Below, in pieces: positions 1 through 43,264 of a DNA stretch of 43,264 nt (position 1 is the stretch's first letter; each line of letters begins with the position of its first letter). The DNA is taken from contig JADGQS010000010.1 in assembly GCA_017881585.1 (NCBI GenBank), forward strand, positions 1 to 43,264. The letters are read 5' to 3'. Position numbers and translations under genes: made by a program. Origin of the DNA: Gemmatimonadaceae bacterium. GTDB lineage: Bacteria; Gemmatimonadota; Gemmatimonadetes; Gemmatimonadales; Gemmatimonadaceae. The notes beneath the pieces were generated by a model, which saw nothing but the letters and a program-made list of their open reading frames with translations, was not told the DNA's origin and did no database searches.

Positions 1-35
1 TTGCGCGATGCGCCATGTGACGCAGAGCACAACCG

Positions 36-58
36 TAGAATGAGTGACCAATCACTCA
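36..58 (+). promoter_or_regulatory. TetR/FadR-like operator palindrome overlapping a -10-like hexamer
   Basis: A perfect 18-bp inverted repeat (TGAGTGA-CCAA-TCACTCA, 41-58) sits 72 bases before the first gene. It fits the general form of operators bound by TetR-family fatty-acid regulators (TGAnTGA-n4-TCAnTCA). A TAGAAT hexamer at 36-41 touches its left edge, so bound repressor would block a rightward promoter. No TetR gene is inside the window, so the regulator and even the controlled direction are inferred. Confidence 0.5.
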
Positions 59-130
59 CTGCAGAGGTATTACAAGCAGGAACATTTCTTGCTGTTGTTT
101 GGAAGCGACTTTTCACTCGGAGGACCGCGA

Positions 131-670
131 ATGGATGTGCTGGTGATGTTGAATGAGCTTCCGGAGCAGTCGCCCGTGCTCGCGCAGGTCAACTCCGTCC
201 CGTCGGCGAGCGCCAGCGAGCGTCCGATGCGCGACGTGGTGACGCTGTTCGGCGTGCCGAACGCGGAATCGCTGGCGCTCGCGCTGGCCGCCGCGCTCGA
301 GTCGAGCCGTGCCGGTGTGTCCGGAGAAGACCCGCTCGACGTGACGCGAAACGTGGGCGTGTGGCCCGAGCGCGGAGCCATCGGCGATGCCGCGTGGCTC
401 GATCGTTCCACGGGACAGGTCGTGAAGCGCGAGGTGGAGATTCCGATCGCCGTATTGCTCGAGACGGCCGGAAGACTGCTCGCCGACTGCGGACAGGGCA
501 TTCGCCGCCTGCTCGCCGGCCTGCTGATGCCGGACGGGCCCGAAGGCCCGCGCCGCGCGATCGCATTTTCGTTCGCCCCGGCAGCCGCCGGCGCGAGACT
601 TTCAGGCGAGTCGCTGCTCGCCTCCCTCCGCGAAGCGGATGGGCTCACCACCGACACCGAGGAATCCTGA
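131..670 (+). CDS. conserved-looking hypothetical protein, 179 aa
   Basis: I do not recognise this protein. Start 131 is chosen because GGAGG at 119-123 lies 7 bases ahead of the ATG; an in-frame ATG at 44 lacks such a site and would lie within the palindrome. The product is about 179 residues, acidic, with no signal peptide or membrane segment. The middle (about residues 95-155) alternates charged and aliphatic residues compatible with a small alpha/beta fold. The C-terminal 40 residues are Ala/Gly/Ser-rich. It stands alone: a TetR-like palindrome lies upstream and a strong intrinsic terminator directly downstream, so it is probably monocistronic. The opposite strand is also open over almost the same span, but it is Ser/Arg-rich and lacks a ribosome binding site, so I treat it as a shadow. 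Confidence 0.7.
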   Translation: MDVLVMLNELPEQSPVLAQVNSVPSASASERPMRDVVTLFGVPNAESLALALAAALESSRAGVSGEDPLDVTRNVGVWPERGAIGDAAWLDRSTGQVVKREVEIPIAVLLETAGRLLADCGQGIRRLLAGLLMPDGPEGPRRAIAFSFAPAAAGARLSGESLLASLREADGLTTDTEES

Positions 671-708
671 AGAAACTTTCCTTGTCTGAGAACTGACCGA
701 TCGAAGGG

Positions 709-740
709 AACGGGGCGGCCGGGTTGGCCGCCCCGTTTTT
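709..740 (+). terminator. intrinsic terminator
   Basis: A perfect 12-bp GC-rich stem (709-720 with 726-737) and a 5-base loop are followed by a T run ending at 740. It ends the preceding hypothetical gene. Confidence 0.93.
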
Positions 741-856
741 CGCCGTCTGCCGTCTTTTCTCCGACAGCCTTTGGCCGCGCCGCGAACTAGACTCGACTTG
801 ACGCCGGACTTTCGGGGTGACACGCTCTTATCCCGCTCCGCAACTGAGGGAGAGAC

Positions 857-2965
857 ATGCGCGAGTACCGAAGCGAAGCAATCCGCAACATCGCCGTAGT
901 AGGACACGGTGCGAGTGGCAAAACGACACTGGTCGACGCCCTCGCCTTCGTCTCCGGCACCAGCAAGCGACACGGGTCCATCAAGGACGGCAGCACCCTC
1001 ACCGACACCTCTCCCGAGGAAACCGAGCGCAAGTACTCGATTTCGCTCGGTTGCGCGTACGCGGAGTGGAAGGACACGAAGATCAATCTTCTCGACACTC
1101 CCGGCTTTCTCGACTTTCAGGGCGACGCGATCGCCGGCATAGCGGCCGCCGACGGCGCGCTCGTCGCGGTGGGCGCGAGCACCGGCGTGGAGGCCGGCAC
1201 GGAGCGCATGTTCCGCGAGGCCATCGCGCGCAAGGATCCCGTGCTGTTCGTGATCTCGACGATCGATCGTGAGCACGCCGATTTCGACGCCGCGTACCAG
1301 TCCATCAAGGACCGGCTCACGACGAAGGTCGTGCCGGTGGAGATCCCGATCGGCGCGGGCGCGGGCTTCAAGGGCGTCATCAACCTCTTCACGAAGCGGG
1401 CGCACCTGTTCAAGCCCGGCACCAAGGCCGGTGAGTACGAAGAGGTGGACATTCCGGCGAGCGAGCAGGCGAGATTCGAGCGCTACCACCAGGAGATGGT
1501 CGAGGCCGTTGCAGCGACCGACGATGCGCTGCTCGAGCGCTTCTTCGGCGGGGAGGAGCTCCCCGGTGAGCTCGCGATGTCTGCCATGAAGGAGGCCATG
1601 AAGCGGCAGGACATCTTCCCGCTGCTCTGCTGCTCGAGCCAGCTCACGTGGGGGGTGCGCACGGTGCTCGACTTCCTCGTCTCGCTCATGCCGAGCGCGT
1701 TCGAGATGGAGGAGCTGCACGCGTTCAAGGGCGCCGAGGGCGAGCGCACCGTGGAGATCCATCCGAGCGAGGGTGCACCGTTCACGGCGCTCGTGTTCAA
1801 GACCACCGCCGAGCCGCACGTGGGCGACGTGTCGTTCTTCCGCACCTTCAGCGGGACCGTGGCCGCCGGGCAGGACGTGTACAACGCCACGCGTGATTCG
1901 GCGGAAAAGCTGATGCACCTCTCGATTCCGCTCGGGCGTGAACGGTTGGAGGTGCCGCGGCTCTATCCCGGCGACATCGGCTGCGTCGCGAAGCTGCACA
2001 ACACGCACACGAACGACACGCTGTCGACGAAGGCGCGTCCCGTGCGCCTGCCGCAGATCCAGTTCCCGGATCCGATCGTCACGTTCGCGGTGAAGGCCTC
2101 GCTGCGCCCCGACGAGGAAAAGTTCCAGCAGGGCCTGCACCGCCTTCACGACGAAGATCCGACGTTCCAGACGCATTTCAACAGCGAGACGCACGAGACG
2201 ATCGTCGGCGGGATGGGCGAGCGGCACATCGAGGTCGGGCTCGCGCGCGTCGCGCGGCAATTCGGCGTGAAGGGCGAGCTCGCCGCGCCGCGCATTCCGT
2301 ATCGCGAGACGATCACCTCGAAGGGCGATGGGCAGGGCCGGCACAAGAAGCAGTCGGGCGGGAAGGGTCAGTTCGGCGACTGCTGGATCCGGATGCGCCC
2401 CGGGCCGCGGGGCTCGGGGTATGTGTTCCAGGACGAAATCGTCGGCGGTGCGATTCCACGGGCGTACATCCCGGCGGTCGATCGCGGCGTGGCGGAGGCG
2501 GCGGCTCGCGGCGTGCTCGCGGGATATCCGATGGTGGATTTCGTCGTGGAGTGCTACGACGGCAGCTACCACTCGGTGGATTCGAATGAAGCGTCGTTCA
2601 AGATGGCGGGCATCCAGGCGTTCAAGACCGTCGCGCCCAAGTGCCGGCCGGCCCTGCTCGAGCCGCTGGAGATGGTCGAGGTCACGACGCCCGATGCGTA
2701 TCTCGGCGACGTGATGGGCGATCTCAGCTCACGCCGCGGACACATTCTCGGGACGGAGCCGACGGACGAGGGGAGCTTCACGCGGGTCCGGGCGATCGTT
2801 CCGCAGGGAGATATGCATCTCTACGCGACGAAGTTGTCGTCGATTGCGCACGGGAGAGCCGTATTTTCGCAGCGGTTCCACGGGTACGAGCATATGCCGG
2901 GCGAGGCTGCGGCGAAAATCATCGAGACGGCGGCGAAGGCGAGGGGAGAGGAAACTGAGAACTAA
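857..2965 (+). CDS. elongation factor G-like GTPase (EF-G2 type)
   Basis: A translational-GTPase of 702 residues, the usual EF-G length. The P-loop GHGASGKT is at residues 16-23 and the G3 motif DTPGF at 80-84. The downstream EF-G domains II-V are represented, including the GGMGERHIEV segment of domain III and the SxxGQFGD-like start of domain IV. It resembles the EF-G-like paralogue family rather than canonical fusA, which normally sits beside rpsL/rpsG; here there are no ribosomal neighbours. The G4 motif that normally reads NKxD is STID (residues 134-137), so guanine recognition should be altered or made by other contacts. The start has a good GGGAGAG ribosome binding site. Expected role: a cytoplasmic ribosome-associated factor (translocation, recycling or a stress-specific variant). 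The precise role cannot be read from sequence. Confidence 0.9.
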   Translation: MREYRSEAIRNIAVVGHGASGKTTLVDALAFVSGTSKRHGSIKDGSTLTDTSPEETERKYSISLGCAYAEWKDTKINLLDTPGFLDFQGDAIAGIAAADGALVAVGASTGVEAGTERMFREAIARKDPVLFVISTIDREHADFDAAYQSIKDRLTTKVVPVEIPIGAGAGFKGVINLFTKRAHLFKPGTKAGEYEEVDIPASEQARFERYHQEMVEAVAATDDALLERFFGGEELPGELAMSAMKEAMKRQDIFPLLCCSSQLTWGVRTVLDFLVSLMPSAFEMEELHAFKGAEGERTVEIHPSEGAPFTALVFKTTAEPHVGDVSFFRTFSGTVAAGQDVYNATRDSAEKLMHLSIPLGRERLEVPRLYPGDIGCVAKLHNTHTNDTLSTKARPVRLPQIQFPDPIVTFAVKASLRPDEEKFQQGLHRLHDEDPTFQTHFNSETHETIVGGMGERHIEVGLARVARQFGVKGELAAPRIPYRETITSKGDGQGRHKKQSGGKGQFGDCWIRMRPGPRGSGYVFQDEIVGGAIPRAYIPAVDRGVAEAAARGVLAGYPMVDFVVECYDGSYHSVDSNEASFKMAGIQAFKTVAPKCRPALLEPLEMVEVTTPDAYLGDVMGDLSSRRGHILGTEPTDEGSFTRVRAIVPQGDMHLYATKLSSIAHGRAVFSQRFHGYEHMPGEAAAKIIETAAKARGEETEN

Positions 2966-3090
2966 ACGCTCTCACCTCACAGCTTTCAGACGCCAGCTGT
3001 CGGACAAAAGCCTCTTTACCGATTTGCGCACTGATCGGTAAAGAGGCCGTTTTCCGACAGCTATTCGCTGATGGCTGTCAGGTGATAGCG
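2966..3090. terminator. nested palindrome, bidirectional terminator between EF-G-like gene and thyX
   Basis: The core is a perfect 13-bp stem (3011-3023 with 3034-3046) followed by CCGTTTT. A second perfect 10-bp arm pair encloses it (2995-3004 with 3053-3062). A third, imperfect pair extends outward (about 2967-2990 with 3066-3090). The position between convergent genes fits bidirectional termination. Confidence 0.8.
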
Positions 3091-3109
3091 TTTTGTTTGT
3101 CTTGCCTTC

Positions 3110-3865
3110 TCAAACCTTGTGGTACACAATCCGCGCCGCCTCGGCTCTATCTTCGGCCGTGTAAACCTCGAAGTCCGAGAAGAATCCCGGCGCCTCTTTC
3201 TGCAGCAGCCGCAGCACCATCACCGCCATGCGGCGAATCTCGAACTCCGCGCCCTCGCTTGAGCGGAGTTCGAGCATCGTCCGCCATGCACGCGCATTCG
3301 CGGTGACGACGATCTTGGTCTCCGTCGAATTCGGCAGCACTCCTCGCCCCGCTTCGCGCGCCATCTTGCGGCGGTGCACCTTGTCGGCCACCCAGCCGTA
3401 GCGCTCCATCAGTTTCTCGACGAGCGCGACGTAGGCCGCCTGCGCCGTCTCCATCTGTGCCTTCCACTGCGCGAGCAACGCGTCGTCACCGAGAATCGCG
3501 GGCGGCACGACGAACGCCGCCTTCGACTCGTCCACATACCGCTGCGAGAGCTGCGAGTACGCGAAGCCGGCGCGATGGCGCACCAGTTCGTGCGTCAGGG
3601 AACGCGAGACGCCCTCGATCAGCAGCGAATAGTTCGCGTGCTCGAGCACGCTGCCGTGTCCCTGTTTCTTGATGTTCTCGATATATTCGCGCGTCCCGCG
3701 GTTGGCGGGATTCTTCTGGCTCATGTAACAGAGCCGCCCGGCGAATTCAGCCAAACGCTCTCCGTCCGTGCTTTCGCCGAGCCAGTGAACCGGGAGATGC
3801 GCGGGCTCCGCGAACGCGGGGCGCGCAAGGATCGAGATGAGGGGTTCGGTATAGAATTGCGGCAT
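3110..3865 (-). CDS. thyX: flavin-dependent thymidylate synthase ThyX
   Basis: Converts dUMP to dTMP using FAD, NADPH and methylene-tetrahydrofolate. The product has 251 residues, normal for ThyX. The family signature region is RHRAGFAYSQLSQRY at residues 96-110; the familiar form is RHR plus seven residues plus Ser, and here eight residues separate RHR from the Ser of SQRY. Other conserved pieces include the GHGSVLEH segment (69-76) that contributes to flavin/nucleotide binding, and RxxLELRSS near the C-terminal third. An AAGGA ribosome binding site lies just before the ATG. It follows the squalene-synthase gene by only 42 bases on the same strand and could be the last member of that operon or have its own promoter. 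No thyA is visible in the window. Confidence 0.96.
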   Translation of the reverse strand: MPQFYTEPLISILARPAFAEPAHLPVHWLGESTDGERLAEFAGRLCYMSQKNPANRGTREYIENIKKQGHGSVLEHANYSLLIEGVSRSLTHELVRHRAGFAYSQLSQRYVDESKAAFVVPPAILGDDALLAQWKAQMETAQAAYVALVEKLMERYGWVADKVHRRKMAREAGRGVLPNSTETKIVVTANARAWRTMLELRSSEGAEFEIRRMAVMVLRLLQKEAPGFFSDFEVYTAEDRAEAARIVYHKV

Positions 3866-3867
3866 CG

Positions 3868-3907
3868 TCCTTAAATGCGGGATGCGGCGTGCGGAATGCC
3901 CTTTAAG
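3868..3907. repeat. intergenic ATGCGG/GTGCGG word cluster
   Basis: The 42-base gap between the phytoene/squalene synthase and thyX carries tandem-like words ATGCGGGATGCGG followed by GTGCGG. The same words recur at 14101-14165. No function is evident. Confidence 0.5.
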
Positions 3908-4987
3908 CTACGTGGTGGCGGCGAAGGGAACAAACCTCCGCACCCGCACGCGGTCCACCAGCGACCGCAGCGCATGGTTGCTGCACAGCGCCAGCAGGCC
4001 GGCGACGGTCAGCGTGCGCACTTCGGCGCGCGTGATCTTCACGCTGCCGCCGTGGTGCAGCATCGCGCGCGACGCCGAGAGATCGCGCAGCGTTGCATAT
4101 GCGAACAGGAGCGGCAATACGCAGAACGCACGAATGGCCACGGCGCGCCGCGGAATCAGCAGGATGTATTCCAGCGCGTCGTCGAGATCCGTCCACGCGA
4201 GCTGGATGAACGAGGCAACCGCCGCGAGGTTGCCCTCGAGGTGCGCGTCGTCGAGGAGCGTCCGGTGCCCGCTCCCGTGCTCGGCCAGCGATGCCTCCGG
4301 GATGTAGATCGCGTTCTCGTGCTCCGCATCCCACGCGATGTCCTTCAGGACGTTCACGGTCTGCAGTGCCTCGCCGAACTGGTGGCACTTCGTCCAGAGC
4401 CTCGTGAACTCCGGTTTTCCGACGCTCGGCGCGTGCTCGTACCAGAGTTCCGTCAGCATGCACCCCACCGTTCCCGCGACGTAGTAGCAGTACTCACGGT
4501 ATTCGGCGACGGTCTGGATGCGAATTCCACGCGGGTAGAGCTGCACGAACTTCCTCATGCCGTGCGCCATCACGCCGACCCAGTGCTCGATGCGTCCCCG
4601 CGTCTGATCGGGAAGCGAGCGCAGCAGGACGCACACGAGATCCGTGTGCCGGAGGAGGTCGACGTGGGCGGGATCGCCCTGGATGTCCGAGGCGAGGGCG
4701 GGGAACGCTTCGGCTGCGTCACGATCCGCCAGGCAACGCAGAAAGGCGTTGAGCAGTTCCGCCTTGCGCTCCGGCGCCGCGGCGCCGTCGTCCTCGATCG
4801 TGTCCGCGATGCGGCACAATAGGTACGCCGTGAGCACCGCGCGGCCGAGCACGCCCGGCAGGAATCGAATGGAGATCGCGAACGTGCGGGAGACTTCCGG
4901 CAGAACGGCTGTCGCGAATCGCTTCGCATAGCGCAGTCGCCTGGCGTCGTCGGCCCGCTCCGCCCCGGGGGCACTCACGGCGGTCAT
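3908..4987 (-). CDS. squalene/phytoene synthase family protein
   Basis: A head-to-head prenyl synthase of 359 residues, probably condensing two farnesyl diphosphates to squalene. The first Asp-rich motif is DTIED (residues 62-66), preceded by SRTFAISI as in squalene synthases. The second is NVLKDIAWD, and YCYYVAGTVGCMLTELW matches the squalene-synthase YVAG segment more closely than plant-type phytoene synthase. The ATG overlaps the stop of the upstream membrane-protein gene (ATGA, 4984-4987), so translation is coupled. No desaturase, cyclase or HpnC/HpnE partner lies nearby, so the end product (hopanoid/sterol precursor or C30 carotenoid) is open. Family assignment is firm; squalene over phytoene is inference. 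Confidence 0.88.
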   Translation of the reverse strand: MTAVSAPGAERADDARRLRYAKRFATAVLPEVSRTFAISIRFLPGVLGRAVLTAYLLCRIADTIEDDGAAAPERKAELLNAFLRCLADRDAAEAFPALASDIQGDPAHVDLLRHTDLVCVLLRSLPDQTRGRIEHWVGVMAHGMRKFVQLYPRGIRIQTVAEYREYCYYVAGTVGCMLTELWYEHAPSVGKPEFTRLWTKCHQFGEALQTVNVLKDIAWDAEHENAIYIPEASLAEHGSGHRTLLDDAHLEGNLAAVASFIQLAWTDLDDALEYILLIPRRAVAIRAFCVLPLLFAYATLRDLSASRAMLHHGGSVKITRAEVRTLTVAGLLALCSNHALRSLVDRVRVRRFVPFAATT

Positions 4988-5823
4988 CTCGGCGGCCGCG
5001 GCGGGCCGATGAACGCGTCGAGCAGCACTTGCGCGGTCGTCGCCGGCTTCGCGTCGGCGAACTCGAGCCGGTCGAGCGCCTGCTCGAGCGCGACCTGCGC
5101 GCGAGAGACGAGCTGGCGGTACTGACGCCGCGTGATGAACAGTGCGAGCAGGGCTGCGAGCGCGGATGGAATCGCCGCGAGCACCGGCGACACGCCGATC
5201 GCGATCAGCGGCGCCGTGATCAGCAGCATGGCGAAGGCGAGCGCCGCGCCGCTCGTTGCGCGCCGGCTCCGCGCCACCGAGAAATCCGCGACGATGCGCG
5301 CGTGCGCCCGGTTCGGACCAACCGCCGCGACGATCGCGCTCACGTCGTTCGCCGGGATGAGTTCGAACCCGCGTCCCCAGATCGGGATCGTTCGCCGGAT
5401 CACCGAAAAGATGTCGCGCCGCGCTTCCCACACGAGCTGATCCGCGAATCGGCGCTTCACTTGAAGTGCCTCGCTGCGTTGCATCCATGCATCGATTGCC
5501 CCGAGCACCGCGGCGGGAGTTCCCGGAACCGTGCGTGCCGCCGTCACCGCGGATACACCCGTGAAGCTCGCGAGCCAGCCGGATTCCGCCGGGAGGAGCG
5601 TGCGGCTGCGTTCCTCCGCGAGTGCCTGCCGAAGCAGCTCGCCGGAGAGCCCGACTTCCTTGCCGAGTTCGACGAGTTGCTCCTCGGTCATCGCGCCGGA
5701 CTCGTCGTCCTCGCCGCTGGCGGCCTGCAGCTGGGCGGCGCGCGCGAGCACACGTTCGAGGGCGGCGCGCGAGAGGGCCTGCTCGCGTACCCCGCCGGGA
5801 GGCTTCGCGCGCGGGTCAGTCAC
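4984..5823 (-). CDS. hypothetical membrane protein, 279 aa
   Basis: Not recognised as a named family. The N-terminal third is charged and helical, with a short module reading LTEEQLxELGxEVGLSxELLRQAL in style (about residues 44-68), a helical adaptor-like segment. The middle (100-185) is a soluble alpha/beta-like region. Two adjacent hydrophobic helices (about 190-232) are followed by a basic RRQYRQLVSRAQ segment and a cytosolic tail. The start is GTG at 5823, three bases after the preceding stop, and the stop overlaps the next ATG, so it is embedded in the operon. Its position beside a prenyl synthase suggests a membrane-associated role but proves nothing. Confidence 0.72.
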   Translation of the reverse strand: MTDPRAKPPGGVREQALSRAALERVLARAAQLQAASGEDDESGAMTEEQLVELGKEVGLSGELLRQALAEERSRTLLPAESGWLASFTGVSAVTAARTVPGTPAAVLGAIDAWMQRSEALQVKRRFADQLVWEARRDIFSVIRRTIPIWGRGFELIPANDVSAIVAAVGPNRAHARIVADFSVARSRRATSGAALAFAMLLITAPLIAIGVSPVLAAIPSALAALLALFITRRQYRQLVSRAQVALEQALDRLEFADAKPATTAQVLLDAFIGPPRPPR

Positions 5824-5826
5824 GGC

Positions 5827-6930
5827 TCAGATCCCCCCGAACGAAATGGAGATCTGCCGGTCGATCGACTCCAGCATCGGCTTCGGAATCGGAAACGCCC
5901 GCGCGAACGCGGCCATCGGATCGCCGTCGAACGCGACGCCGGCGACGCGCAGGTAGAATCGCGCGTAGCCCGCGGCGAGTTCGGGCGACAGGCGCGCGAG
6001 GAGCAGGGCGCCGCCGCGCACGAGCGCGTAGCTGCCGACGACCGTCGCGACGCCGCTCCGCTTTTCCGCCGGCGTCGTGTTGTCCTCGACCGCCGGACCC
6101 GTGAGCGGGCCGACGATCTCGTGCGCGAACGCGTACAGCGCGTCCATCGCGTGGTCGGGCGAATCCGGAAAGCCGACGGCGACCTGGCTGCGCTCGCGGG
6201 TGTCGGTCACGGTGCGCCCCTCGCCCTCGATCGCGAGCGAGAGAATCAGGTCGCCATTCGGCTGCTCGGAATGATTCAGGAAATTCTGCAGCCGGGGGCG
6301 CAGTTCACGCTGCCAGATCGAATCGACGGCCGCGAGCGTGCGTTCTCTGCTCCGCATTTCGTCGACCCACCACCCGTGGAAGAACACGTCCTTCTCGTTC
6401 TGCAGCGCGTTCGTGAATGTCCGCGCGAAGTCGCGGTCGGCCTTCGCCGGAAAGACGCGGGCCAGCATCGAGAAGACCGCGGCGCCTTCCTTCGATTTGG
6501 CCTTCTTTGGATCGCCGTCCGCCTTCACGAACGCATCGATCGTCGCAGCGAGCTCCTCCCACGTCGGGAACGAGAACGCGAGAAACTGCGCGGTCACGAG
6601 CGCCGGGTTCTCGCGCACCCGCTGCGCGAGCGCGCCGAGGTTCACGTCGAAGTCGGTGACCGCGCTCGCCTTCGCGCGAGCCGCGACGAGCGCTTCCCGG
6701 TAGCCATGGCGAAAGAGCGGGACCGCCGACGCGTCGCTGGAGATCATCGCGAAGCCGTGCAGCCAGAGGTCGACGTGCTCGCGCGTCCGGATCGGCCACT
6801 TCACGTTGGTCGAGGCGCCCGGCAGCTGCGCGGCGCACGGCGCCGGGACGCCGCCGAACACGCACAACCAGAGCGCGGTCGCCAGCACCTTGCGACCTCG
6901 CGGCAATCGACGTGGTGATGCGGACTTCAT
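5827..6930 (-). CDS. hypothetical exported protein, 367 aa
   Basis: A basic N-terminus (SPRRLPRGRK), a hydrophobic core (residues about 15-30) and a cleavage site ending CAA before Gln form a Sec signal peptide, so the protein should be periplasmic. The mature part is mostly helical with no metal-binding or catalytic motif I recognise. It contains Trp/Phe-rich stretches (FFHGWWVDEM around residue 185) and ends in SISFGGI. It is translationally close to the following membrane-protein gene and 19 bases downstream of the zinc-ribbon gene. The family is unknown to me, and I do not assign a function. Confidence 0.75.
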   Translation of the reverse strand: MKSASPRRLPRGRKVLATALWLCVFGGVPAPCAAQLPGASTNVKWPIRTREHVDLWLHGFAMISSDASAVPLFRHGYREALVAARAKASAVTDFDVNLGALAQRVRENPALVTAQFLAFSFPTWEELAATIDAFVKADGDPKKAKSKEGAAVFSMLARVFPAKADRDFARTFTNALQNEKDVFFHGWWVDEMRSRERTLAAVDSIWQRELRPRLQNFLNHSEQPNGDLILSLAIEGEGRTVTDTRERSQVAVGFPDSPDHAMDALYAFAHEIVGPLTGPAVEDNTTPAEKRSGVATVVGSYALVRGGALLLARLSPELAAGYARFYLRVAGVAFDGDPMAAFARAFPIPKPMLESIDRQISISFGGI

Positions 6931-6949
6931 GCGCGGGCGTCCGGCTCGT

Positions 6950-7618
6950 TCAGGATGTGGCCAGCCGGCCGCACGCCACGCAGAACTTCCAGCCCGGCTC
7001 GAGTTCGGCGCTGCACGCCGCGCAACGCCGCGCGAGCAGGTTCTGCCCGCAGCTCGGGCAAAAGTGAACCTGCCGGTCCTCCGGAAGCGCCTGGCCGCAG
7101 TAGCGGCAGCCGGGCCGCGACGAGCTCGGCGCGGTCTCCGCCGCGGGATCGAGCGGATGCAGAGGCGCCGCGGCCGACGGGCGCATCGCCTTGGGCGTGG
7201 TGATCGCCTCCGAAAGCGAAGCGGACGCGGCGGGAGTCTCGGCCGGCGCCGGCACCGCGGCAGGCGGCATCGACTCGCCGGCCCTGCGCGCGTGTTCCTG
7301 CGAGATCGTCACGTGCGAGGTGAGATACGCGCGGTAGGCCGCGAGATCCGGATTCGGCGACGACAGTTCCGCGCGCAGGTCGTCTTGCAGCAGGTCGTCG
7401 GCAAAGATGTACCCGCGCTCGCCGGTCAGCAGCCTCGTGAGCGCGTGTGAATAATCGTCGTTGGTTTCCACGGCGCCCTCTGCGCGCACGGAACGATACG
7501 GCACGAGCTCGATCAACTCGGCGACCTCAAATGGACGCGCGAGGAACTCGGGCCGTTTGTCGCGCACGGCGCGCACGAGGCGTTCGAACAGCAGGTCGAG
7601 TGGATCCATCTCCTGCAT
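6950..7618 (-). CDS. zinc-ribbon protein with double CxxC/CxxC modules
   Basis: A 222-residue protein starting at the ATG one base after the RNase HI-like stop (TAAgATG). A second in-frame ATG three codons later is less likely because AGGAG would abut it. The first ~100 residues form a helical domain with DPLDLLFERLVRAVRDKRP at its start, of unknown function. A Pro/Ala-rich linker follows. The C-terminus carries two zinc ribbons: CRYCG with FCPSCG, then CAACS with FCVACG, typical of double-zinc-ribbon (DZR) proteins that mediate protein or nucleic-acid contacts. The long open frame extends upstream, but that part is Arg/Pro-rich and overlaps the RNase gene, so I exclude it. Confidence 0.82.
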   Translation of the reverse strand: MQEMDPLDLLFERLVRAVRDKRPEFLARPFEVAELIELVPYRSVRAEGAVETNDDYSHALTRLLTGERGYIFADDLLQDDLRAELSSPNPDLAAYRAYLTSHVTISQEHARRAGESMPPAAVPAPAETPAASASLSEAITTPKAMRPSAAAPLHPLDPAAETAPSSSRPGCRYCGQALPEDRQVHFCPSCGQNLLARRCAACSAELEPGWKFCVACGRLATS

Positions 7619-7619
7619 C

Positions 7620-8252
7620 TTAACGATCCGTCGACGGCAACGGCGGACTCGCGCGGAACTCGCCGGACTCGGGGAACGGACTGGGATCGGCGTGCCTCGC
7701 GCCCTTCGCGCGGGCTGCCTCGAGCCACGCCTCGAATCCGGAGGCCTCCAGCCCGGCGGAATGCGTCTGGCTGGCGGCGGCACGGGTTGCGAGATGATTG
7801 GCGTATTCGTTCTGCGCGTGGCCGTCGTGCCCGCGCACCCATTTCCACGACACCGTGTGCGGCTCGACGGCATCGATCGCCTCGTGCCAGAGCTCGAGAT
7901 TCTCGATCGCGCCGCCCTTTCGCTTCCATCCCTGCCGCGCCCACGAGTGCACCCACTGCGTCATGCCGTCCACGATGTAGCGCGAATCGGTCGTGAAGGT
8001 CACGCGGCAACGCGCGCCCTTCGCGCCGAGTGCGTCCATCGCCTCGATGACCGATCTAAGGGCCATGCGGTTGTTCGTGGTCGCGCGCTCGCTGATCCAG
8101 AGGTCGCGCCGCACGATCGTGCCGTTCGACGGATGGCGCAGTTCGATGAGTGCGCCGGCGCCGCCCGGATTGTCGCCCTCGCGTCCGTTGCCGATGCACG
8201 ACTCGTCGGCGAATACGGCGACGAAGCAAGACTGTTGCTTCGCGGCGCTCAC
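7620..8252 (-). CDS. RNase HI-like protein with altered catalytic residues
   Basis: RNase H fold protein of 210 residues. The RNase HI landmarks align clearly with E. coli RNase HI: FADESCIGNG (first strand, Asp16), TTNNRM (58-63), TTDSRYI (Asp89), GITQW-like MTQW, and RGHDGH (His142). At two of the four DEDD positions the acid is missing: the residue after NNRM is Ala64 (Glu48 in E. coli) and the last acid is Asn152 (Asp134). A Glu (E17) sits next to the first Asp where the family has Gly. About 45 extra C-terminal residues are low-complexity. The GTG start overlaps the upstream stop (GTGA). It may be a pseudoenzyme, a hybrid-binding protein or an enzyme with a relocated metal ligand. Confidence 0.88.
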   Translation of the reverse strand: MSAAKQQSCFVAVFADESCIGNGREGDNPGGAGALIELRHPSNGTIVRRDLWISERATTNNRMALRSVIEAMDALGAKGARCRVTFTTDSRYIVDGMTQWVHSWARQGWKRKGGAIENLELWHEAIDAVEPHTVSWKWVRGHDGHAQNEYANHLATRAAASQTHSAGLEASGFEAWLEAARAKGARHADPSPFPESGEFRASPPLPSTDR

Positions 8253-8467
8253 CGCACCACCTCGATCGAATCGGCCTCGTCCACCCAGAGCGTGAGCGGC
8301 TGGCCGGTGGTCGGGTGGCGCGCCTCGATCGCCTCACGACGACCGCGCAGCAGGAGCCGCATGGGAATCACCACGAAGTCGGTGCCGCGGCGCCGAACGG
8401 TGATGCGGATTCCGTCGCGGATCGCGTCTTCCAGGGCGTCGTAACCGGCGACTGTGAGCTGTGCCAT
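8249..8467 (-). CDS. small conserved-looking protein, 72 aa
   Basis: Starts with MAQLTVAGYDALEDAIRDG at the ATG one base after the M20 gene stop, and its TGA overlaps the GTG of the RNase HI-like gene. The sequence reads as a short beta-rich domain: a helix, then strands with GIRITVRRRGTDFVVIP, a basic RRGRREAIEARHP turn and a TLWVDEADSIEVV ending. There are no cysteines or membrane segments. A role in binding nucleic acid or the neighbouring RNase-fold protein is possible because of the tight coupling and basic centre, but I do not recognise the family. Confidence 0.75.
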   Translation of the reverse strand: MAQLTVAGYDALEDAIRDGIRITVRRRGTDFVVIPMRLLLRGRREAIEARHPTTGQPLTLWVDEADSIEVVR

Positions 8468-8468
8468 C

Positions 8469-9632
8469 TCAGTGGGTTCCCCCGAACCATTCGCTGACGA
8501 AGCCGGAGAGAACGTCCGTGGCGCGCTCGATTTCACCCATGTCCACGTACTCCTCGGCCGAATGTGCGAGCCCGATGTCACCCGGTCCGAAGCAGATCGC
8601 GGGGATGCCGGCCGCAGTGAGCAGCGCGGCGTCGGTCCAGCAGGGAAGTCCTTCGATCGGTGCGCGCTCTCCGGCGCGTTCGAGCGAAGCGGAGAGGGCG
8701 CGCACCACCGGATGCGTCGGCTCGACCTCGTTTGGCGCCTGCGCGAAGCCGGGAACGAGATCGGCCCTGAACTCCGGGGCGCGGGCGCGGACGCGGGCGC
8801 ACGCCGCTTCCACCTCGCGCGTGAAGTCGACGGCAGTCTCGCCCGGCAGCGTGCGTCGCTCGAGCTGAACGCTGCAACGGTCGGGATACGTGGAGAGGCC
8901 GAGTCCGCCGCTCACGATCGAGGCGTGCAGGGAGGGCCGTCCGAGCAGCGGATGCGTCTTCTTCGCGAGCACGGTCCGCTGGTAGTCGTCGAGTTCGGCG
9001 AGTGCCATCGCCGCGAGCGTGATCGCGTCGACGCCGAGGTCGTAGCGGCTGCCGTGCGCGGCGCGGCCATGCACGATGAGCTCGAGCCAGGCGAAGCCGC
9101 GATGCGCGGGGCAGATCGCGAGACGCGTGGGTTCGGTGACGATCGCCGCCTCCGCGCGTATTCCCGATGCCACGAGCGCGCGGGTGCCGATGCTCTCGTA
9201 CTCTTCGTCGGCGACGGCGGCGACGATCACTTCGCCGTCGAGATTCGCATCCACCACGCGAAGCGCAGCCGCGCACATCGCGGCGACGCCGGCTTTCATG
9301 TCGGACGAGCCGCGACCGTACACGCGGCCGTCGCGCACCTCGGCGTCCCACGGGGCGTGGATCATGCCTTCCACGCCGACCGTGTCGAGATGCCCGTTGA
9401 ACAGCAGGGCACGTCCGCCGGGGCGGCCGATGCGCGCGACCACGTTCGGGCGCATCGCGACGGTCTCCTGGATCTCCACGCGAAATCCCCATCGCTCGAG
9501 CGTCTGCGCGAGCGCCTGGGCGCAGGCACGTTCGCCGGGACCATCGCTCACCAGCGACGGATTCCGCGAATCGATTGCGACGAGCGTCCGGGTCAGCGCG
9601 ACGGCATCGCCACGCGCGGGAGTTGCGGTCAT
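8469..9632 (-). CDS. M20-family metallohydrolase (ArgE/DapE-like)
   Basis: A zinc-dependent amidohydrolase of 387 residues. M20 landmarks: LLFNGHLDTV (His81, first metal ligand), GRGSSDMKAG (Asp111 bridging ligand), VADEEYESIG (Glu143 general base with Glu144 ligand), TEPTRL (further ligand) and a C-terminal GLAHSAEEYVD His ligand. A dimerisation domain lies between. The family includes acetylornithine deacetylase, succinyl-diaminopimelate desuccinylase and small-peptide or N-acyl-amino-acid hydrolases; the substrate cannot be told here. There is no signal peptide, so it is cytoplasmic. It is the first gene of the seven-gene minus-strand unit and is separated from the phasin-like gene by an intrinsic terminator. 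The start at 9632 is the first in-frame ATG that excludes the Arg-rich shadow sequence. Confidence 0.9.
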   Translation of the reverse strand: MTATPARGDAVALTRTLVAIDSRNPSLVSDGPGERACAQALAQTLERWGFRVEIQETVAMRPNVVARIGRPGGRALLFNGHLDTVGVEGMIHAPWDAEVRDGRVYGRGSSDMKAGVAAMCAAALRVVDANLDGEVIVAAVADEEYESIGTRALVASGIRAEAAIVTEPTRLAICPAHRGFAWLELIVHGRAAHGSRYDLGVDAITLAAMALAELDDYQRTVLAKKTHPLLGRPSLHASIVSGGLGLSTYPDRCSVQLERRTLPGETAVDFTREVEAACARVRARAPEFRADLVPGFAQAPNEVEPTHPVVRALSASLERAGERAPIEGLPCWTDAALLTAAGIPAICFGPGDIGLAHSAEEYVDMGEIERATDVLSGFVSEWFGGTH

Positions 9633-9672
9633 CGACGAGGTTCGGGGTGTTTCGCGGGTGGAGAAACGCAGA

Positions 9673-9695
9673 GAGCGCACCAGAAAGGTGCGCTC
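9673..9695 (-). terminator. intrinsic terminator of the phasin-like gene
   Basis: A perfect 9-bp stem (9673-9681 with 9687-9695) with a 5-base loop; on the minus strand it is followed by a pyrimidine-rich tract with a short T run. It separates the phasin-like gene from the M20-led operon. Confidence 0.7.
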
Positions 9696-9732
9696 CTGTC
9701 GGTCCGCGGAGTAGCTGGGGCGTGACCGTGCG

Positions 9733-10380
9733 CTATTTCTTCGGCGCGGCCTTCTTCTTTGCTGGTTTCTTCGAGGCGGGCTTCTTGGCCGGCTTCTTGG
9801 CGGGGTGCTTCTTGGCCGCGGGCTTCTTGACCGCGTGCTTTTTCGCCGCCGGCTTCTTGGTCGCATGCTTCGTCACGGCCGGCGTCTTGGCCGCCGGCTT
9901 GTGCACGACCGCCTTCAGCGCCGGCGCTCCGAGCTTATGCGGCAGCACGGTCGGTGGCGCGGCCTTCGGCAGCGAGTAGGGCACGGGCTTCAAGACCGCC
10001 TTCGGCTTCTGCTCGATGCGCGGCGGCGGCTTCTTGCCTTTGTGCTTCTTCGACCAGGCTTCCTCGGCTTCCCGGATCAACCGGTCGGCTTCGTCCTGCG
10101 TCATCTGTCCCCGACGGACCATGTACTGCACGAGGTCGCGCGCGCTTTCGAGCGTGAAGACCGAGAGACCCGCGGCGGCGCCGATGACTTCTTTCATCGC
10201 TGCTGCCATCTTGCTCCCGGCTTCCATGCTGATCTCGTGCGCCTTGGCGGCCATCTCGGCCACGGTGTCGCGCACGTCGGCGCCGCGATGTCCGGGGTGA
10301 CGGCGCACCGGCGGCACAGCGACGGGAGTTACTGTTTCGGCTGCAGCGGGTTTCGCCGCGGCAGGATTCTTATCGGGCAT
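9733..10380 (-). CDS. phasin-like protein with histone H1-like Lys/Ala/Pro tail
   Basis: About 215 residues from the ATG at 10380. After a Pro/Ala N-terminus comes a helical domain (about residues 40-110) with the pattern LESARDLVQYMVRRGQMTQDEADRLI, resembling poly-hydroxyalkanoate granule-associated/phasin-type helical domains. The last ~90 residues are a KKPAAKKHAVKKP-style repeat, a polycation resembling eukaryotic H1 and bacterial PhaF/AlgP tails. Such proteins can bridge PHA granules and the nucleoid. No PHA synthase is in the window, so a purely nucleoid role is equally possible. The alternative upstream GTG/ATG codons lack a better ribosome binding site. Transcription is divergent from the CaiB-like gene. 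Confidence 0.78.
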   Translation of the reverse strand: MPDKNPAAAKPAAAETVTPVAVPPVRRHPGHRGADVRDTVAEMAAKAHEISMEAGSKMAAAMKEVIGAAAGLSVFTLESARDLVQYMVRRGQMTQDEADRLIREAEEAWSKKHKGKKPPPRIEQKPKAVLKPVPYSLPKAAPPTVLPHKLGAPALKAVVHKPAAKTPAVTKHATKKPAAKKHAVKKPAAKKHPAKKPAKKPASKKPAKKKAAPKK

Positions 10381-10663
10381 TCGGTCTCGCTCCGGGCACG
10401 AGCAGGACACCGCTCGTGTGACGGCATCGATGGACGCGCGGATCGGCCAGAATCAGGCCGTCAGATCGGTATCACGAGAAACCGCGCGAAGTATCAGGGG
10501 GCAAGTATATGGAAAAGGAGTAGCAGGGCAAGTGATGAAAGGGCAATGGATTGGGGTCAATTTCACGTCAAAACGCCGCTTTTCGGCATCATGACTCCGA
10601 AATTCAACCGTCGATATCGTACGAATTCGGTACAGTTATCAGACACTATAGCGACATGATAAC
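10381..10663. promoter_or_regulatory. 283-bp divergent intergenic region with start-abutting inverted repeat
   Basis: This region between the phasin-like and CoA-transferase genes becomes noticeably AT-richer from about 10490. A perfect 7-bp inverted repeat (GTTATCA 10635-10641, TGATAAC 10657-10663, 15-base spacer) ends directly at the CoA-transferase ATG. It encloses a TATAGC hexamer (10647-10652), so it could be an operator over the promoter or an mRNA hairpin at the start. No ORF of note lies here. Confidence 0.45.
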
Positions 10664-11761
10664 ATGAGTTTGCCACTAAATGGTGTTCGAGTACTCGACC
10701 TTTCCCGTGTGCTCGCCGGTCCCCTCGCCACGATGATTCTTGGCGATCTTGGAGCGGATGTGATCAAAATCGAGCGCCCGGGATCCGGCGACGAGAGCCG
10801 CGGATGGGGTCCGCCGTTCGATTCGCGCGGCGAGAGCGCGTACTACCTCTGCTGCAATCGCAACAAGATGAGCGTCGCCGCAGATCTTGATGAGGCGCAC
10901 GATCAGGCCCTGTTGCGCCGTCTCATCGGCGGGGCAAATGTCGTCGTGGACAATTTTCGTCCGGGAACGCTGGCGAAACGACAGCTCGATCACGCAGAGC
11001 TGCTCGCGAAGCACCCGCAGCTGATCTGGTGCACGATCACCGGTTTCGGCGCCGAGAGTTCGCGGCCGGGGTACGATTTCGTCGTGCAAGCAGAATCGGG
11101 CTGGATGTCCATCACCGGAGAGGCGGGCGGCGCGCCACAGAAAACCGGCGTCGCGCTCGTTGATGTCATCACGGGCAAGGATGCCGCGATCGCGATTCTC
11201 GCCGCGCTCGCGGGCGCGCGCCGGGGAACGCCGGCGGAGCGGCGGTTGATCGTCTCGCTCCAGCACAGTGCGGTCAGCGCGCTGATCAACGTCGCGCAGA
11301 ACGCGCTGGTCACGGGCAAGGACGCCGGGCGCTGGGGCAACGCTCACGCGAACCTCGTGCCGTACGAGCTGTTCGAGGCGAGCGACCGTGCGCTCGTGAT
11401 CGCCGTCGGGAGCGACTCACAGTTCGCGGCCATGGCGCGCGCTCTCGGGCTCGAGGCCCTCCACGATCCGCGTTTCGCCACGAACGCCGGCCGCCTCGCG
11501 AACCGCGCGGAAGTGGTCTCCGCGATTCGCACGCGCGTCGCGGCGAGGCGTGCCGCCGATTGGGTATCGCTGCTGGAGAGGGCCGGCGTCCCGTGCGGAG
11601 TGGTGCGCACGGTGCTCGAAGCGCTCGGCGACGTCGCCGCTTCTCCGCTCACTGGGGTGATGCCGATCGCGCGCGCCGCGGTTCGGCGCGCACCGCCGAT
11701 GCTCGACGCGCACGGCACGCTGGTGCGCGCGCACGGCTGGGATGCGTTCGCGCAGGTGTGA
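10664..11761 (+). CDS. CaiB/BaiF family (class III) CoA-transferase
   Basis: Transfers CoA between carboxylic acids. The 365-residue product begins LNGVRVLDLSRVLAGPLATMILGDLGADVIKIE, the class III opening motif. The catalytic aspartate that forms the aspartyl-CoA anhydride is predicted at Asp167 in GVALVDVITG. VVDNFRPGT (about 94-102) and the GYDFVVQAESG segment are also typical. It is slightly shorter than many homologues (380-400) but complete. The substrate is unknown; relatives act on carnitine, oxalate, mesaconate, bile acids and 2-methylacyl-CoA. There is no convincing ribosome binding site, and a -10-like hexamer lies 11 bases before the ATG, so the transcript may have a very short leader. 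Confidence 0.93.
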   Translation: MSLPLNGVRVLDLSRVLAGPLATMILGDLGADVIKIERPGSGDESRGWGPPFDSRGESAYYLCCNRNKMSVAADLDEAHDQALLRRLIGGANVVVDNFRPGTLAKRQLDHAELLAKHPQLIWCTITGFGAESSRPGYDFVVQAESGWMSITGEAGGAPQKTGVALVDVITGKDAAIAILAALAGARRGTPAERRLIVSLQHSAVSALINVAQNALVTGKDAGRWGNAHANLVPYELFEASDRALVIAVGSDSQFAAMARALGLEALHDPRFATNAGRLANRAEVVSAIRTRVAARRAADWVSLLERAGVPCGVVRTVLEALGDVAASPLTGVMPIARAAVRRAPPMLDAHGTLVRAHGWDAFAQV

Positions 11762-11785
11762 ACGACAGTCGCTAGAATGTTGCTG

Positions 11786-13093
11786 ATGCCTTTCCGTCCC
11801 CGAATTCGCGCGGCGATGTTGCCGGTTGCGACCGCCGCCTTCGGCGCGCTCGCTCTCGCGTCGTGCGAGGGGAGCGCGTCGCATGTCGACGGTCCGAAGG
11901 GCGCGAGCGCATTCGACAAATTCGTCGTCATCGGCACCGGTCTCTCGATGGGGGCGCAGTCCGGCGGGGTTCTCTACGAGTCGCAGATCGAGGCATGGCC
12001 GGCGCTGCTGGCGCATGCGGCGGGCGCGAACTTCAGGATGCCGTTGCTGCGCGCGCCGGGCTGCGAGCCGCCGCGCATCGCGCCGCTCCAGCTTTCGGTG
12101 TACCTGTCCGGCGTGAGCACGACGGGCATCGATTCGAGCTGCGCGGGCGCGCTCGACACGCTGACGCCACCGGTGAACAGCCTCGCGATTCCCGGCGCGT
12201 CGGCGTACGCGGCGCTCAACCTCACGCCGAAGATCGTGCTGAACTCCGTCGTGCCGTACGGGCCGGGTGACCGTGCGCGCTATCCGCTCGTGCTAGGCTC
12301 GACGCAATCGCAGGTGACGGCGTTGCGCATCGAGGGCGCGTCGTTCGTATCGGTGGAGCTCGGTCTCACCGAAGTGCTCGGCGCCGCGACGAGCGGACTG
12401 CTCGTGGCGGCGACGTCGTACACGCAGGCCGCGCCGTATACGTACGTTCCCGCGCCGGTGTTCGCGCCGGTGTTCAGCGCGATTGCCGACAGCGTGAAGC
12501 TCACGGGAGCCAAGGTGGTGCTGCTGTCGGTGCCGAGGGTGAGCACGCTGTATGCGCTGCGCCCGGCCTCCGAGCTCTGGAACGACCGCACCGATCTCGC
12601 GGCGTTCGGCATCAATGTGATGGCGGATTGCAGCACGAGCGCGAACTTCGTCTTCACCGGCACGCTCGTGCCCTCGCTCGCCGCGAACTACACGACGTCG
12701 GGAACGACGCAGAATCTCTCGTGCACCGACGTGCCGGGCACGGCCGACGCGATTCTCACGCCGGCGGACATCACCACGCTCGACGCCGTGGTGACGCAGA
12801 TGAACGTGCAACTCCAGCAGGTCGCGCAGCAAAACGGATGGGCGTTCGCCGACCTCACGGGCGTGTATCCTCCGCCCGTTTCGACCAGAGCGGCATACAC
12901 GGCGTCGGATCAGCTCGCCTGCGTGTATCCGTATGGCAAGTTCGTCTCGCTCGACGGTGTGTTTCCCAACCTGACCGGCCAGGCGGCGATCGCCTCGACC
13001 GTCGCGAGCGCGATCGATTCGAGGTACGGGTTCTCGATCACGGTCGGCGCATCGTCACCCATCGGTGTCACGGCCGTGCGGCTATGCCCGTAG
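11786..13093 (+). CDS. SGNH-hydrolase-like lipoprotein lacking catalytic Ser and His
   Basis: A 435-residue lipoprotein with a basic N-terminus, a hydrophobic stretch and a lipobox LASC (Cys27), so it should be anchored to a membrane. The mature part begins FDKFVVIGTGLSMGAQSGG, aligned with SGNH block I (G-D-S-L-like), and ends with SLDGVFPNLTGQA, aligned with block V (DGxHP). The nucleophile position is Gly52 and the His position is Phe, so it should not work as a standard GDSL lipase/esterase. The interior is Ser/Thr/Ala-rich with several cysteines. I chose the ATG at 11786 because TAGAAT at 11773-11778 ends 7 bases before it, which fits leaderless initiation; an in-frame ATG at 11777 overlaps that hexamer. 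Confidence 0.8.
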   Translation: MPFRPRIRAAMLPVATAAFGALALASCEGSASHVDGPKGASAFDKFVVIGTGLSMGAQSGGVLYESQIEAWPALLAHAAGANFRMPLLRAPGCEPPRIAPLQLSVYLSGVSTTGIDSSCAGALDTLTPPVNSLAIPGASAYAALNLTPKIVLNSVVPYGPGDRARYPLVLGSTQSQVTALRIEGASFVSVELGLTEVLGAATSGLLVAATSYTQAAPYTYVPAPVFAPVFSAIADSVKLTGAKVVLLSVPRVSTLYALRPASELWNDRTDLAAFGINVMADCSTSANFVFTGTLVPSLAANYTTSGTTQNLSCTDVPGTADAILTPADITTLDAVVTQMNVQLQQVAQQNGWAFADLTGVYPPPVSTRAAYTASDQLACVYPYGKFVSLDGVFPNLTGQAAIASTVASAIDSRYGFSITVGASSPIGVTAVRLCP

Positions 13094-13234
13094 CACCCGA
13101 AGGAACCCCAATCGCCTCATCCCGTTGCGCGATATCCGGCTCGTCGTCTTCTCTACGTGACGGCACCGGCACCTCTGGGTTTCGGGCGGCGGCGAGGTCT
13201 GTTCGCGACGCGCGTGAAAGGTTACACTAGCGTC

Positions 13235-13804
13235 GTGAAGACATCGCAGGCACAGCCACCGCAAGAAGACGAAGTCGACGCGGATCAGGCGATCATCGAC
13301 CGCGTCCTGGCCGGTGACCGGGAATCGTTCGCGACGTTGATCGGCCGCTACAGCGATCCGCTGTATCGGCATGCAGTCGGCATGACGGGGAGTCCCGACG
13401 ATGCCGCCGACATTTTGCAGAATTCGTTCATCAAGGCGTATCAGCACCTGGGCGAGGTGCGCGGCCGCTTCGATGCGTGGGTATTCAGGATCGTGGCGAA
13501 CGGGTGCAAGGACTGGCTGAAGAACATCCGCCGCTCCCATCTCAGTTACGAAGAGGACGATCAGCCGTCTGGATATGAGACGCCGGAAGAAGAGCTGGAC
13601 CGGGGTGAACTGCGCGGGGACCTGGACGAGGCCCTTGGTGCGCTCCCGCCGTCGTTGCGCGAGGCGTTCGTGATGAAGCACGTCGAAGGACGGTCGTACG
13701 AGGAGATGGCTGAGCTGCTCGAAACCTCGGTTGGTGCCCTGAAGATGCGCGTCCATCGTGCACGCGAGGCACTGCAGAAACTGCTGGAGGAGCGATACCT
13801 GTGA
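13235..13804 (+). CDS. ECF-type RNA polymerase sigma factor
   Basis: A 189-residue sigma factor with region 2 (FATLIGRYSDPLYRHAVGM ... DAADILQNSFIKAYQHL ... FDAWVFRIVANGCKDWLK) and region 4 (LPPSLREAFVMKHVEGRSYEEMAELL ... GALKMRVHRAREAL). It directs RNA polymerase to a small regulon. The GTG at 13235 is preferred because the sequence before it (Arg/Gly-rich) is not sigma-like; a TACACT hexamer at 13223-13228 lies 6 bases ahead, suggesting a leaderless transcript. In-frame GTG 13214 is the alternative. The stop overlaps the next gene (GTGATG), the classical sigma/anti-sigma arrangement. Confidence 0.93.
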   Translation: MKTSQAQPPQEDEVDADQAIIDRVLAGDRESFATLIGRYSDPLYRHAVGMTGSPDDAADILQNSFIKAYQHLGEVRGRFDAWVFRIVANGCKDWLKNIRRSHLSYEEDDQPSGYETPEEELDRGELRGDLDEALGALPPSLREAFVMKHVEGRSYEEMAELLETSVGALKMRVHRAREALQKLLEERYL

Positions 13805-14097
13805 TGGACAATCTCGATCCGCGCGATGCCGGCCGTGAAGAGGTGTCGACACCGCGCAAGACTACGGAGCAAGAGCCGGCAATGACGGACCGCGAGGTGC
13901 CGCTAGCCTCGGCGCACACGCCCGAGGCGATTCACGCCTGGCTCGATGGCGAGAACGTGAACGAATCGCAGTTGCACGCAGCCGAGAAGGAGTACGCGTT
14001 CTGGCGCCGCGTCGAGGAAGAGACGGGGAAGCGCCGCCGCATCCAGACGCCGACCTCGCTTCCGGGCGAGATCATGCGGGCGATCAAAAAAGACTGA
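13801..14097 (+). CDS. putative zinc-less anti-sigma factor
   Basis: A 98-residue soluble protein coupled to the ECF gene. GGAGGAG at 13786-13792 is 8 bases from the GTG at 13801, and an ATG follows at 13804. Residues about 42-75 read AIHAWLDGENVNESQLHAAEKEYAFWRRVEE, which resembles the zf-HC2/ZAS helical fold of anti-sigma factors (dGEL...), but the His-Cys-Cys zinc residues are missing, and there is no transmembrane helix. It ends SLPGEIMRAIKKD. The anti-sigma role is inferred from gene order and this weak similarity; if correct, the release trigger cannot be thiol oxidation of a zinc site. Confidence 0.65.
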   Translation: MMDNLDPRDAGREEVSTPRKTTEQEPAMTDREVPLASAHTPEAIHAWLDGENVNESQLHAAEKEYAFWRRVEEETGKRRRIQTPTSLPGEIMRAIKKD

Positions 14098-14174
14098 ACT
14101 GCGATGCGGGATGCGGGTTTCGACCCCATGCGGCATGCGGCATGCGGAAGAGGAATGCGGGATGATGAAACGAC
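14098..14174. repeat. intergenic ATGCGG word cluster
   Basis: After the anti-sigma stop the spacer contains repeated words GATGCGG, CATGCGG (three copies in a row) and AATGCGG, the same vocabulary as 3873-3900. It lies directly before the hairpin terminator. Confidence 0.5.
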
Positions 14175-14208
14175 GAAGGGCGGCCCAGAACGGGCCGCCC
14201 TTCTCTGT
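14175..14208. terminator. bidirectional intrinsic terminator
   Basis: A perfect 12-bp GC-rich stem (14175-14186 with 14192-14203) with a 5-base loop lies between the convergent anti-sigma and tldE genes. Moderately T-rich sequence follows on both strands. Confidence 0.8.
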
Positions 14209-14223
14209 TGCTCGGAATCCGGT

Positions 14224-15630
14224 CTAGATCGCGTCCGACAGCGAACTGAACGTGAACTCCCGCACCTTGATCGCCGGCATGATCGTCGACCCGCCCGCGC
14301 CGAGCGCTTCCGACGCATTGATGCGCATCGACGGCCCGAGCATCTCGAGATTGTTCAGGAAGAAGATCGGCGATTCGTTGAAGCGGAAATTCTTCACCGG
14401 ATGCGAGATCTTTCCGTTCTCGATGAGATACGTTCCGTCGCGCGTGAGACCCGTGTTTACGAGCGTGCGTGGATCCACGCCGCGGATGTACCAGAAGCGC
14501 GTGACCAGAATTCCGCGCTCGGTGCTCTTGATCATGTCCGAGATCGACGAGGTGCCGCCCATCATGCGGAGCGTGCCGCCGCCGCCGAAGCCTCGCCCGC
14601 CGCCGCCACTCGAGTGCGTCGGCTCCTTCCCCTGCTTCTGCGCCCAGAAGCGGTCGTAGTTCAGGTTCTTCACGACGCCGTTCTCGATCCACACCACGCG
14701 CTCCACCGGCACGCCGTCGCCGTCGTAGCCGCCGCCCGAGCTGGGTGAGTCGGCCGGATCGGAGAGGAGCGTCACGCGCTCGTCCACGACCTTCATCCCG
14801 ATCTTGTTTCCGCCGCCGGGCTTGGAGAAGAACGAGCGTCCCTCGTCCGCCGAGCGTGCCTGCATCGCGCCGCTGATGAGCTGCACGAGATTGCCGACCG
14901 CGGTGTTCTCGAGAATGGTCATGTAACGCCCCGGCTCGACTGCGACCGGATCGCGCGACGTCTTCGCCTTCTCGACGGCCGTCGCCGCGACGTGCTGGGC
15001 GTCGATCTGGTCGAAGGTGTCGCCGTCGCTGCACGCCCACCCCGATCCGCTGCCGTCGGTCGTCCGCACGGTGGCCGTCATCGTCACGCTCGAGCTCGAG
15101 TCGTACGCGAACAGCCCCTTCGAGTTCGCGAGCGCGTTCGCGCCCACGCGGCACTCGATGAATCCCGTCGAAACCAGTCCCGCCGCGCGCGCCATCTCGG
15201 TGACTTTCTTTGCCGCGAGTGACCGCTCGAGCGGGTTCGGCAGCGCGATCACGCGATCCTTCCCCGGCGGATAGACCTGGGGCCCCAGCTCCGGCATCCG
15301 CTCGGGGTTCGGCGGCACGAGCTTCGCGATTTCCGTCGCCTGCTTCGCGGCCGCCGCGAGCGACGCCTCGTCGAGGCGGTTGGTCGTCACGCTCGAGGAG
15401 CGTCCGTCCACGGTCGCGGTGATCGTGACCGAGGTATCGCGATTCTCGCCGGACGTGGTGACCTGGTTCACCGCAAAGCGCGTGTCGGCGCGCGCGGAGC
15501 TGCTGATCGACACGCGCGTCTCGGGCGCCGGCGAGACGGCCAGCGCGCGCTTCGCGATCTCCTCCGCCTCGGCCCGGGTCAGAATCCCCGCGGGAGTGAG
15601 CAGCGATTTTGGTGCGGTGTACGAGCTCAC
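14224..15630 (-). CDS. tldE: TldE/PmbA-like metallopeptidase partner subunit
   Basis: A 468-residue TldD/PmbA family member without the HExxxH motif, corresponding to the non-catalytic TldE subunit. The family core is seen in the N-terminal SSSARADTRFAVNQVTTSGEN and the C-terminal FRFNESPIFFLNNLEMLG. An unusual Ser/Gly-rich loop (GGGGRGFGGGG within about residues 355-375) is inserted before TLRMMGG. The GTG start has a GGAGG ribosome binding site and overlaps the tldD stop (GTGA), so the two are made together. In E. coli TldD/TldE is a cytosolic heterodimer that trims unfolded peptides (microcin B17 leader, CcdA). Unlike its partner here, this subunit shows no export signal. Confidence 0.9.
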   Translation of the reverse strand: MSSYTAPKSLLTPAGILTRAEAEEIAKRALAVSPAPETRVSISSSARADTRFAVNQVTTSGENRDTSVTITATVDGRSSSVTTNRLDEASLAAAAKQATEIAKLVPPNPERMPELGPQVYPPGKDRVIALPNPLERSLAAKKVTEMARAAGLVSTGFIECRVGANALANSKGLFAYDSSSSVTMTATVRTTDGSGSGWACSDGDTFDQIDAQHVAATAVEKAKTSRDPVAVEPGRYMTILENTAVGNLVQLISGAMQARSADEGRSFFSKPGGGNKIGMKVVDERVTLLSDPADSPSSGGGYDGDGVPVERVVWIENGVVKNLNYDRFWAQKQGKEPTHSSGGGGRGFGGGGTLRMMGGTSSISDMIKSTERGILVTRFWYIRGVDPRTLVNTGLTRDGTYLIENGKISHPVKNFRFNESPIFFLNNLEMLGPSMRINASEALGAGGSTIMPAIKVREFTFSSLSDAI

Positions 15631-17252
15631 GCTCTCCTCCCGGTGTTGATGATGTTCACCTGCTTGAAGCGCGCGGGCACGCACCCGTGACTGATGGCGT
15701 TCGACTGGCCGGGCTGGCCCTTCGCGTCGCCGAACGCGCCGCCGAGATGGTACGAGCGCGGACCGCCGATGAGTTCCATGGAGCCCCAGAACTCCGGGGT
15801 CCGGAACTGGTACGCGACGTCCTTGAGCATTCCAACGATCTTGCCGCCCTTGATCTCGTAGAAGCACTGGCCGGCGAACTGACCGTTGTAGCGCTGCTGG
15901 TCGATCGAGAACGAACCGTCGCCGACGATCGCGATGCCCTTGTCGGTCTGCGAGATGATGTCTTCCCACGTGTAATCGTTCTTGCCGGGGAGGAGCGAGA
16001 CGTTCGGCATCCGCTGGAACTGCACGTCGGCCCAGCTCTGCGCGTAGGAGCAGCCATACGAGCGCACGGGCTTGCCGACCTTCTTGTAGTACCACTCGAG
16101 CATCGAGGCCTGCTCTCGCGTGGTCTGGTAGTCGACGAAGATGCCGTCCTTGATGATGTCGAAGCGGATCGGCTTCACGGCCTCGTCGTCCCAGCCGATC
16201 GCGGCGAGCGAACCGGGCTGCTCGCGATCGCCCTGAATGTTCATCACGGTCGAGCCGAACTTGAGCTGGCCGAGCACCTTCTCGGGCGGCGCGACGAAAC
16301 TCGTGCCGGCGTAATTGGCCTCGTAGCCCAGCGCGCGATCGAGTTCCGTGGGATGCGCGACGGTCTCGTGCAGCGTCAGCCAAAGATTCGACGGGTGCAG
16401 CACGAGATCGTACTTCCCCGGGTCGACCGGCTTCGCGGAGAGTTTTTCCACGGCGTCGTTTGCCCAGCGCGTCGCGTTCTCGCCGAGCTTCGCGTTGAGC
16501 ACGTGCTCATAGCCGATCCCCATCGGCGCGACGTCGTTGGAGGCCCGCGACTGGAAATCGGTGCGGTCCTCCGAGACGGCGGTGACCGTCATCGACGGCT
16601 GTGTACGATAGATCGTCTGCACGATGTACGAGCCGTCGCTCGTCATCAGCGTCTTCTCCTCGCGCAGGAAGAACATGCTCGAGGTGACGTTGCGGACCTG
16701 CTTGACCTTCGCGGCTTCCGCGTTGGCGGCGAGGAGCAGGGCGACCTTGTCGACGATCGGGATCGTGAACGGGTCGGTCTGGATCGGGCTCTTCCACTCG
16801 CCCACCTGGTTGCCCGGTGTCGGCGCGAGCACCACCGGATGGAGCTGGCTCGCTCGATTCGCCTTGGCCTGCGTGATCGCCGACTTCGTGATCGACGCGA
16901 CGGCGTCCTTGGTGAGCTGGCTCGTGGCGGCGAAGCCCCACGCGCCGTCCACCAGCGTGCGGACGCCGATGCCGTAGGTGTCGTTGTCGCTCACGCCCTG
17001 CACGATCTTGTCGCGCGTGTTCACGTTCTGCTGGCGTCGCGCGGAAACGCGCACGTCGGCGTACGAGGCGCCGGAACTCTTGGCGACGTCGAGCGCGACC
17101 TGCATCAGTTCGCGTGTGGCGGGGTCGCCGATCGTCGGCGTCGGTCTGGTGGCGGCGAAGATGTCGCCACCGGAGAGGATCCGGGCGCCGACTGCCGTGG
17201 TGGCGGCGACGGCGGCGCTGGTCTTCAGGAATTCGCGGCGTGAATGAGCCAC
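15627..17252 (-). CDS. tldD: TldD-like zinc metallopeptidase with Tat signal
   Basis: A 541-residue TldD with the catalytic zinc motif HETVAH (residues 295-300) followed by the conserved ELDRALGYEANYAGTSF segment, and the C-terminal GGPRSYHLGGAFGDAKGQP. The chosen GTG start puts SRREFLKTSA at residues 4-13, a twin-arginine signal (RRxFLK) with a hydrophobic Ala-rich core. The peptidase is therefore predicted to be exported folded, possibly with TldE as a passenger. Longer starts would extend into the divergent DinB promoter. The pair forms a two-gene operon. The substrate is unknown; no modified-peptide precursor gene is visible nearby. Confidence 0.92.
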   Translation of the reverse strand: MAHSRREFLKTSAAVAATTAVGARILSGGDIFAATRPTPTIGDPATRELMQVALDVAKSSGASYADVRVSARRQQNVNTRDKIVQGVSDNDTYGIGVRTLVDGAWGFAATSQLTKDAVASITKSAITQAKANRASQLHPVVLAPTPGNQVGEWKSPIQTDPFTIPIVDKVALLLAANAEAAKVKQVRNVTSSMFFLREEKTLMTSDGSYIVQTIYRTQPSMTVTAVSEDRTDFQSRASNDVAPMGIGYEHVLNAKLGENATRWANDAVEKLSAKPVDPGKYDLVLHPSNLWLTLHETVAHPTELDRALGYEANYAGTSFVAPPEKVLGQLKFGSTVMNIQGDREQPGSLAAIGWDDEAVKPIRFDIIKDGIFVDYQTTREQASMLEWYYKKVGKPVRSYGCSYAQSWADVQFQRMPNVSLLPGKNDYTWEDIISQTDKGIAIVGDGSFSIDQQRYNGQFAGQCFYEIKGGKIVGMLKDVAYQFRTPEFWGSMELIGGPRSYHLGGAFGDAKGQPGQSNAISHGCVPARFKQVNIINTGRRA

Positions 17253-17328
17253 TGGCGGTTCCGGGTGATGAGAGTGAAAGTATCGTGAGAAGATACGTCG
17301 CTCACTCCCTGCTTGTTGAGGTCTTTCC
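17253..17328. promoter_or_regulatory. divergent tldD/DinB promoter region with nested inverted repeat
   Basis: Seventy-six bases separate two divergent starts. They contain an outer repeat GAGTGA (17272-17277) with TCACTC (17302-17307) and an inner GTATC (17280-17284) with GATAC (17292-17296). This could be an operator or cruciform serving both genes; no known box is recognised. Confidence 0.35.
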
Positions 17329-17847
17329 ATGCTCAGCCGTCCCAATGCCGACGAATATTTCGAGTATTACGGCAAGTACATCGCGCTCGTGCCGGATGGT
17401 GACGTTCGCGACCATCTGCGCACCCAGCTCTTCGAGACCGTCGCGCTGCTCGAGGGGGTGACTGATGCCAAGGCGGAGAAGGCGTACGGCGCGGGGAAGT
17501 GGACACTGAAGGAAGCGGTGCTGCACATGTCGGATACCGAGCGGGTGTTCGGCTACCGCATGCTTCGCATCGCGCGCGGGGATGCGACGCCGCTGCCGGG
17601 GTTCGAGCAGGACGAGTGGGTCCCGCATTCGTGCGCGAACACGCGCGCGATGACCAACCTGGTGATGGAGTTCGCCGCCGTGCGCGCGGCGACGATTGCT
17701 CTGGTGGATTCGCTGTCAGCCGAGGCGTGGGTGCGGAAGGGAACCGCGAGCGGGCACACCATCTCGGCGCGGGCCCTCGCATATATCGCGGCGGGGCACG
17801 AGCGGCATCATCTCAACATCATTCGAGAGAGGTACCTCACTTCTTAA
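17329..17847 (+). CDS. DinB-like (DinB/YfiT superfamily) protein
   Basis: A 172-residue four-helix-bundle protein. Metal-binding histidines of the DinB superfamily are present: LHMSDTE (His about residue 66) and GHERHHLNII (HExxH-spaced pair near residue 155). The N-terminal YYGKYIALVPDGDV and KWTLKEAVLHMSDTERVF pattern is typical of DUF664/DinB_2 members. Members include thiol-transfer enzymes (mycothiol or bacillithiol S-transferases) and proteins of unknown function, so the reaction is not assignable. It is followed by a bidirectional terminator and is monocistronic. Confidence 0.88.
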   Translation: MLSRPNADEYFEYYGKYIALVPDGDVRDHLRTQLFETVALLEGVTDAKAEKAYGAGKWTLKEAVLHMSDTERVFGYRMLRIARGDATPLPGFEQDEWVPHSCANTRAMTNLVMEFAAVRAATIALVDSLSAEAWVRKGTASGHTISARALAYIAAGHERHHLNIIRERYLTS

Positions 17848-17852
17848 CTGCA

Positions 17853-17897
17853 AACGGCAACGACGTCAGACGATAGCTGTCAGACGTCGTTGCCGTT
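17853..17897. terminator. bidirectional terminator, 15-bp perfect stem
   Basis: The arms 17853-17867 and 17883-17897 are perfect inverted repeats with a 15-base loop, between the convergent DinB and lpdA genes. The loop holds AGCTGTCA, a word shared with other intergenic hairpins here. No long T run is present. Confidence 0.75.
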
Positions 17898-17901
17898 GCC
17901 G

Positions 17902-19314
17902 TTAGATGTGAATCGCGCGCCCCGAAACCGCGAGCGCGGCCTCTTTCACCGCCTCGCTAAGTGTCGGATGCGAGTGAACGGTCATCCCGATATCCTCGCT
18001 CGTCCCCCTGAACTCCATGGCGAGCACCACCTCGCTGAGCAGATCGGAAACGTTCGCGCCGATCATGTGACAGCCGAGGATCTCATCCGTCTGTGCATCG
18101 CAGATGAACTTCACGAAGCCGCTCGTCTCCGCCATCGTGCGGGCGCGGCCGTTCGCCGAGAAGGGAAACCTGCCCACCTTGTACGCGCGGCCGCTGGCCT
18201 TCACCTCATGCTCGGCGAGACCCGCCGTCGCGATCTCGGGCCAGGTGTACACGATTGCCGGCATGTTGTGGTAGTGCATGTGCACCGGCTTGCCCGCCAT
18301 GACTTCCGCCGCGATCACGCCTTCCTCCTCGGCCTTGTGCGCGAGCAGCTTGCCGCCGGTGACGTCGCCGATCGCGAAGAGGTTCGGAAGGTTCGTGCGC
18401 ATTTCGTCGTTGACGTTGATTTCGCCGCGTGATCCGAGCGCCAGTCCGAGTGCCGCGGCGTCGATGCCGGCCATCGCCGGCTTGCGGCCGATCGAGACGA
18501 GGACGTAGTCACCCTCGAACAGCTGCTGCACGCCCTGCTCTTCGACGTTCACGATCACGCGGGTCCCGTCGCGCTTCCCGCCGGTCACCTTCGCGCCGGT
18601 ATGGATCTCGAGTCCCTGCTTGCGGAGGATCCTGTCCGCTTCCTTGATGATGTCTTCGTCGTTGCCGGGGAGAATCGTCGGCGCATACTCGATGACGGTC
18701 ACTTTTGCGCCGAGCCTGCGCCACACCGAGCCGAGCTCGAGGCCGATCACTCCGCCGCCGATGACGATCAGGTGCTTCGGCACCTCGGGGATCTTCAGCG
18801 CGCCGACGTTCGACAGCACGCGCTCTTCGTCGAACTTCAGGAACGGAAGTTCCGTCGGCACCGAACCCGTCGCGATGATGACGTTCTTCGGCGTGTAGAT
18901 CGTCGAACTTCCGTCGCCGGCGGTGACGTGAACGGCGTTGCCGGCCTCGAGCGCGCCCCAGCCCTTGGCCCAGGTGACCTTGTTCTTCTTGAACAGGAAC
19001 TCCACGCCGCGCGTGTTCGCGCCGACCACTTCGTCCTTGCGCTTCATCATCTGCGCGAGGTTCAGCGTCACGCCGCCGACCGAGAATCCGTGCTCCTCGG
19101 CGTGCATCCGGGTGAACTCGAAGTGTTCCGACGACTGGAGCAGCGCTTTTGACGGTATGCAGCCGACGTTGACGCACGTGCCGCCGAGCGTCTTGTCGCC
19201 CTCGACGCACACCGTGGTGAAGCCGAGTTGCGCCGCGCGGATCGCGGCGACGTAGCCGCCGGGACCGCCGCCGATGACGAGGACGTCCGGCGTGAGGTTG
19301 GATGCACGGGTCAT
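17902..19314 (-). CDS. lpdA: dihydrolipoyl dehydrogenase (E3)
   Basis: The FAD/NAD-dependent E3 component, which reoxidises dihydrolipoamide in 2-oxoacid dehydrogenase and glycine-cleavage complexes. The product has 470 residues, normal length. The FAD-binding motif is IGGGPGGYVAA (14-24), the redox disulfide GGTCVNVGCIPSK (Cys47/Cys52), the NAD-binding motif VIGGGVIGLELG, the second FAD motif IGDVTGGKLLAHKAEEEG, and the C-terminal catalytic His in HSHPTLSEA. It is a near neighbour of an E2 gene on the same strand, but a plus-strand beta-barrel gene separates them, so they are not one transcript. There is no clear ribosome binding site upstream of the ATG. Confidence 0.97.
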   Translation of the reverse strand: MTRASNLTPDVLVIGGGPGGYVAAIRAAQLGFTTVCVEGDKTLGGTCVNVGCIPSKALLQSSEHFEFTRMHAEEHGFSVGGVTLNLAQMMKRKDEVVGANTRGVEFLFKKNKVTWAKGWGALEAGNAVHVTAGDGSSTIYTPKNVIIATGSVPTELPFLKFDEERVLSNVGALKIPEVPKHLIVIGGGVIGLELGSVWRRLGAKVTVIEYAPTILPGNDEDIIKEADRILRKQGLEIHTGAKVTGGKRDGTRVIVNVEEQGVQQLFEGDYVLVSIGRKPAMAGIDAAALGLALGSRGEINVNDEMRTNLPNLFAIGDVTGGKLLAHKAEEEGVIAAEVMAGKPVHMHYHNMPAIVYTWPEIATAGLAEHEVKASGRAYKVGRFPFSANGRARTMAETSGFVKFICDAQTDEILGCHMIGANVSDLLSEVVLAMEFRGTSEDIGMTVHSHPTLSEAVKEAALAVSGRAIHI

Positions 19315-19438
19315 TGTCGTGTAATGAAGGAGAAATCCCTATGGGAATTTAGCGTGATCGCGTGCTATTCGTTCTGTAACATCGTCGGTTGAGCAGCCGT
19401 AACGATGTTCGCAGTACCTCGCACTGACGGAGAGAACC
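19315..19438. promoter_or_regulatory. divergent lpdA/beta-barrel promoter region
   Basis: A 124-bp spacer. AACATCGT (19378-19385) and ACGATGTT (19402-19409) form a perfect 8-bp inverted repeat whose inner CGG/CCG also pairs, close to the beta-barrel gene start. It could be an operator or leader hairpin. No consensus promoter is convincing. Confidence 0.35.
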
Positions 19439-20068
19439 ATGCGAATTCATAGACTGCTGGCGTTCCTGTCGGTTGCGGCGCTCGCGCCGCTCTCGCGCGG
19501 CGGAGCGCAAACCTGTCAGGGAACCGCCCAGTTCCGGGAGGGGAAGGCACGCCTTGACGTCGACTACCAGCGCTCCGACGACCTCGAGTACTATCGCGCC
19601 GGCGTCGCGTACGGCGTCCAGGGCTCGTTCTTCGGCGGTGTGAGCGTCGACGAAACGCAGCTGAGGCACGGCGGCGCGTCGATTACCGGATTCGGCGGCA
19701 GCCTCGGCTACCAGTTTCACTGGGTCGACACACCCTTCCAAGTGTGTCCGCTCGTGAGCGTGAACTACACGTCCGGCAATGGCGCGAACATCACGTCGGT
19801 GGGGTTCGGCGGGAGTCTGGGGTATCGCATAGAGGTGCAGCCCGGCTTCGATCTCGTCCCGGCGGCGGGCATCCGCTGGATGTCGAACAGCACATCCTCC
19901 AGCGGGAGCAGCTCCAGCGTCGGGAGCATCTCCAGCAGCGAACTCTTCATGGACTTCGGCATGGTGTTCCACCGGGTCTGGTCGGTGGTGCCCGGCGTCC
20001 TCTTTCCATCCCCGGCGAGCGCGAAGACGAGATGGACGTTCGGTCTCGCGTACAACTGGGGTACCTAG
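19439..20068 (+). CDS. putative outer-membrane beta-barrel protein
   Basis: A Sec signal peptide (MRIHRLLAFLSVAALAPLSRGGA, cleavage before Gln24) is followed by about 185 residues of alternating short strands with aromatic girdles, e.g. YYRAGVAYGVQGSFFGGVSV, GFGGSLGYQFHWVD, VGFGGSLGYRIEVQPGFDL and a C-terminal TFGLAYNWGT. An internal GFGGSLGY element occurs twice (about residues 81 and 122), suggesting a strand-hairpin duplication. A Ser-rich loop (SSSGSSSSVGSISSS, about 151-166) would be surface-exposed. The small 8-strand OmpA/OmpX-like barrel is inferred from pattern only. A GGAGAG ribosome binding site precedes the ATG. Confidence 0.72.
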   Translation: MRIHRLLAFLSVAALAPLSRGGAQTCQGTAQFREGKARLDVDYQRSDDLEYYRAGVAYGVQGSFFGGVSVDETQLRHGGASITGFGGSLGYQFHWVDTPFQVCPLVSVNYTSGNGANITSVGFGGSLGYRIEVQPGFDLVPAAGIRWMSNSTSSSGSSSSVGSISSSELFMDFGMVFHRVWSVVPGVLFPSPASAKTRWTFGLAYNWGT

Positions 20069-20100
20069 CCGGCATTCGTGTGTTGTTCAGCCGTTGCCGT

Positions 20101-21393
20101 TCAGTCGATCAACATCGAAGCCGGATCTTCCATCAGCTCCTTCAGCTTCACGAGAAAGAGCACCGCATGCTGCCCGTCAATGATGCGGTGATCGTATGAA
20201 AGCGCGACGTACATCATCGGCCTGATCACCACCTGGCCGCTCACCGCGATCGGGCGATCCTGGATCTTGTGAAGACCGAGGATGCCGCTCTGCGGATAGT
20301 TGATGATCGGCGTCGAGATGAGCGAACCGAAGACGCCGCCGTTCGTGATCGTGAACGTTCCGGCGGTGAGGTCGTCCATCGTGAGCTTGCCGTCGCGCGC
20401 CCGCTTGGCGATCGCGGCGATTTCCTGCGACAGGCCGAGAATGCCGAGTGAATCCGCGTCTTTCACGTTCGGCACCACCAGGCCGGCTTCGCTCGCGACG
20501 GCGATGCCGAGGTTCACATAATTCTTGTAGACGAGCGAATCGCCGTCGATCTGCGCGTTCACCACCGGAAACGCCTTCAGCGACATGATCGCGGCCTTCG
20601 CGAAGAACGGCATGAAGCTGAGCTTCACGCCGTGCTCCTTCTCCACCTTCTCCTTCATGCGTTCGCGGAGCGCGACGATCGCGCTCATGTCGATCTCGTT
20701 GAACGTCGTGAGGTGCGCCGTCGCGTGCTGTGCTTGTAACAGGTTCTCGGCGATGCGTTTCCTGCGAGTCGACATCTTCTCGCGCGACTCGCGGGGCTCG
20801 GAGCCAGCCGGCGAGCGACGCACGACCACCATCGCCGGGACGGCAGCGCGTGCCGGTGCCACCGGAGCCGCCGCCGCCGCGGAGAGTGCAGCGACCACAT
20901 CGGGTTTGCTGACCACTCCGCCGCGGCCGGTGCCGGGGACGGTCGAGAGGTCGATACCTGCCTCGGCGCCGAGTCTGCGGGCGGCGGGCATCGAAGACGG
21001 CTGGGCGGGCGGCTGCGTCGCATGCGCCGCTGGCTGCGTCGCTGGCTGCGCCGGAGCCGTCGGACTGACAGCTGCCGGACTGGGAGCTGTCAGACTGAGA
21101 GCAGCCGTTGCCGGTGCCGGCGCCGAAGTGGCCGTCGCCGCGCGGGGTACCGGCTGCGCACTCTCATCCATGTCCCCGAGCGTATCGTTCACGGCGACCA
21201 CGTCACCCTCAGCCTTGGCGCGCTTCGTGAGCACGCCGGCTTTGAGGGCGGGGACTTCGACCGTAATCTTATCTGTCTCCAGCTCGACGAGCGTTTCGCC
21301 CGCCGCAACGGCGTCGCCTTCGTTCTTGAGCCAGCGCGAAACGGTTGCTTCGGTGATCGACTCGCCGAGGGGCGGAACCTTGATCGAGAGCAT
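20101..21393 (-). CDS. sucB: dihydrolipoyllysine-residue succinyltransferase (E2 of 2-oxoglutarate dehydrogenase type)
   Basis: A 430-residue E2. The lipoyl domain is at 1-75, with [13 protein letters not shown] (lipoylated Lys42). A long Ala/Pro/Thr linker (about 80-140) and the E1/E3-binding domain [31 protein letters not shown] follow. The C-terminal catalytic acyltransferase domain ends [17 protein letters not shown] (catalytic His/Asp). The [13 protein letters not shown]-terminus is characteristic of SucB/OdhB. sucA is not in the window. The start at 21393 has no ribosome binding site, and TATATT lies 5 bases before the ATG on the coding strand, suggesting leaderless translation. The linker-coding DNA contains CTGACAG/CTGTCAG words otherwise seen in intergenic hairpins. 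Confidence 0.95.
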
Positions 21394-21406
21394 GGCCAAA
21401 TATAAT
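21380..21406 (+). promoter_or_regulatory. candidate promoter for the MDR dehydrogenase gene
   Basis: A perfect TATAAT (21401-21406) with TTGATC 15 bases upstream (21380-21385) lies in the 51-bp divergent spacer with sucB. The overlapping ATTATA/TATATT on the other strand could serve sucB. The 15-base spacing is short, so this is tentative. Confidence 0.45.
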
Positions 21407-21444
21407 CCGCAGCCGACGGGTCCGTCGGGGCGAAGGGATTCCCG

Positions 21445-22482
21445 GTGAGAGCGCTCACGATTTCCGCCCATGGCGGGCTCGATCAGGTCACGTTCCGCGA
21501 CGACGTCGCCATGCCCGAGCTTGGTTCACCCGGCGACGTGCGAATCCGGCTCGCGGCCGGGGCGCTGAACCATCTCGACCTTTTCGTCGTGCAGGGGATG
21601 CCGGGCCTGACGATCGTCCCGCCCTGGGTGCTCGGCGGCGACGGCGCCGGCGTGATCGAATCCGTCGGAAGTGAGGTGACGACCGTCGCGCCCGGCGATC
21701 GCGTGCTCATCAATCCCGGCATTTCGTGCCACGCGTGCGACTACTGCAAGGCCGGCGAGCAGTCGCTCTGCGTGAAGTTCGGACTTCTCGGAGAGCACCG
21801 GCCGGGTACGTTCGCGGAATACGTGGTCGTGCCCGCGTGGAACGTGCGGCGCATTCCGGCGGGCATCTCCGATGCGGTCGCCGCGGCATTCTCGCTCGCG
21901 ACGCTCACCGCGTGGCGCATGCTCGTGACGCGGGCGAAAGTGCAGGCCGGCGAGCAGGTCCTCATTCAGGGAATCGGCGGCGGCGTGGCGCTGGCCGCGC
22001 TGCAAATCGCGAAGTTGAACGGCGCGCACGTGTGGGTCACGTCGGGGAGCGACGAAAAGCTCGCCAAGGCCGCCGCGCTCGGCGCCGATGAAACGCTCAA
22101 TTACCGAACGGTGGATGTCGCCCGGGAAATTCGCGGCCGCACTGGCAAGCGCGGCGTGGATATCGTGGTGGACAGCGTCGGCGCGGCGACGTGGGCGCAG
22201 TCGCTCGGTGCGCTCGGGAAGCGAGGGCGACTCGTGTCGTGCGGTGCGACCACCGGGCCGATCGTCGAGACCGACATGCGCAGGATGTTCTGGAATCAGT
22301 GGACGCTCATGGGTTCCACCATGGGAACCGACGCGGAGTTCGACGCGATCGTCACCGAGCTCTCGGCCGGGCGGCTGGTGCCTCCGGTGGACGCCGTTTT
22401 TCCGCTCGCGGAGGGGCGCCGCGCGTTCGAGCGGCTGTCGGAGCAGTCGCAGTTCGGCAAACTCGTGCTATCCATCGGATGA
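21445..22482 (+). CDS. zinc-binding MDR-family dehydrogenase / quinone oxidoreductase-like
   Basis: A medium-chain dehydrogenase/reductase of 345 residues. The structural-zinc cysteine cluster is complete: Cys95, Cys98, Cys101, Cys109 ([15 protein letters not shown]). The nucleotide-binding fold has [16 protein letters not shown] followed by GADETLNYR. The usual catalytic-zinc Cys is replaced by the NHLD motif (residues 42-45) seen in quinone-oxidoreductase-type members, so it has structural but probably not catalytic zinc. Likely an NAD(P)H-dependent reductase of quinones, enones or similar; the substrate is unknown. The GTG start has GAAGGGA 6 bases upstream. The stop overlaps the next start (ATGA). 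Confidence 0.92.
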
Positions 22483-22703
22483 CCGAAGCCGCGCAGTTCG
22501 ACGCGGAGGAGCAGGGGCAGATGCGGGCGAGTTTCGCCCGGGGAGAAACGCCCGTCTGTCCGCGCTGTCACGTCGCCATGACGGCCCGGGCGATCGGCGG
22601 AGGCAGTTTCGGGCTCGGCTACGCCCGGAAGCGGGAGTGGCTCATCTGTCCGGCGTGCCGTCGCAGCGCGCTGTTCGACGTGAAGCGCGGCACGAGAAAC
22701 TGA
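22479..22703 (+). CDS. small CxxC zinc-ribbon-like protein, 74 aa
   Basis: Starts at an ATG overlapping the dehydrogenase stop and ends 33 bases before the next gene. It contains CPRCHVAM and CPACRRSALF, one CxxC pair at each end of a 25-residue beta-rich core, as in a minimal zinc ribbon. The first 30 residues are acidic and helical. Coupling suggests it is made together with the dehydrogenase; a nucleic-acid or protein-binding role is possible but unproven. It is easily missed because a longer frame covers it. Confidence 0.75.
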   Translation: MTEAAQFDAEEQGQMRASFARGETPVCPRCHVAMTARAIGGGSFGLGYARKREWLICPACRRSALFDVKRGTRN

Positions 22704-22735
22704 TTAGATTGAACTGACTCTCGCAGACTGATACC

Positions 22736-23524
22736 GTGAACTTCGCCGAACGGCTTCAAGCCAGCCTCGCCCAGCTCTGGGACTTCGTTCCGGGGCTCCT
22801 GCTCGCGGCCGCCGTGCTCGTCGCGGGCTACCTGTTCGCGAAGGCCGTACAGAAAGGCGCGCTGCACGTGTTGCGGCGCGTGCACCTGAACGACGTGCTG
22901 CGCAAGGGCGGCGTGATGCAGGCGGTGGACCGGCCGGGCGCGCACTTCAATCCCACGAGGGTCGTCGCCGGCCTGCTGTTCTGGCTCGTGATGTTCACGG
23001 TAATGCTCGTGGCGGCGAACGCGCTCGGCCTCGATTCGCTGGCGCAGGTGTTCTCCGAGCTGGTGAGCTACGTTCCGAGCGTGATCGCGGCGATCGTGAT
23101 CGTGATCCTCGGCATCGTGCTCGGCGACGTCGTGGCTGGGCTGATCCTCGCCGGCACGAGCTCGCTTCACGGCGGCCCGACGCTCGCGCGGGCGGGCAAG
23201 GGCGGCGTGATCATCCTCGCGGTGTTCATGTCGCTGCAGCAGCTCGGCGTGGCGACCGACATCGTGACGACCGCGTTCGCGATCATCTTCGGCGCCATCG
23301 CGCTGGCGCTGGCGCTCTCGTTCGGACTCGGAAACCGCGAACTCGCCGGCGAGATCACCCGTACTTGGTACGAGCGCTACAGGGCGGAGCGCGACGCGAT
23401 CGACAAGGAAGTGAAGGACGAGGAGACGGCGGAGGGGCTGCAGGACGACGAGCCGAACGGGCCGCGCGTGCCGGTGCACACACCGGTGACGGTGCGGGCG
23501 AACGACCCAGCGGGGACGCACTGA
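22736..23524 (+). CDS. membrane protein with conserved TM-helix repeats (CmpX-like)
   Basis: A 262-residue inner-membrane protein with four or more hydrophobic helices. Two copies of the conserved TM-helix repeat are visible: FVPGLLLAAAVLVAGYLFAK (about 18-37) and YVPSVIAAIVIVILGIVLGD (about 111-130), the pattern that precedes the pore domain in some MscS-like channels. A proper MscS beta domain is absent. The last 55 residues are charged and cytosolic (acidic DEETAEGLQDDEPNG). The start is GTG. It may influence mechanosensitive or stress responses as reported for CmpX, but here that is only family-level inference. Confidence 0.82.
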   Translation: MNFAERLQASLAQLWDFVPGLLLAAAVLVAGYLFAKAVQKGALHVLRRVHLNDVLRKGGVMQAVDRPGAHFNPTRVVAGLLFWLVMFTVMLVAANALGLDSLAQVFSELVSYVPSVIAAIVIVILGIVLGDVVAGLILAGTSSLHGGPTLARAGKGGVIILAVFMSLQQLGVATDIVTTAFAIIFGAIALALALSFGLGNRELAGEITRTWYERYRAERDAIDKEVKDEETAEGLQDDEPNGPRVPVHTPVTVRANDPAGTH

Positions 23525-23564
23525 CCGAGTTGTTTGGCGCTAGCGTTTTTCGAGCGAAAAATCG

Positions 23565-23593
23565 TTGAAAATCGGGGGCACGCGCGCTAACTT
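23565..23593 (+). promoter_or_regulatory. candidate gyrA promoter
   Basis: TTGAAA (23565-23570), a 17-base spacer and TAACTT (23588-23593) lie about 45 bases upstream of the gyrA ATG. The -35 is near consensus and the -10 weak. Just upstream, TTTTTCG-AG-CGAAAAA (23546-23561) forms a 7-bp inverted repeat. Confidence 0.5.
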
Positions 23594-23638
23594 TCGGCGT
23601 GCAGATTTCGCGGCCAGAATCCCAATAATCCGTCCCCG

Positions 23639-26170
23639 ATGACCGCTCCGAACAACCGCGAACGGATCCTCCCGCGTCTCATCGACGACGAGATCAGGGA
23701 ATCGTTCATCAACTACTCGATGAGCGTGATCGTCAGCCGCGCACTGCCGGACGTGCGCGACGGACTGAAGCCGGTGCACCGGCGCGTGCTGTTCGCGATG
23801 AACGAGGCCGGCCTCATACCGACCCGCGCGTACAAGAAATCCGCGACCGTCGTCGGCGATGTGCTCGGCAAGTACCACCCGCACGGCGACCAGAGCGTGT
23901 ACGACGCGCTCGTGCGCATGGTGCAGGATTTCTCGCTGCGCTATCCACTCGTCGATGGCCAGGGGAATTTCGGCTCCGTTGATGGCGACCCCGCGGCGGC
24001 ATACCGGTACACCGAGTGCCGCCTCACGCGGATCGCGATGGAGATGCTTGGCGACATCGACAAGAACACCGTCGATTACGCGCCGAACTTCGACGACCGT
24101 CTCGAAGAACCGACGGTCCTCCCGAGCGGGATGCCGAACCTCCTGGTCAACGGCTCGAGCGGTATCGCGGTGGGCATGGCGACGAACATTCCGCCGCACA
24201 ACCTGCGCGAAGTTGCGGCGGCGATCGCGGCGATGATCGACGATCCGTCGCTCACGGTGGACGCGATTCGCGGCCACATCAGCGGCCCCGATTTCCCGAC
24301 CGGCGCGTACATCTACGGCAAGGCGGGGATCAAGGACTACATCGAGACGGGGCGCGGCAAGATCGTCATGCGCGCCCGCGCCGCGATTGAGGAGAACGAG
24401 AAGGGCAACAAGTCGCAGATCGTCGTCACCGAGCTCCCCTATCAGGTGAACAAGGCGCGTCTCGTCGAGCAGGTCGCGGACCTGGTGCGCGAGAAGAAGC
24501 TCGAGGGAATCTCCGACCTGCGCGACGAATCGGACCGTGACGGGATGCGCGTGGTGATCGAGCTGAAGCGCGACGCGATTCCACGCGTGGTGCTGAACCA
24601 GCTGTACAAGCACACCACGATGCAGAGCACGTTCGGCGTGATCATGCTCGCGCTCGTGCCCGACCCGATCACGCGGCGCCTCGTCCCGAAGGTCATGCCG
24701 GTGCGCGAGGTGCTCGAGCACTTCATCGCGCACCGTCACGACGTGATCGTGCGTCGCACGGAGTTCGATCTCGGCAAGGCGAAGGAACGCGAACACATCC
24801 TCGAGGGCCTCAAGATCGCGGTCGACAACATCGACGCGGTCATCAAGGTTATTCGCGGCTCCGCCGACTCCGAGACGGCGAGCACCGAGCTGCAGCGGCG
24901 CTTCAAGCTCTCCGAGAAGCAGGCCGAGGCGATCCTCAACATGCGCCTCGCTAAGCTCACCGGCCTCGAGATCGAGAAGCTCGAGGAGGAGCTCAAGGAA
25001 GTGCAGGCGCTCATCAAGGAACTCAATTCGATCCTCGCTTCCAAGCCGAAGCGGATGAAGATCATGAAGGACGAACTCGCGACGGTGGTGGAGACGTTCG
25101 GCGACGATCGCCGCACGACGATCACCGCCGACGAAGGCGAGTTCACCGTCGAGGACCTGATTGCCGACGAGGAGATGGTCGTCACGATCTCGCACTCGGG
25201 CTACATCAAGCGCACCTCGATCACCACGTACCGCAAGCAGCGGCGCGGCGGAAAGGGGCTGCAGGGGTCGGACCTCAAGGCCGAGGATTTCATCGAACAT
25301 CTCTTCGTGGCCTCGACGCACGACTACATCCTCGTCTTCACGCAGGATGGCCGCTGCTTCTGGCTCAAGGTGCACGAGATCCCACTGCTGGGGCGCGCCA
25401 CCAAGGGCAAGCCGATCGTGAACTTGATCAACGTCGCGCCGGATACCACCATCGCCGCGATGGTTCCGGTGAAGAAGTTCACGGACGACGAGTTCCTCCT
25501 CTTCTGCACGCGCAACGGCACGGTGAAGAAGACCGCGCTCTCGGAATACTCGAACGTGCGCGTGACGGGCGTGAAGGGCATCAAGATCGAGGAGGGCGAC
25601 GCGCTCATCAACGTGCAGGTGACGAGCGGAACGAACGACATCGTCATCGCGTCGCGCCACGGCCTCTCGGTCCGCTTCCACGAGCAGGACGCGCGCCCGA
25701 TGGGCCGCGACACGACCGGCGTGAAGGGCATCGAACTCGGCGAGAACGACGCCGTGATCGGCATGGTCGTGATCAAGCGCGAGGCTACGCTCATGGTCGT
25801 CACGGAGCGGGCGCTCGGAAAGTGCTCGCAGATCGACGATTACCGCGTGCAAAAGCGCGGCGGCAAGGGAATCAAGACGGTCCATCGCACCGAGAAGACG
25901 GGCGACGTCGTCGCGCTGATGGAAGTCCTGCCCGAGGACGAAATCATGCTCATCACGCGCGGCGGGCAGATCATCCGCTCGCCAGTGAAGGACGTGCGCG
26001 TGGCCGGCCGCAACACCCAGGGCGTGAAGCTCATGAATCTCGACATGGGAGACCTCGTGACCGCGGTCGCGCGCGTCGTGCCGGATGAGACCGAGGGCGT
26101 GGAGGGCGGCGAGGAGGAGGGCGACGGTTCCGCACCCGATGCGCAGCTGGAGCTGACCGAGGAGGAGTAG
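23639..26170 (+). CDS. gyrA: DNA gyrase subunit A
   Basis: The 843-residue A subunit of type IIA topoisomerase, which breaks and rejoins DNA to introduce negative supercoils with GyrB. The catalytic Tyr is Tyr124 (AYRYTE). The quinolone-resistance region reads [15 protein letters not shown], so the position equivalent to E. coli Ser83 is Gln85, with the acidic partner Asp89 kept. The GyrA box QRRGGKG is present ([13 protein letters not shown]), which identifies GyrA rather than ParC, and the beta-pinwheel repeats of the C-terminal domain follow. The tail is acidic ([19 protein letters not shown]), a feature that modulates wrapping in some GyrAs. gyrB is not adjacent. A TTGAAA-17-TAACTT promoter candidate lies upstream. 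Confidence 0.97.
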
Positions 26171-26241
26171 ATCAGGGCAGGGCTGGGGCTTGCTCAACAA
26201 CCAACAACTGGCTGCCAAGAACTCAGCACTTCGATCCGATC

Positions 26242-26274
26242 GCTCAAAGCCGTGAGCTGTCGTAGCTTTTGAGC
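26242..26274 (+). other. hairpin between gyrA and the M14 peptidase gene
   Basis: GCTCAAAGC (26242-26250) pairs with GCTTTTGAGC (26265-26274) with one bulged base, ending one base before the next ATG. It could act as a gyrA attenuator/terminator or as a translational hairpin for the peptidase. The loop contains GAGCTGTC, a word shared with other spacers. Confidence 0.4.
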
Positions 26275-26275
26275 C

Positions 26276-28588
26276 ATGAAACTCCTCCAATTCCTCGCAC
26301 TCGCCGCGGCGCTCACCACCCCGCTGTCCGCGCAGAAAGCCCCGGTTCCCACGCCGGCCTCGATCCTCGGCTACGACCCCGGCGCCGACCGAAAGCTCCC
26401 GTCGTGGAAACAGATCACCGACTACTTCCACGCGGTCGAGAAGGCGAGCCCGCGCGTGCAGGTGCACACGCTCGGCCAGACGACATTGGGCCGGCCGTTC
26501 CTCGCGGTGTTCATCTCCGATTCCGCGACGCTCAAGCACCTCGATCGCTATCAGATGATCCAGCGCAAGCTCATGAACCCGCGTCTCCGCGGGAAGGATG
26601 AGCTCGAGTCGCTGCTCGCGGCGGGGAAGAACATCATCCTGATCACGTCGGCCATTCACTCGACGGAATCGGGCGGATTCACGACGCCGCTCGTGCTCAC
26701 CGACCGCCTCGCGCGCGGCGACACGCCGGAGGCGCGTGCGATCCTCGCGAACACCATCGTCATTCTCGTGCCGTCGCAGAATCCCGACGGCGTCGACATC
26801 GTCGGCGACTGGTATCGCTCGACGCTCGGCACGAAGGCCGAGGGAGCGTCGCCGCCCGAGCTCTATCACCACTACGTGGGGCATGACGACAACCGCGACT
26901 GGTACGCGTTCACGCAGCCCGAGACGCGCTACACCGTGGATTCGCTCTACACGCCGTGGGATCCGGAAATCGTCAACGACATCCACCAGCAGGGATCGAA
27001 CGCGGGACGCATCTTCCTTCCGCCGTACATGGACCCGCTGGATCCGAATATCGATCCGATTCTCACCGCGGGAACCAACTCGATGGGAATGGCGATCGGG
27101 TGGCGCATGATCGGCGAGGGGAAGACCGGAATCGCGTACAACGCGGCGTACGACGAGTGGTCGCCCGCGCGCCAGTATTCGCTCTATCATCGCGGCGTGC
27201 GGATCCTCACCGAGACGGCCAGTGCGGCGCTCGCGACGCCGATCGACATTCCGTTCAATTCGCTCGGAGCGGCACGCGGCTACGAGGCCAAGACCGTCAC
27301 GTGGAATTTCCCGGCGCTCTGGCCCGGCGGCCACTGGAGCTACGGCGACATCGTCGCGTATCAGGTGAGCGCCAGCTGGGCGATGCTCAGCCAAGCCGCT
27401 CGCGATCGCCGCGTATGGCTCGAGAGTTACGCCGCCCTCGGCGAGCGCGCGCTCGCGCCTGATCATCCGTGGACGCACGACAGCGTGCCGGCGGCGTTCG
27501 TGATTCCGCGCGCGCAGCGCGACACGCAGGCCGTGCAGCGCCTGGTCTGGACGCTGCAGCATGGGCAGGTGGAAGTGCGGTCGAGCACCACGCCGGTGAG
27601 CGCGAACGGCACGACGTATCCCGCCGGATCGTACGTCGTGCTCACGTCGCAGCCGATGGGCGGCTACGCGAAGTCCGTGCTCGAGCGGCAGAAGTACCCG
27701 AACCTGCACGAATATCCGGGCGGGCCGCCGATCCGGCCGTACGACGTCACCGCGCAGACGCTGCCGCTGCTGTTCGGAGTGGAGATCGCGAGCGTCGCCG
27801 CGGCGCCGGTGGCGAGCGCGGCGCCCATCATCCCCATGGAGGAACCGAAGTTCAGCGTGCCGGGGTTCAGCGACCGCAGCGCGCGGCGCGTGGCGATCTA
27901 TCGCAGCTACAGCGCACCCATGGACGAAGGGTGGACGCGCTGGATGTTCGACGTGAACCGTGTTCCGTTCACGTCGATCGTCGACAAGGAGGTGCGCGCG
28001 GGAAATCTCAACGCGCGATTCGACGTGATCATCCTCCCGGACCAGAACGCGGGGCAGATGACGCGCGGCGTCTCACAAAACTATCCCGACTCGTTGCAGG
28101 GCGGACTTGGCACCGCGGGCGCCGCGGCACTCGCGTCGTTCGTCGAGAACGGCGGCACGCTGCTCGCGTTCAACGAGGCGAGCAACTACGCCATCGAGGC
28201 GCTGAAGCTGCCCGTGAAGAACGTGCTTGCCGGCGTGCGCAACACGGATTTCTACGCGCCGGGCTCGATCCTCGCGGTCGAGATCAAGCGCGATTCCCCG
28301 ATCGCCGCGAGGATGACCGCGCCGGTTCCGGCGGTCTGGTTCGAGAACGGGCCGGCGTTCGAGATCACGGATCCCGCGCGGGCCACCGCCGTCGCCACCT
28401 ATCCGGCGACCGGCGATGTGCTGCTCTCAGGCTGGCTGCTCGGCGGCTCGAAGCTCAGCGGCAAGGCCGCGCTCGTCGACGTCACCGTGGGCAGGGGACA
28501 CGCGGTGCTCTACGGATTCCGGCCGCAGTATCGCGGGCAGTCGATGGCGACGCAGCCGCTGATCTGGGGAGCGATCAGCAGGCCATAG
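26276..28588 (+). CDS. exported M14-family zinc carboxypeptidase
   Basis: Signal peptide 1-19 (LLQFLALAAALTTPLSA, Gln at +1), then an M14 catalytic domain. Zinc ligands are His128 and Glu131 (IHSTES) and His237 (NDIHQQG), and the catalytic Glu is probably Glu313 (RILTETASA). The C-terminal half (residues about 400-770) contains a large extra domain with a glutamine-amidotransferase-like beta/alpha pattern (RFDVIILPDQN, FVENGGTLLAFNEAS), as in long M14-like proteins. Predicted location is periplasm or outside the cell, with peptide or murein-peptide hydrolysis. The ATG follows the hairpin; it may be cotranscribed with gyrA or independent. Confidence 0.9.
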   Translation: MKLLQFLALAAALTTPLSAQKAPVPTPASILGYDPGADRKLPSWKQITDYFHAVEKASPRVQVHTLGQTTLGRPFLAVFISDSATLKHLDRYQMIQRKLMNPRLRGKDELESLLAAGKNIILITSAIHSTESGGFTTPLVLTDRLARGDTPEARAILANTIVILVPSQNPDGVDIVGDWYRSTLGTKAEGASPPELYHHYVGHDDNRDWYAFTQPETRYTVDSLYTPWDPEIVNDIHQQGSNAGRIFLPPYMDPLDPNIDPILTAGTNSMGMAIGWRMIGEGKTGIAYNAAYDEWSPARQYSLYHRGVRILTETASAALATPIDIPFNSLGAARGYEAKTVTWNFPALWPGGHWSYGDIVAYQVSASWAMLSQAARDRRVWLESYAALGERALAPDHPWTHDSVPAAFVIPRAQRDTQAVQRLVWTLQHGQVEVRSSTTPVSANGTTYPAGSYVVLTSQPMGGYAKSVLERQKYPNLHEYPGGPPIRPYDVTAQTLPLLFGVEIASVAAAPVASAAPIIPMEEPKFSVPGFSDRSARRVAIYRSYSAPMDEGWTRWMFDVNRVPFTSIVDKEVRAGNLNARFDVIILPDQNAGQMTRGVSQNYPDSLQGGLGTAGAAALASFVENGGTLLAFNEASNYAIEALKLPVKNVLAGVRNTDFYAPGSILAVEIKRDSPIAARMTAPVPAVWFENGPAFEITDPARATAVATYPATGDVLLSGWLLGGSKLSGKAALVDVTVGRGHAVLYGFRPQYRGQSMATQPLIWGAISRP

Positions 28589-28681
28589 GGGGAGACGGAT
28601 CCCCGCTGCGGAAGTTCACGCTTCTGCATTCTGCATCGGGCCGAAGTTTCGCATCTACCTCGCCCCTCGCCTCTCGCCTCT

Positions 28682-29035
28682 CTACGCCGCAGCCGAGCTC
28701 CGGAACACGAAGTACACCGCTCCCATCAGGCACCCCGCCGCCCACAGGTAATCCAGCTTCGGCGGCTGCTTCATGTAGAACACCGCAAACGGCACGAAGA
28801 CCCCGATCGAAATCACTTCCTGCAGAATCTTCAGCTGCCCGAGCGAGAGCACCGTGTATCCGATGCGATTCGCCGGTACCTGCAGCATGTACTCGAACAG
28901 CGCGATTCCCCAGCTCGCGAGCGCCGCGATGTACCAGGCGCGTGTGTTCAGGTTCTTGAGATGGGCGTACCACGCGAACGTCATGAAGAGATTCGAGAGG
29001 ATCAGCAGTCCCGCGGCTCGAAGAATGATCGGCAT
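28682..29035 (-). CDS. DUF486 / small DMT-like membrane protein
   Basis: A 117-residue integral membrane protein with four predicted helices: LRAAGLLILSNLFMTFAWYAHL, WYIAALASWGIALFEYMLQVP, a helix with LGQLKILQEVISIGVFVPFAVFYM, and the last one LDYLWAAGCLMGAVYFVF. The TFAWYAHLK and ALFEYMLQVPANRIG motifs match the DUF486 family, distant relatives of small multidrug resistance-like transporters. AGGGG lies five bases before the ATG. Transport activity is unproven. The gene is convergent with the M14 peptidase. Confidence 0.88.
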   Translation of the reverse strand: MPIILRAAGLLILSNLFMTFAWYAHLKNLNTRAWYIAALASWGIALFEYMLQVPANRIGYTVLSLGQLKILQEVISIGVFVPFAVFYMKQPPKLDYLWAAGCLMGAVYFVFRSSAAA

Positions 29036-29284
29036 GTTTCCCCTTAGTGGATGGGCGTCCGACGCGGCGCGTCGATCTCCGCCGGCACGTCCTTCACCCG
29101 GCCCTGCGCCCCGGCCCCGGTCGTCCCGCTGGCGAAAAGGCGAAACAGAGGCAACAGTACGTGTCGTGATCGCATTTCGTGCGCTCCGGTTGCAACGTGC
29201 CCGCGAAGCTATCCGCGCCCAGGTCGCGGCGAAAGCCGCGGCTCGAGGCCGCACCTCACTCCTCACTTCATCCTGGGCAGCACG
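29036..29284. other. 249-bp spacer, no gene recognised
   Basis: Divergent spacer between DUF486 and the histidine phosphatase. The frame of the phosphatase stays open through most of it, but the translation is Arg/Pro/Ser-rich without a start or signal that improves on 29285. No promoter hexamers or strong hairpin seen. Confidence 0.4.
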
Positions 29285-29845
29285 ATGACACGACGTTTCT
29301 TCCTGATTCTGTTCTGCATCATCGCCGCCGGCGCGCAGGCATCGGCACAGTCGAAGACGACCGTCGTCATCCTCGTTCGTCACGCGGAGAAAGCGACGGC
29401 GCCCGCCGCCGACCCGCCGCTCACCGAGGCCGGCGTCGCCCGGGCGAGGGCGCTCGCCACGGCGCTCGCGGACGCGAACGTGCAGGCGGTGATCACGACG
29501 GAGCTCATTCGCACACGCGAGACGGCACGGCCGCTCGCCGACGCGCTGGGCCTGCCCCTCGAGACCGTGCATACCGGAACGGGCGACGTGCACCCGAGAG
29601 CCGTGGCCGACGCGGTGCGCGCGCACGCCGGCCAGACAGTGCTCATCGTGGGACACAGCAATACGATCCCGTTGATCATCGCGGCCCTGGGCGGTCCGAA
29701 GTTCACGGACATCTGCGACACGCAGTATTCGAACCTGTTCGTGCTGATCGTGAGATCGAACGACCAGAAAGCCGATCTCATCGTCTCCTCGTACGGCGCG
29801 CCCTCGCCCGATCCCGCGACGACGTGCCCGAACTCGATGAAGTGA
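29285..29845 (+). CDS. exported histidine-phosphatase superfamily protein
   Basis: A 186-residue member of the phosphoglycerate mutase-like branch. After a signal peptide (RRFFLILFCIIAAGAQASA, Gln at +1) comes the phosphohistidine motif LVRHAEK, the ELIRTRETARPLADALG segment and the second catalytic His in VGHSNTIP. It therefore probably hydrolyses a phosphomonoester in the periplasm; SixA-like protein phosphatase or small-molecule phosphatase cannot be distinguished. Two extra cysteines (DICDTQ and TTCPN) near the C-terminus could form a disulfide, consistent with export. Confidence 0.88.
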   Translation: MTRRFFLILFCIIAAGAQASAQSKTTVVILVRHAEKATAPAADPPLTEAGVARARALATALADANVQAVITTELIRTRETARPLADALGLPLETVHTGTGDVHPRAVADAVRAHAGQTVLIVGHSNTIPLIIAALGGPKFTDICDTQYSNLFVLIVRSNDQKADLIVSSYGAPSPDPATTCPNSMK

Positions 29846-30026
29846 GTCCGCTGCCCGCATCCTAACTCCTTCGAATGGATGGAGATGGCGTTCGGCCGGT
29901 AGTCGCAATTTCAACCTGTCATATCCTTTACCTGGTTCCGGGCGGGCAGTACGTTTAGCACCCACTGGGGAACCGTCCGGGCTCTATGGCTCACGCGCCC
30001 CATTCAGGTAGGAGCTTCCCGACCGG
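29846..30026 (+). promoter_or_regulatory. 181-bp leader with possible RNA structure
   Basis: ACCTG (29930-29934) can pair with CAGGT (30005-30009), and GGTTCC (29934-29939) with GGAACC (29969-29974), giving a potential multi-stem leader. AGGAG at 30010-30014 closes it, 12 bases before the ATG. It does not match a riboswitch class I know. Might be regulatory or chance in GC-rich DNA. Confidence 0.3.
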
Positions 30027-31019
30027 ATGACTCACGCCGTCCCGATCGCTGCACCGACGCTGGTCTCGCTCGACGACTTCCGCAACGCGGCTGCGACGCT
30101 GCGCGGTGTCGCCGTGCGCACGCCGTTGCTCCCGTCGGAGGCACTCGAGGCGCGATTCGGCGTTCCCGTGTTTCTCAAGCCCGAGATGCTGCAACGCGGC
30201 GGCGCGTTCAAATTTCGCGGCGCCTACTGGTTCGTTTCGCGGCTCTCTCCCGCGCAGCGTGCGCACGGACTCGTCGCACCGTCCTCGGGAAATCACGGGC
30301 AGGCTGTCGCGCTCGCGGCAAAACTGTTCGGCGCGCGCTCGACTGTCGTGATGCCCACCACGGCGCCGCGCGCGAAGCGTGAGGGCGCCGAGCGTTTCGG
30401 CGCCCGTGTCATTCTCGAGGGAACGACCACCGCCGAGCGCATGGCCAGGGCCGTGGAGATCTGCGAGCTCGAAGGCGCCACGCTCGTGCCGCCGTTCGAC
30501 GATCCGACGATCATCGCGGGCCAGGGCACGGTCGGCCTGGAGATCGCCGAGGACATGCCGGACGTGGACCTGGTGCTCGTGCCGGTCGGCGGCGGCGGAT
30601 TGAGCGCCGGAGTCGCGGCCGCGCTGAAACGCGTCGCGCCGGCCGCGCGCGTGATCGGCGTGGAACCCGCGGGATCGCCGAAACTCACACGCGCTCGCGA
30701 GGCGGGGGCTCCAGTCACCATTGCCGCCAATCCAACAGGACTCGCCGACGGCCTCCTCGCGGTTCGCATCGGCACGCTGAACTACGCGCACCATCACGCG
30801 TTTCTCGACGACGTCGTCACGGTCCGCGACGATGCGCTGCCGAACGCGATGCGCTTCCTGCTCGACCGGCACAAGCTCGTGGCGGAGCCGAGCGGCGCCA
30901 TCACGGTCGCCGCACTGCTCGAGGGTGTGGTCAAGCCGGGGCAGCGCACGGTGTGCATCCTCTCCGGCGGCAACGTGGAGTGGGATGGACTGCTTTCCCT
31001 GCTGGGGAAGACCGGATGA
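30027..31019 (+). CDS. PLP-dependent threonine/serine dehydratase-like enzyme
   Basis: A fold-type II PLP enzyme of 330 residues. The Schiff-base lysine is Lys62 in GGAFKFRGA, the substrate loop is SSGNHGQA, the phosphate-binding glycine loop is GGGGLSAG, and the SGGN near the C-terminus contacts the pyridine nitrogen. It lacks an ACT-type regulatory domain, so it resembles catabolic threonine ammonia-lyase or serine racemase rather than biosynthetic IlvA. Likely converts threonine to 2-oxobutanoate and/or acts on serine. The stop overlaps the start of the GGDEF gene (ATGA), so the enzyme is co-produced with signalling proteins. Confidence 0.92.
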   Translation: MTHAVPIAAPTLVSLDDFRNAAATLRGVAVRTPLLPSEALEARFGVPVFLKPEMLQRGGAFKFRGAYWFVSRLSPAQRAHGLVAPSSGNHGQAVALAAKLFGARSTVVMPTTAPRAKREGAERFGARVILEGTTTAERMARAVEICELEGATLVPPFDDPTIIAGQGTVGLEIAEDMPDVDLVLVPVGGGGLSAGVAAALKRVAPAARVIGVEPAGSPKLTRAREAGAPVTIAANPTGLADGLLAVRIGTLNYAHHHAFLDDVVTVRDDALPNAMRFLLDRHKLVAEPSGAITVAALLEGVVKPGQRTVCILSGGNVEWDGLLSLLGKTG

Positions 31020-32485
31020 CCGCCGCCCGCATCCTCGTGGCGGACGACGATCCGAGCGTCCTCGAGTCGCTGACCGGTGTGCTGCGCGATTCCGGCTTCG
31101 ACGTCTCGTCGGCGACGGGCCGCGAGACGCTGTTCGCCGAATTGCAGAAGGCGACTCCCGACCTGCTGCTGCTCGACGTGATCATGCCGGGCACCGATGG
31201 CGTAGAGCTGCTGCAGGAGCTCAAGGCCGACTCGCGCTGGCGCGACATCCCGGTGCTCATGGTCTCGTCGCTCTCGCCGGACGAGATGACGGAAAAGACG
31301 TTCGGACTCGGCGCGGCCGACTTCATCCGCAAGCCGTTCCGCCCGCGCGAGCTCATCGCGAGAGTGCAGGCACAGCTGCGCATGCGACGCGAGCTGACCA
31401 GCGCGCAGGTCGCCCTGCGTTCCGCGGAAGAGGAACTCGTGCGCGCACGCGAGGACGCCGAGAGCCGCCGCAAAGTGGTGGACATCCTGCACGAGGTCAC
31501 CGGGGATCTTTCGAGCGACGAGATCTACCACATCCTCTCGCGGCGCGTGGCGCGCGCGCTCAGCCTTTCGCGCTGCTCGGTGATCCTCGCGAAACCTGGC
31601 GACAAGGTCGGCGTCGTGGCGACGGCGTTCGACAATCCCGCGCTGCGCAACTTCGAGATCCACCTCGATCGCTATCCCGAGATCCGGAGCGCGCTCCAGC
31701 ACGGACACCCCGTGCTCGTCGAGGACCTCCAGAGCAATCCGCTGTACGCCGACATCCGCAAGGAATGGCAGGCGAACGGCACGCTGGTTCCGGTCCGCTC
31801 GGTGATCGCGGTCCCGTTCTCGCTCGGGAAGACGCAGGCCGGCGTGTTCTTCCTGCGCCGCATGGCGAACGAGCCGCCGCTGACGAACGAAGATGTGGAA
31901 TTCGCCGACGCCGTGATCAAGGCGGCGGTCGCGGCGATCCACCGCGCGCAGCTGATCGAAACGACGAAAGCCGACAACGCGCGCCTCGAGGTGCTGGCGC
32001 ATACGGATCCGCTCACGCAGGTTCTCAACCGGCGCGCGCTCACCGTCCGTCTGAGTTCTGAAATGGAGCGCGCAAAACGCTACGACTCGGTCATCACCTT
32101 GCTCATGCTCGACCTCGACCACTTCAAGGGCATCAACGACACGGCCGGGCATCTCGTGGGCGACGACGTGCTGCGCGAAGTGGCAGGGCTGCTGCAGGAA
32201 TCCGTTCGAAGCGTCGACATGGTCGCGCGGTACGGAGGGGAGGAGTTCGTGGTCGTGCTGCCGGAGACCGCCCAGGTGGGTGCGGTGAAGTTCGCCGAGC
32301 GCACGCGCGAGCGCATGGAGCGCACGGCATTCACGCCCGCGCACGGCGGGGTGCGCCTGACCGCAAGCATCGGCGTGGCGAGTTACCCGGCGCCGGATGT
32401 CGTGAGCGTTGACGATCTCTTTGCCCGTGCCGACGAGGCGCTCTATCGCGCCAAGGACGCCGGGCGGAACAAGGTGTGTACATGA
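31016..32485 (+). CDS. REC-GAF-GGDEF diguanylate cyclase response regulator
   Basis: A 489-residue soluble signalling protein. The N-terminal receiver domain has an acidic pocket D10-D12, phospho-acceptor Asp54 (LLLLDVIMPG) and Lys106 (RKPF). A coiled segment (about 120-155) leads to a GAF-like domain (about 160-310). The C-terminal GGDEF domain has the active-site GGEEF at 407-411 and an intact product-inhibition site RSVD at 398-401, five residues upstream. It should make cyclic di-GMP when phosphorylated or ligand-bound and be feedback-inhibited. The cognate histidine kinase is not in the window. The gene overlaps both neighbours by four bases. Confidence 0.95.
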   Translation: MTAARILVADDDPSVLESLTGVLRDSGFDVSSATGRETLFAELQKATPDLLLLDVIMPGTDGVELLQELKADSRWRDIPVLMVSSLSPDEMTEKTFGLGAADFIRKPFRPRELIARVQAQLRMRRELTSAQVALRSAEEELVRAREDAESRRKVVDILHEVTGDLSSDEIYHILSRRVARALSLSRCSVILAKPGDKVGVVATAFDNPALRNFEIHLDRYPEIRSALQHGHPVLVEDLQSNPLYADIRKEWQANGTLVPVRSVIAVPFSLGKTQAGVFFLRRMANEPPLTNEDVEFADAVIKAAVAAIHRAQLIETTKADNARLEVLAHTDPLTQVLNRRALTVRLSSEMERAKRYDSVITLLMLDLDHFKGINDTAGHLVGDDVLREVAGLLQESVRSVDMVARYGGEEFVVVLPETAQVGAVKFAERTRERMERTAFTPAHGGVRLTASIGVASYPAPDVVSVDDLFARADEALYRAKDAGRNKVCT

Positions 32486-33552
32486 GCACACGCTGCCCGG
32501 CCTGCGGCACGGTCTACGCCGATGACGCCAAGTTCTGCACGAAGGACGGCGGACGGCTGCTGCCGTTCGAGCCCGGCGCGGCGCGCCAGACATCGCCGCG
32601 GCAGAACACGCCCGAGATCGCGATGAAGAAGGTCGTGAACCACGCGAACCTCGCCGGGCAGGTGCTCGACGGGCGCTACGCGATCGTGAAGAAGGTGGGC
32701 GAGGGGGGCATGTCGTACGTCTACCTCGCGCACGACGTCTCCACGAACGAGCGTTACGCGATCAAGATCCTCTCGCCGAACCTCTCGAAGGACGAGAACG
32801 CGATGGCGCGCCTGCGCCGCGAGGCCGCGCTCGGCATCCGCCTCGCGCACCCGAACGTGTGCCACATCGTGCGGATGGGCGAGACGGAGGACGGACTCGT
32901 GTACGTCGTGATGCCGTTCGTCGAGGGAGAGATCCTCGCCGACCGGAACAACCGCATGGGGATCATCCCGATTCCGATGACGGTGCAGTTCATCTCGGAG
33001 ATCGCCGCCGGCCTGCACGTCGCGCACGAGCTGAAGATCATCCATCGGGACCTCAAGCCCGAGAACATCATGATCTGCAAGAAGCCCGACGGCACGGAGT
33101 ACGCGGTGGTCATGGACTTCGGGCTCGCGAAGGAGCGCAAGGCCGGCGGTGAGCTCGAGAAACTCACGGCCACCGGCATCATCCTCGGCACGCCCGAGTT
33201 CATGAGCCCGGAACAGCTGCGCGGCAAACCGCTCGACGCGCGCACCGACGTGTACTCGCTCACGCTCATGACGTACGAGATGCTCACGGGGAAGCTCCCG
33301 TTCGAAGGGCGCACGCAGCAGGAAATGATGATCGCGCGGCTGCGCAACGATCCGATCCCGCTGCGGCAGCGCCGCGCCGGGATGGATTTCCCCGAGGCGA
33401 TGGAGCAGGTGCTGCTCAAGGGAATGGCCCGCAATGCGGACGACCGTTACGCGTCGACGCCGGAGTTCGCGGAGGCGCTTCGCGCATCGGCGAGCGGAAG
33501 CATGACGCCGCAGCCGGGCGGGGGAGTGCTCGGCAAGCTGTTCGGCAGGTGA
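32482..33552 (+). CDS. soluble Hanks-type Ser/Thr protein kinase with N-terminal zinc ribbon
   Basis: A 356-residue kinase. The N-terminus has CPACGTVY and FCTKDGG, a zinc ribbon with three obvious cysteines (the fourth ligand may be a His/Asp or absent). The kinase domain spans about 65-330: glycine loop VGEGGMSYVY, catalytic Lys95, HRDLKPEN (His188-Asp190), DFGLA (Asp212) and TPEFMSPEQL (activation/P+1 loop). There is no transmembrane helix or extracellular sensor. The ATG at 32482 is preferred over the GTG at 32476 because AAGG lies 7 bases upstream and the start overlaps the cyclase stop. Co-translation with a diguanylate cyclase suggests cross-talk, as inference. Confidence 0.94.
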   Translation: MSTRCPACGTVYADDAKFCTKDGGRLLPFEPGAARQTSPRQNTPEIAMKKVVNHANLAGQVLDGRYAIVKKVGEGGMSYVYLAHDVSTNERYAIKILSPNLSKDENAMARLRREAALGIRLAHPNVCHIVRMGETEDGLVYVVMPFVEGEILADRNNRMGIIPIPMTVQFISEIAAGLHVAHELKIIHRDLKPENIMICKKPDGTEYAVVMDFGLAKERKAGGELEKLTATGIILGTPEFMSPEQLRGKPLDARTDVYSLTLMTYEMLTGKLPFEGRTQQEMMIARLRNDPIPLRQRRAGMDFPEAMEQVLLKGMARNADDRYASTPEFAEALRASASGSMTPQPGGGVLGKLFGR

Positions 33553-33627
33553 ACCGAGGGTTTGTGCCCGGAATCTGAAGTGGACTGTTAACGCCGTCTC
33601 CCATTCACGGCGTGCTACATTCTCATC

Positions 33628-35295
33628 ATGCGCCTCACCCTCGTGCTGGCAATTGTTCTCGTTGTCGCGCCGCTCGGCGCGCAACAGGCCGCGTTTCACG
33701 TCGCCAACTACGACCTGACGCTCGACCTTCCCGAAACGGGAAAGACCATCGAGGGCAGGGCGGATCTGACCGTCGTGCGGAGCGTCCGCGCCGACCCGGC
33801 GGAACTGATCATCGTGCGCAGCGCGCGCGCCGACACCCTCGTCCTGGACCTGCTCGATCTCAAGGTGAAGCGCGTGTGGCTCGCCGGAAAGGAAACCGGC
33901 TTCACGCAGGACGCCGCGCACGTGCGCATCTTCGTCGGCGGCGTGCGCGACGACACGCTGCGAGTGAGACTGGACTACGCCGGCGCCGTGACGGACGGCC
34001 TGATCATCGGCACCGACGGCGCGGGCCGCTGGATGGCCTTCGGCGACAACTGGCCGAACCGCGCTCGCCACTGGATCCCGTCGATCGACCACCCGAGCGA
34101 CAAGGCGACGGTCACGTGGAGCGTGCGCGCGCCCTCGGACCGGAAGGTGATCGCGAACGGCACGCTGCTCGAGGAGACCGCGATCCCGCTCGCGCCCGAT
34201 CCCGACGGCTCGTCCGGGCGCGGCGTGCAGCGCACACTCACGCGCTGGCGCGAATCGCATCCGATTCCCGCGTATCTCATGACGATCGCCGCGGCGCCGC
34301 TCGTGCGGTACGACCTCGGCAACTCCGCATGCGGCTTCGCGCGTGACGGCGGATGCGTGAACCAGATGGTGTACGTCGCGCCCGAGCAGCTGTCGTCGAT
34401 GCCCGGCGATTTCAGGTACGCGGGCGACATCGTCGACTTCTTCTCGCACCTGGTCGCGCCATTTCCGTACGAGAAGCTCGCGCACCTGCAGAGCAGCACG
34501 CGATTCGGCGGGATGGAGAACGCGAGCGCGATCTTCTACGCCGACGGCGGCTTCAGGAAAGGCGGCACGCATTCCTCGACGATCGCGCACGAGACCGCGC
34601 ACCAGTGGTTCGGCGATGCCGTCACCGAACGCGAATGGAGCCACCTCTGGCTCTCCGAGGGATTCGCGACGTATTTCGAGGAACTGTGGACCGCGCACGC
34701 GTTCGGCGACAGCGCGTTCGAGCGAGAGATGGCCGGCACCCGCGCGCAGCTGTTGCGCGATCCGGTCGTCGCCGCGCGGCCGGTCATCGACAGCATGCAA
34801 ACGGAGCTGATGCAGCTGCTCGACGCGAACAGCTACCAGAAAGGCGGCTGGACTCTGCACATGCTCCGGTCGCTCGTCGGCGACAGCGCGTTCTTTCGCG
34901 GGATTCGCGACTACTACGCCGCGCACGTGGACGGCAACGCCTCGAGCGACGATCTCATGGCCGCCGTCGAGAGTCGCGCGGGGATGAAACTTGGCTGGTT
35001 CTTCGATCAGTGGCTCCGGCGTCCCGGATATGCGTCGCTCACCACGAACTGGCGATATGACGCGGCGTCGCATCGCGTGGTGCTCGACGTCGAGCAGGAC
35101 CCACGTTTTGCAGCATACCGTTTCCCCCTTTTAATAGACGTGACCGATGCCACCGGTGCCGTGCATCGCGTGCGTGTGGAGATCGGAGCGGAGCGGTCGA
35201 CACGCGTGACGCTCCCGCTGGAGCTCGCCGCGCCGCCGCGCGCGCTCGCATTCGATCCCGCCGTGGAACTGCTGGCGGAGTTCCACGTCCGGTGA
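33628..35295 (+). CDS. exported M1-family metallo-aminopeptidase
   Basis: Signal peptide 1-18 (LTLVLAIVLVVAPLGA, Gln at +1). The substrate-exopeptidase motif GGMEN is at 294-298, the zinc motif HETAH at 321-325 and the third ligand Glu344 (LSEGFATY). It removes N-terminal residues from peptides in the periplasm or outside. The 555 residues are short for M1 because the C-terminal helical domain is reduced, as in other bacterial short forms. TACATT (33616-33621) ends 6 bases before the ATG and no ribosome binding site is seen, suggesting a leaderless message. The stop overlaps the next GTG. Confidence 0.94.
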   Translation: MRLTLVLAIVLVVAPLGAQQAAFHVANYDLTLDLPETGKTIEGRADLTVVRSVRADPAELIIVRSARADTLVLDLLDLKVKRVWLAGKETGFTQDAAHVRIFVGGVRDDTLRVRLDYAGAVTDGLIIGTDGAGRWMAFGDNWPNRARHWIPSIDHPSDKATVTWSVRAPSDRKVIANGTLLEETAIPLAPDPDGSSGRGVQRTLTRWRESHPIPAYLMTIAAAPLVRYDLGNSACGFARDGGCVNQMVYVAPEQLSSMPGDFRYAGDIVDFFSHLVAPFPYEKLAHLQSSTRFGGMENASAIFYADGGFRKGGTHSSTIAHETAHQWFGDAVTEREWSHLWLSEGFATYFEELWTAHAFGDSAFEREMAGTRAQLLRDPVVAARPVIDSMQTELMQLLDANSYQKGGWTLHMLRSLVGDSAFFRGIRDYYAAHVDGNASSDDLMAAVESRAGMKLGWFFDQWLRRPGYASLTTNWRYDAASHRVVLDVEQDPRFAAYRFPLLIDVTDATGAVHRVRVEIGAERSTRVTLPLELAAPPRALAFDPAVELLAEFHVR

Positions 35296-36236
35296 ACGTC
35301 AGGGCGTGGCTCGTCGGCGGCACGTGTCTCGCGCTCCTCTGCGGTGCTGGTCTCGGGGCGCAGGCCGCTCGCGCGAGCGCTGCATCCGCGGCCGACGTCG
35401 CGATCGCTCAGGGCCGCCTCGACGACGCCGAGCAGGCGCTCTTCGCCGCGAGCGCGCGAGCCTCGCACGACCCGTCGGCACGCGGCGCGCTCGGAATGTT
35501 TCTCGCGTCGCGTGGCCGCCTGAAGGTGGGCGCCGTGCTGCTCGAGGAAGCTCGCCAGTTCGGTGGGGACGCCTCGGTGATCGACGCCCGTCTCGCGCGG
35601 ATCTATGCCTGGCTCGGCGACTGGGCGGCCGTCGCGGCACTGAAGCACTATGTGGCCTCTGGTCCTGAGCAGGATCGAACGAGATGGCTCGCGGCCCACG
35701 CACCCGAGCACGATGGCGCGGACTCGGTGATGATCGTGCTCGAACCCAATGAGGTGGCCGGCCTCGGGCGTATCGAACTCACGATCGGCCGTGCGACGAT
35801 GCAAGCCGACATCAATCCGAACGTCGAAGGACTCGTGCTCCCCTCGAGTCCAGAGGTGTCCGGCGAGTCGCAACAGTTCGGCATGCACGACAGCGCCTCG
35901 GTGGCTGTGGTCTACCGTGTTGCAATCGGCGGAGTGCGCCTCACCAACGTGCCCGCCAGACTCTCCCCGGGCGTGCGGCCCGCCATCGGCCTCGACGTGC
36001 TCGCCGCGCTCACGCCCACGTTCGACGCGGGCGCGCACTTGCTGACGCTGCGCCAACGCGCCATCGCGCCGTCGGGAGATCCCTTACCGATTCTGCTCTC
36101 GTTTCCGGGGATAAAGTTCGTGGCTCGCGCCGGACAGCCGCCGGTCGCGATGGAGAGCGCCGCCGGACGTGCCGCGTTGCGCGGCACGCGCTGGACGTTC
36201 GACGTCCGGCATGGCGCGATCGTGACGATGCGCTAG
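35292..36236 (+). CDS. exported retropepsin-like protein, probably inactive, with TPR-like N-terminus
   Basis: A 314-residue exported protein (signal to about residue 23, Gln at +1) made in coupling with the M1 peptidase (GTGA overlap). Residues 30-130 form helix-turn-helix repeats with TPR-like spacing. The C-terminal part (about 140-260) follows the bacterial aspartyl-protease-like (retropepsin) pattern: VMIVLEPNEVAGLGRIELTIGR, then a closing IGLDVLAALTPTFDAGAHLLTL that matches the family's GLDxL...D...L.L end. The catalytic D-T/S-G is not intact: the aligned segment reads ADINPNVEG. It could be a non-proteolytic binding partner. The assignment rests on pattern, not on a search. Confidence 0.68.
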   Translation: MNVRAWLVGGTCLALLCGAGLGAQAARASAASAADVAIAQGRLDDAEQALFAASARASHDPSARGALGMFLASRGRLKVGAVLLEEARQFGGDASVIDARLARIYAWLGDWAAVAALKHYVASGPEQDRTRWLAAHAPEHDGADSVMIVLEPNEVAGLGRIELTIGRATMQADINPNVEGLVLPSSPEVSGESQQFGMHDSASVAVVYRVAIGGVRLTNVPARLSPGVRPAIGLDVLAALTPTFDAGAHLLTLRQRAIAPSGDPLPILLSFPGIKFVARAGQPPVAMESAAGRAALRGTRWTFDVRHGAIVTMR

Positions 36237-36247
36237 CGCCCGCTGCG

Positions 36248-36280
36248 CCACGATCGCGCCGCTTCTACGGTCGATCGTGG
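36248..36280 (+). terminator. hairpin after the retropepsin-like gene
   Basis: CCACGATCG (36248-36256) and CGATCGTGG (36272-36280) form a perfect 9-bp stem with a 15-base loop that contains a further CCG/CGG pair. It lacks a T run, so termination is likely but unproven. Confidence 0.45.
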
Positions 36281-36366
36281 TGCGCCGGTCGTCCTCGCCG
36301 CGCGCGCCTCGCTAAATTGCGGCGCGTGCAGTGCAGGTCCGTCGTTTGAACCGGAGATACGCTCCC

Positions 36367-37518
36367 ATGCGAATGCTCGTTCTCGGCGCCGGGCTTCAGG
36401 GTTCGGCGTGTGCGTACGATTTGCTTCAGAACTCCGCGATCGATGAAGTGAGGCTCGCCGACAAGGGCACGACGGCGCTTCCCGCGTTCCTGTCGCGGTA
36501 CGCCGACAACCCGCGCCTCGTGCGCGTCGCGCTCGATGCGAAGGATCTCAAGGCGGTCGCACGCGCGATGGAAGGCGTGAGCGCCGTGATGTGCGCGCTC
36601 CCGTACTACTTCAACCTCGAGATGACGCGCCTCGCCATCGAGGCGGGCGTGCCCATCTGCGACCTCGGTGGCAACACCGAGATCGTGTTCCAGCAGAAGG
36701 GGCTCGACGCGGCGGCGCGCGCGAAGGGGATCACCGTGATTCCCGACTGCGGTCTCGCGCCCGGCATGGTGAACATCCTCGCGCAGCTCGGCATCTCGCG
36801 CTGCGATCGCGTGTCACGCGTCAAGATCTTCGTCGGCGGACTGCCGCAGGTGCCGGAGGGTCCGCTCAAGTACCAGATCGTGTACTCGCTCGAGGGCGTT
36901 CTCGACTACTACACGACGCTCTCGTGGGTGCTGCGGGACGGCAGGCGCACGCAGGTGAAAGCGCTGTCCGAGCTCGAGATGGTCCGGTTCGACGCGCCGG
37001 TGGGCGAGCTCGAGGCGTTCCACACCGCGGGCGGACTCTCGACGATGGCGACGCGCTACGAAGGGCAGATCCCGACGATGGAGTACAAGACGCTTCGGTA
37101 TCCGGGCCATGCGCACATCATGGAAGCGATCCGCGAACTCGGGCTGCTCGATCTCGATCCGCTCGACGTGAAGGGCGTGAAAGTATCGCCGCGCGACGTC
37201 GCGGTCGCCGCGATGGCGCCGCATCTCCAGAAGCCGGCGGGCCGCGATCTCGTCGCGCTGCGAGTGCTCGTCGAGGGCACGAAGAACGGGAAACCGGTGA
37301 CGCACACGTTCGAGCTCGTGGACCGCCACGACGAGAGCCGCGGCATCAGCGCGATGGAGCGCACCACGGGATACTCGCTCTCGATCACGGGGCAGCTTCA
37401 GGCGGAGGGGGCGATCAAGTCCGCCGGCGTGCACACGCCTGACGAATGCGTTCCCGGAGACCGCTATATCGCGGAACTCGCAAAGCGCGGAATTGTGATC
37501 CGCGACACAATAAGTTGA
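36367..37518 (+). CDS. saccharopine-dehydrogenase-family oxidoreductase
   Basis: A 383-residue NAD(P)-dependent protein. The Rossmann motif is MRMLVLGAGLQGSACAYDLL at the N-terminus and the second fold-specific element is VICDLGGNTE-like (about 95-105). CGLAPGMVNILA (about 128-139) and FVGGLPQVPEGPLKYQ (about 154-169) are typical of the LysDH/saccharopine-reductase and carboxynorspermidine-synthase group. The reaction could be lysine 6-dehydrogenation or a related imine reduction; I cannot choose. The start at 36367 has GGAGA upstream, and the extension to 36331 is not supported. It is flanked by hairpins, so probably monocistronic. Confidence 0.86.
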   Translation: MRMLVLGAGLQGSACAYDLLQNSAIDEVRLADKGTTALPAFLSRYADNPRLVRVALDAKDLKAVARAMEGVSAVMCALPYYFNLEMTRLAIEAGVPICDLGGNTEIVFQQKGLDAAARAKGITVIPDCGLAPGMVNILAQLGISRCDRVSRVKIFVGGLPQVPEGPLKYQIVYSLEGVLDYYTTLSWVLRDGRRTQVKALSELEMVRFDAPVGELEAFHTAGGLSTMATRYEGQIPTMEYKTLRYPGHAHIMEAIRELGLLDLDPLDVKGVKVSPRDVAVAAMAPHLQKPAGRDLVALRVLVEGTKNGKPVTHTFELVDRHDESRGISAMERTTGYSLSITGQLQAEGAIKSAGVHTPDECVPGDRYIAELAKRGIVIRDTIS

Positions 37519-37530
37519 GTGCGGTCGAAG

Positions 37531-37554
37531 GCGCCGAACCGGAACAATCGGCGC
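37531..37554 (+). terminator. hairpin after the saccharopine-dehydrogenase-like gene
   Basis: GCGCCGA (37531-37537) pairs with TCGGCGC (37548-37554) over a 10-base loop. Only TTGTGA follows, so if it terminates it is weak. Confidence 0.45.
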
Positions 37555-37623
37555 TTGTGACAGTACGATGACATGGGTGCCGATTCATTTGTGGCGGCGC
37601 CCAATCCGTCGGTGGGAGGCTTT

Positions 37624-38508
37624 ATGAAACTCTCGATTCGTCTGACCACACTCGCGATCACAGCGGTTGCGCTCGCCGGAGCCCTCGGCGCGCAGCAGCG
37701 CCCAAACGCCCATGTCGGCGCACGCTCGCAGCCGGCGCGCAGTCAGGCCGACAATCGTGCGCGCTCGGCCGTTCGCCCGCAGCAGTACGCGTCGTCGCGC
37801 GCCGATGTTCGCGGCGGCGGTGGCTATGCTTCGCGTCCGGATAATCGGGGCGGCAACGTCTCGCAGCCGCGCAACGATCCTCGCGCCGGCAACGGCTATG
37901 CCGCGCGTCCCGATATTCGCGGCGGCAACGGAAACGCCGCGCGTCCAGATACACGCGGCGGCAACGGCTATCAGCCTCGGAACGATCCGCGTGGCGGGAA
38001 CGGCTACGCCTCGCGTCCTGATGTTCGCGGCGGCAATGGGAACGCCGCGCGTCCCGATACTCGCGGCGGCAATGGTTATTCTCCGCGACCCGATGTTCGC
38101 AGTGGCAACGGATATCAGCCGCGCAACGATCCCCGCGCTCGCAATGATTTCCAGGGCGGCGACCGTCGTAATCCGGTGGCCGGGAATGGCCGTCCGCTGA
38201 TCACGAGAGGCGGCGTGTACCGCGGCGCGTACGGCGGTGCGTACGGCGGTCAGCGCATCTGGCGCGAGTCCAGGTTCGGCGGCAGCGGCTTCTACTTCCG
38301 CAGCGGCCTGCCGTTCGGCTGGGAGAGCCGCATCATGTTGAACGGGTACTTCCCGGTGTCGTACGGCGGCTATTGCGACGCAGTTCCTGTCGACTATGAA
38401 TATCTGCTTCCACCGATGCTGCCGTCGTACGACCCATGCTTCTTCGGCGATCGCGTAGTGGTGTTCGACCGCTTCTCGCGCTCGATCGTCTTCGTCGCCG
38501 CGCTTTGA
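37624..38508 (+). CDS. exported Arg/Gly/Asn repeat protein, 294 aa
   Basis: I know no family for this. The signal peptide is residues 1-21 (SIRLTTLAITAVALAGALGA, Gln at +1). A Gln/Arg-rich stretch is followed by ten consecutive 12-residue repeats (residues 60-179) of form [PN]DxRGGNGxxxR, then a Gly/Tyr-rich segment (VYRGAYGGAYGGQR) and a compact C-terminal domain with three cysteines and Tyr/Pro-rich loops (YCDAVPVDYEYLLPPMLPSYDPCF). It is strongly basic in the repeats and disordered-looking, similar in composition to RGG proteins but exported. Possible roles are binding polyanions (eDNA, LPS, capsule) or a matrix component. GGGAGG lies upstream of the ATG. Confidence 0.8.
   Translation: MKLSIRLTTLAITAVALAGALGAQQRPNAHVGARSQPARSQADNRARSAVRPQQYASSRADVRGGGGYASRPDNRGGNVSQPRNDPRAGNGYAARPDIRGGNGNAARPDTRGGNGYQPRNDPRGGNGYASRPDVRGGNGNAARPDTRGGNGYSPRPDVRSGNGYQPRNDPRARNDFQGGDRRNPVAGNGRPLITRGGVYRGAYGGAYGGQRIWRESRFGGSGFYFRSGLPFGWESRIMLNGYFPVSYGGYCDAVPVDYEYLLPPMLPSYDPCFFGDRVVVFDRFSRSIVFVAAL
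37801..38160 (+). repeat. ten in-frame 36-bp repeats (12-residue units)
   Basis: Exactly ten 36-base units without gaps or indels, each encoding a 12-residue unit. Units 3-5 and 6-8 form a higher-order 108-bp duplication (NDPR-PDxR-PDTR order). Exact length conservation with synonymous differences indicates selection on the protein and recent amplification. Confidence 0.93.
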
Positions 38509-38536
38509 TCTAGTTCGCAGTCCTGATTGCGCAGGA

Positions 38537-38580
38537 GCGCCGCCCCAGCATTTTTAGCTGGGGCGGCGCCTTGGTTTTTT
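38537..38580 (+). terminator. strong intrinsic terminator
   Basis: A 13-bp perfect GC-rich stem (38537-38549 with 38557-38569) with an AT loop, followed by CTTGGTTTTTT. It ends the repeat-protein gene. Confidence 0.95.
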
Positions 38581-38621
38581 GGATGCCGCAGGCGGTGGAC
38601 GCAGGACAACCACAGGATCTC

Positions 38622-39557
38622 ATGAATCGATCGATCTCACGTTCGCTCCGTGCCGCCATTGCCGCCGCGCTCTTCCTTCCGGTGGCCGCCTCAGTTGCAC
38701 GCGCGCAGGGCGCGCCAGTGAAACACACTGTCACCGCCGACGGTCATCCGCTCGCGGTGTGGGAAAAGCGAGCGCCGAAGCCGAAGGGCGCGATCCTGCT
38801 GCTCCATGGCCGCACTTGGAGCACGCTCCCGGATTTCGACCTCCAGGTGCCCGGCGAGCACCGCTCGCTCATGGATGCACTCGTCGCGCGCGGCTATTCC
38901 GTGTACGGCCTCGACCTGCGCGGATACGGCGCGACGCCGCGCGATGCGAGCGACTGGGACACTGCCGACCGTTCCGTCGATGATCTCTCCGCGGCGCTCG
39001 CTTGGGTCGCGAAAAACTCGGGCGCACCGGGAAAGCCTGCGCTGCTCGGCTGGTCGAACGGCTCCTTGGTCTCGGCGCTCTTCGCGCAACGCCACGCCGA
39101 CCAGATCTCGGCGCTCATCCTCACGGGATATCCCAAGCATCCCGACTCGACGATCGTCACCGTTCCCGACACCGCGAAGCCGGCCCACGCGAAGACCACG
39201 GAGAAGGCCGCCGCGAGCGACTTCATCGCGCCAGGCGCGATTTCCAAGAAGGCCGTCGATGTGTACGTGGCCGCCGCACTCAAGGCCGATCCGGTGCGCA
39301 CCGACTGGCATCACCTGGAGCAGTGGAACGCGATCGACCCGAAGAAGGTGATGGTTCCAACGCTGCTAATCCAGGGCGAGCTCGATCCGATCGCTCCGAC
39401 CGCGACGCAGGCCGCATTCTTCTCGAGGCTCGGCACTGCGGACCGGCAGTGGGTCGTGATGGCCGGTGGCGATCACGCGTCGCTCATGGAGAACCTGCAG
39501 CCCGCGTTCGTGGCGGCGATGATCAACTTCATCGAGCGACCGGTCTGGCATCGCTGA
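38622..39557 (+). CDS. exported alpha/beta-hydrolase
   Basis: A 311-residue alpha/beta-hydrolase with a signal peptide (ISRSLRAAIAAALFLPVAASVARA, Gln at +1). Motifs: oxyanion LLLHGRTW, nucleophile elbow GWSNGSL (Ser about residue 154), Asp in GELDPIAP and His in GGDHASL, so the triad is complete. Esterase, lipase or other hydrolase acting outside the cytoplasm; no lid or specific family signature is obvious. The start at 38622 is chosen because it opens the signal peptide and has AGGA just upstream; more upstream in-frame ATGs overlap the terminator. Confidence 0.88.
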   Translation: MNRSISRSLRAAIAAALFLPVAASVARAQGAPVKHTVTADGHPLAVWEKRAPKPKGAILLLHGRTWSTLPDFDLQVPGEHRSLMDALVARGYSVYGLDLRGYGATPRDASDWDTADRSVDDLSAALAWVAKNSGAPGKPALLGWSNGSLVSALFAQRHADQISALILTGYPKHPDSTIVTVPDTAKPAHAKTTEKAAASDFIAPGAISKKAVDVYVAAALKADPVRTDWHHLEQWNAIDPKKVMVPTLLIQGELDPIAPTATQAAFFSRLGTADRQWVVMAGGDHASLMENLQPAFVAAMINFIERPVWHR

Positions 39558-39614
39558 GACAATTTCGAGCGACGAAGAGTTCCAAAGCCTTGCCACGCAG
39601 CCAGGAAAACTCTC

Positions 39615-41207
39615 CTAGCGCGAAAAGCTCGCGAGCGTCGCACCCATTGCGTCCATCGCTTCCTTCGCGCGCCAGCGATCCTTCCCGTTGTAGATGAACG
39701 AGAAGACGAGCTGCTCGCCGTTCTTGGCGGTGACGTAACCGCCGAGTGACGCAACGTCGTTCGTGGTGCCGGTCTTGGCGTGGAGGTTGCCCATCGCCGG
39801 CGTAAAGCGCATGCGATGCCGGAGCGTCTCGGTTTCGCCCGCGACCGGAAGCGATTGTTCGAGCACCGGACCCCAGGGCGCCTTGCGAGCGTAGCCGAGC
39901 AGCTGCACCATCGCGCGCGGCGTCACGCGGTCGAGCGTCGAGAGGCCGCTGCCGTCCGCGGCGAACACCGACGCCGGTGCGACATCGGCCTTCTCGTAGA
40001 GGAAGCGGCGCAGGAGGATATTGGCGTTCTCGGCCGAGCCCGGCGTTCCGACGCTGCTCGCGGCGTCGCGGAACAGCAACTCGGCGAAATGATTGTTGCT
40101 CTCGCCATTCATCTGCGTGACGATCTTCTGGAGTGGCGGTGAATCGAATGTCGCAATGGCAATCGCGTCGAACGGCGCGCGACCGACGCGCACCTGGCCG
40201 TCCACGTTCACACCCTGCGCGATCAGCGCCGCGCGCAACGCGCCGGCTGCGAAGAGCTCGGGTCCCTCGACCATCACCTGGTAATCGCGCGGCGCGCTCT
40301 GCGATCCGATCCATCCGCTGATCACCAGGCGGCCCGTGCTGTCCTGCCGCACGCCGATGCGCGCGCCCTTGCTCGACGCCGTGATCCTCACGTCGTTCGA
40401 GACGGGGACGCCGCTCACGGCGGGCTGGAACGACAGCTCCGCGTGTCCGCCGCTGGGCCGCACGACGACCGTGATCTTGTTCTCGTTGAACGAGAGCGCC
40501 GAGACGCGCGCGGCGTAGGACGCCTGGAGATAACGCGTGCGCCAGCCGTCGGGCACGTGGCCGTCGAGGAATGCGTGTGCATCGCCCACGACCCCGCCGG
40601 TGACGCGCTTGATTCCCGCGGCGGCGATCTGGTGCGCGAGCGCCTCCATCGGCGGCTCTCCGCCGTCTTCGAGCGCCTTGCCGGCGAGCGTCGGATCACC
40701 GGCGCCGCGGAGGACGAGATCACCGTGCAGTACGCCGTCGGATCCGACCGAACCGGCGCGGAGCACGACGGTCTCGAACTTTCCGTCGGCGCCGAAGCGA
40801 TCGAGTGCGAGCGAGCTGGTGAAGAGCTTCATGGTGGACGCCGGGAGCATCTGCGCGTCGGCGTCGCGTCCGAACAGCGTGTCGCCCGTCGAGAGCGAGA
40901 CTACGAGGACGCCCCACTTGCCGCTCTTGGCGCGCGCCAGCATCGCCGAGAGATCGTCCGACAGTTCGTCGCGCCGGGTAGGCGCCGTCCAGTGAATCGT
41001 CGCCGAGGATGCGCCGGAGGCCGCGGTCCCGGCCAGCGCGAGTTTCCTGCTCTTCGCGCGCGCAGTCGCCGCCACCTTCTTCCGCGGTCCCGCCGCCTTC
41101 TTCGGAGTCTCCGCGGCGGCCGCCGCGCGCACGGCCGCGTACTGCGGAATCGTCGCGATGGCGGTCTGGAGCGGGATCGAAACGGCGAGCAGGATCGGCA
41201 GGATCAC
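39615..41207 (-). CDS. dacB: D-alanyl-D-alanine carboxypeptidase/endopeptidase (PBP4, S13)
   Basis: A low-molecular-mass penicillin-binding protein of 530 residues. All three active-site motifs are present: SxxK in PASTMKL (Ser124-Lys127), SxN in ESNNHF (Ser370-Asn372) and KTG in HAKTGTT (Lys478-Gly480), with the large PBP4-type insertion between the first two. It trims D-Ala or cleaves cross-links in peptidoglycan in the periplasm. The N-terminus has a hydrophobic export segment followed by an unusual Lys/Arg/Ala-rich stretch (about residues 35-60). The GTG start is 4 bases after the NagX-like stop, so it belongs to the downstream end of that operon. Confidence 0.95.
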   Translation of the reverse strand: MILPILLAVSIPLQTAIATIPQYAAVRAAAAAETPKKAAGPRKKVAATARAKSRKLALAGTAASGASSATIHWTAPTRRDELSDDLSAMLARAKSGKWGVLVVSLSTGDTLFGRDADAQMLPASTMKLFTSSLALDRFGADGKFETVVLRAGSVGSDGVLHGDLVLRGAGDPTLAGKALEDGGEPPMEALAHQIAAAGIKRVTGGVVGDAHAFLDGHVPDGWRTRYLQASYAARVSALSFNENKITVVVRPSGGHAELSFQPAVSGVPVSNDVRITASSKGARIGVRQDSTGRLVISGWIGSQSAPRDYQVMVEGPELFAAGALRAALIAQGVNVDGQVRVGRAPFDAIAIATFDSPPLQKIVTQMNGESNNHFAELLFRDAASSVGTPGSAENANILLRRFLYEKADVAPASVFAADGSGLSTLDRVTPRAMVQLLGYARKAPWGPVLEQSLPVAGETETLRHRMRFTPAMGNLHAKTGTTNDVASLGGYVTAKNGEQLVFSFIYNGKDRWRAKEAMDAMGATLASFSR

Positions 41208-41211
41208 GTTT

Positions 41212-42381
41212 TCATACCTTGAAGATGATGTTCCTGCGGGCCAAGGCCCACAGAATCAGATACCAAAAGAGCACAAAAGAGAGCGCGAACGCCAGCGACG
41301 CGTTGCGCGGAGCGAGCCATGGGAGGAACACTGTTTGATACACCACAGACTGCACCGGAGTCGGCGCGCCGTGAAAGTCGACTTTCCAGACGGTGTAGAT
41401 CATCCGCGCCATCATCCCGGACCCCACGAACGCGATGATCGGGTTGATACCATATATGACGATTGGACGGGTCCACCACGTAACGCCTTTTACGTCTATG
41501 ATCCAGCTGATCGTCGCGATCGATAGACAAGCCATTCCGGCAGTAAATACCACGTACGAACTGGTCCAGAGACTCTTGTTGATCGGAAACGACCAATTCC
41601 ACATCAGTCCGACCATCATTCCGAGCGCGCCGGCCGCAAAAAGTCCGTTCAGGCGCTCGTCGAGCGGTCGTTTCTCGCCGAGCCAGCGGCCGGCGAAAAT
41701 TCCGAGCATGGCCGTGGCGATCGCCGGAATCGTCGAGAGCGGGCCCTCGGGATCCCATGTGACCGAGTTGATCCAAAGGTGGCCACCGAGCAGGAATCGG
41801 TCGGTCCAAGCCGCGAGCGTGCGCGAGGGAATCGTGTTCAGGTTCGCGCCGATCCCGCCCATCGCGCCGGGCACCGGCACGAGCGTCATCACGAACCAAT
41901 AGCCGAACAGGAGCGACGCGACGATGCCGACCTGCTGTTTCAGCGTCGTGCGCATCGAGATGAGCGCGGCGCAGGTGTAGGCGACGCCGATCCGCTGCAG
42001 CACGCCCGGAATGCGGATGTGCGTGAGCCGGTCCATCGGATAGAACGGGAACGCGGCCATGAGCAGGCCGAACAGCACGATCAGCGCGCCGCGCCGCAGG
42101 ATTTGCCGTGTGAGGTCCCTGTCGTCGGCGCCCGCCGCCCGCCGTGCGGCAAGCGAGAGGTGCGTCGTCACGCCCGCGATGAAGAGGAAGAACGGGAAGA
42201 TCACGTCGGTCGGCGTCCACCCGTTCCACTCGGCGTGCTCGAGCGGCGGATAGATCGCGCTCCACGTGCCGGGATCGTTCACGAGGAGCATGCCGGCCAC
42301 CGTGAGGCCGCGGAACACGTCGAGCGCCAGGAGTCGCTGGCGCCTTGGTGCGGAGGTGAGCGTGCCCGCCGGCTCGCTCAA
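41212..42381 (-). CDS. NagX/HGSNAT-like membrane acyltransferase (DUF5009)
   Basis: A 389-residue polytopic inner-membrane protein with ten or more helices. The N-terminal [25 protein letters not shown] and [16 protein letters not shown] are the signature of the family related to heparan-alpha-glucosaminide N-acetyltransferase and bacterial NagX, which moves acetyl groups across the membrane onto amino sugars. The start appears to be TTG at 42381, 4 bases after the ctaG stop; no ATG or GTG nearby preserves the signature. Together with dacB it suggests envelope or murein-sugar metabolism, as inference. Confidence 0.9.
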
Positions 42382-42385
42382 CGGT

Positions 42386-43264
42386 TCAAGGCTGGTTGGG
42401 GGTTGGTGAAGGCGCCGGCCGCCAGTTCACCTGCGCGCCCGCGGCGTCGTCGGAATCGGCGCCGACCCATCTGAAGAACACCACCGAGAGCACCACGAGG
42501 AAGAACATCGTTCCCGGCACCCACATGATCAGCCCGCCCGCGGACTGGTCGACCATCGGAGTGATTCCCCAGATGCGAGGCGCCGCGGCGTAGGCCGGAT
42601 AGAGCAGGTGATCGGCGAGCGTGATGCAGAAGGCCACGACCGACATCGGTATCGTCATCAGGAAGCAGTAGAGCATCTGTCCTGGATACGCCAGGCGTGG
42701 CAGTTCGGGCATCTGGCTCGTGAGCGGCCACCACATCAGCGTCGCGCTCACGAGGAACATGAGATGTTCGACGATGTGCACGTTGTGGTTCGCCATCGCC
42801 AGGTTGTAGAGCGGAGGCAGGTGCCATGCGGCGAGCACCACGTTGAAGATCATGAACGTGGCGCGCGCGCCGGTGAGCCGGCGCGCCCAGCTCTTCACCC
42901 ACGGGATGTTCAGCGCCGGGCGCAGCATCCAGCCCGGCGTCCCCAGGATCAGCAGCGGCGGCACCACCAGCGTCAGCGCCAGGTGCTGCACCATGTGCGC
43001 ACTGAACAGGTAGTAGTCGCTCAAGTCGTGGAGCGGGCCGTTCAGCGAGAGAAACAGCACGAGCAGACCACTCATGAACAGCGTGCGCTGGCCGAGCGTT
43101 GGGCCCGCGATTTCTTCGGGCGTTGCGGTGGGCTCGCGATGCACACGCACGCGCCACTCGTACAAGGCAAACAGCGCGACGATCCCGGCCACCGTGCTCC
43201 AGTGCACGGAGAAATACTGCCAGCCGATGCGGGCGGCGGGGTGGAGAAGGATGAGCGACGGAAG
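42386..43264 (-). CDS. ctaG: CtaG/caa3-type cytochrome c oxidase assembly factor, 5' end outside the window
   Basis: Polytopic membrane protein related to caa3-oxidase CtaG. Seen: FSAHMVQHLALTLVVPPLLILGTPGW, AAWHLPPLYNLAM and HIVEHLMFLVSATLMWWPL, with conserved histidines likely to bind copper or haem during oxidase assembly. A GTG at 43205-43207 could start it, but the frame stays open to the right edge with family-like sequence (RIGWQYFSVHW), so I treat it as truncated by the window. Its stop is 4 bases before the acyltransferase start, indicating one operon. Confidence 0.9.
   Translation of the reverse strand, partial: LPSLILLHPAARIGWQYFSVHWSTVAGIVALFALYEWRVRVHREPTATPEEIAGPTLGQRTLFMSGLLVLFLSLNGPLHDLSDYYLFSAHMVQHLALTLVVPPLLILGTPGWMLRPALNIPWVKSWARRLTGARATFMIFNVVLAAWHLPPLYNLAMANHNVHIVEHLMFLVSATLMWWPLTSQMPELPRLAYPGQMLYCFLMTIPMSVVAFCITLADHLLYPAYAAAPRIWGITPMVDQSAGGLIMWVPGTMFFLVVLSVVFFRWVGADSDDAAGAQVNWRPAPSPTPNQP

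Follow-up and report, generated by a model that had tools for sequence, protein, structure and literature searches.

We have found a strong excess of glutamine at the residue that follows the predicted signal peptidase I cut (position +1) in a Gemmatimonadaceae bacterium and its relatives, together with genes for glutaminyl cyclases (QCs); judged by sequence, these two findings appear to extend the Q-rule to Gemmatimonadota, as had been predicted from the 43,264-nucleotide stretch of DNA analysed here (“the window”), and the interpretation offered with that original prediction is largely supported. Our main reading, to which we assign a probability of about 0.8, is that a Bacteroidetes-like Q-rule operates in this organism and in the sampled families of its class, with capping by an envelope QC and protection of the capped proteins.

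According to this reading, signal peptidase I would cut many, probably most, Sec-exported precursors right before a glutamine, as the predicted cuts suggest; an envelope-anchored lipoprotein QC would then cyclise the N-terminal glutamine to pyroglutamate, as family membership, active-site residues and lipobox indicate. The genus of the window would use a type II cyclase for this step, and many sister lineages would use type I, an unrelated enzyme. The capped N-terminus would withstand the cell's own exported aminopeptidases, one of which is encoded in the window; such a role of the pyroglutamate cap has been proposed in print for Porphyromonas gingivalis.

Glutamine after the predicted cleavage sites

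The window encodes eight Sec-exported proteins with alanine, a permitted residue, followed by glutamine at the predicted cleavage site (marked by a hyphen below), and all the genes and signals are located where they had been reported; the glutamine codon is CAG in six of them and CAA in two:

5827..6930, minus strand: exported protein, 367 aa, without Pfam match; CAA-Q; Gln CAG at 6826-6828
19439..20068, plus strand: exported protein, 209 aa, with weak, below-cut-off matches to outer-membrane beta-barrel families; GGA-Q; Gln CAA at 19508-19510
26276..28588, plus strand: exported zinc carboxypeptidase-family (M14) protein, 770 aa; LSA-Q; Gln CAG at 26333-26335
29285..29845, plus strand: exported histidine-phosphatase-superfamily protein, 186 aa; ASA-Q; Gln CAG at 29348-29350
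33628..35295, plus strand: exported M1-family aminopeptidase-like protein, 555 aa, the secreted aminopeptidase that the original prediction had noted; LGA-Q; Gln CAA at 33682-33684
35292..36236, plus strand: exported protein, 314 aa, with a weak, below-cut-off TPR match; LGA-Q by eye; Gln CAG at 35361-35363
37624..38508, plus strand: exported low-complexity protein, 294 aa; LGA-Q; Gln CAG at 37693-37695
38622..39557, plus strand: exported alpha/beta hydrolase (Hydrolase_4, S33-like), 311 aa; ARA-Q; Gln CAG at 38706-38708

Two window genes outside this set carry other signals, lipoprotein-like (Cys) at 11777 and Tat-like (RREFLK) at 15627, and in neither is residue +1 glutamine.

The cleavage sites have been scored with a home-made scorer with hand-set weights, in which residue +1 and those beyond it receive no score (“blind” below); on E. 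coli sites it was right in six of seven cases, none being called in Bla. The end of the hydrophobic stretch can shift with downstream polar residues, charged ones more than glutamine. The lipoprotein and membrane-anchor filters, tightened after the rows had been viewed, drop Cys sites and anchors and are blind to glutamine. The blind cut falls before the glutamine for seven of these eight proteins; the exception is the protein at 35292, where AQA-A, two residues downstream, is favoured and LGA-Q ranks more than 2 units lower.

Beyond the window, 20 stretches of the same genome (317 kb, 216 genes called) yielded 37 signals, and stretches of E. coli K-12, the S. meliloti pSymB and the C. metallidurans megaplasmid, which served as controls, yielded 44. 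The strong excess of glutamine anticipated for the genome is present in this sample: glutamine occupies the blind +1 position in 20/37 signals versus 8/44 in the proteobacterial controls (Fisher p = 0.001), shares that are not comparable with published percentages, since our scorer was used instead of SignalP, and it follows any near-best site in 27/37 versus 11/44 (Fisher p = 2e-5). Across ten Gemmatimonadota genomes, the window left aside, the blind count is 58/128, slightly below half of the signals, versus 8/44 (p = 0.0012), and the any-site count is 83/128 versus 11/44 (p = 7e-6); one of the genomes with a type II QC (G013) gave 1/5 blind. Bacteroidota and Balneolota, passed through the identical scorer (41 loci), gave 21/56 blind and 26/56 at any site. 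Among the controls, C. metallidurans alone gave 4/17 blind and 7/17 at any site, so a milder preference for glutamine occurs elsewhere too.

The relatives of two window proteins have also been compared. Among M14 relatives that are 42-72% identical to the window protein, glutamine follows the signal in 23/24 by eye and in 15/24 at the blind site. The M1 relatives are less uniform, with glutamine in 4/27 at the blind +1 position and in about 13/27 by eye, and the remainder begin with Asp or are lipoproteins.

The glutaminyl cyclases

A QC gene had been named as the companion to look for, and we have found a type II QC in 11/11 congeners sampled and a 5' piece of one in the genome itself: its first 60 codons, with the lipobox VTAC, lie at a contig end (C44:18094-18275), and the QC seems absent from this genome because the contig stops within the gene. 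The full type II profile gave no match there at 1e-12, and a 66-residue profile gave five weak short matches (best E 1e-4); no type I QC was found in this genome. Its M28 places number 21, of which 20 are over the cut-off and 19 were read (all but L007 and L008). The most QC-like M28 protein tested, at L009:8920-10272, was rejected as the QC of this genome, its nearest relatives being leucyl aminopeptidases (8e-16), with a weak QC match (8e-6). The neighbours of the type II QC genes are conserved, with no clear link to export found among them. The affiliation with Gemmatimonadota holds as well: over a length of 140 aa, QCs from genomes of the organism's own order and family show full identity to ones labelled Gemmatimonadetes, Gemmatimonadota or Gemmatimonadaceae.

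The type II (animal-type) proteins resemble the QCs of P. gingivalis, T. forsythia and B. thetaiotaomicron (6qql, 6qro, 7d1d) in fold, in the zinc ligands with the bacteroidal Asp, in HWDxRP and in the lipobox, and these bacterial QCs are 33-36% identical to a modelled QC from the bacterial family to which the window belongs. The predicted model (pLDDT 91) superimposes on the P. gingivalis QC with a TM-score of 0.85 at 36% identity, and the 50 matches listed by Foldseek are QCs or bacteroidal entries likened to QC in PMC7948796. Our residue survey started from 46 loci and was reduced to 36 distinct proteins by the removal of 7 duplicates and of 3 loci with an incomplete frame; the zinc ligands Asp/Asp(Glu)/His, the general base Glu and a second Asp are present by motif in 36/36, while a lipobox precedes 32/36 and a cleavable-type signal the other 4. 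Unlike in the bacteroidal enzymes, the Trp of WHT, i.e. the Trp before the zinc His that is stated for all type II QCs in PMC7948796, is retained in 19/36, and in 8/14 of a second Gemmatimonadota set; it is often exchanged for His, and the genus of the window has HHT and the like.

The type I proteins match the whole domain of the plant-type QC family PF05096 (3nol, 3mbr, 2faw), the Zymomonas QC 3nol at 3e-67, and the Q/E24, E69, N155 and K225 motifs are found in 11/11 distinct Gemmatimonadota proteins. They differ from the known type I QCs in the lipobox in front, present in 11/11 (four of them judged by eye), and in that some lineages of the phylum use them instead of type II.

Among 298 genomes of the phylum, 200 encode a type II QC, 101 a type I QC, 29 both and 26 neither (the genome of the window is counted among the last), i.e. 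at least one type occurs in 272/298; under independence 64.8 genomes with neither would be expected (Fisher p = 8e-24, the genomes not being independent of one another). The type I count fell from 106 to 101 when five weak rows were dropped, and the type II count went from 207 to 200 with nine weak rows dropped and two partial genes added; of 90 genomes without a first-pass match, 64 were re-searched and 26 were judged by the short profile alone. Type-I-only and type II genomes coexist within families f1, f2, f4, f5 and f6, in a breakdown of 244/298 genomes that leaves out many f2 genomes and all of f3, f10 and f11. The type II QCs of the phylum form one clade (95/90, with the bootstrap not settled), separate from the Bacteroidetes ones, and its branching order matches the taxonomy; type II is probably ancestral to the phylum and has probably been replaced several times by type I.

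Alternative explanations

The excess could be an artefact of biased cut-site recognition, of high G+C content or of the common descent of a few proteins, which we consider very improbable. The sites of the window had been picked by eye, our scorer is home-made with hand-set weights, and 16/20 stretches of the genome were selected around M28 peptidase genes; even so, +1 is unscored, yet glutamine makes up only about 4.5% of positions +2 to +10 of the same proteins, and the two high-G+C controls together give only 6/30 at the blind +1 position. The excess survives the removal of the nine M28 proteins (16/28) and a change of threshold to 7, 9 or 10 (20/42, 17/32 and 11/21). In the M14 relatives glutamine is retained through indels, the spacing to the next conserved motif ranging from 1 to about 18 residues, so glutamine tracks the cut and not the mature protein.

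A different objection concerns the enzymes: the type II proteins, of M28 fold, might be aminopeptidases, with cyclisation confined to the type I lineages. QCs and aminopeptidases are described in print as having a common fold and residues, so that activity is not readable from residues alone; moreover, the binding Trp is absent from about half of the type II proteins, and NCBIfam yields just weak aminopeptidase and DapE matches, far under the cut-off. We nevertheless regard this as improbable, since both profile and structure are far closer to the proven bacteroidal QCs (6qro 8e-95, 6qql 1e-90) than to aminopeptidases (YwaD 2e-23; animal QCs, at about 1e-23, are no closer), HWD and the bacteroidal Asp ligand occur in 36/36, and type II alternates with the type I QC across genomes. 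It is likewise unlikely, if a little less so, that glutamine is a preference of the signal peptidase I of the phylum or of translocation, cyclisation being absent or incidental. Genomes with no QC match of either type had offered themselves as a clean negative, which was not borne out: such genomes, three of them sampled by stretches (90-95% complete, 1 to 30 contigs), still have glutamine in 7/20 blind and 10/20 at any site (a small sample), and in 4/9 and 6/9 of their M28 proteins alone, so the tie between glutamine and the two enzymes is not strict. Non-enzymatic cyclisation of glutamine is possible according to the literature, and the controls have their own mild share (8/44); a preference of this kind, however, fails to predict a QC in 272 of the 298 genomes, the mutual replacement of two unrelated QCs and the lipoboxes on both kinds.

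Relation to the Q-rule of Bacteroidetes

The Q-rule, with glutamine at +1 of many or most Sec/signal peptidase I substrates (Bochtler et al. 2018; Szczesniak et al. 2023), has been called exclusive to Bacteroidetes and not common to the whole FCB group (PMC5837995, PMC10653852), and the same sources count 574 species with an animal-type QC, 507 with a plant-type QC and 63 with both. Gemmatimonadota are alike in that substrate preference, in that a genome usually has one or the other of two unrelated QCs and more rarely both, and in that both kinds are mostly lipoproteins; they differ in being another phylum, with partly metagenomic genomes, in that pyroglutamate is deduced here from genes, and in that glutamine stays in genomes with neither QC. 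Our sequence data largely support a Q-rule that reaches a second phylum, against the printed view of Bacteroidetes as sole holder; among titles and abstract openings, no report of pyroglutamate on mature N-termini in Gemmatimonadota was found. Host aminopeptidases have been named in print as a possible reason for the rule, with the remark that this leaves the requirement for the enzyme in culture unaccounted for.

Gemmatimonadota are chiefly free-living, so a second phylum with the same rule would make its purpose testable without a host. The repeated swaps between type I and type II would be natural replicates, genomes with neither QC would either serve as natural knock-outs or harbour a third cyclase, and Gemmatimonadota proteomics should routinely include pyroglutamate at mature N-termini. 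We suggest tentatively, as a reading more doubtful than probable, that capping is an old trait of Bacteroidetes and Gemmatimonadota, and perhaps of more of the FCB group, that was kept through cyclase swaps and, given the free-living habit, protects exported proteins from envelope peptidases of the same cell and not from a host; if so, lineages with neither QC would conceal a third cyclase. QC-bearing loci of Glassbacteria (of the same phylum), Poribacteria and Zixibacteria gave glutamine in 0/4, 0/6 and 0/4, and this 0/14, from small samples, counts against an FCB-wide form. Other single loci, scored like these at threshold 7, gave blind counts of 2/7 in Calditrichota/KSB1, 2/6 in Ignavibacteria/Kryptonia, 1/5 in Armatimonadota, 0/1 in Fibrobacterota, 0/1 in Eisenbacteria, 0/3 in unassigned bacteria and 1/1 in Acidobacteriota.

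Glutamine after the signal peptides of the window

The original prediction held that the eight recognisable exported proteins of the window all have Gln at +1, as in the Q-rule described for Bacteroidetes, where the N-terminal Gln of signal peptidase I substrates is converted to pyroglutamate; we have read the same arrangement, with Gln located directly after a permitted Ala site in 8/8 proteins. In Pfam, four of these proteins match the M14 carboxypeptidase family, the histidine phosphatases, the M1 peptidases and the alpha/beta hydrolases, while the other four have a weak match or none.

Since Gln-type sites may attract a reader's eye, we have written a scorer that is blind to +1: it weighs the n-region charge, the hydrophobic stretch and how far this lies from the cut, as well as residues -3 to -1, while +1 and everything beyond have zero weight. 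Its hand-set weights reproduced six of seven known E. coli sites. In seven of the eight proteins, the blind cut directly precedes Gln; in gene 35292 the scorer favours AQA|A, with LGA|Q more than 2 units below. Two other export signals of the window lack Gln, and Tat substrates may lie outside the Q-rule:

11777-13093, + strand: lipoprotein-like signal ALASC, with the expected Cys at +1
15627-17345, - strand: Tat-like signal RREFLK, with a probable mature start other than Gln

Glutamine at +1 beyond the window

The Gln excess that had been foreseen for the rest of the genome has been found in 20 stretches of the source genome (317 kb, 216 genes called), where 37 signals remain once lipoproteins and anchors are excluded: Gln is at +1 in 20/37 by the blind cut and in 27/37 when every site scoring no more than 2 units below the top one is allowed (any-site), the mean Gln content at +2 to +10 being 4.5%. 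Sixteen of the 20 stretches were picked for their M28 genes; with the nine M28 proteins removed, the blind count is still 16/28. For the full set, scorer thresholds of 7, 9 and 10 give 20/42, 17/32 and 11/21.

Gln at +1 in other genomes, same script (blind; any-site where counted)
E. coli K-12, control, 200 kb: 2/14; 2/14
S. meliloti pSymB, control, 200 kb: 2/13; 2/13
C. metallidurans megaplasmid, control, 200 kb: 4/17; 7/17
Bacteroidota and Balneolota, positive group, 41 loci: 21/56; 26/56
Congener G057: 15/32
Gemmatimonadota genome G039: 6/21; 13/21
Gemmatimonadota genomes G013, G158, G075, G058: 1/5, 3/6, 3/6, 6/7
Gemmatimonadota genomes G125, G161, G034: 2/5, 2/7, 0/2

The mean Q-value stated for Bacteroidetes with SignalP in PMC5837995 is 71%, against 21/56 by our scorer in Bacteroidota and Balneolota, so the scorer probably undercounts Gln at +1.

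Relatives of the window's M14 and M1 proteins were sought in 46 genomes spread over families, and were found in 41 and 30 of them, respectively. From 26 M14 loci, one without a complete frame and one without a scored signal, which looks lipoprotein-like, were left out; in the remaining 24, Gln follows the signal in 15 blind and in 23 by eye, the lone exception being lipoprotein-like. The spacing between this Gln and a conserved P-x-P motif varies from 1 to about 18 residues, so that the Gln keeps its place at the cut while insertions and deletions change the sequence that follows. In the M1 relatives the pattern is less consistent: among the 27 of 30 loci with a scored signal, Gln is found in 4 blind and in ~13 by eye. 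Several of these M1 proteins start with Asp, a few others look like lipoproteins by their signals, and paralogy is probable for many.

The type II glutaminyl cyclase

The source genome has no match to PF05096, the plant-type (type I) glutaminyl cyclase (QC), and its large set of M28-family peptidases, located at 21 places in 3.1 Mb and several of them with export signals, gave weak short matches at most with QC profiles. A profile of 66 residues (A1), built from bacteroidal QCs of type II, matches 207/298 Gemmatimonadota genomes, including 11/11 sampled congeners. The cyclase gene that the original prediction proposed to look for is nevertheless present as a 5' piece of ~60 codons at G000:C44:18094-18275 (locus L335 of the source genome): when the QC region of congener G173 is aligned to this genome, contig C44 (18275 bases) stops inside the QC gene, its final 182 bases encoding the first 60 QC residues, with lipobox VTAC; over 59 residues, this piece shares 75% identity with the QC from congener G027. 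The profile search scored the gene as absent because the contig end cuts it after ~60 codons.

In 15 full Gemmatimonadota QCs (alignment A2) the lipobox Cys is invariant and the active-site residues are shared; A2 matches the QC chains of T. forsythia and P. gingivalis in the PDB at 8e-95 and 1e-90, and aminopeptidase YwaD and animal QCs alike at about 1e-23. With the AlphaFold model of a same-family QC (genome G237, pLDDT 91), solved bacteroidal QCs rank first, at a TM of 0.85. From 46 loci, 36 distinct type II QCs were retained (7 duplicates and 3 without a full frame removed): HWD, the Zn Asp, the bacteroidal Asp ligand, the second Asp and the Zn His are found by motif in 36/36, the lipobox in 32/36 and the Trp of WHT in 19/36. 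Roughly half of the type II QCs in the phylum thus have His or a different residue in place of this Trp, which precedes the Zn-binding His (L040, L312 and others of family f1). Fourteen type II QCs from named records have the lipobox in 11, WHT in 8 and the Zn-Asp motif in 12.

The neighbourhood of the gene is conserved (loci L310-L313, L315, L321), with a ~2040-residue protein (or a ~550-residue one) on one side, and, on the other, successive proteins with lengths near 390, 390-650 and 398 residues. The gene caller overlooked the QC gene itself in L316 and L317.

Two unrelated cyclases in the phylum

Type I is present in many genomes without a type II QC. After removal of weak rows and addition of two partial genes, type II occurs in 200 of the 298 genomes and type I in 101: both in 29, type II only in 171, type I only in 72 and neither in 26, among which the source genome is counted despite the QC piece found later. 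Independent distribution of the two types would leave an expected 64.8 genomes without either (odds ratio 0.061, p = 8e-24, a value computed on genomes that are not independent of each other). With 244/298 genomes taken in, type-I-only and type II genomes stand side by side in families f1, f2, f4, f5 and f6, the type-I-only state being one genome each in f2 (in 990 contigs), f4 and f6, and are also mixed within genera g7, g38, g70 and g104. All 11 distinct type I proteins read contain the motifs for the four key residues given in the literature and carry a lipobox (judged by eye in four of them), and one matches PDB entry 3nol at 3e-67.

The same split between the two types is described for Bacteroidetes in the Q-rule literature (PMC5837995, PMC10653852), with 574 species of the animal type, 507 of the plant type and 63 with both. 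The type II QCs of Gemmatimonadota form one clade (95/90) whose branching tracks taxonomy, in a tree with unsettled bootstrap and unknown root; type II therefore looks ancestral, and type I a replacement.

Probable explanation as a whole, and cyclase genes in other phyla

We give a probability of about 0.8 to a Bacteroidetes-like Q-rule with an envelope QC in this organism and in the sampled families of its class, and no more than this, mainly because of Gln in QC-less genomes and of QC-bearing loci without Gln. Neither QC type was found in G034, G125, G161 and 19 others of f2, f5, f7 and f9; in genomes of this kind, mostly of f5 and f7, Gln is at +1 in 7/20 signals blind and 10/20 any-site (stretches and M28 loci). 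Either a third cyclase, which is possible, acts there, or spontaneous closure is enough, or Gln is held by the peptidase. At the QC-bearing loci of Glassbacteria, Poribacteria and Zixibacteria (L084, L087, L114, L122, L128, L150; few signals each), Gln is at +1 in 0/4, 0/6 and 0/4 signals, respectively, at threshold 7; over 140 residues, the Glassbacteria QC shows no difference from the QC in one genome assigned to Gemmatimonadota.

"Gemmatimonad*" is absent from the main text of both Q-rule papers (PMC5837995, PMC10653852), and titles and abstract openings, in a search thin on subscription journals, yielded no report of the Q-rule in this phylum. When the QC alignment is compared with named genomes, the best 80 type II matches include Glassbacteria, Poribacteria, Calditrichota, KSB1, Ignavibacteria, Kryptonia, Zixibacteria, Fibrobacterota, Eisenbacteria and Balneolota, two Armatimonadetes/Armatimonadota records and one Acidobacteriota; type I was found in one of 17 named genomes searched, KSB1. 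PMC5837995 gives Ignavibacterium album a Q-value of 77%, and the PDB holds QCs from Fimbriiglobus ruber and an Acidobacteriales bacterium (7d1b, 7d18).
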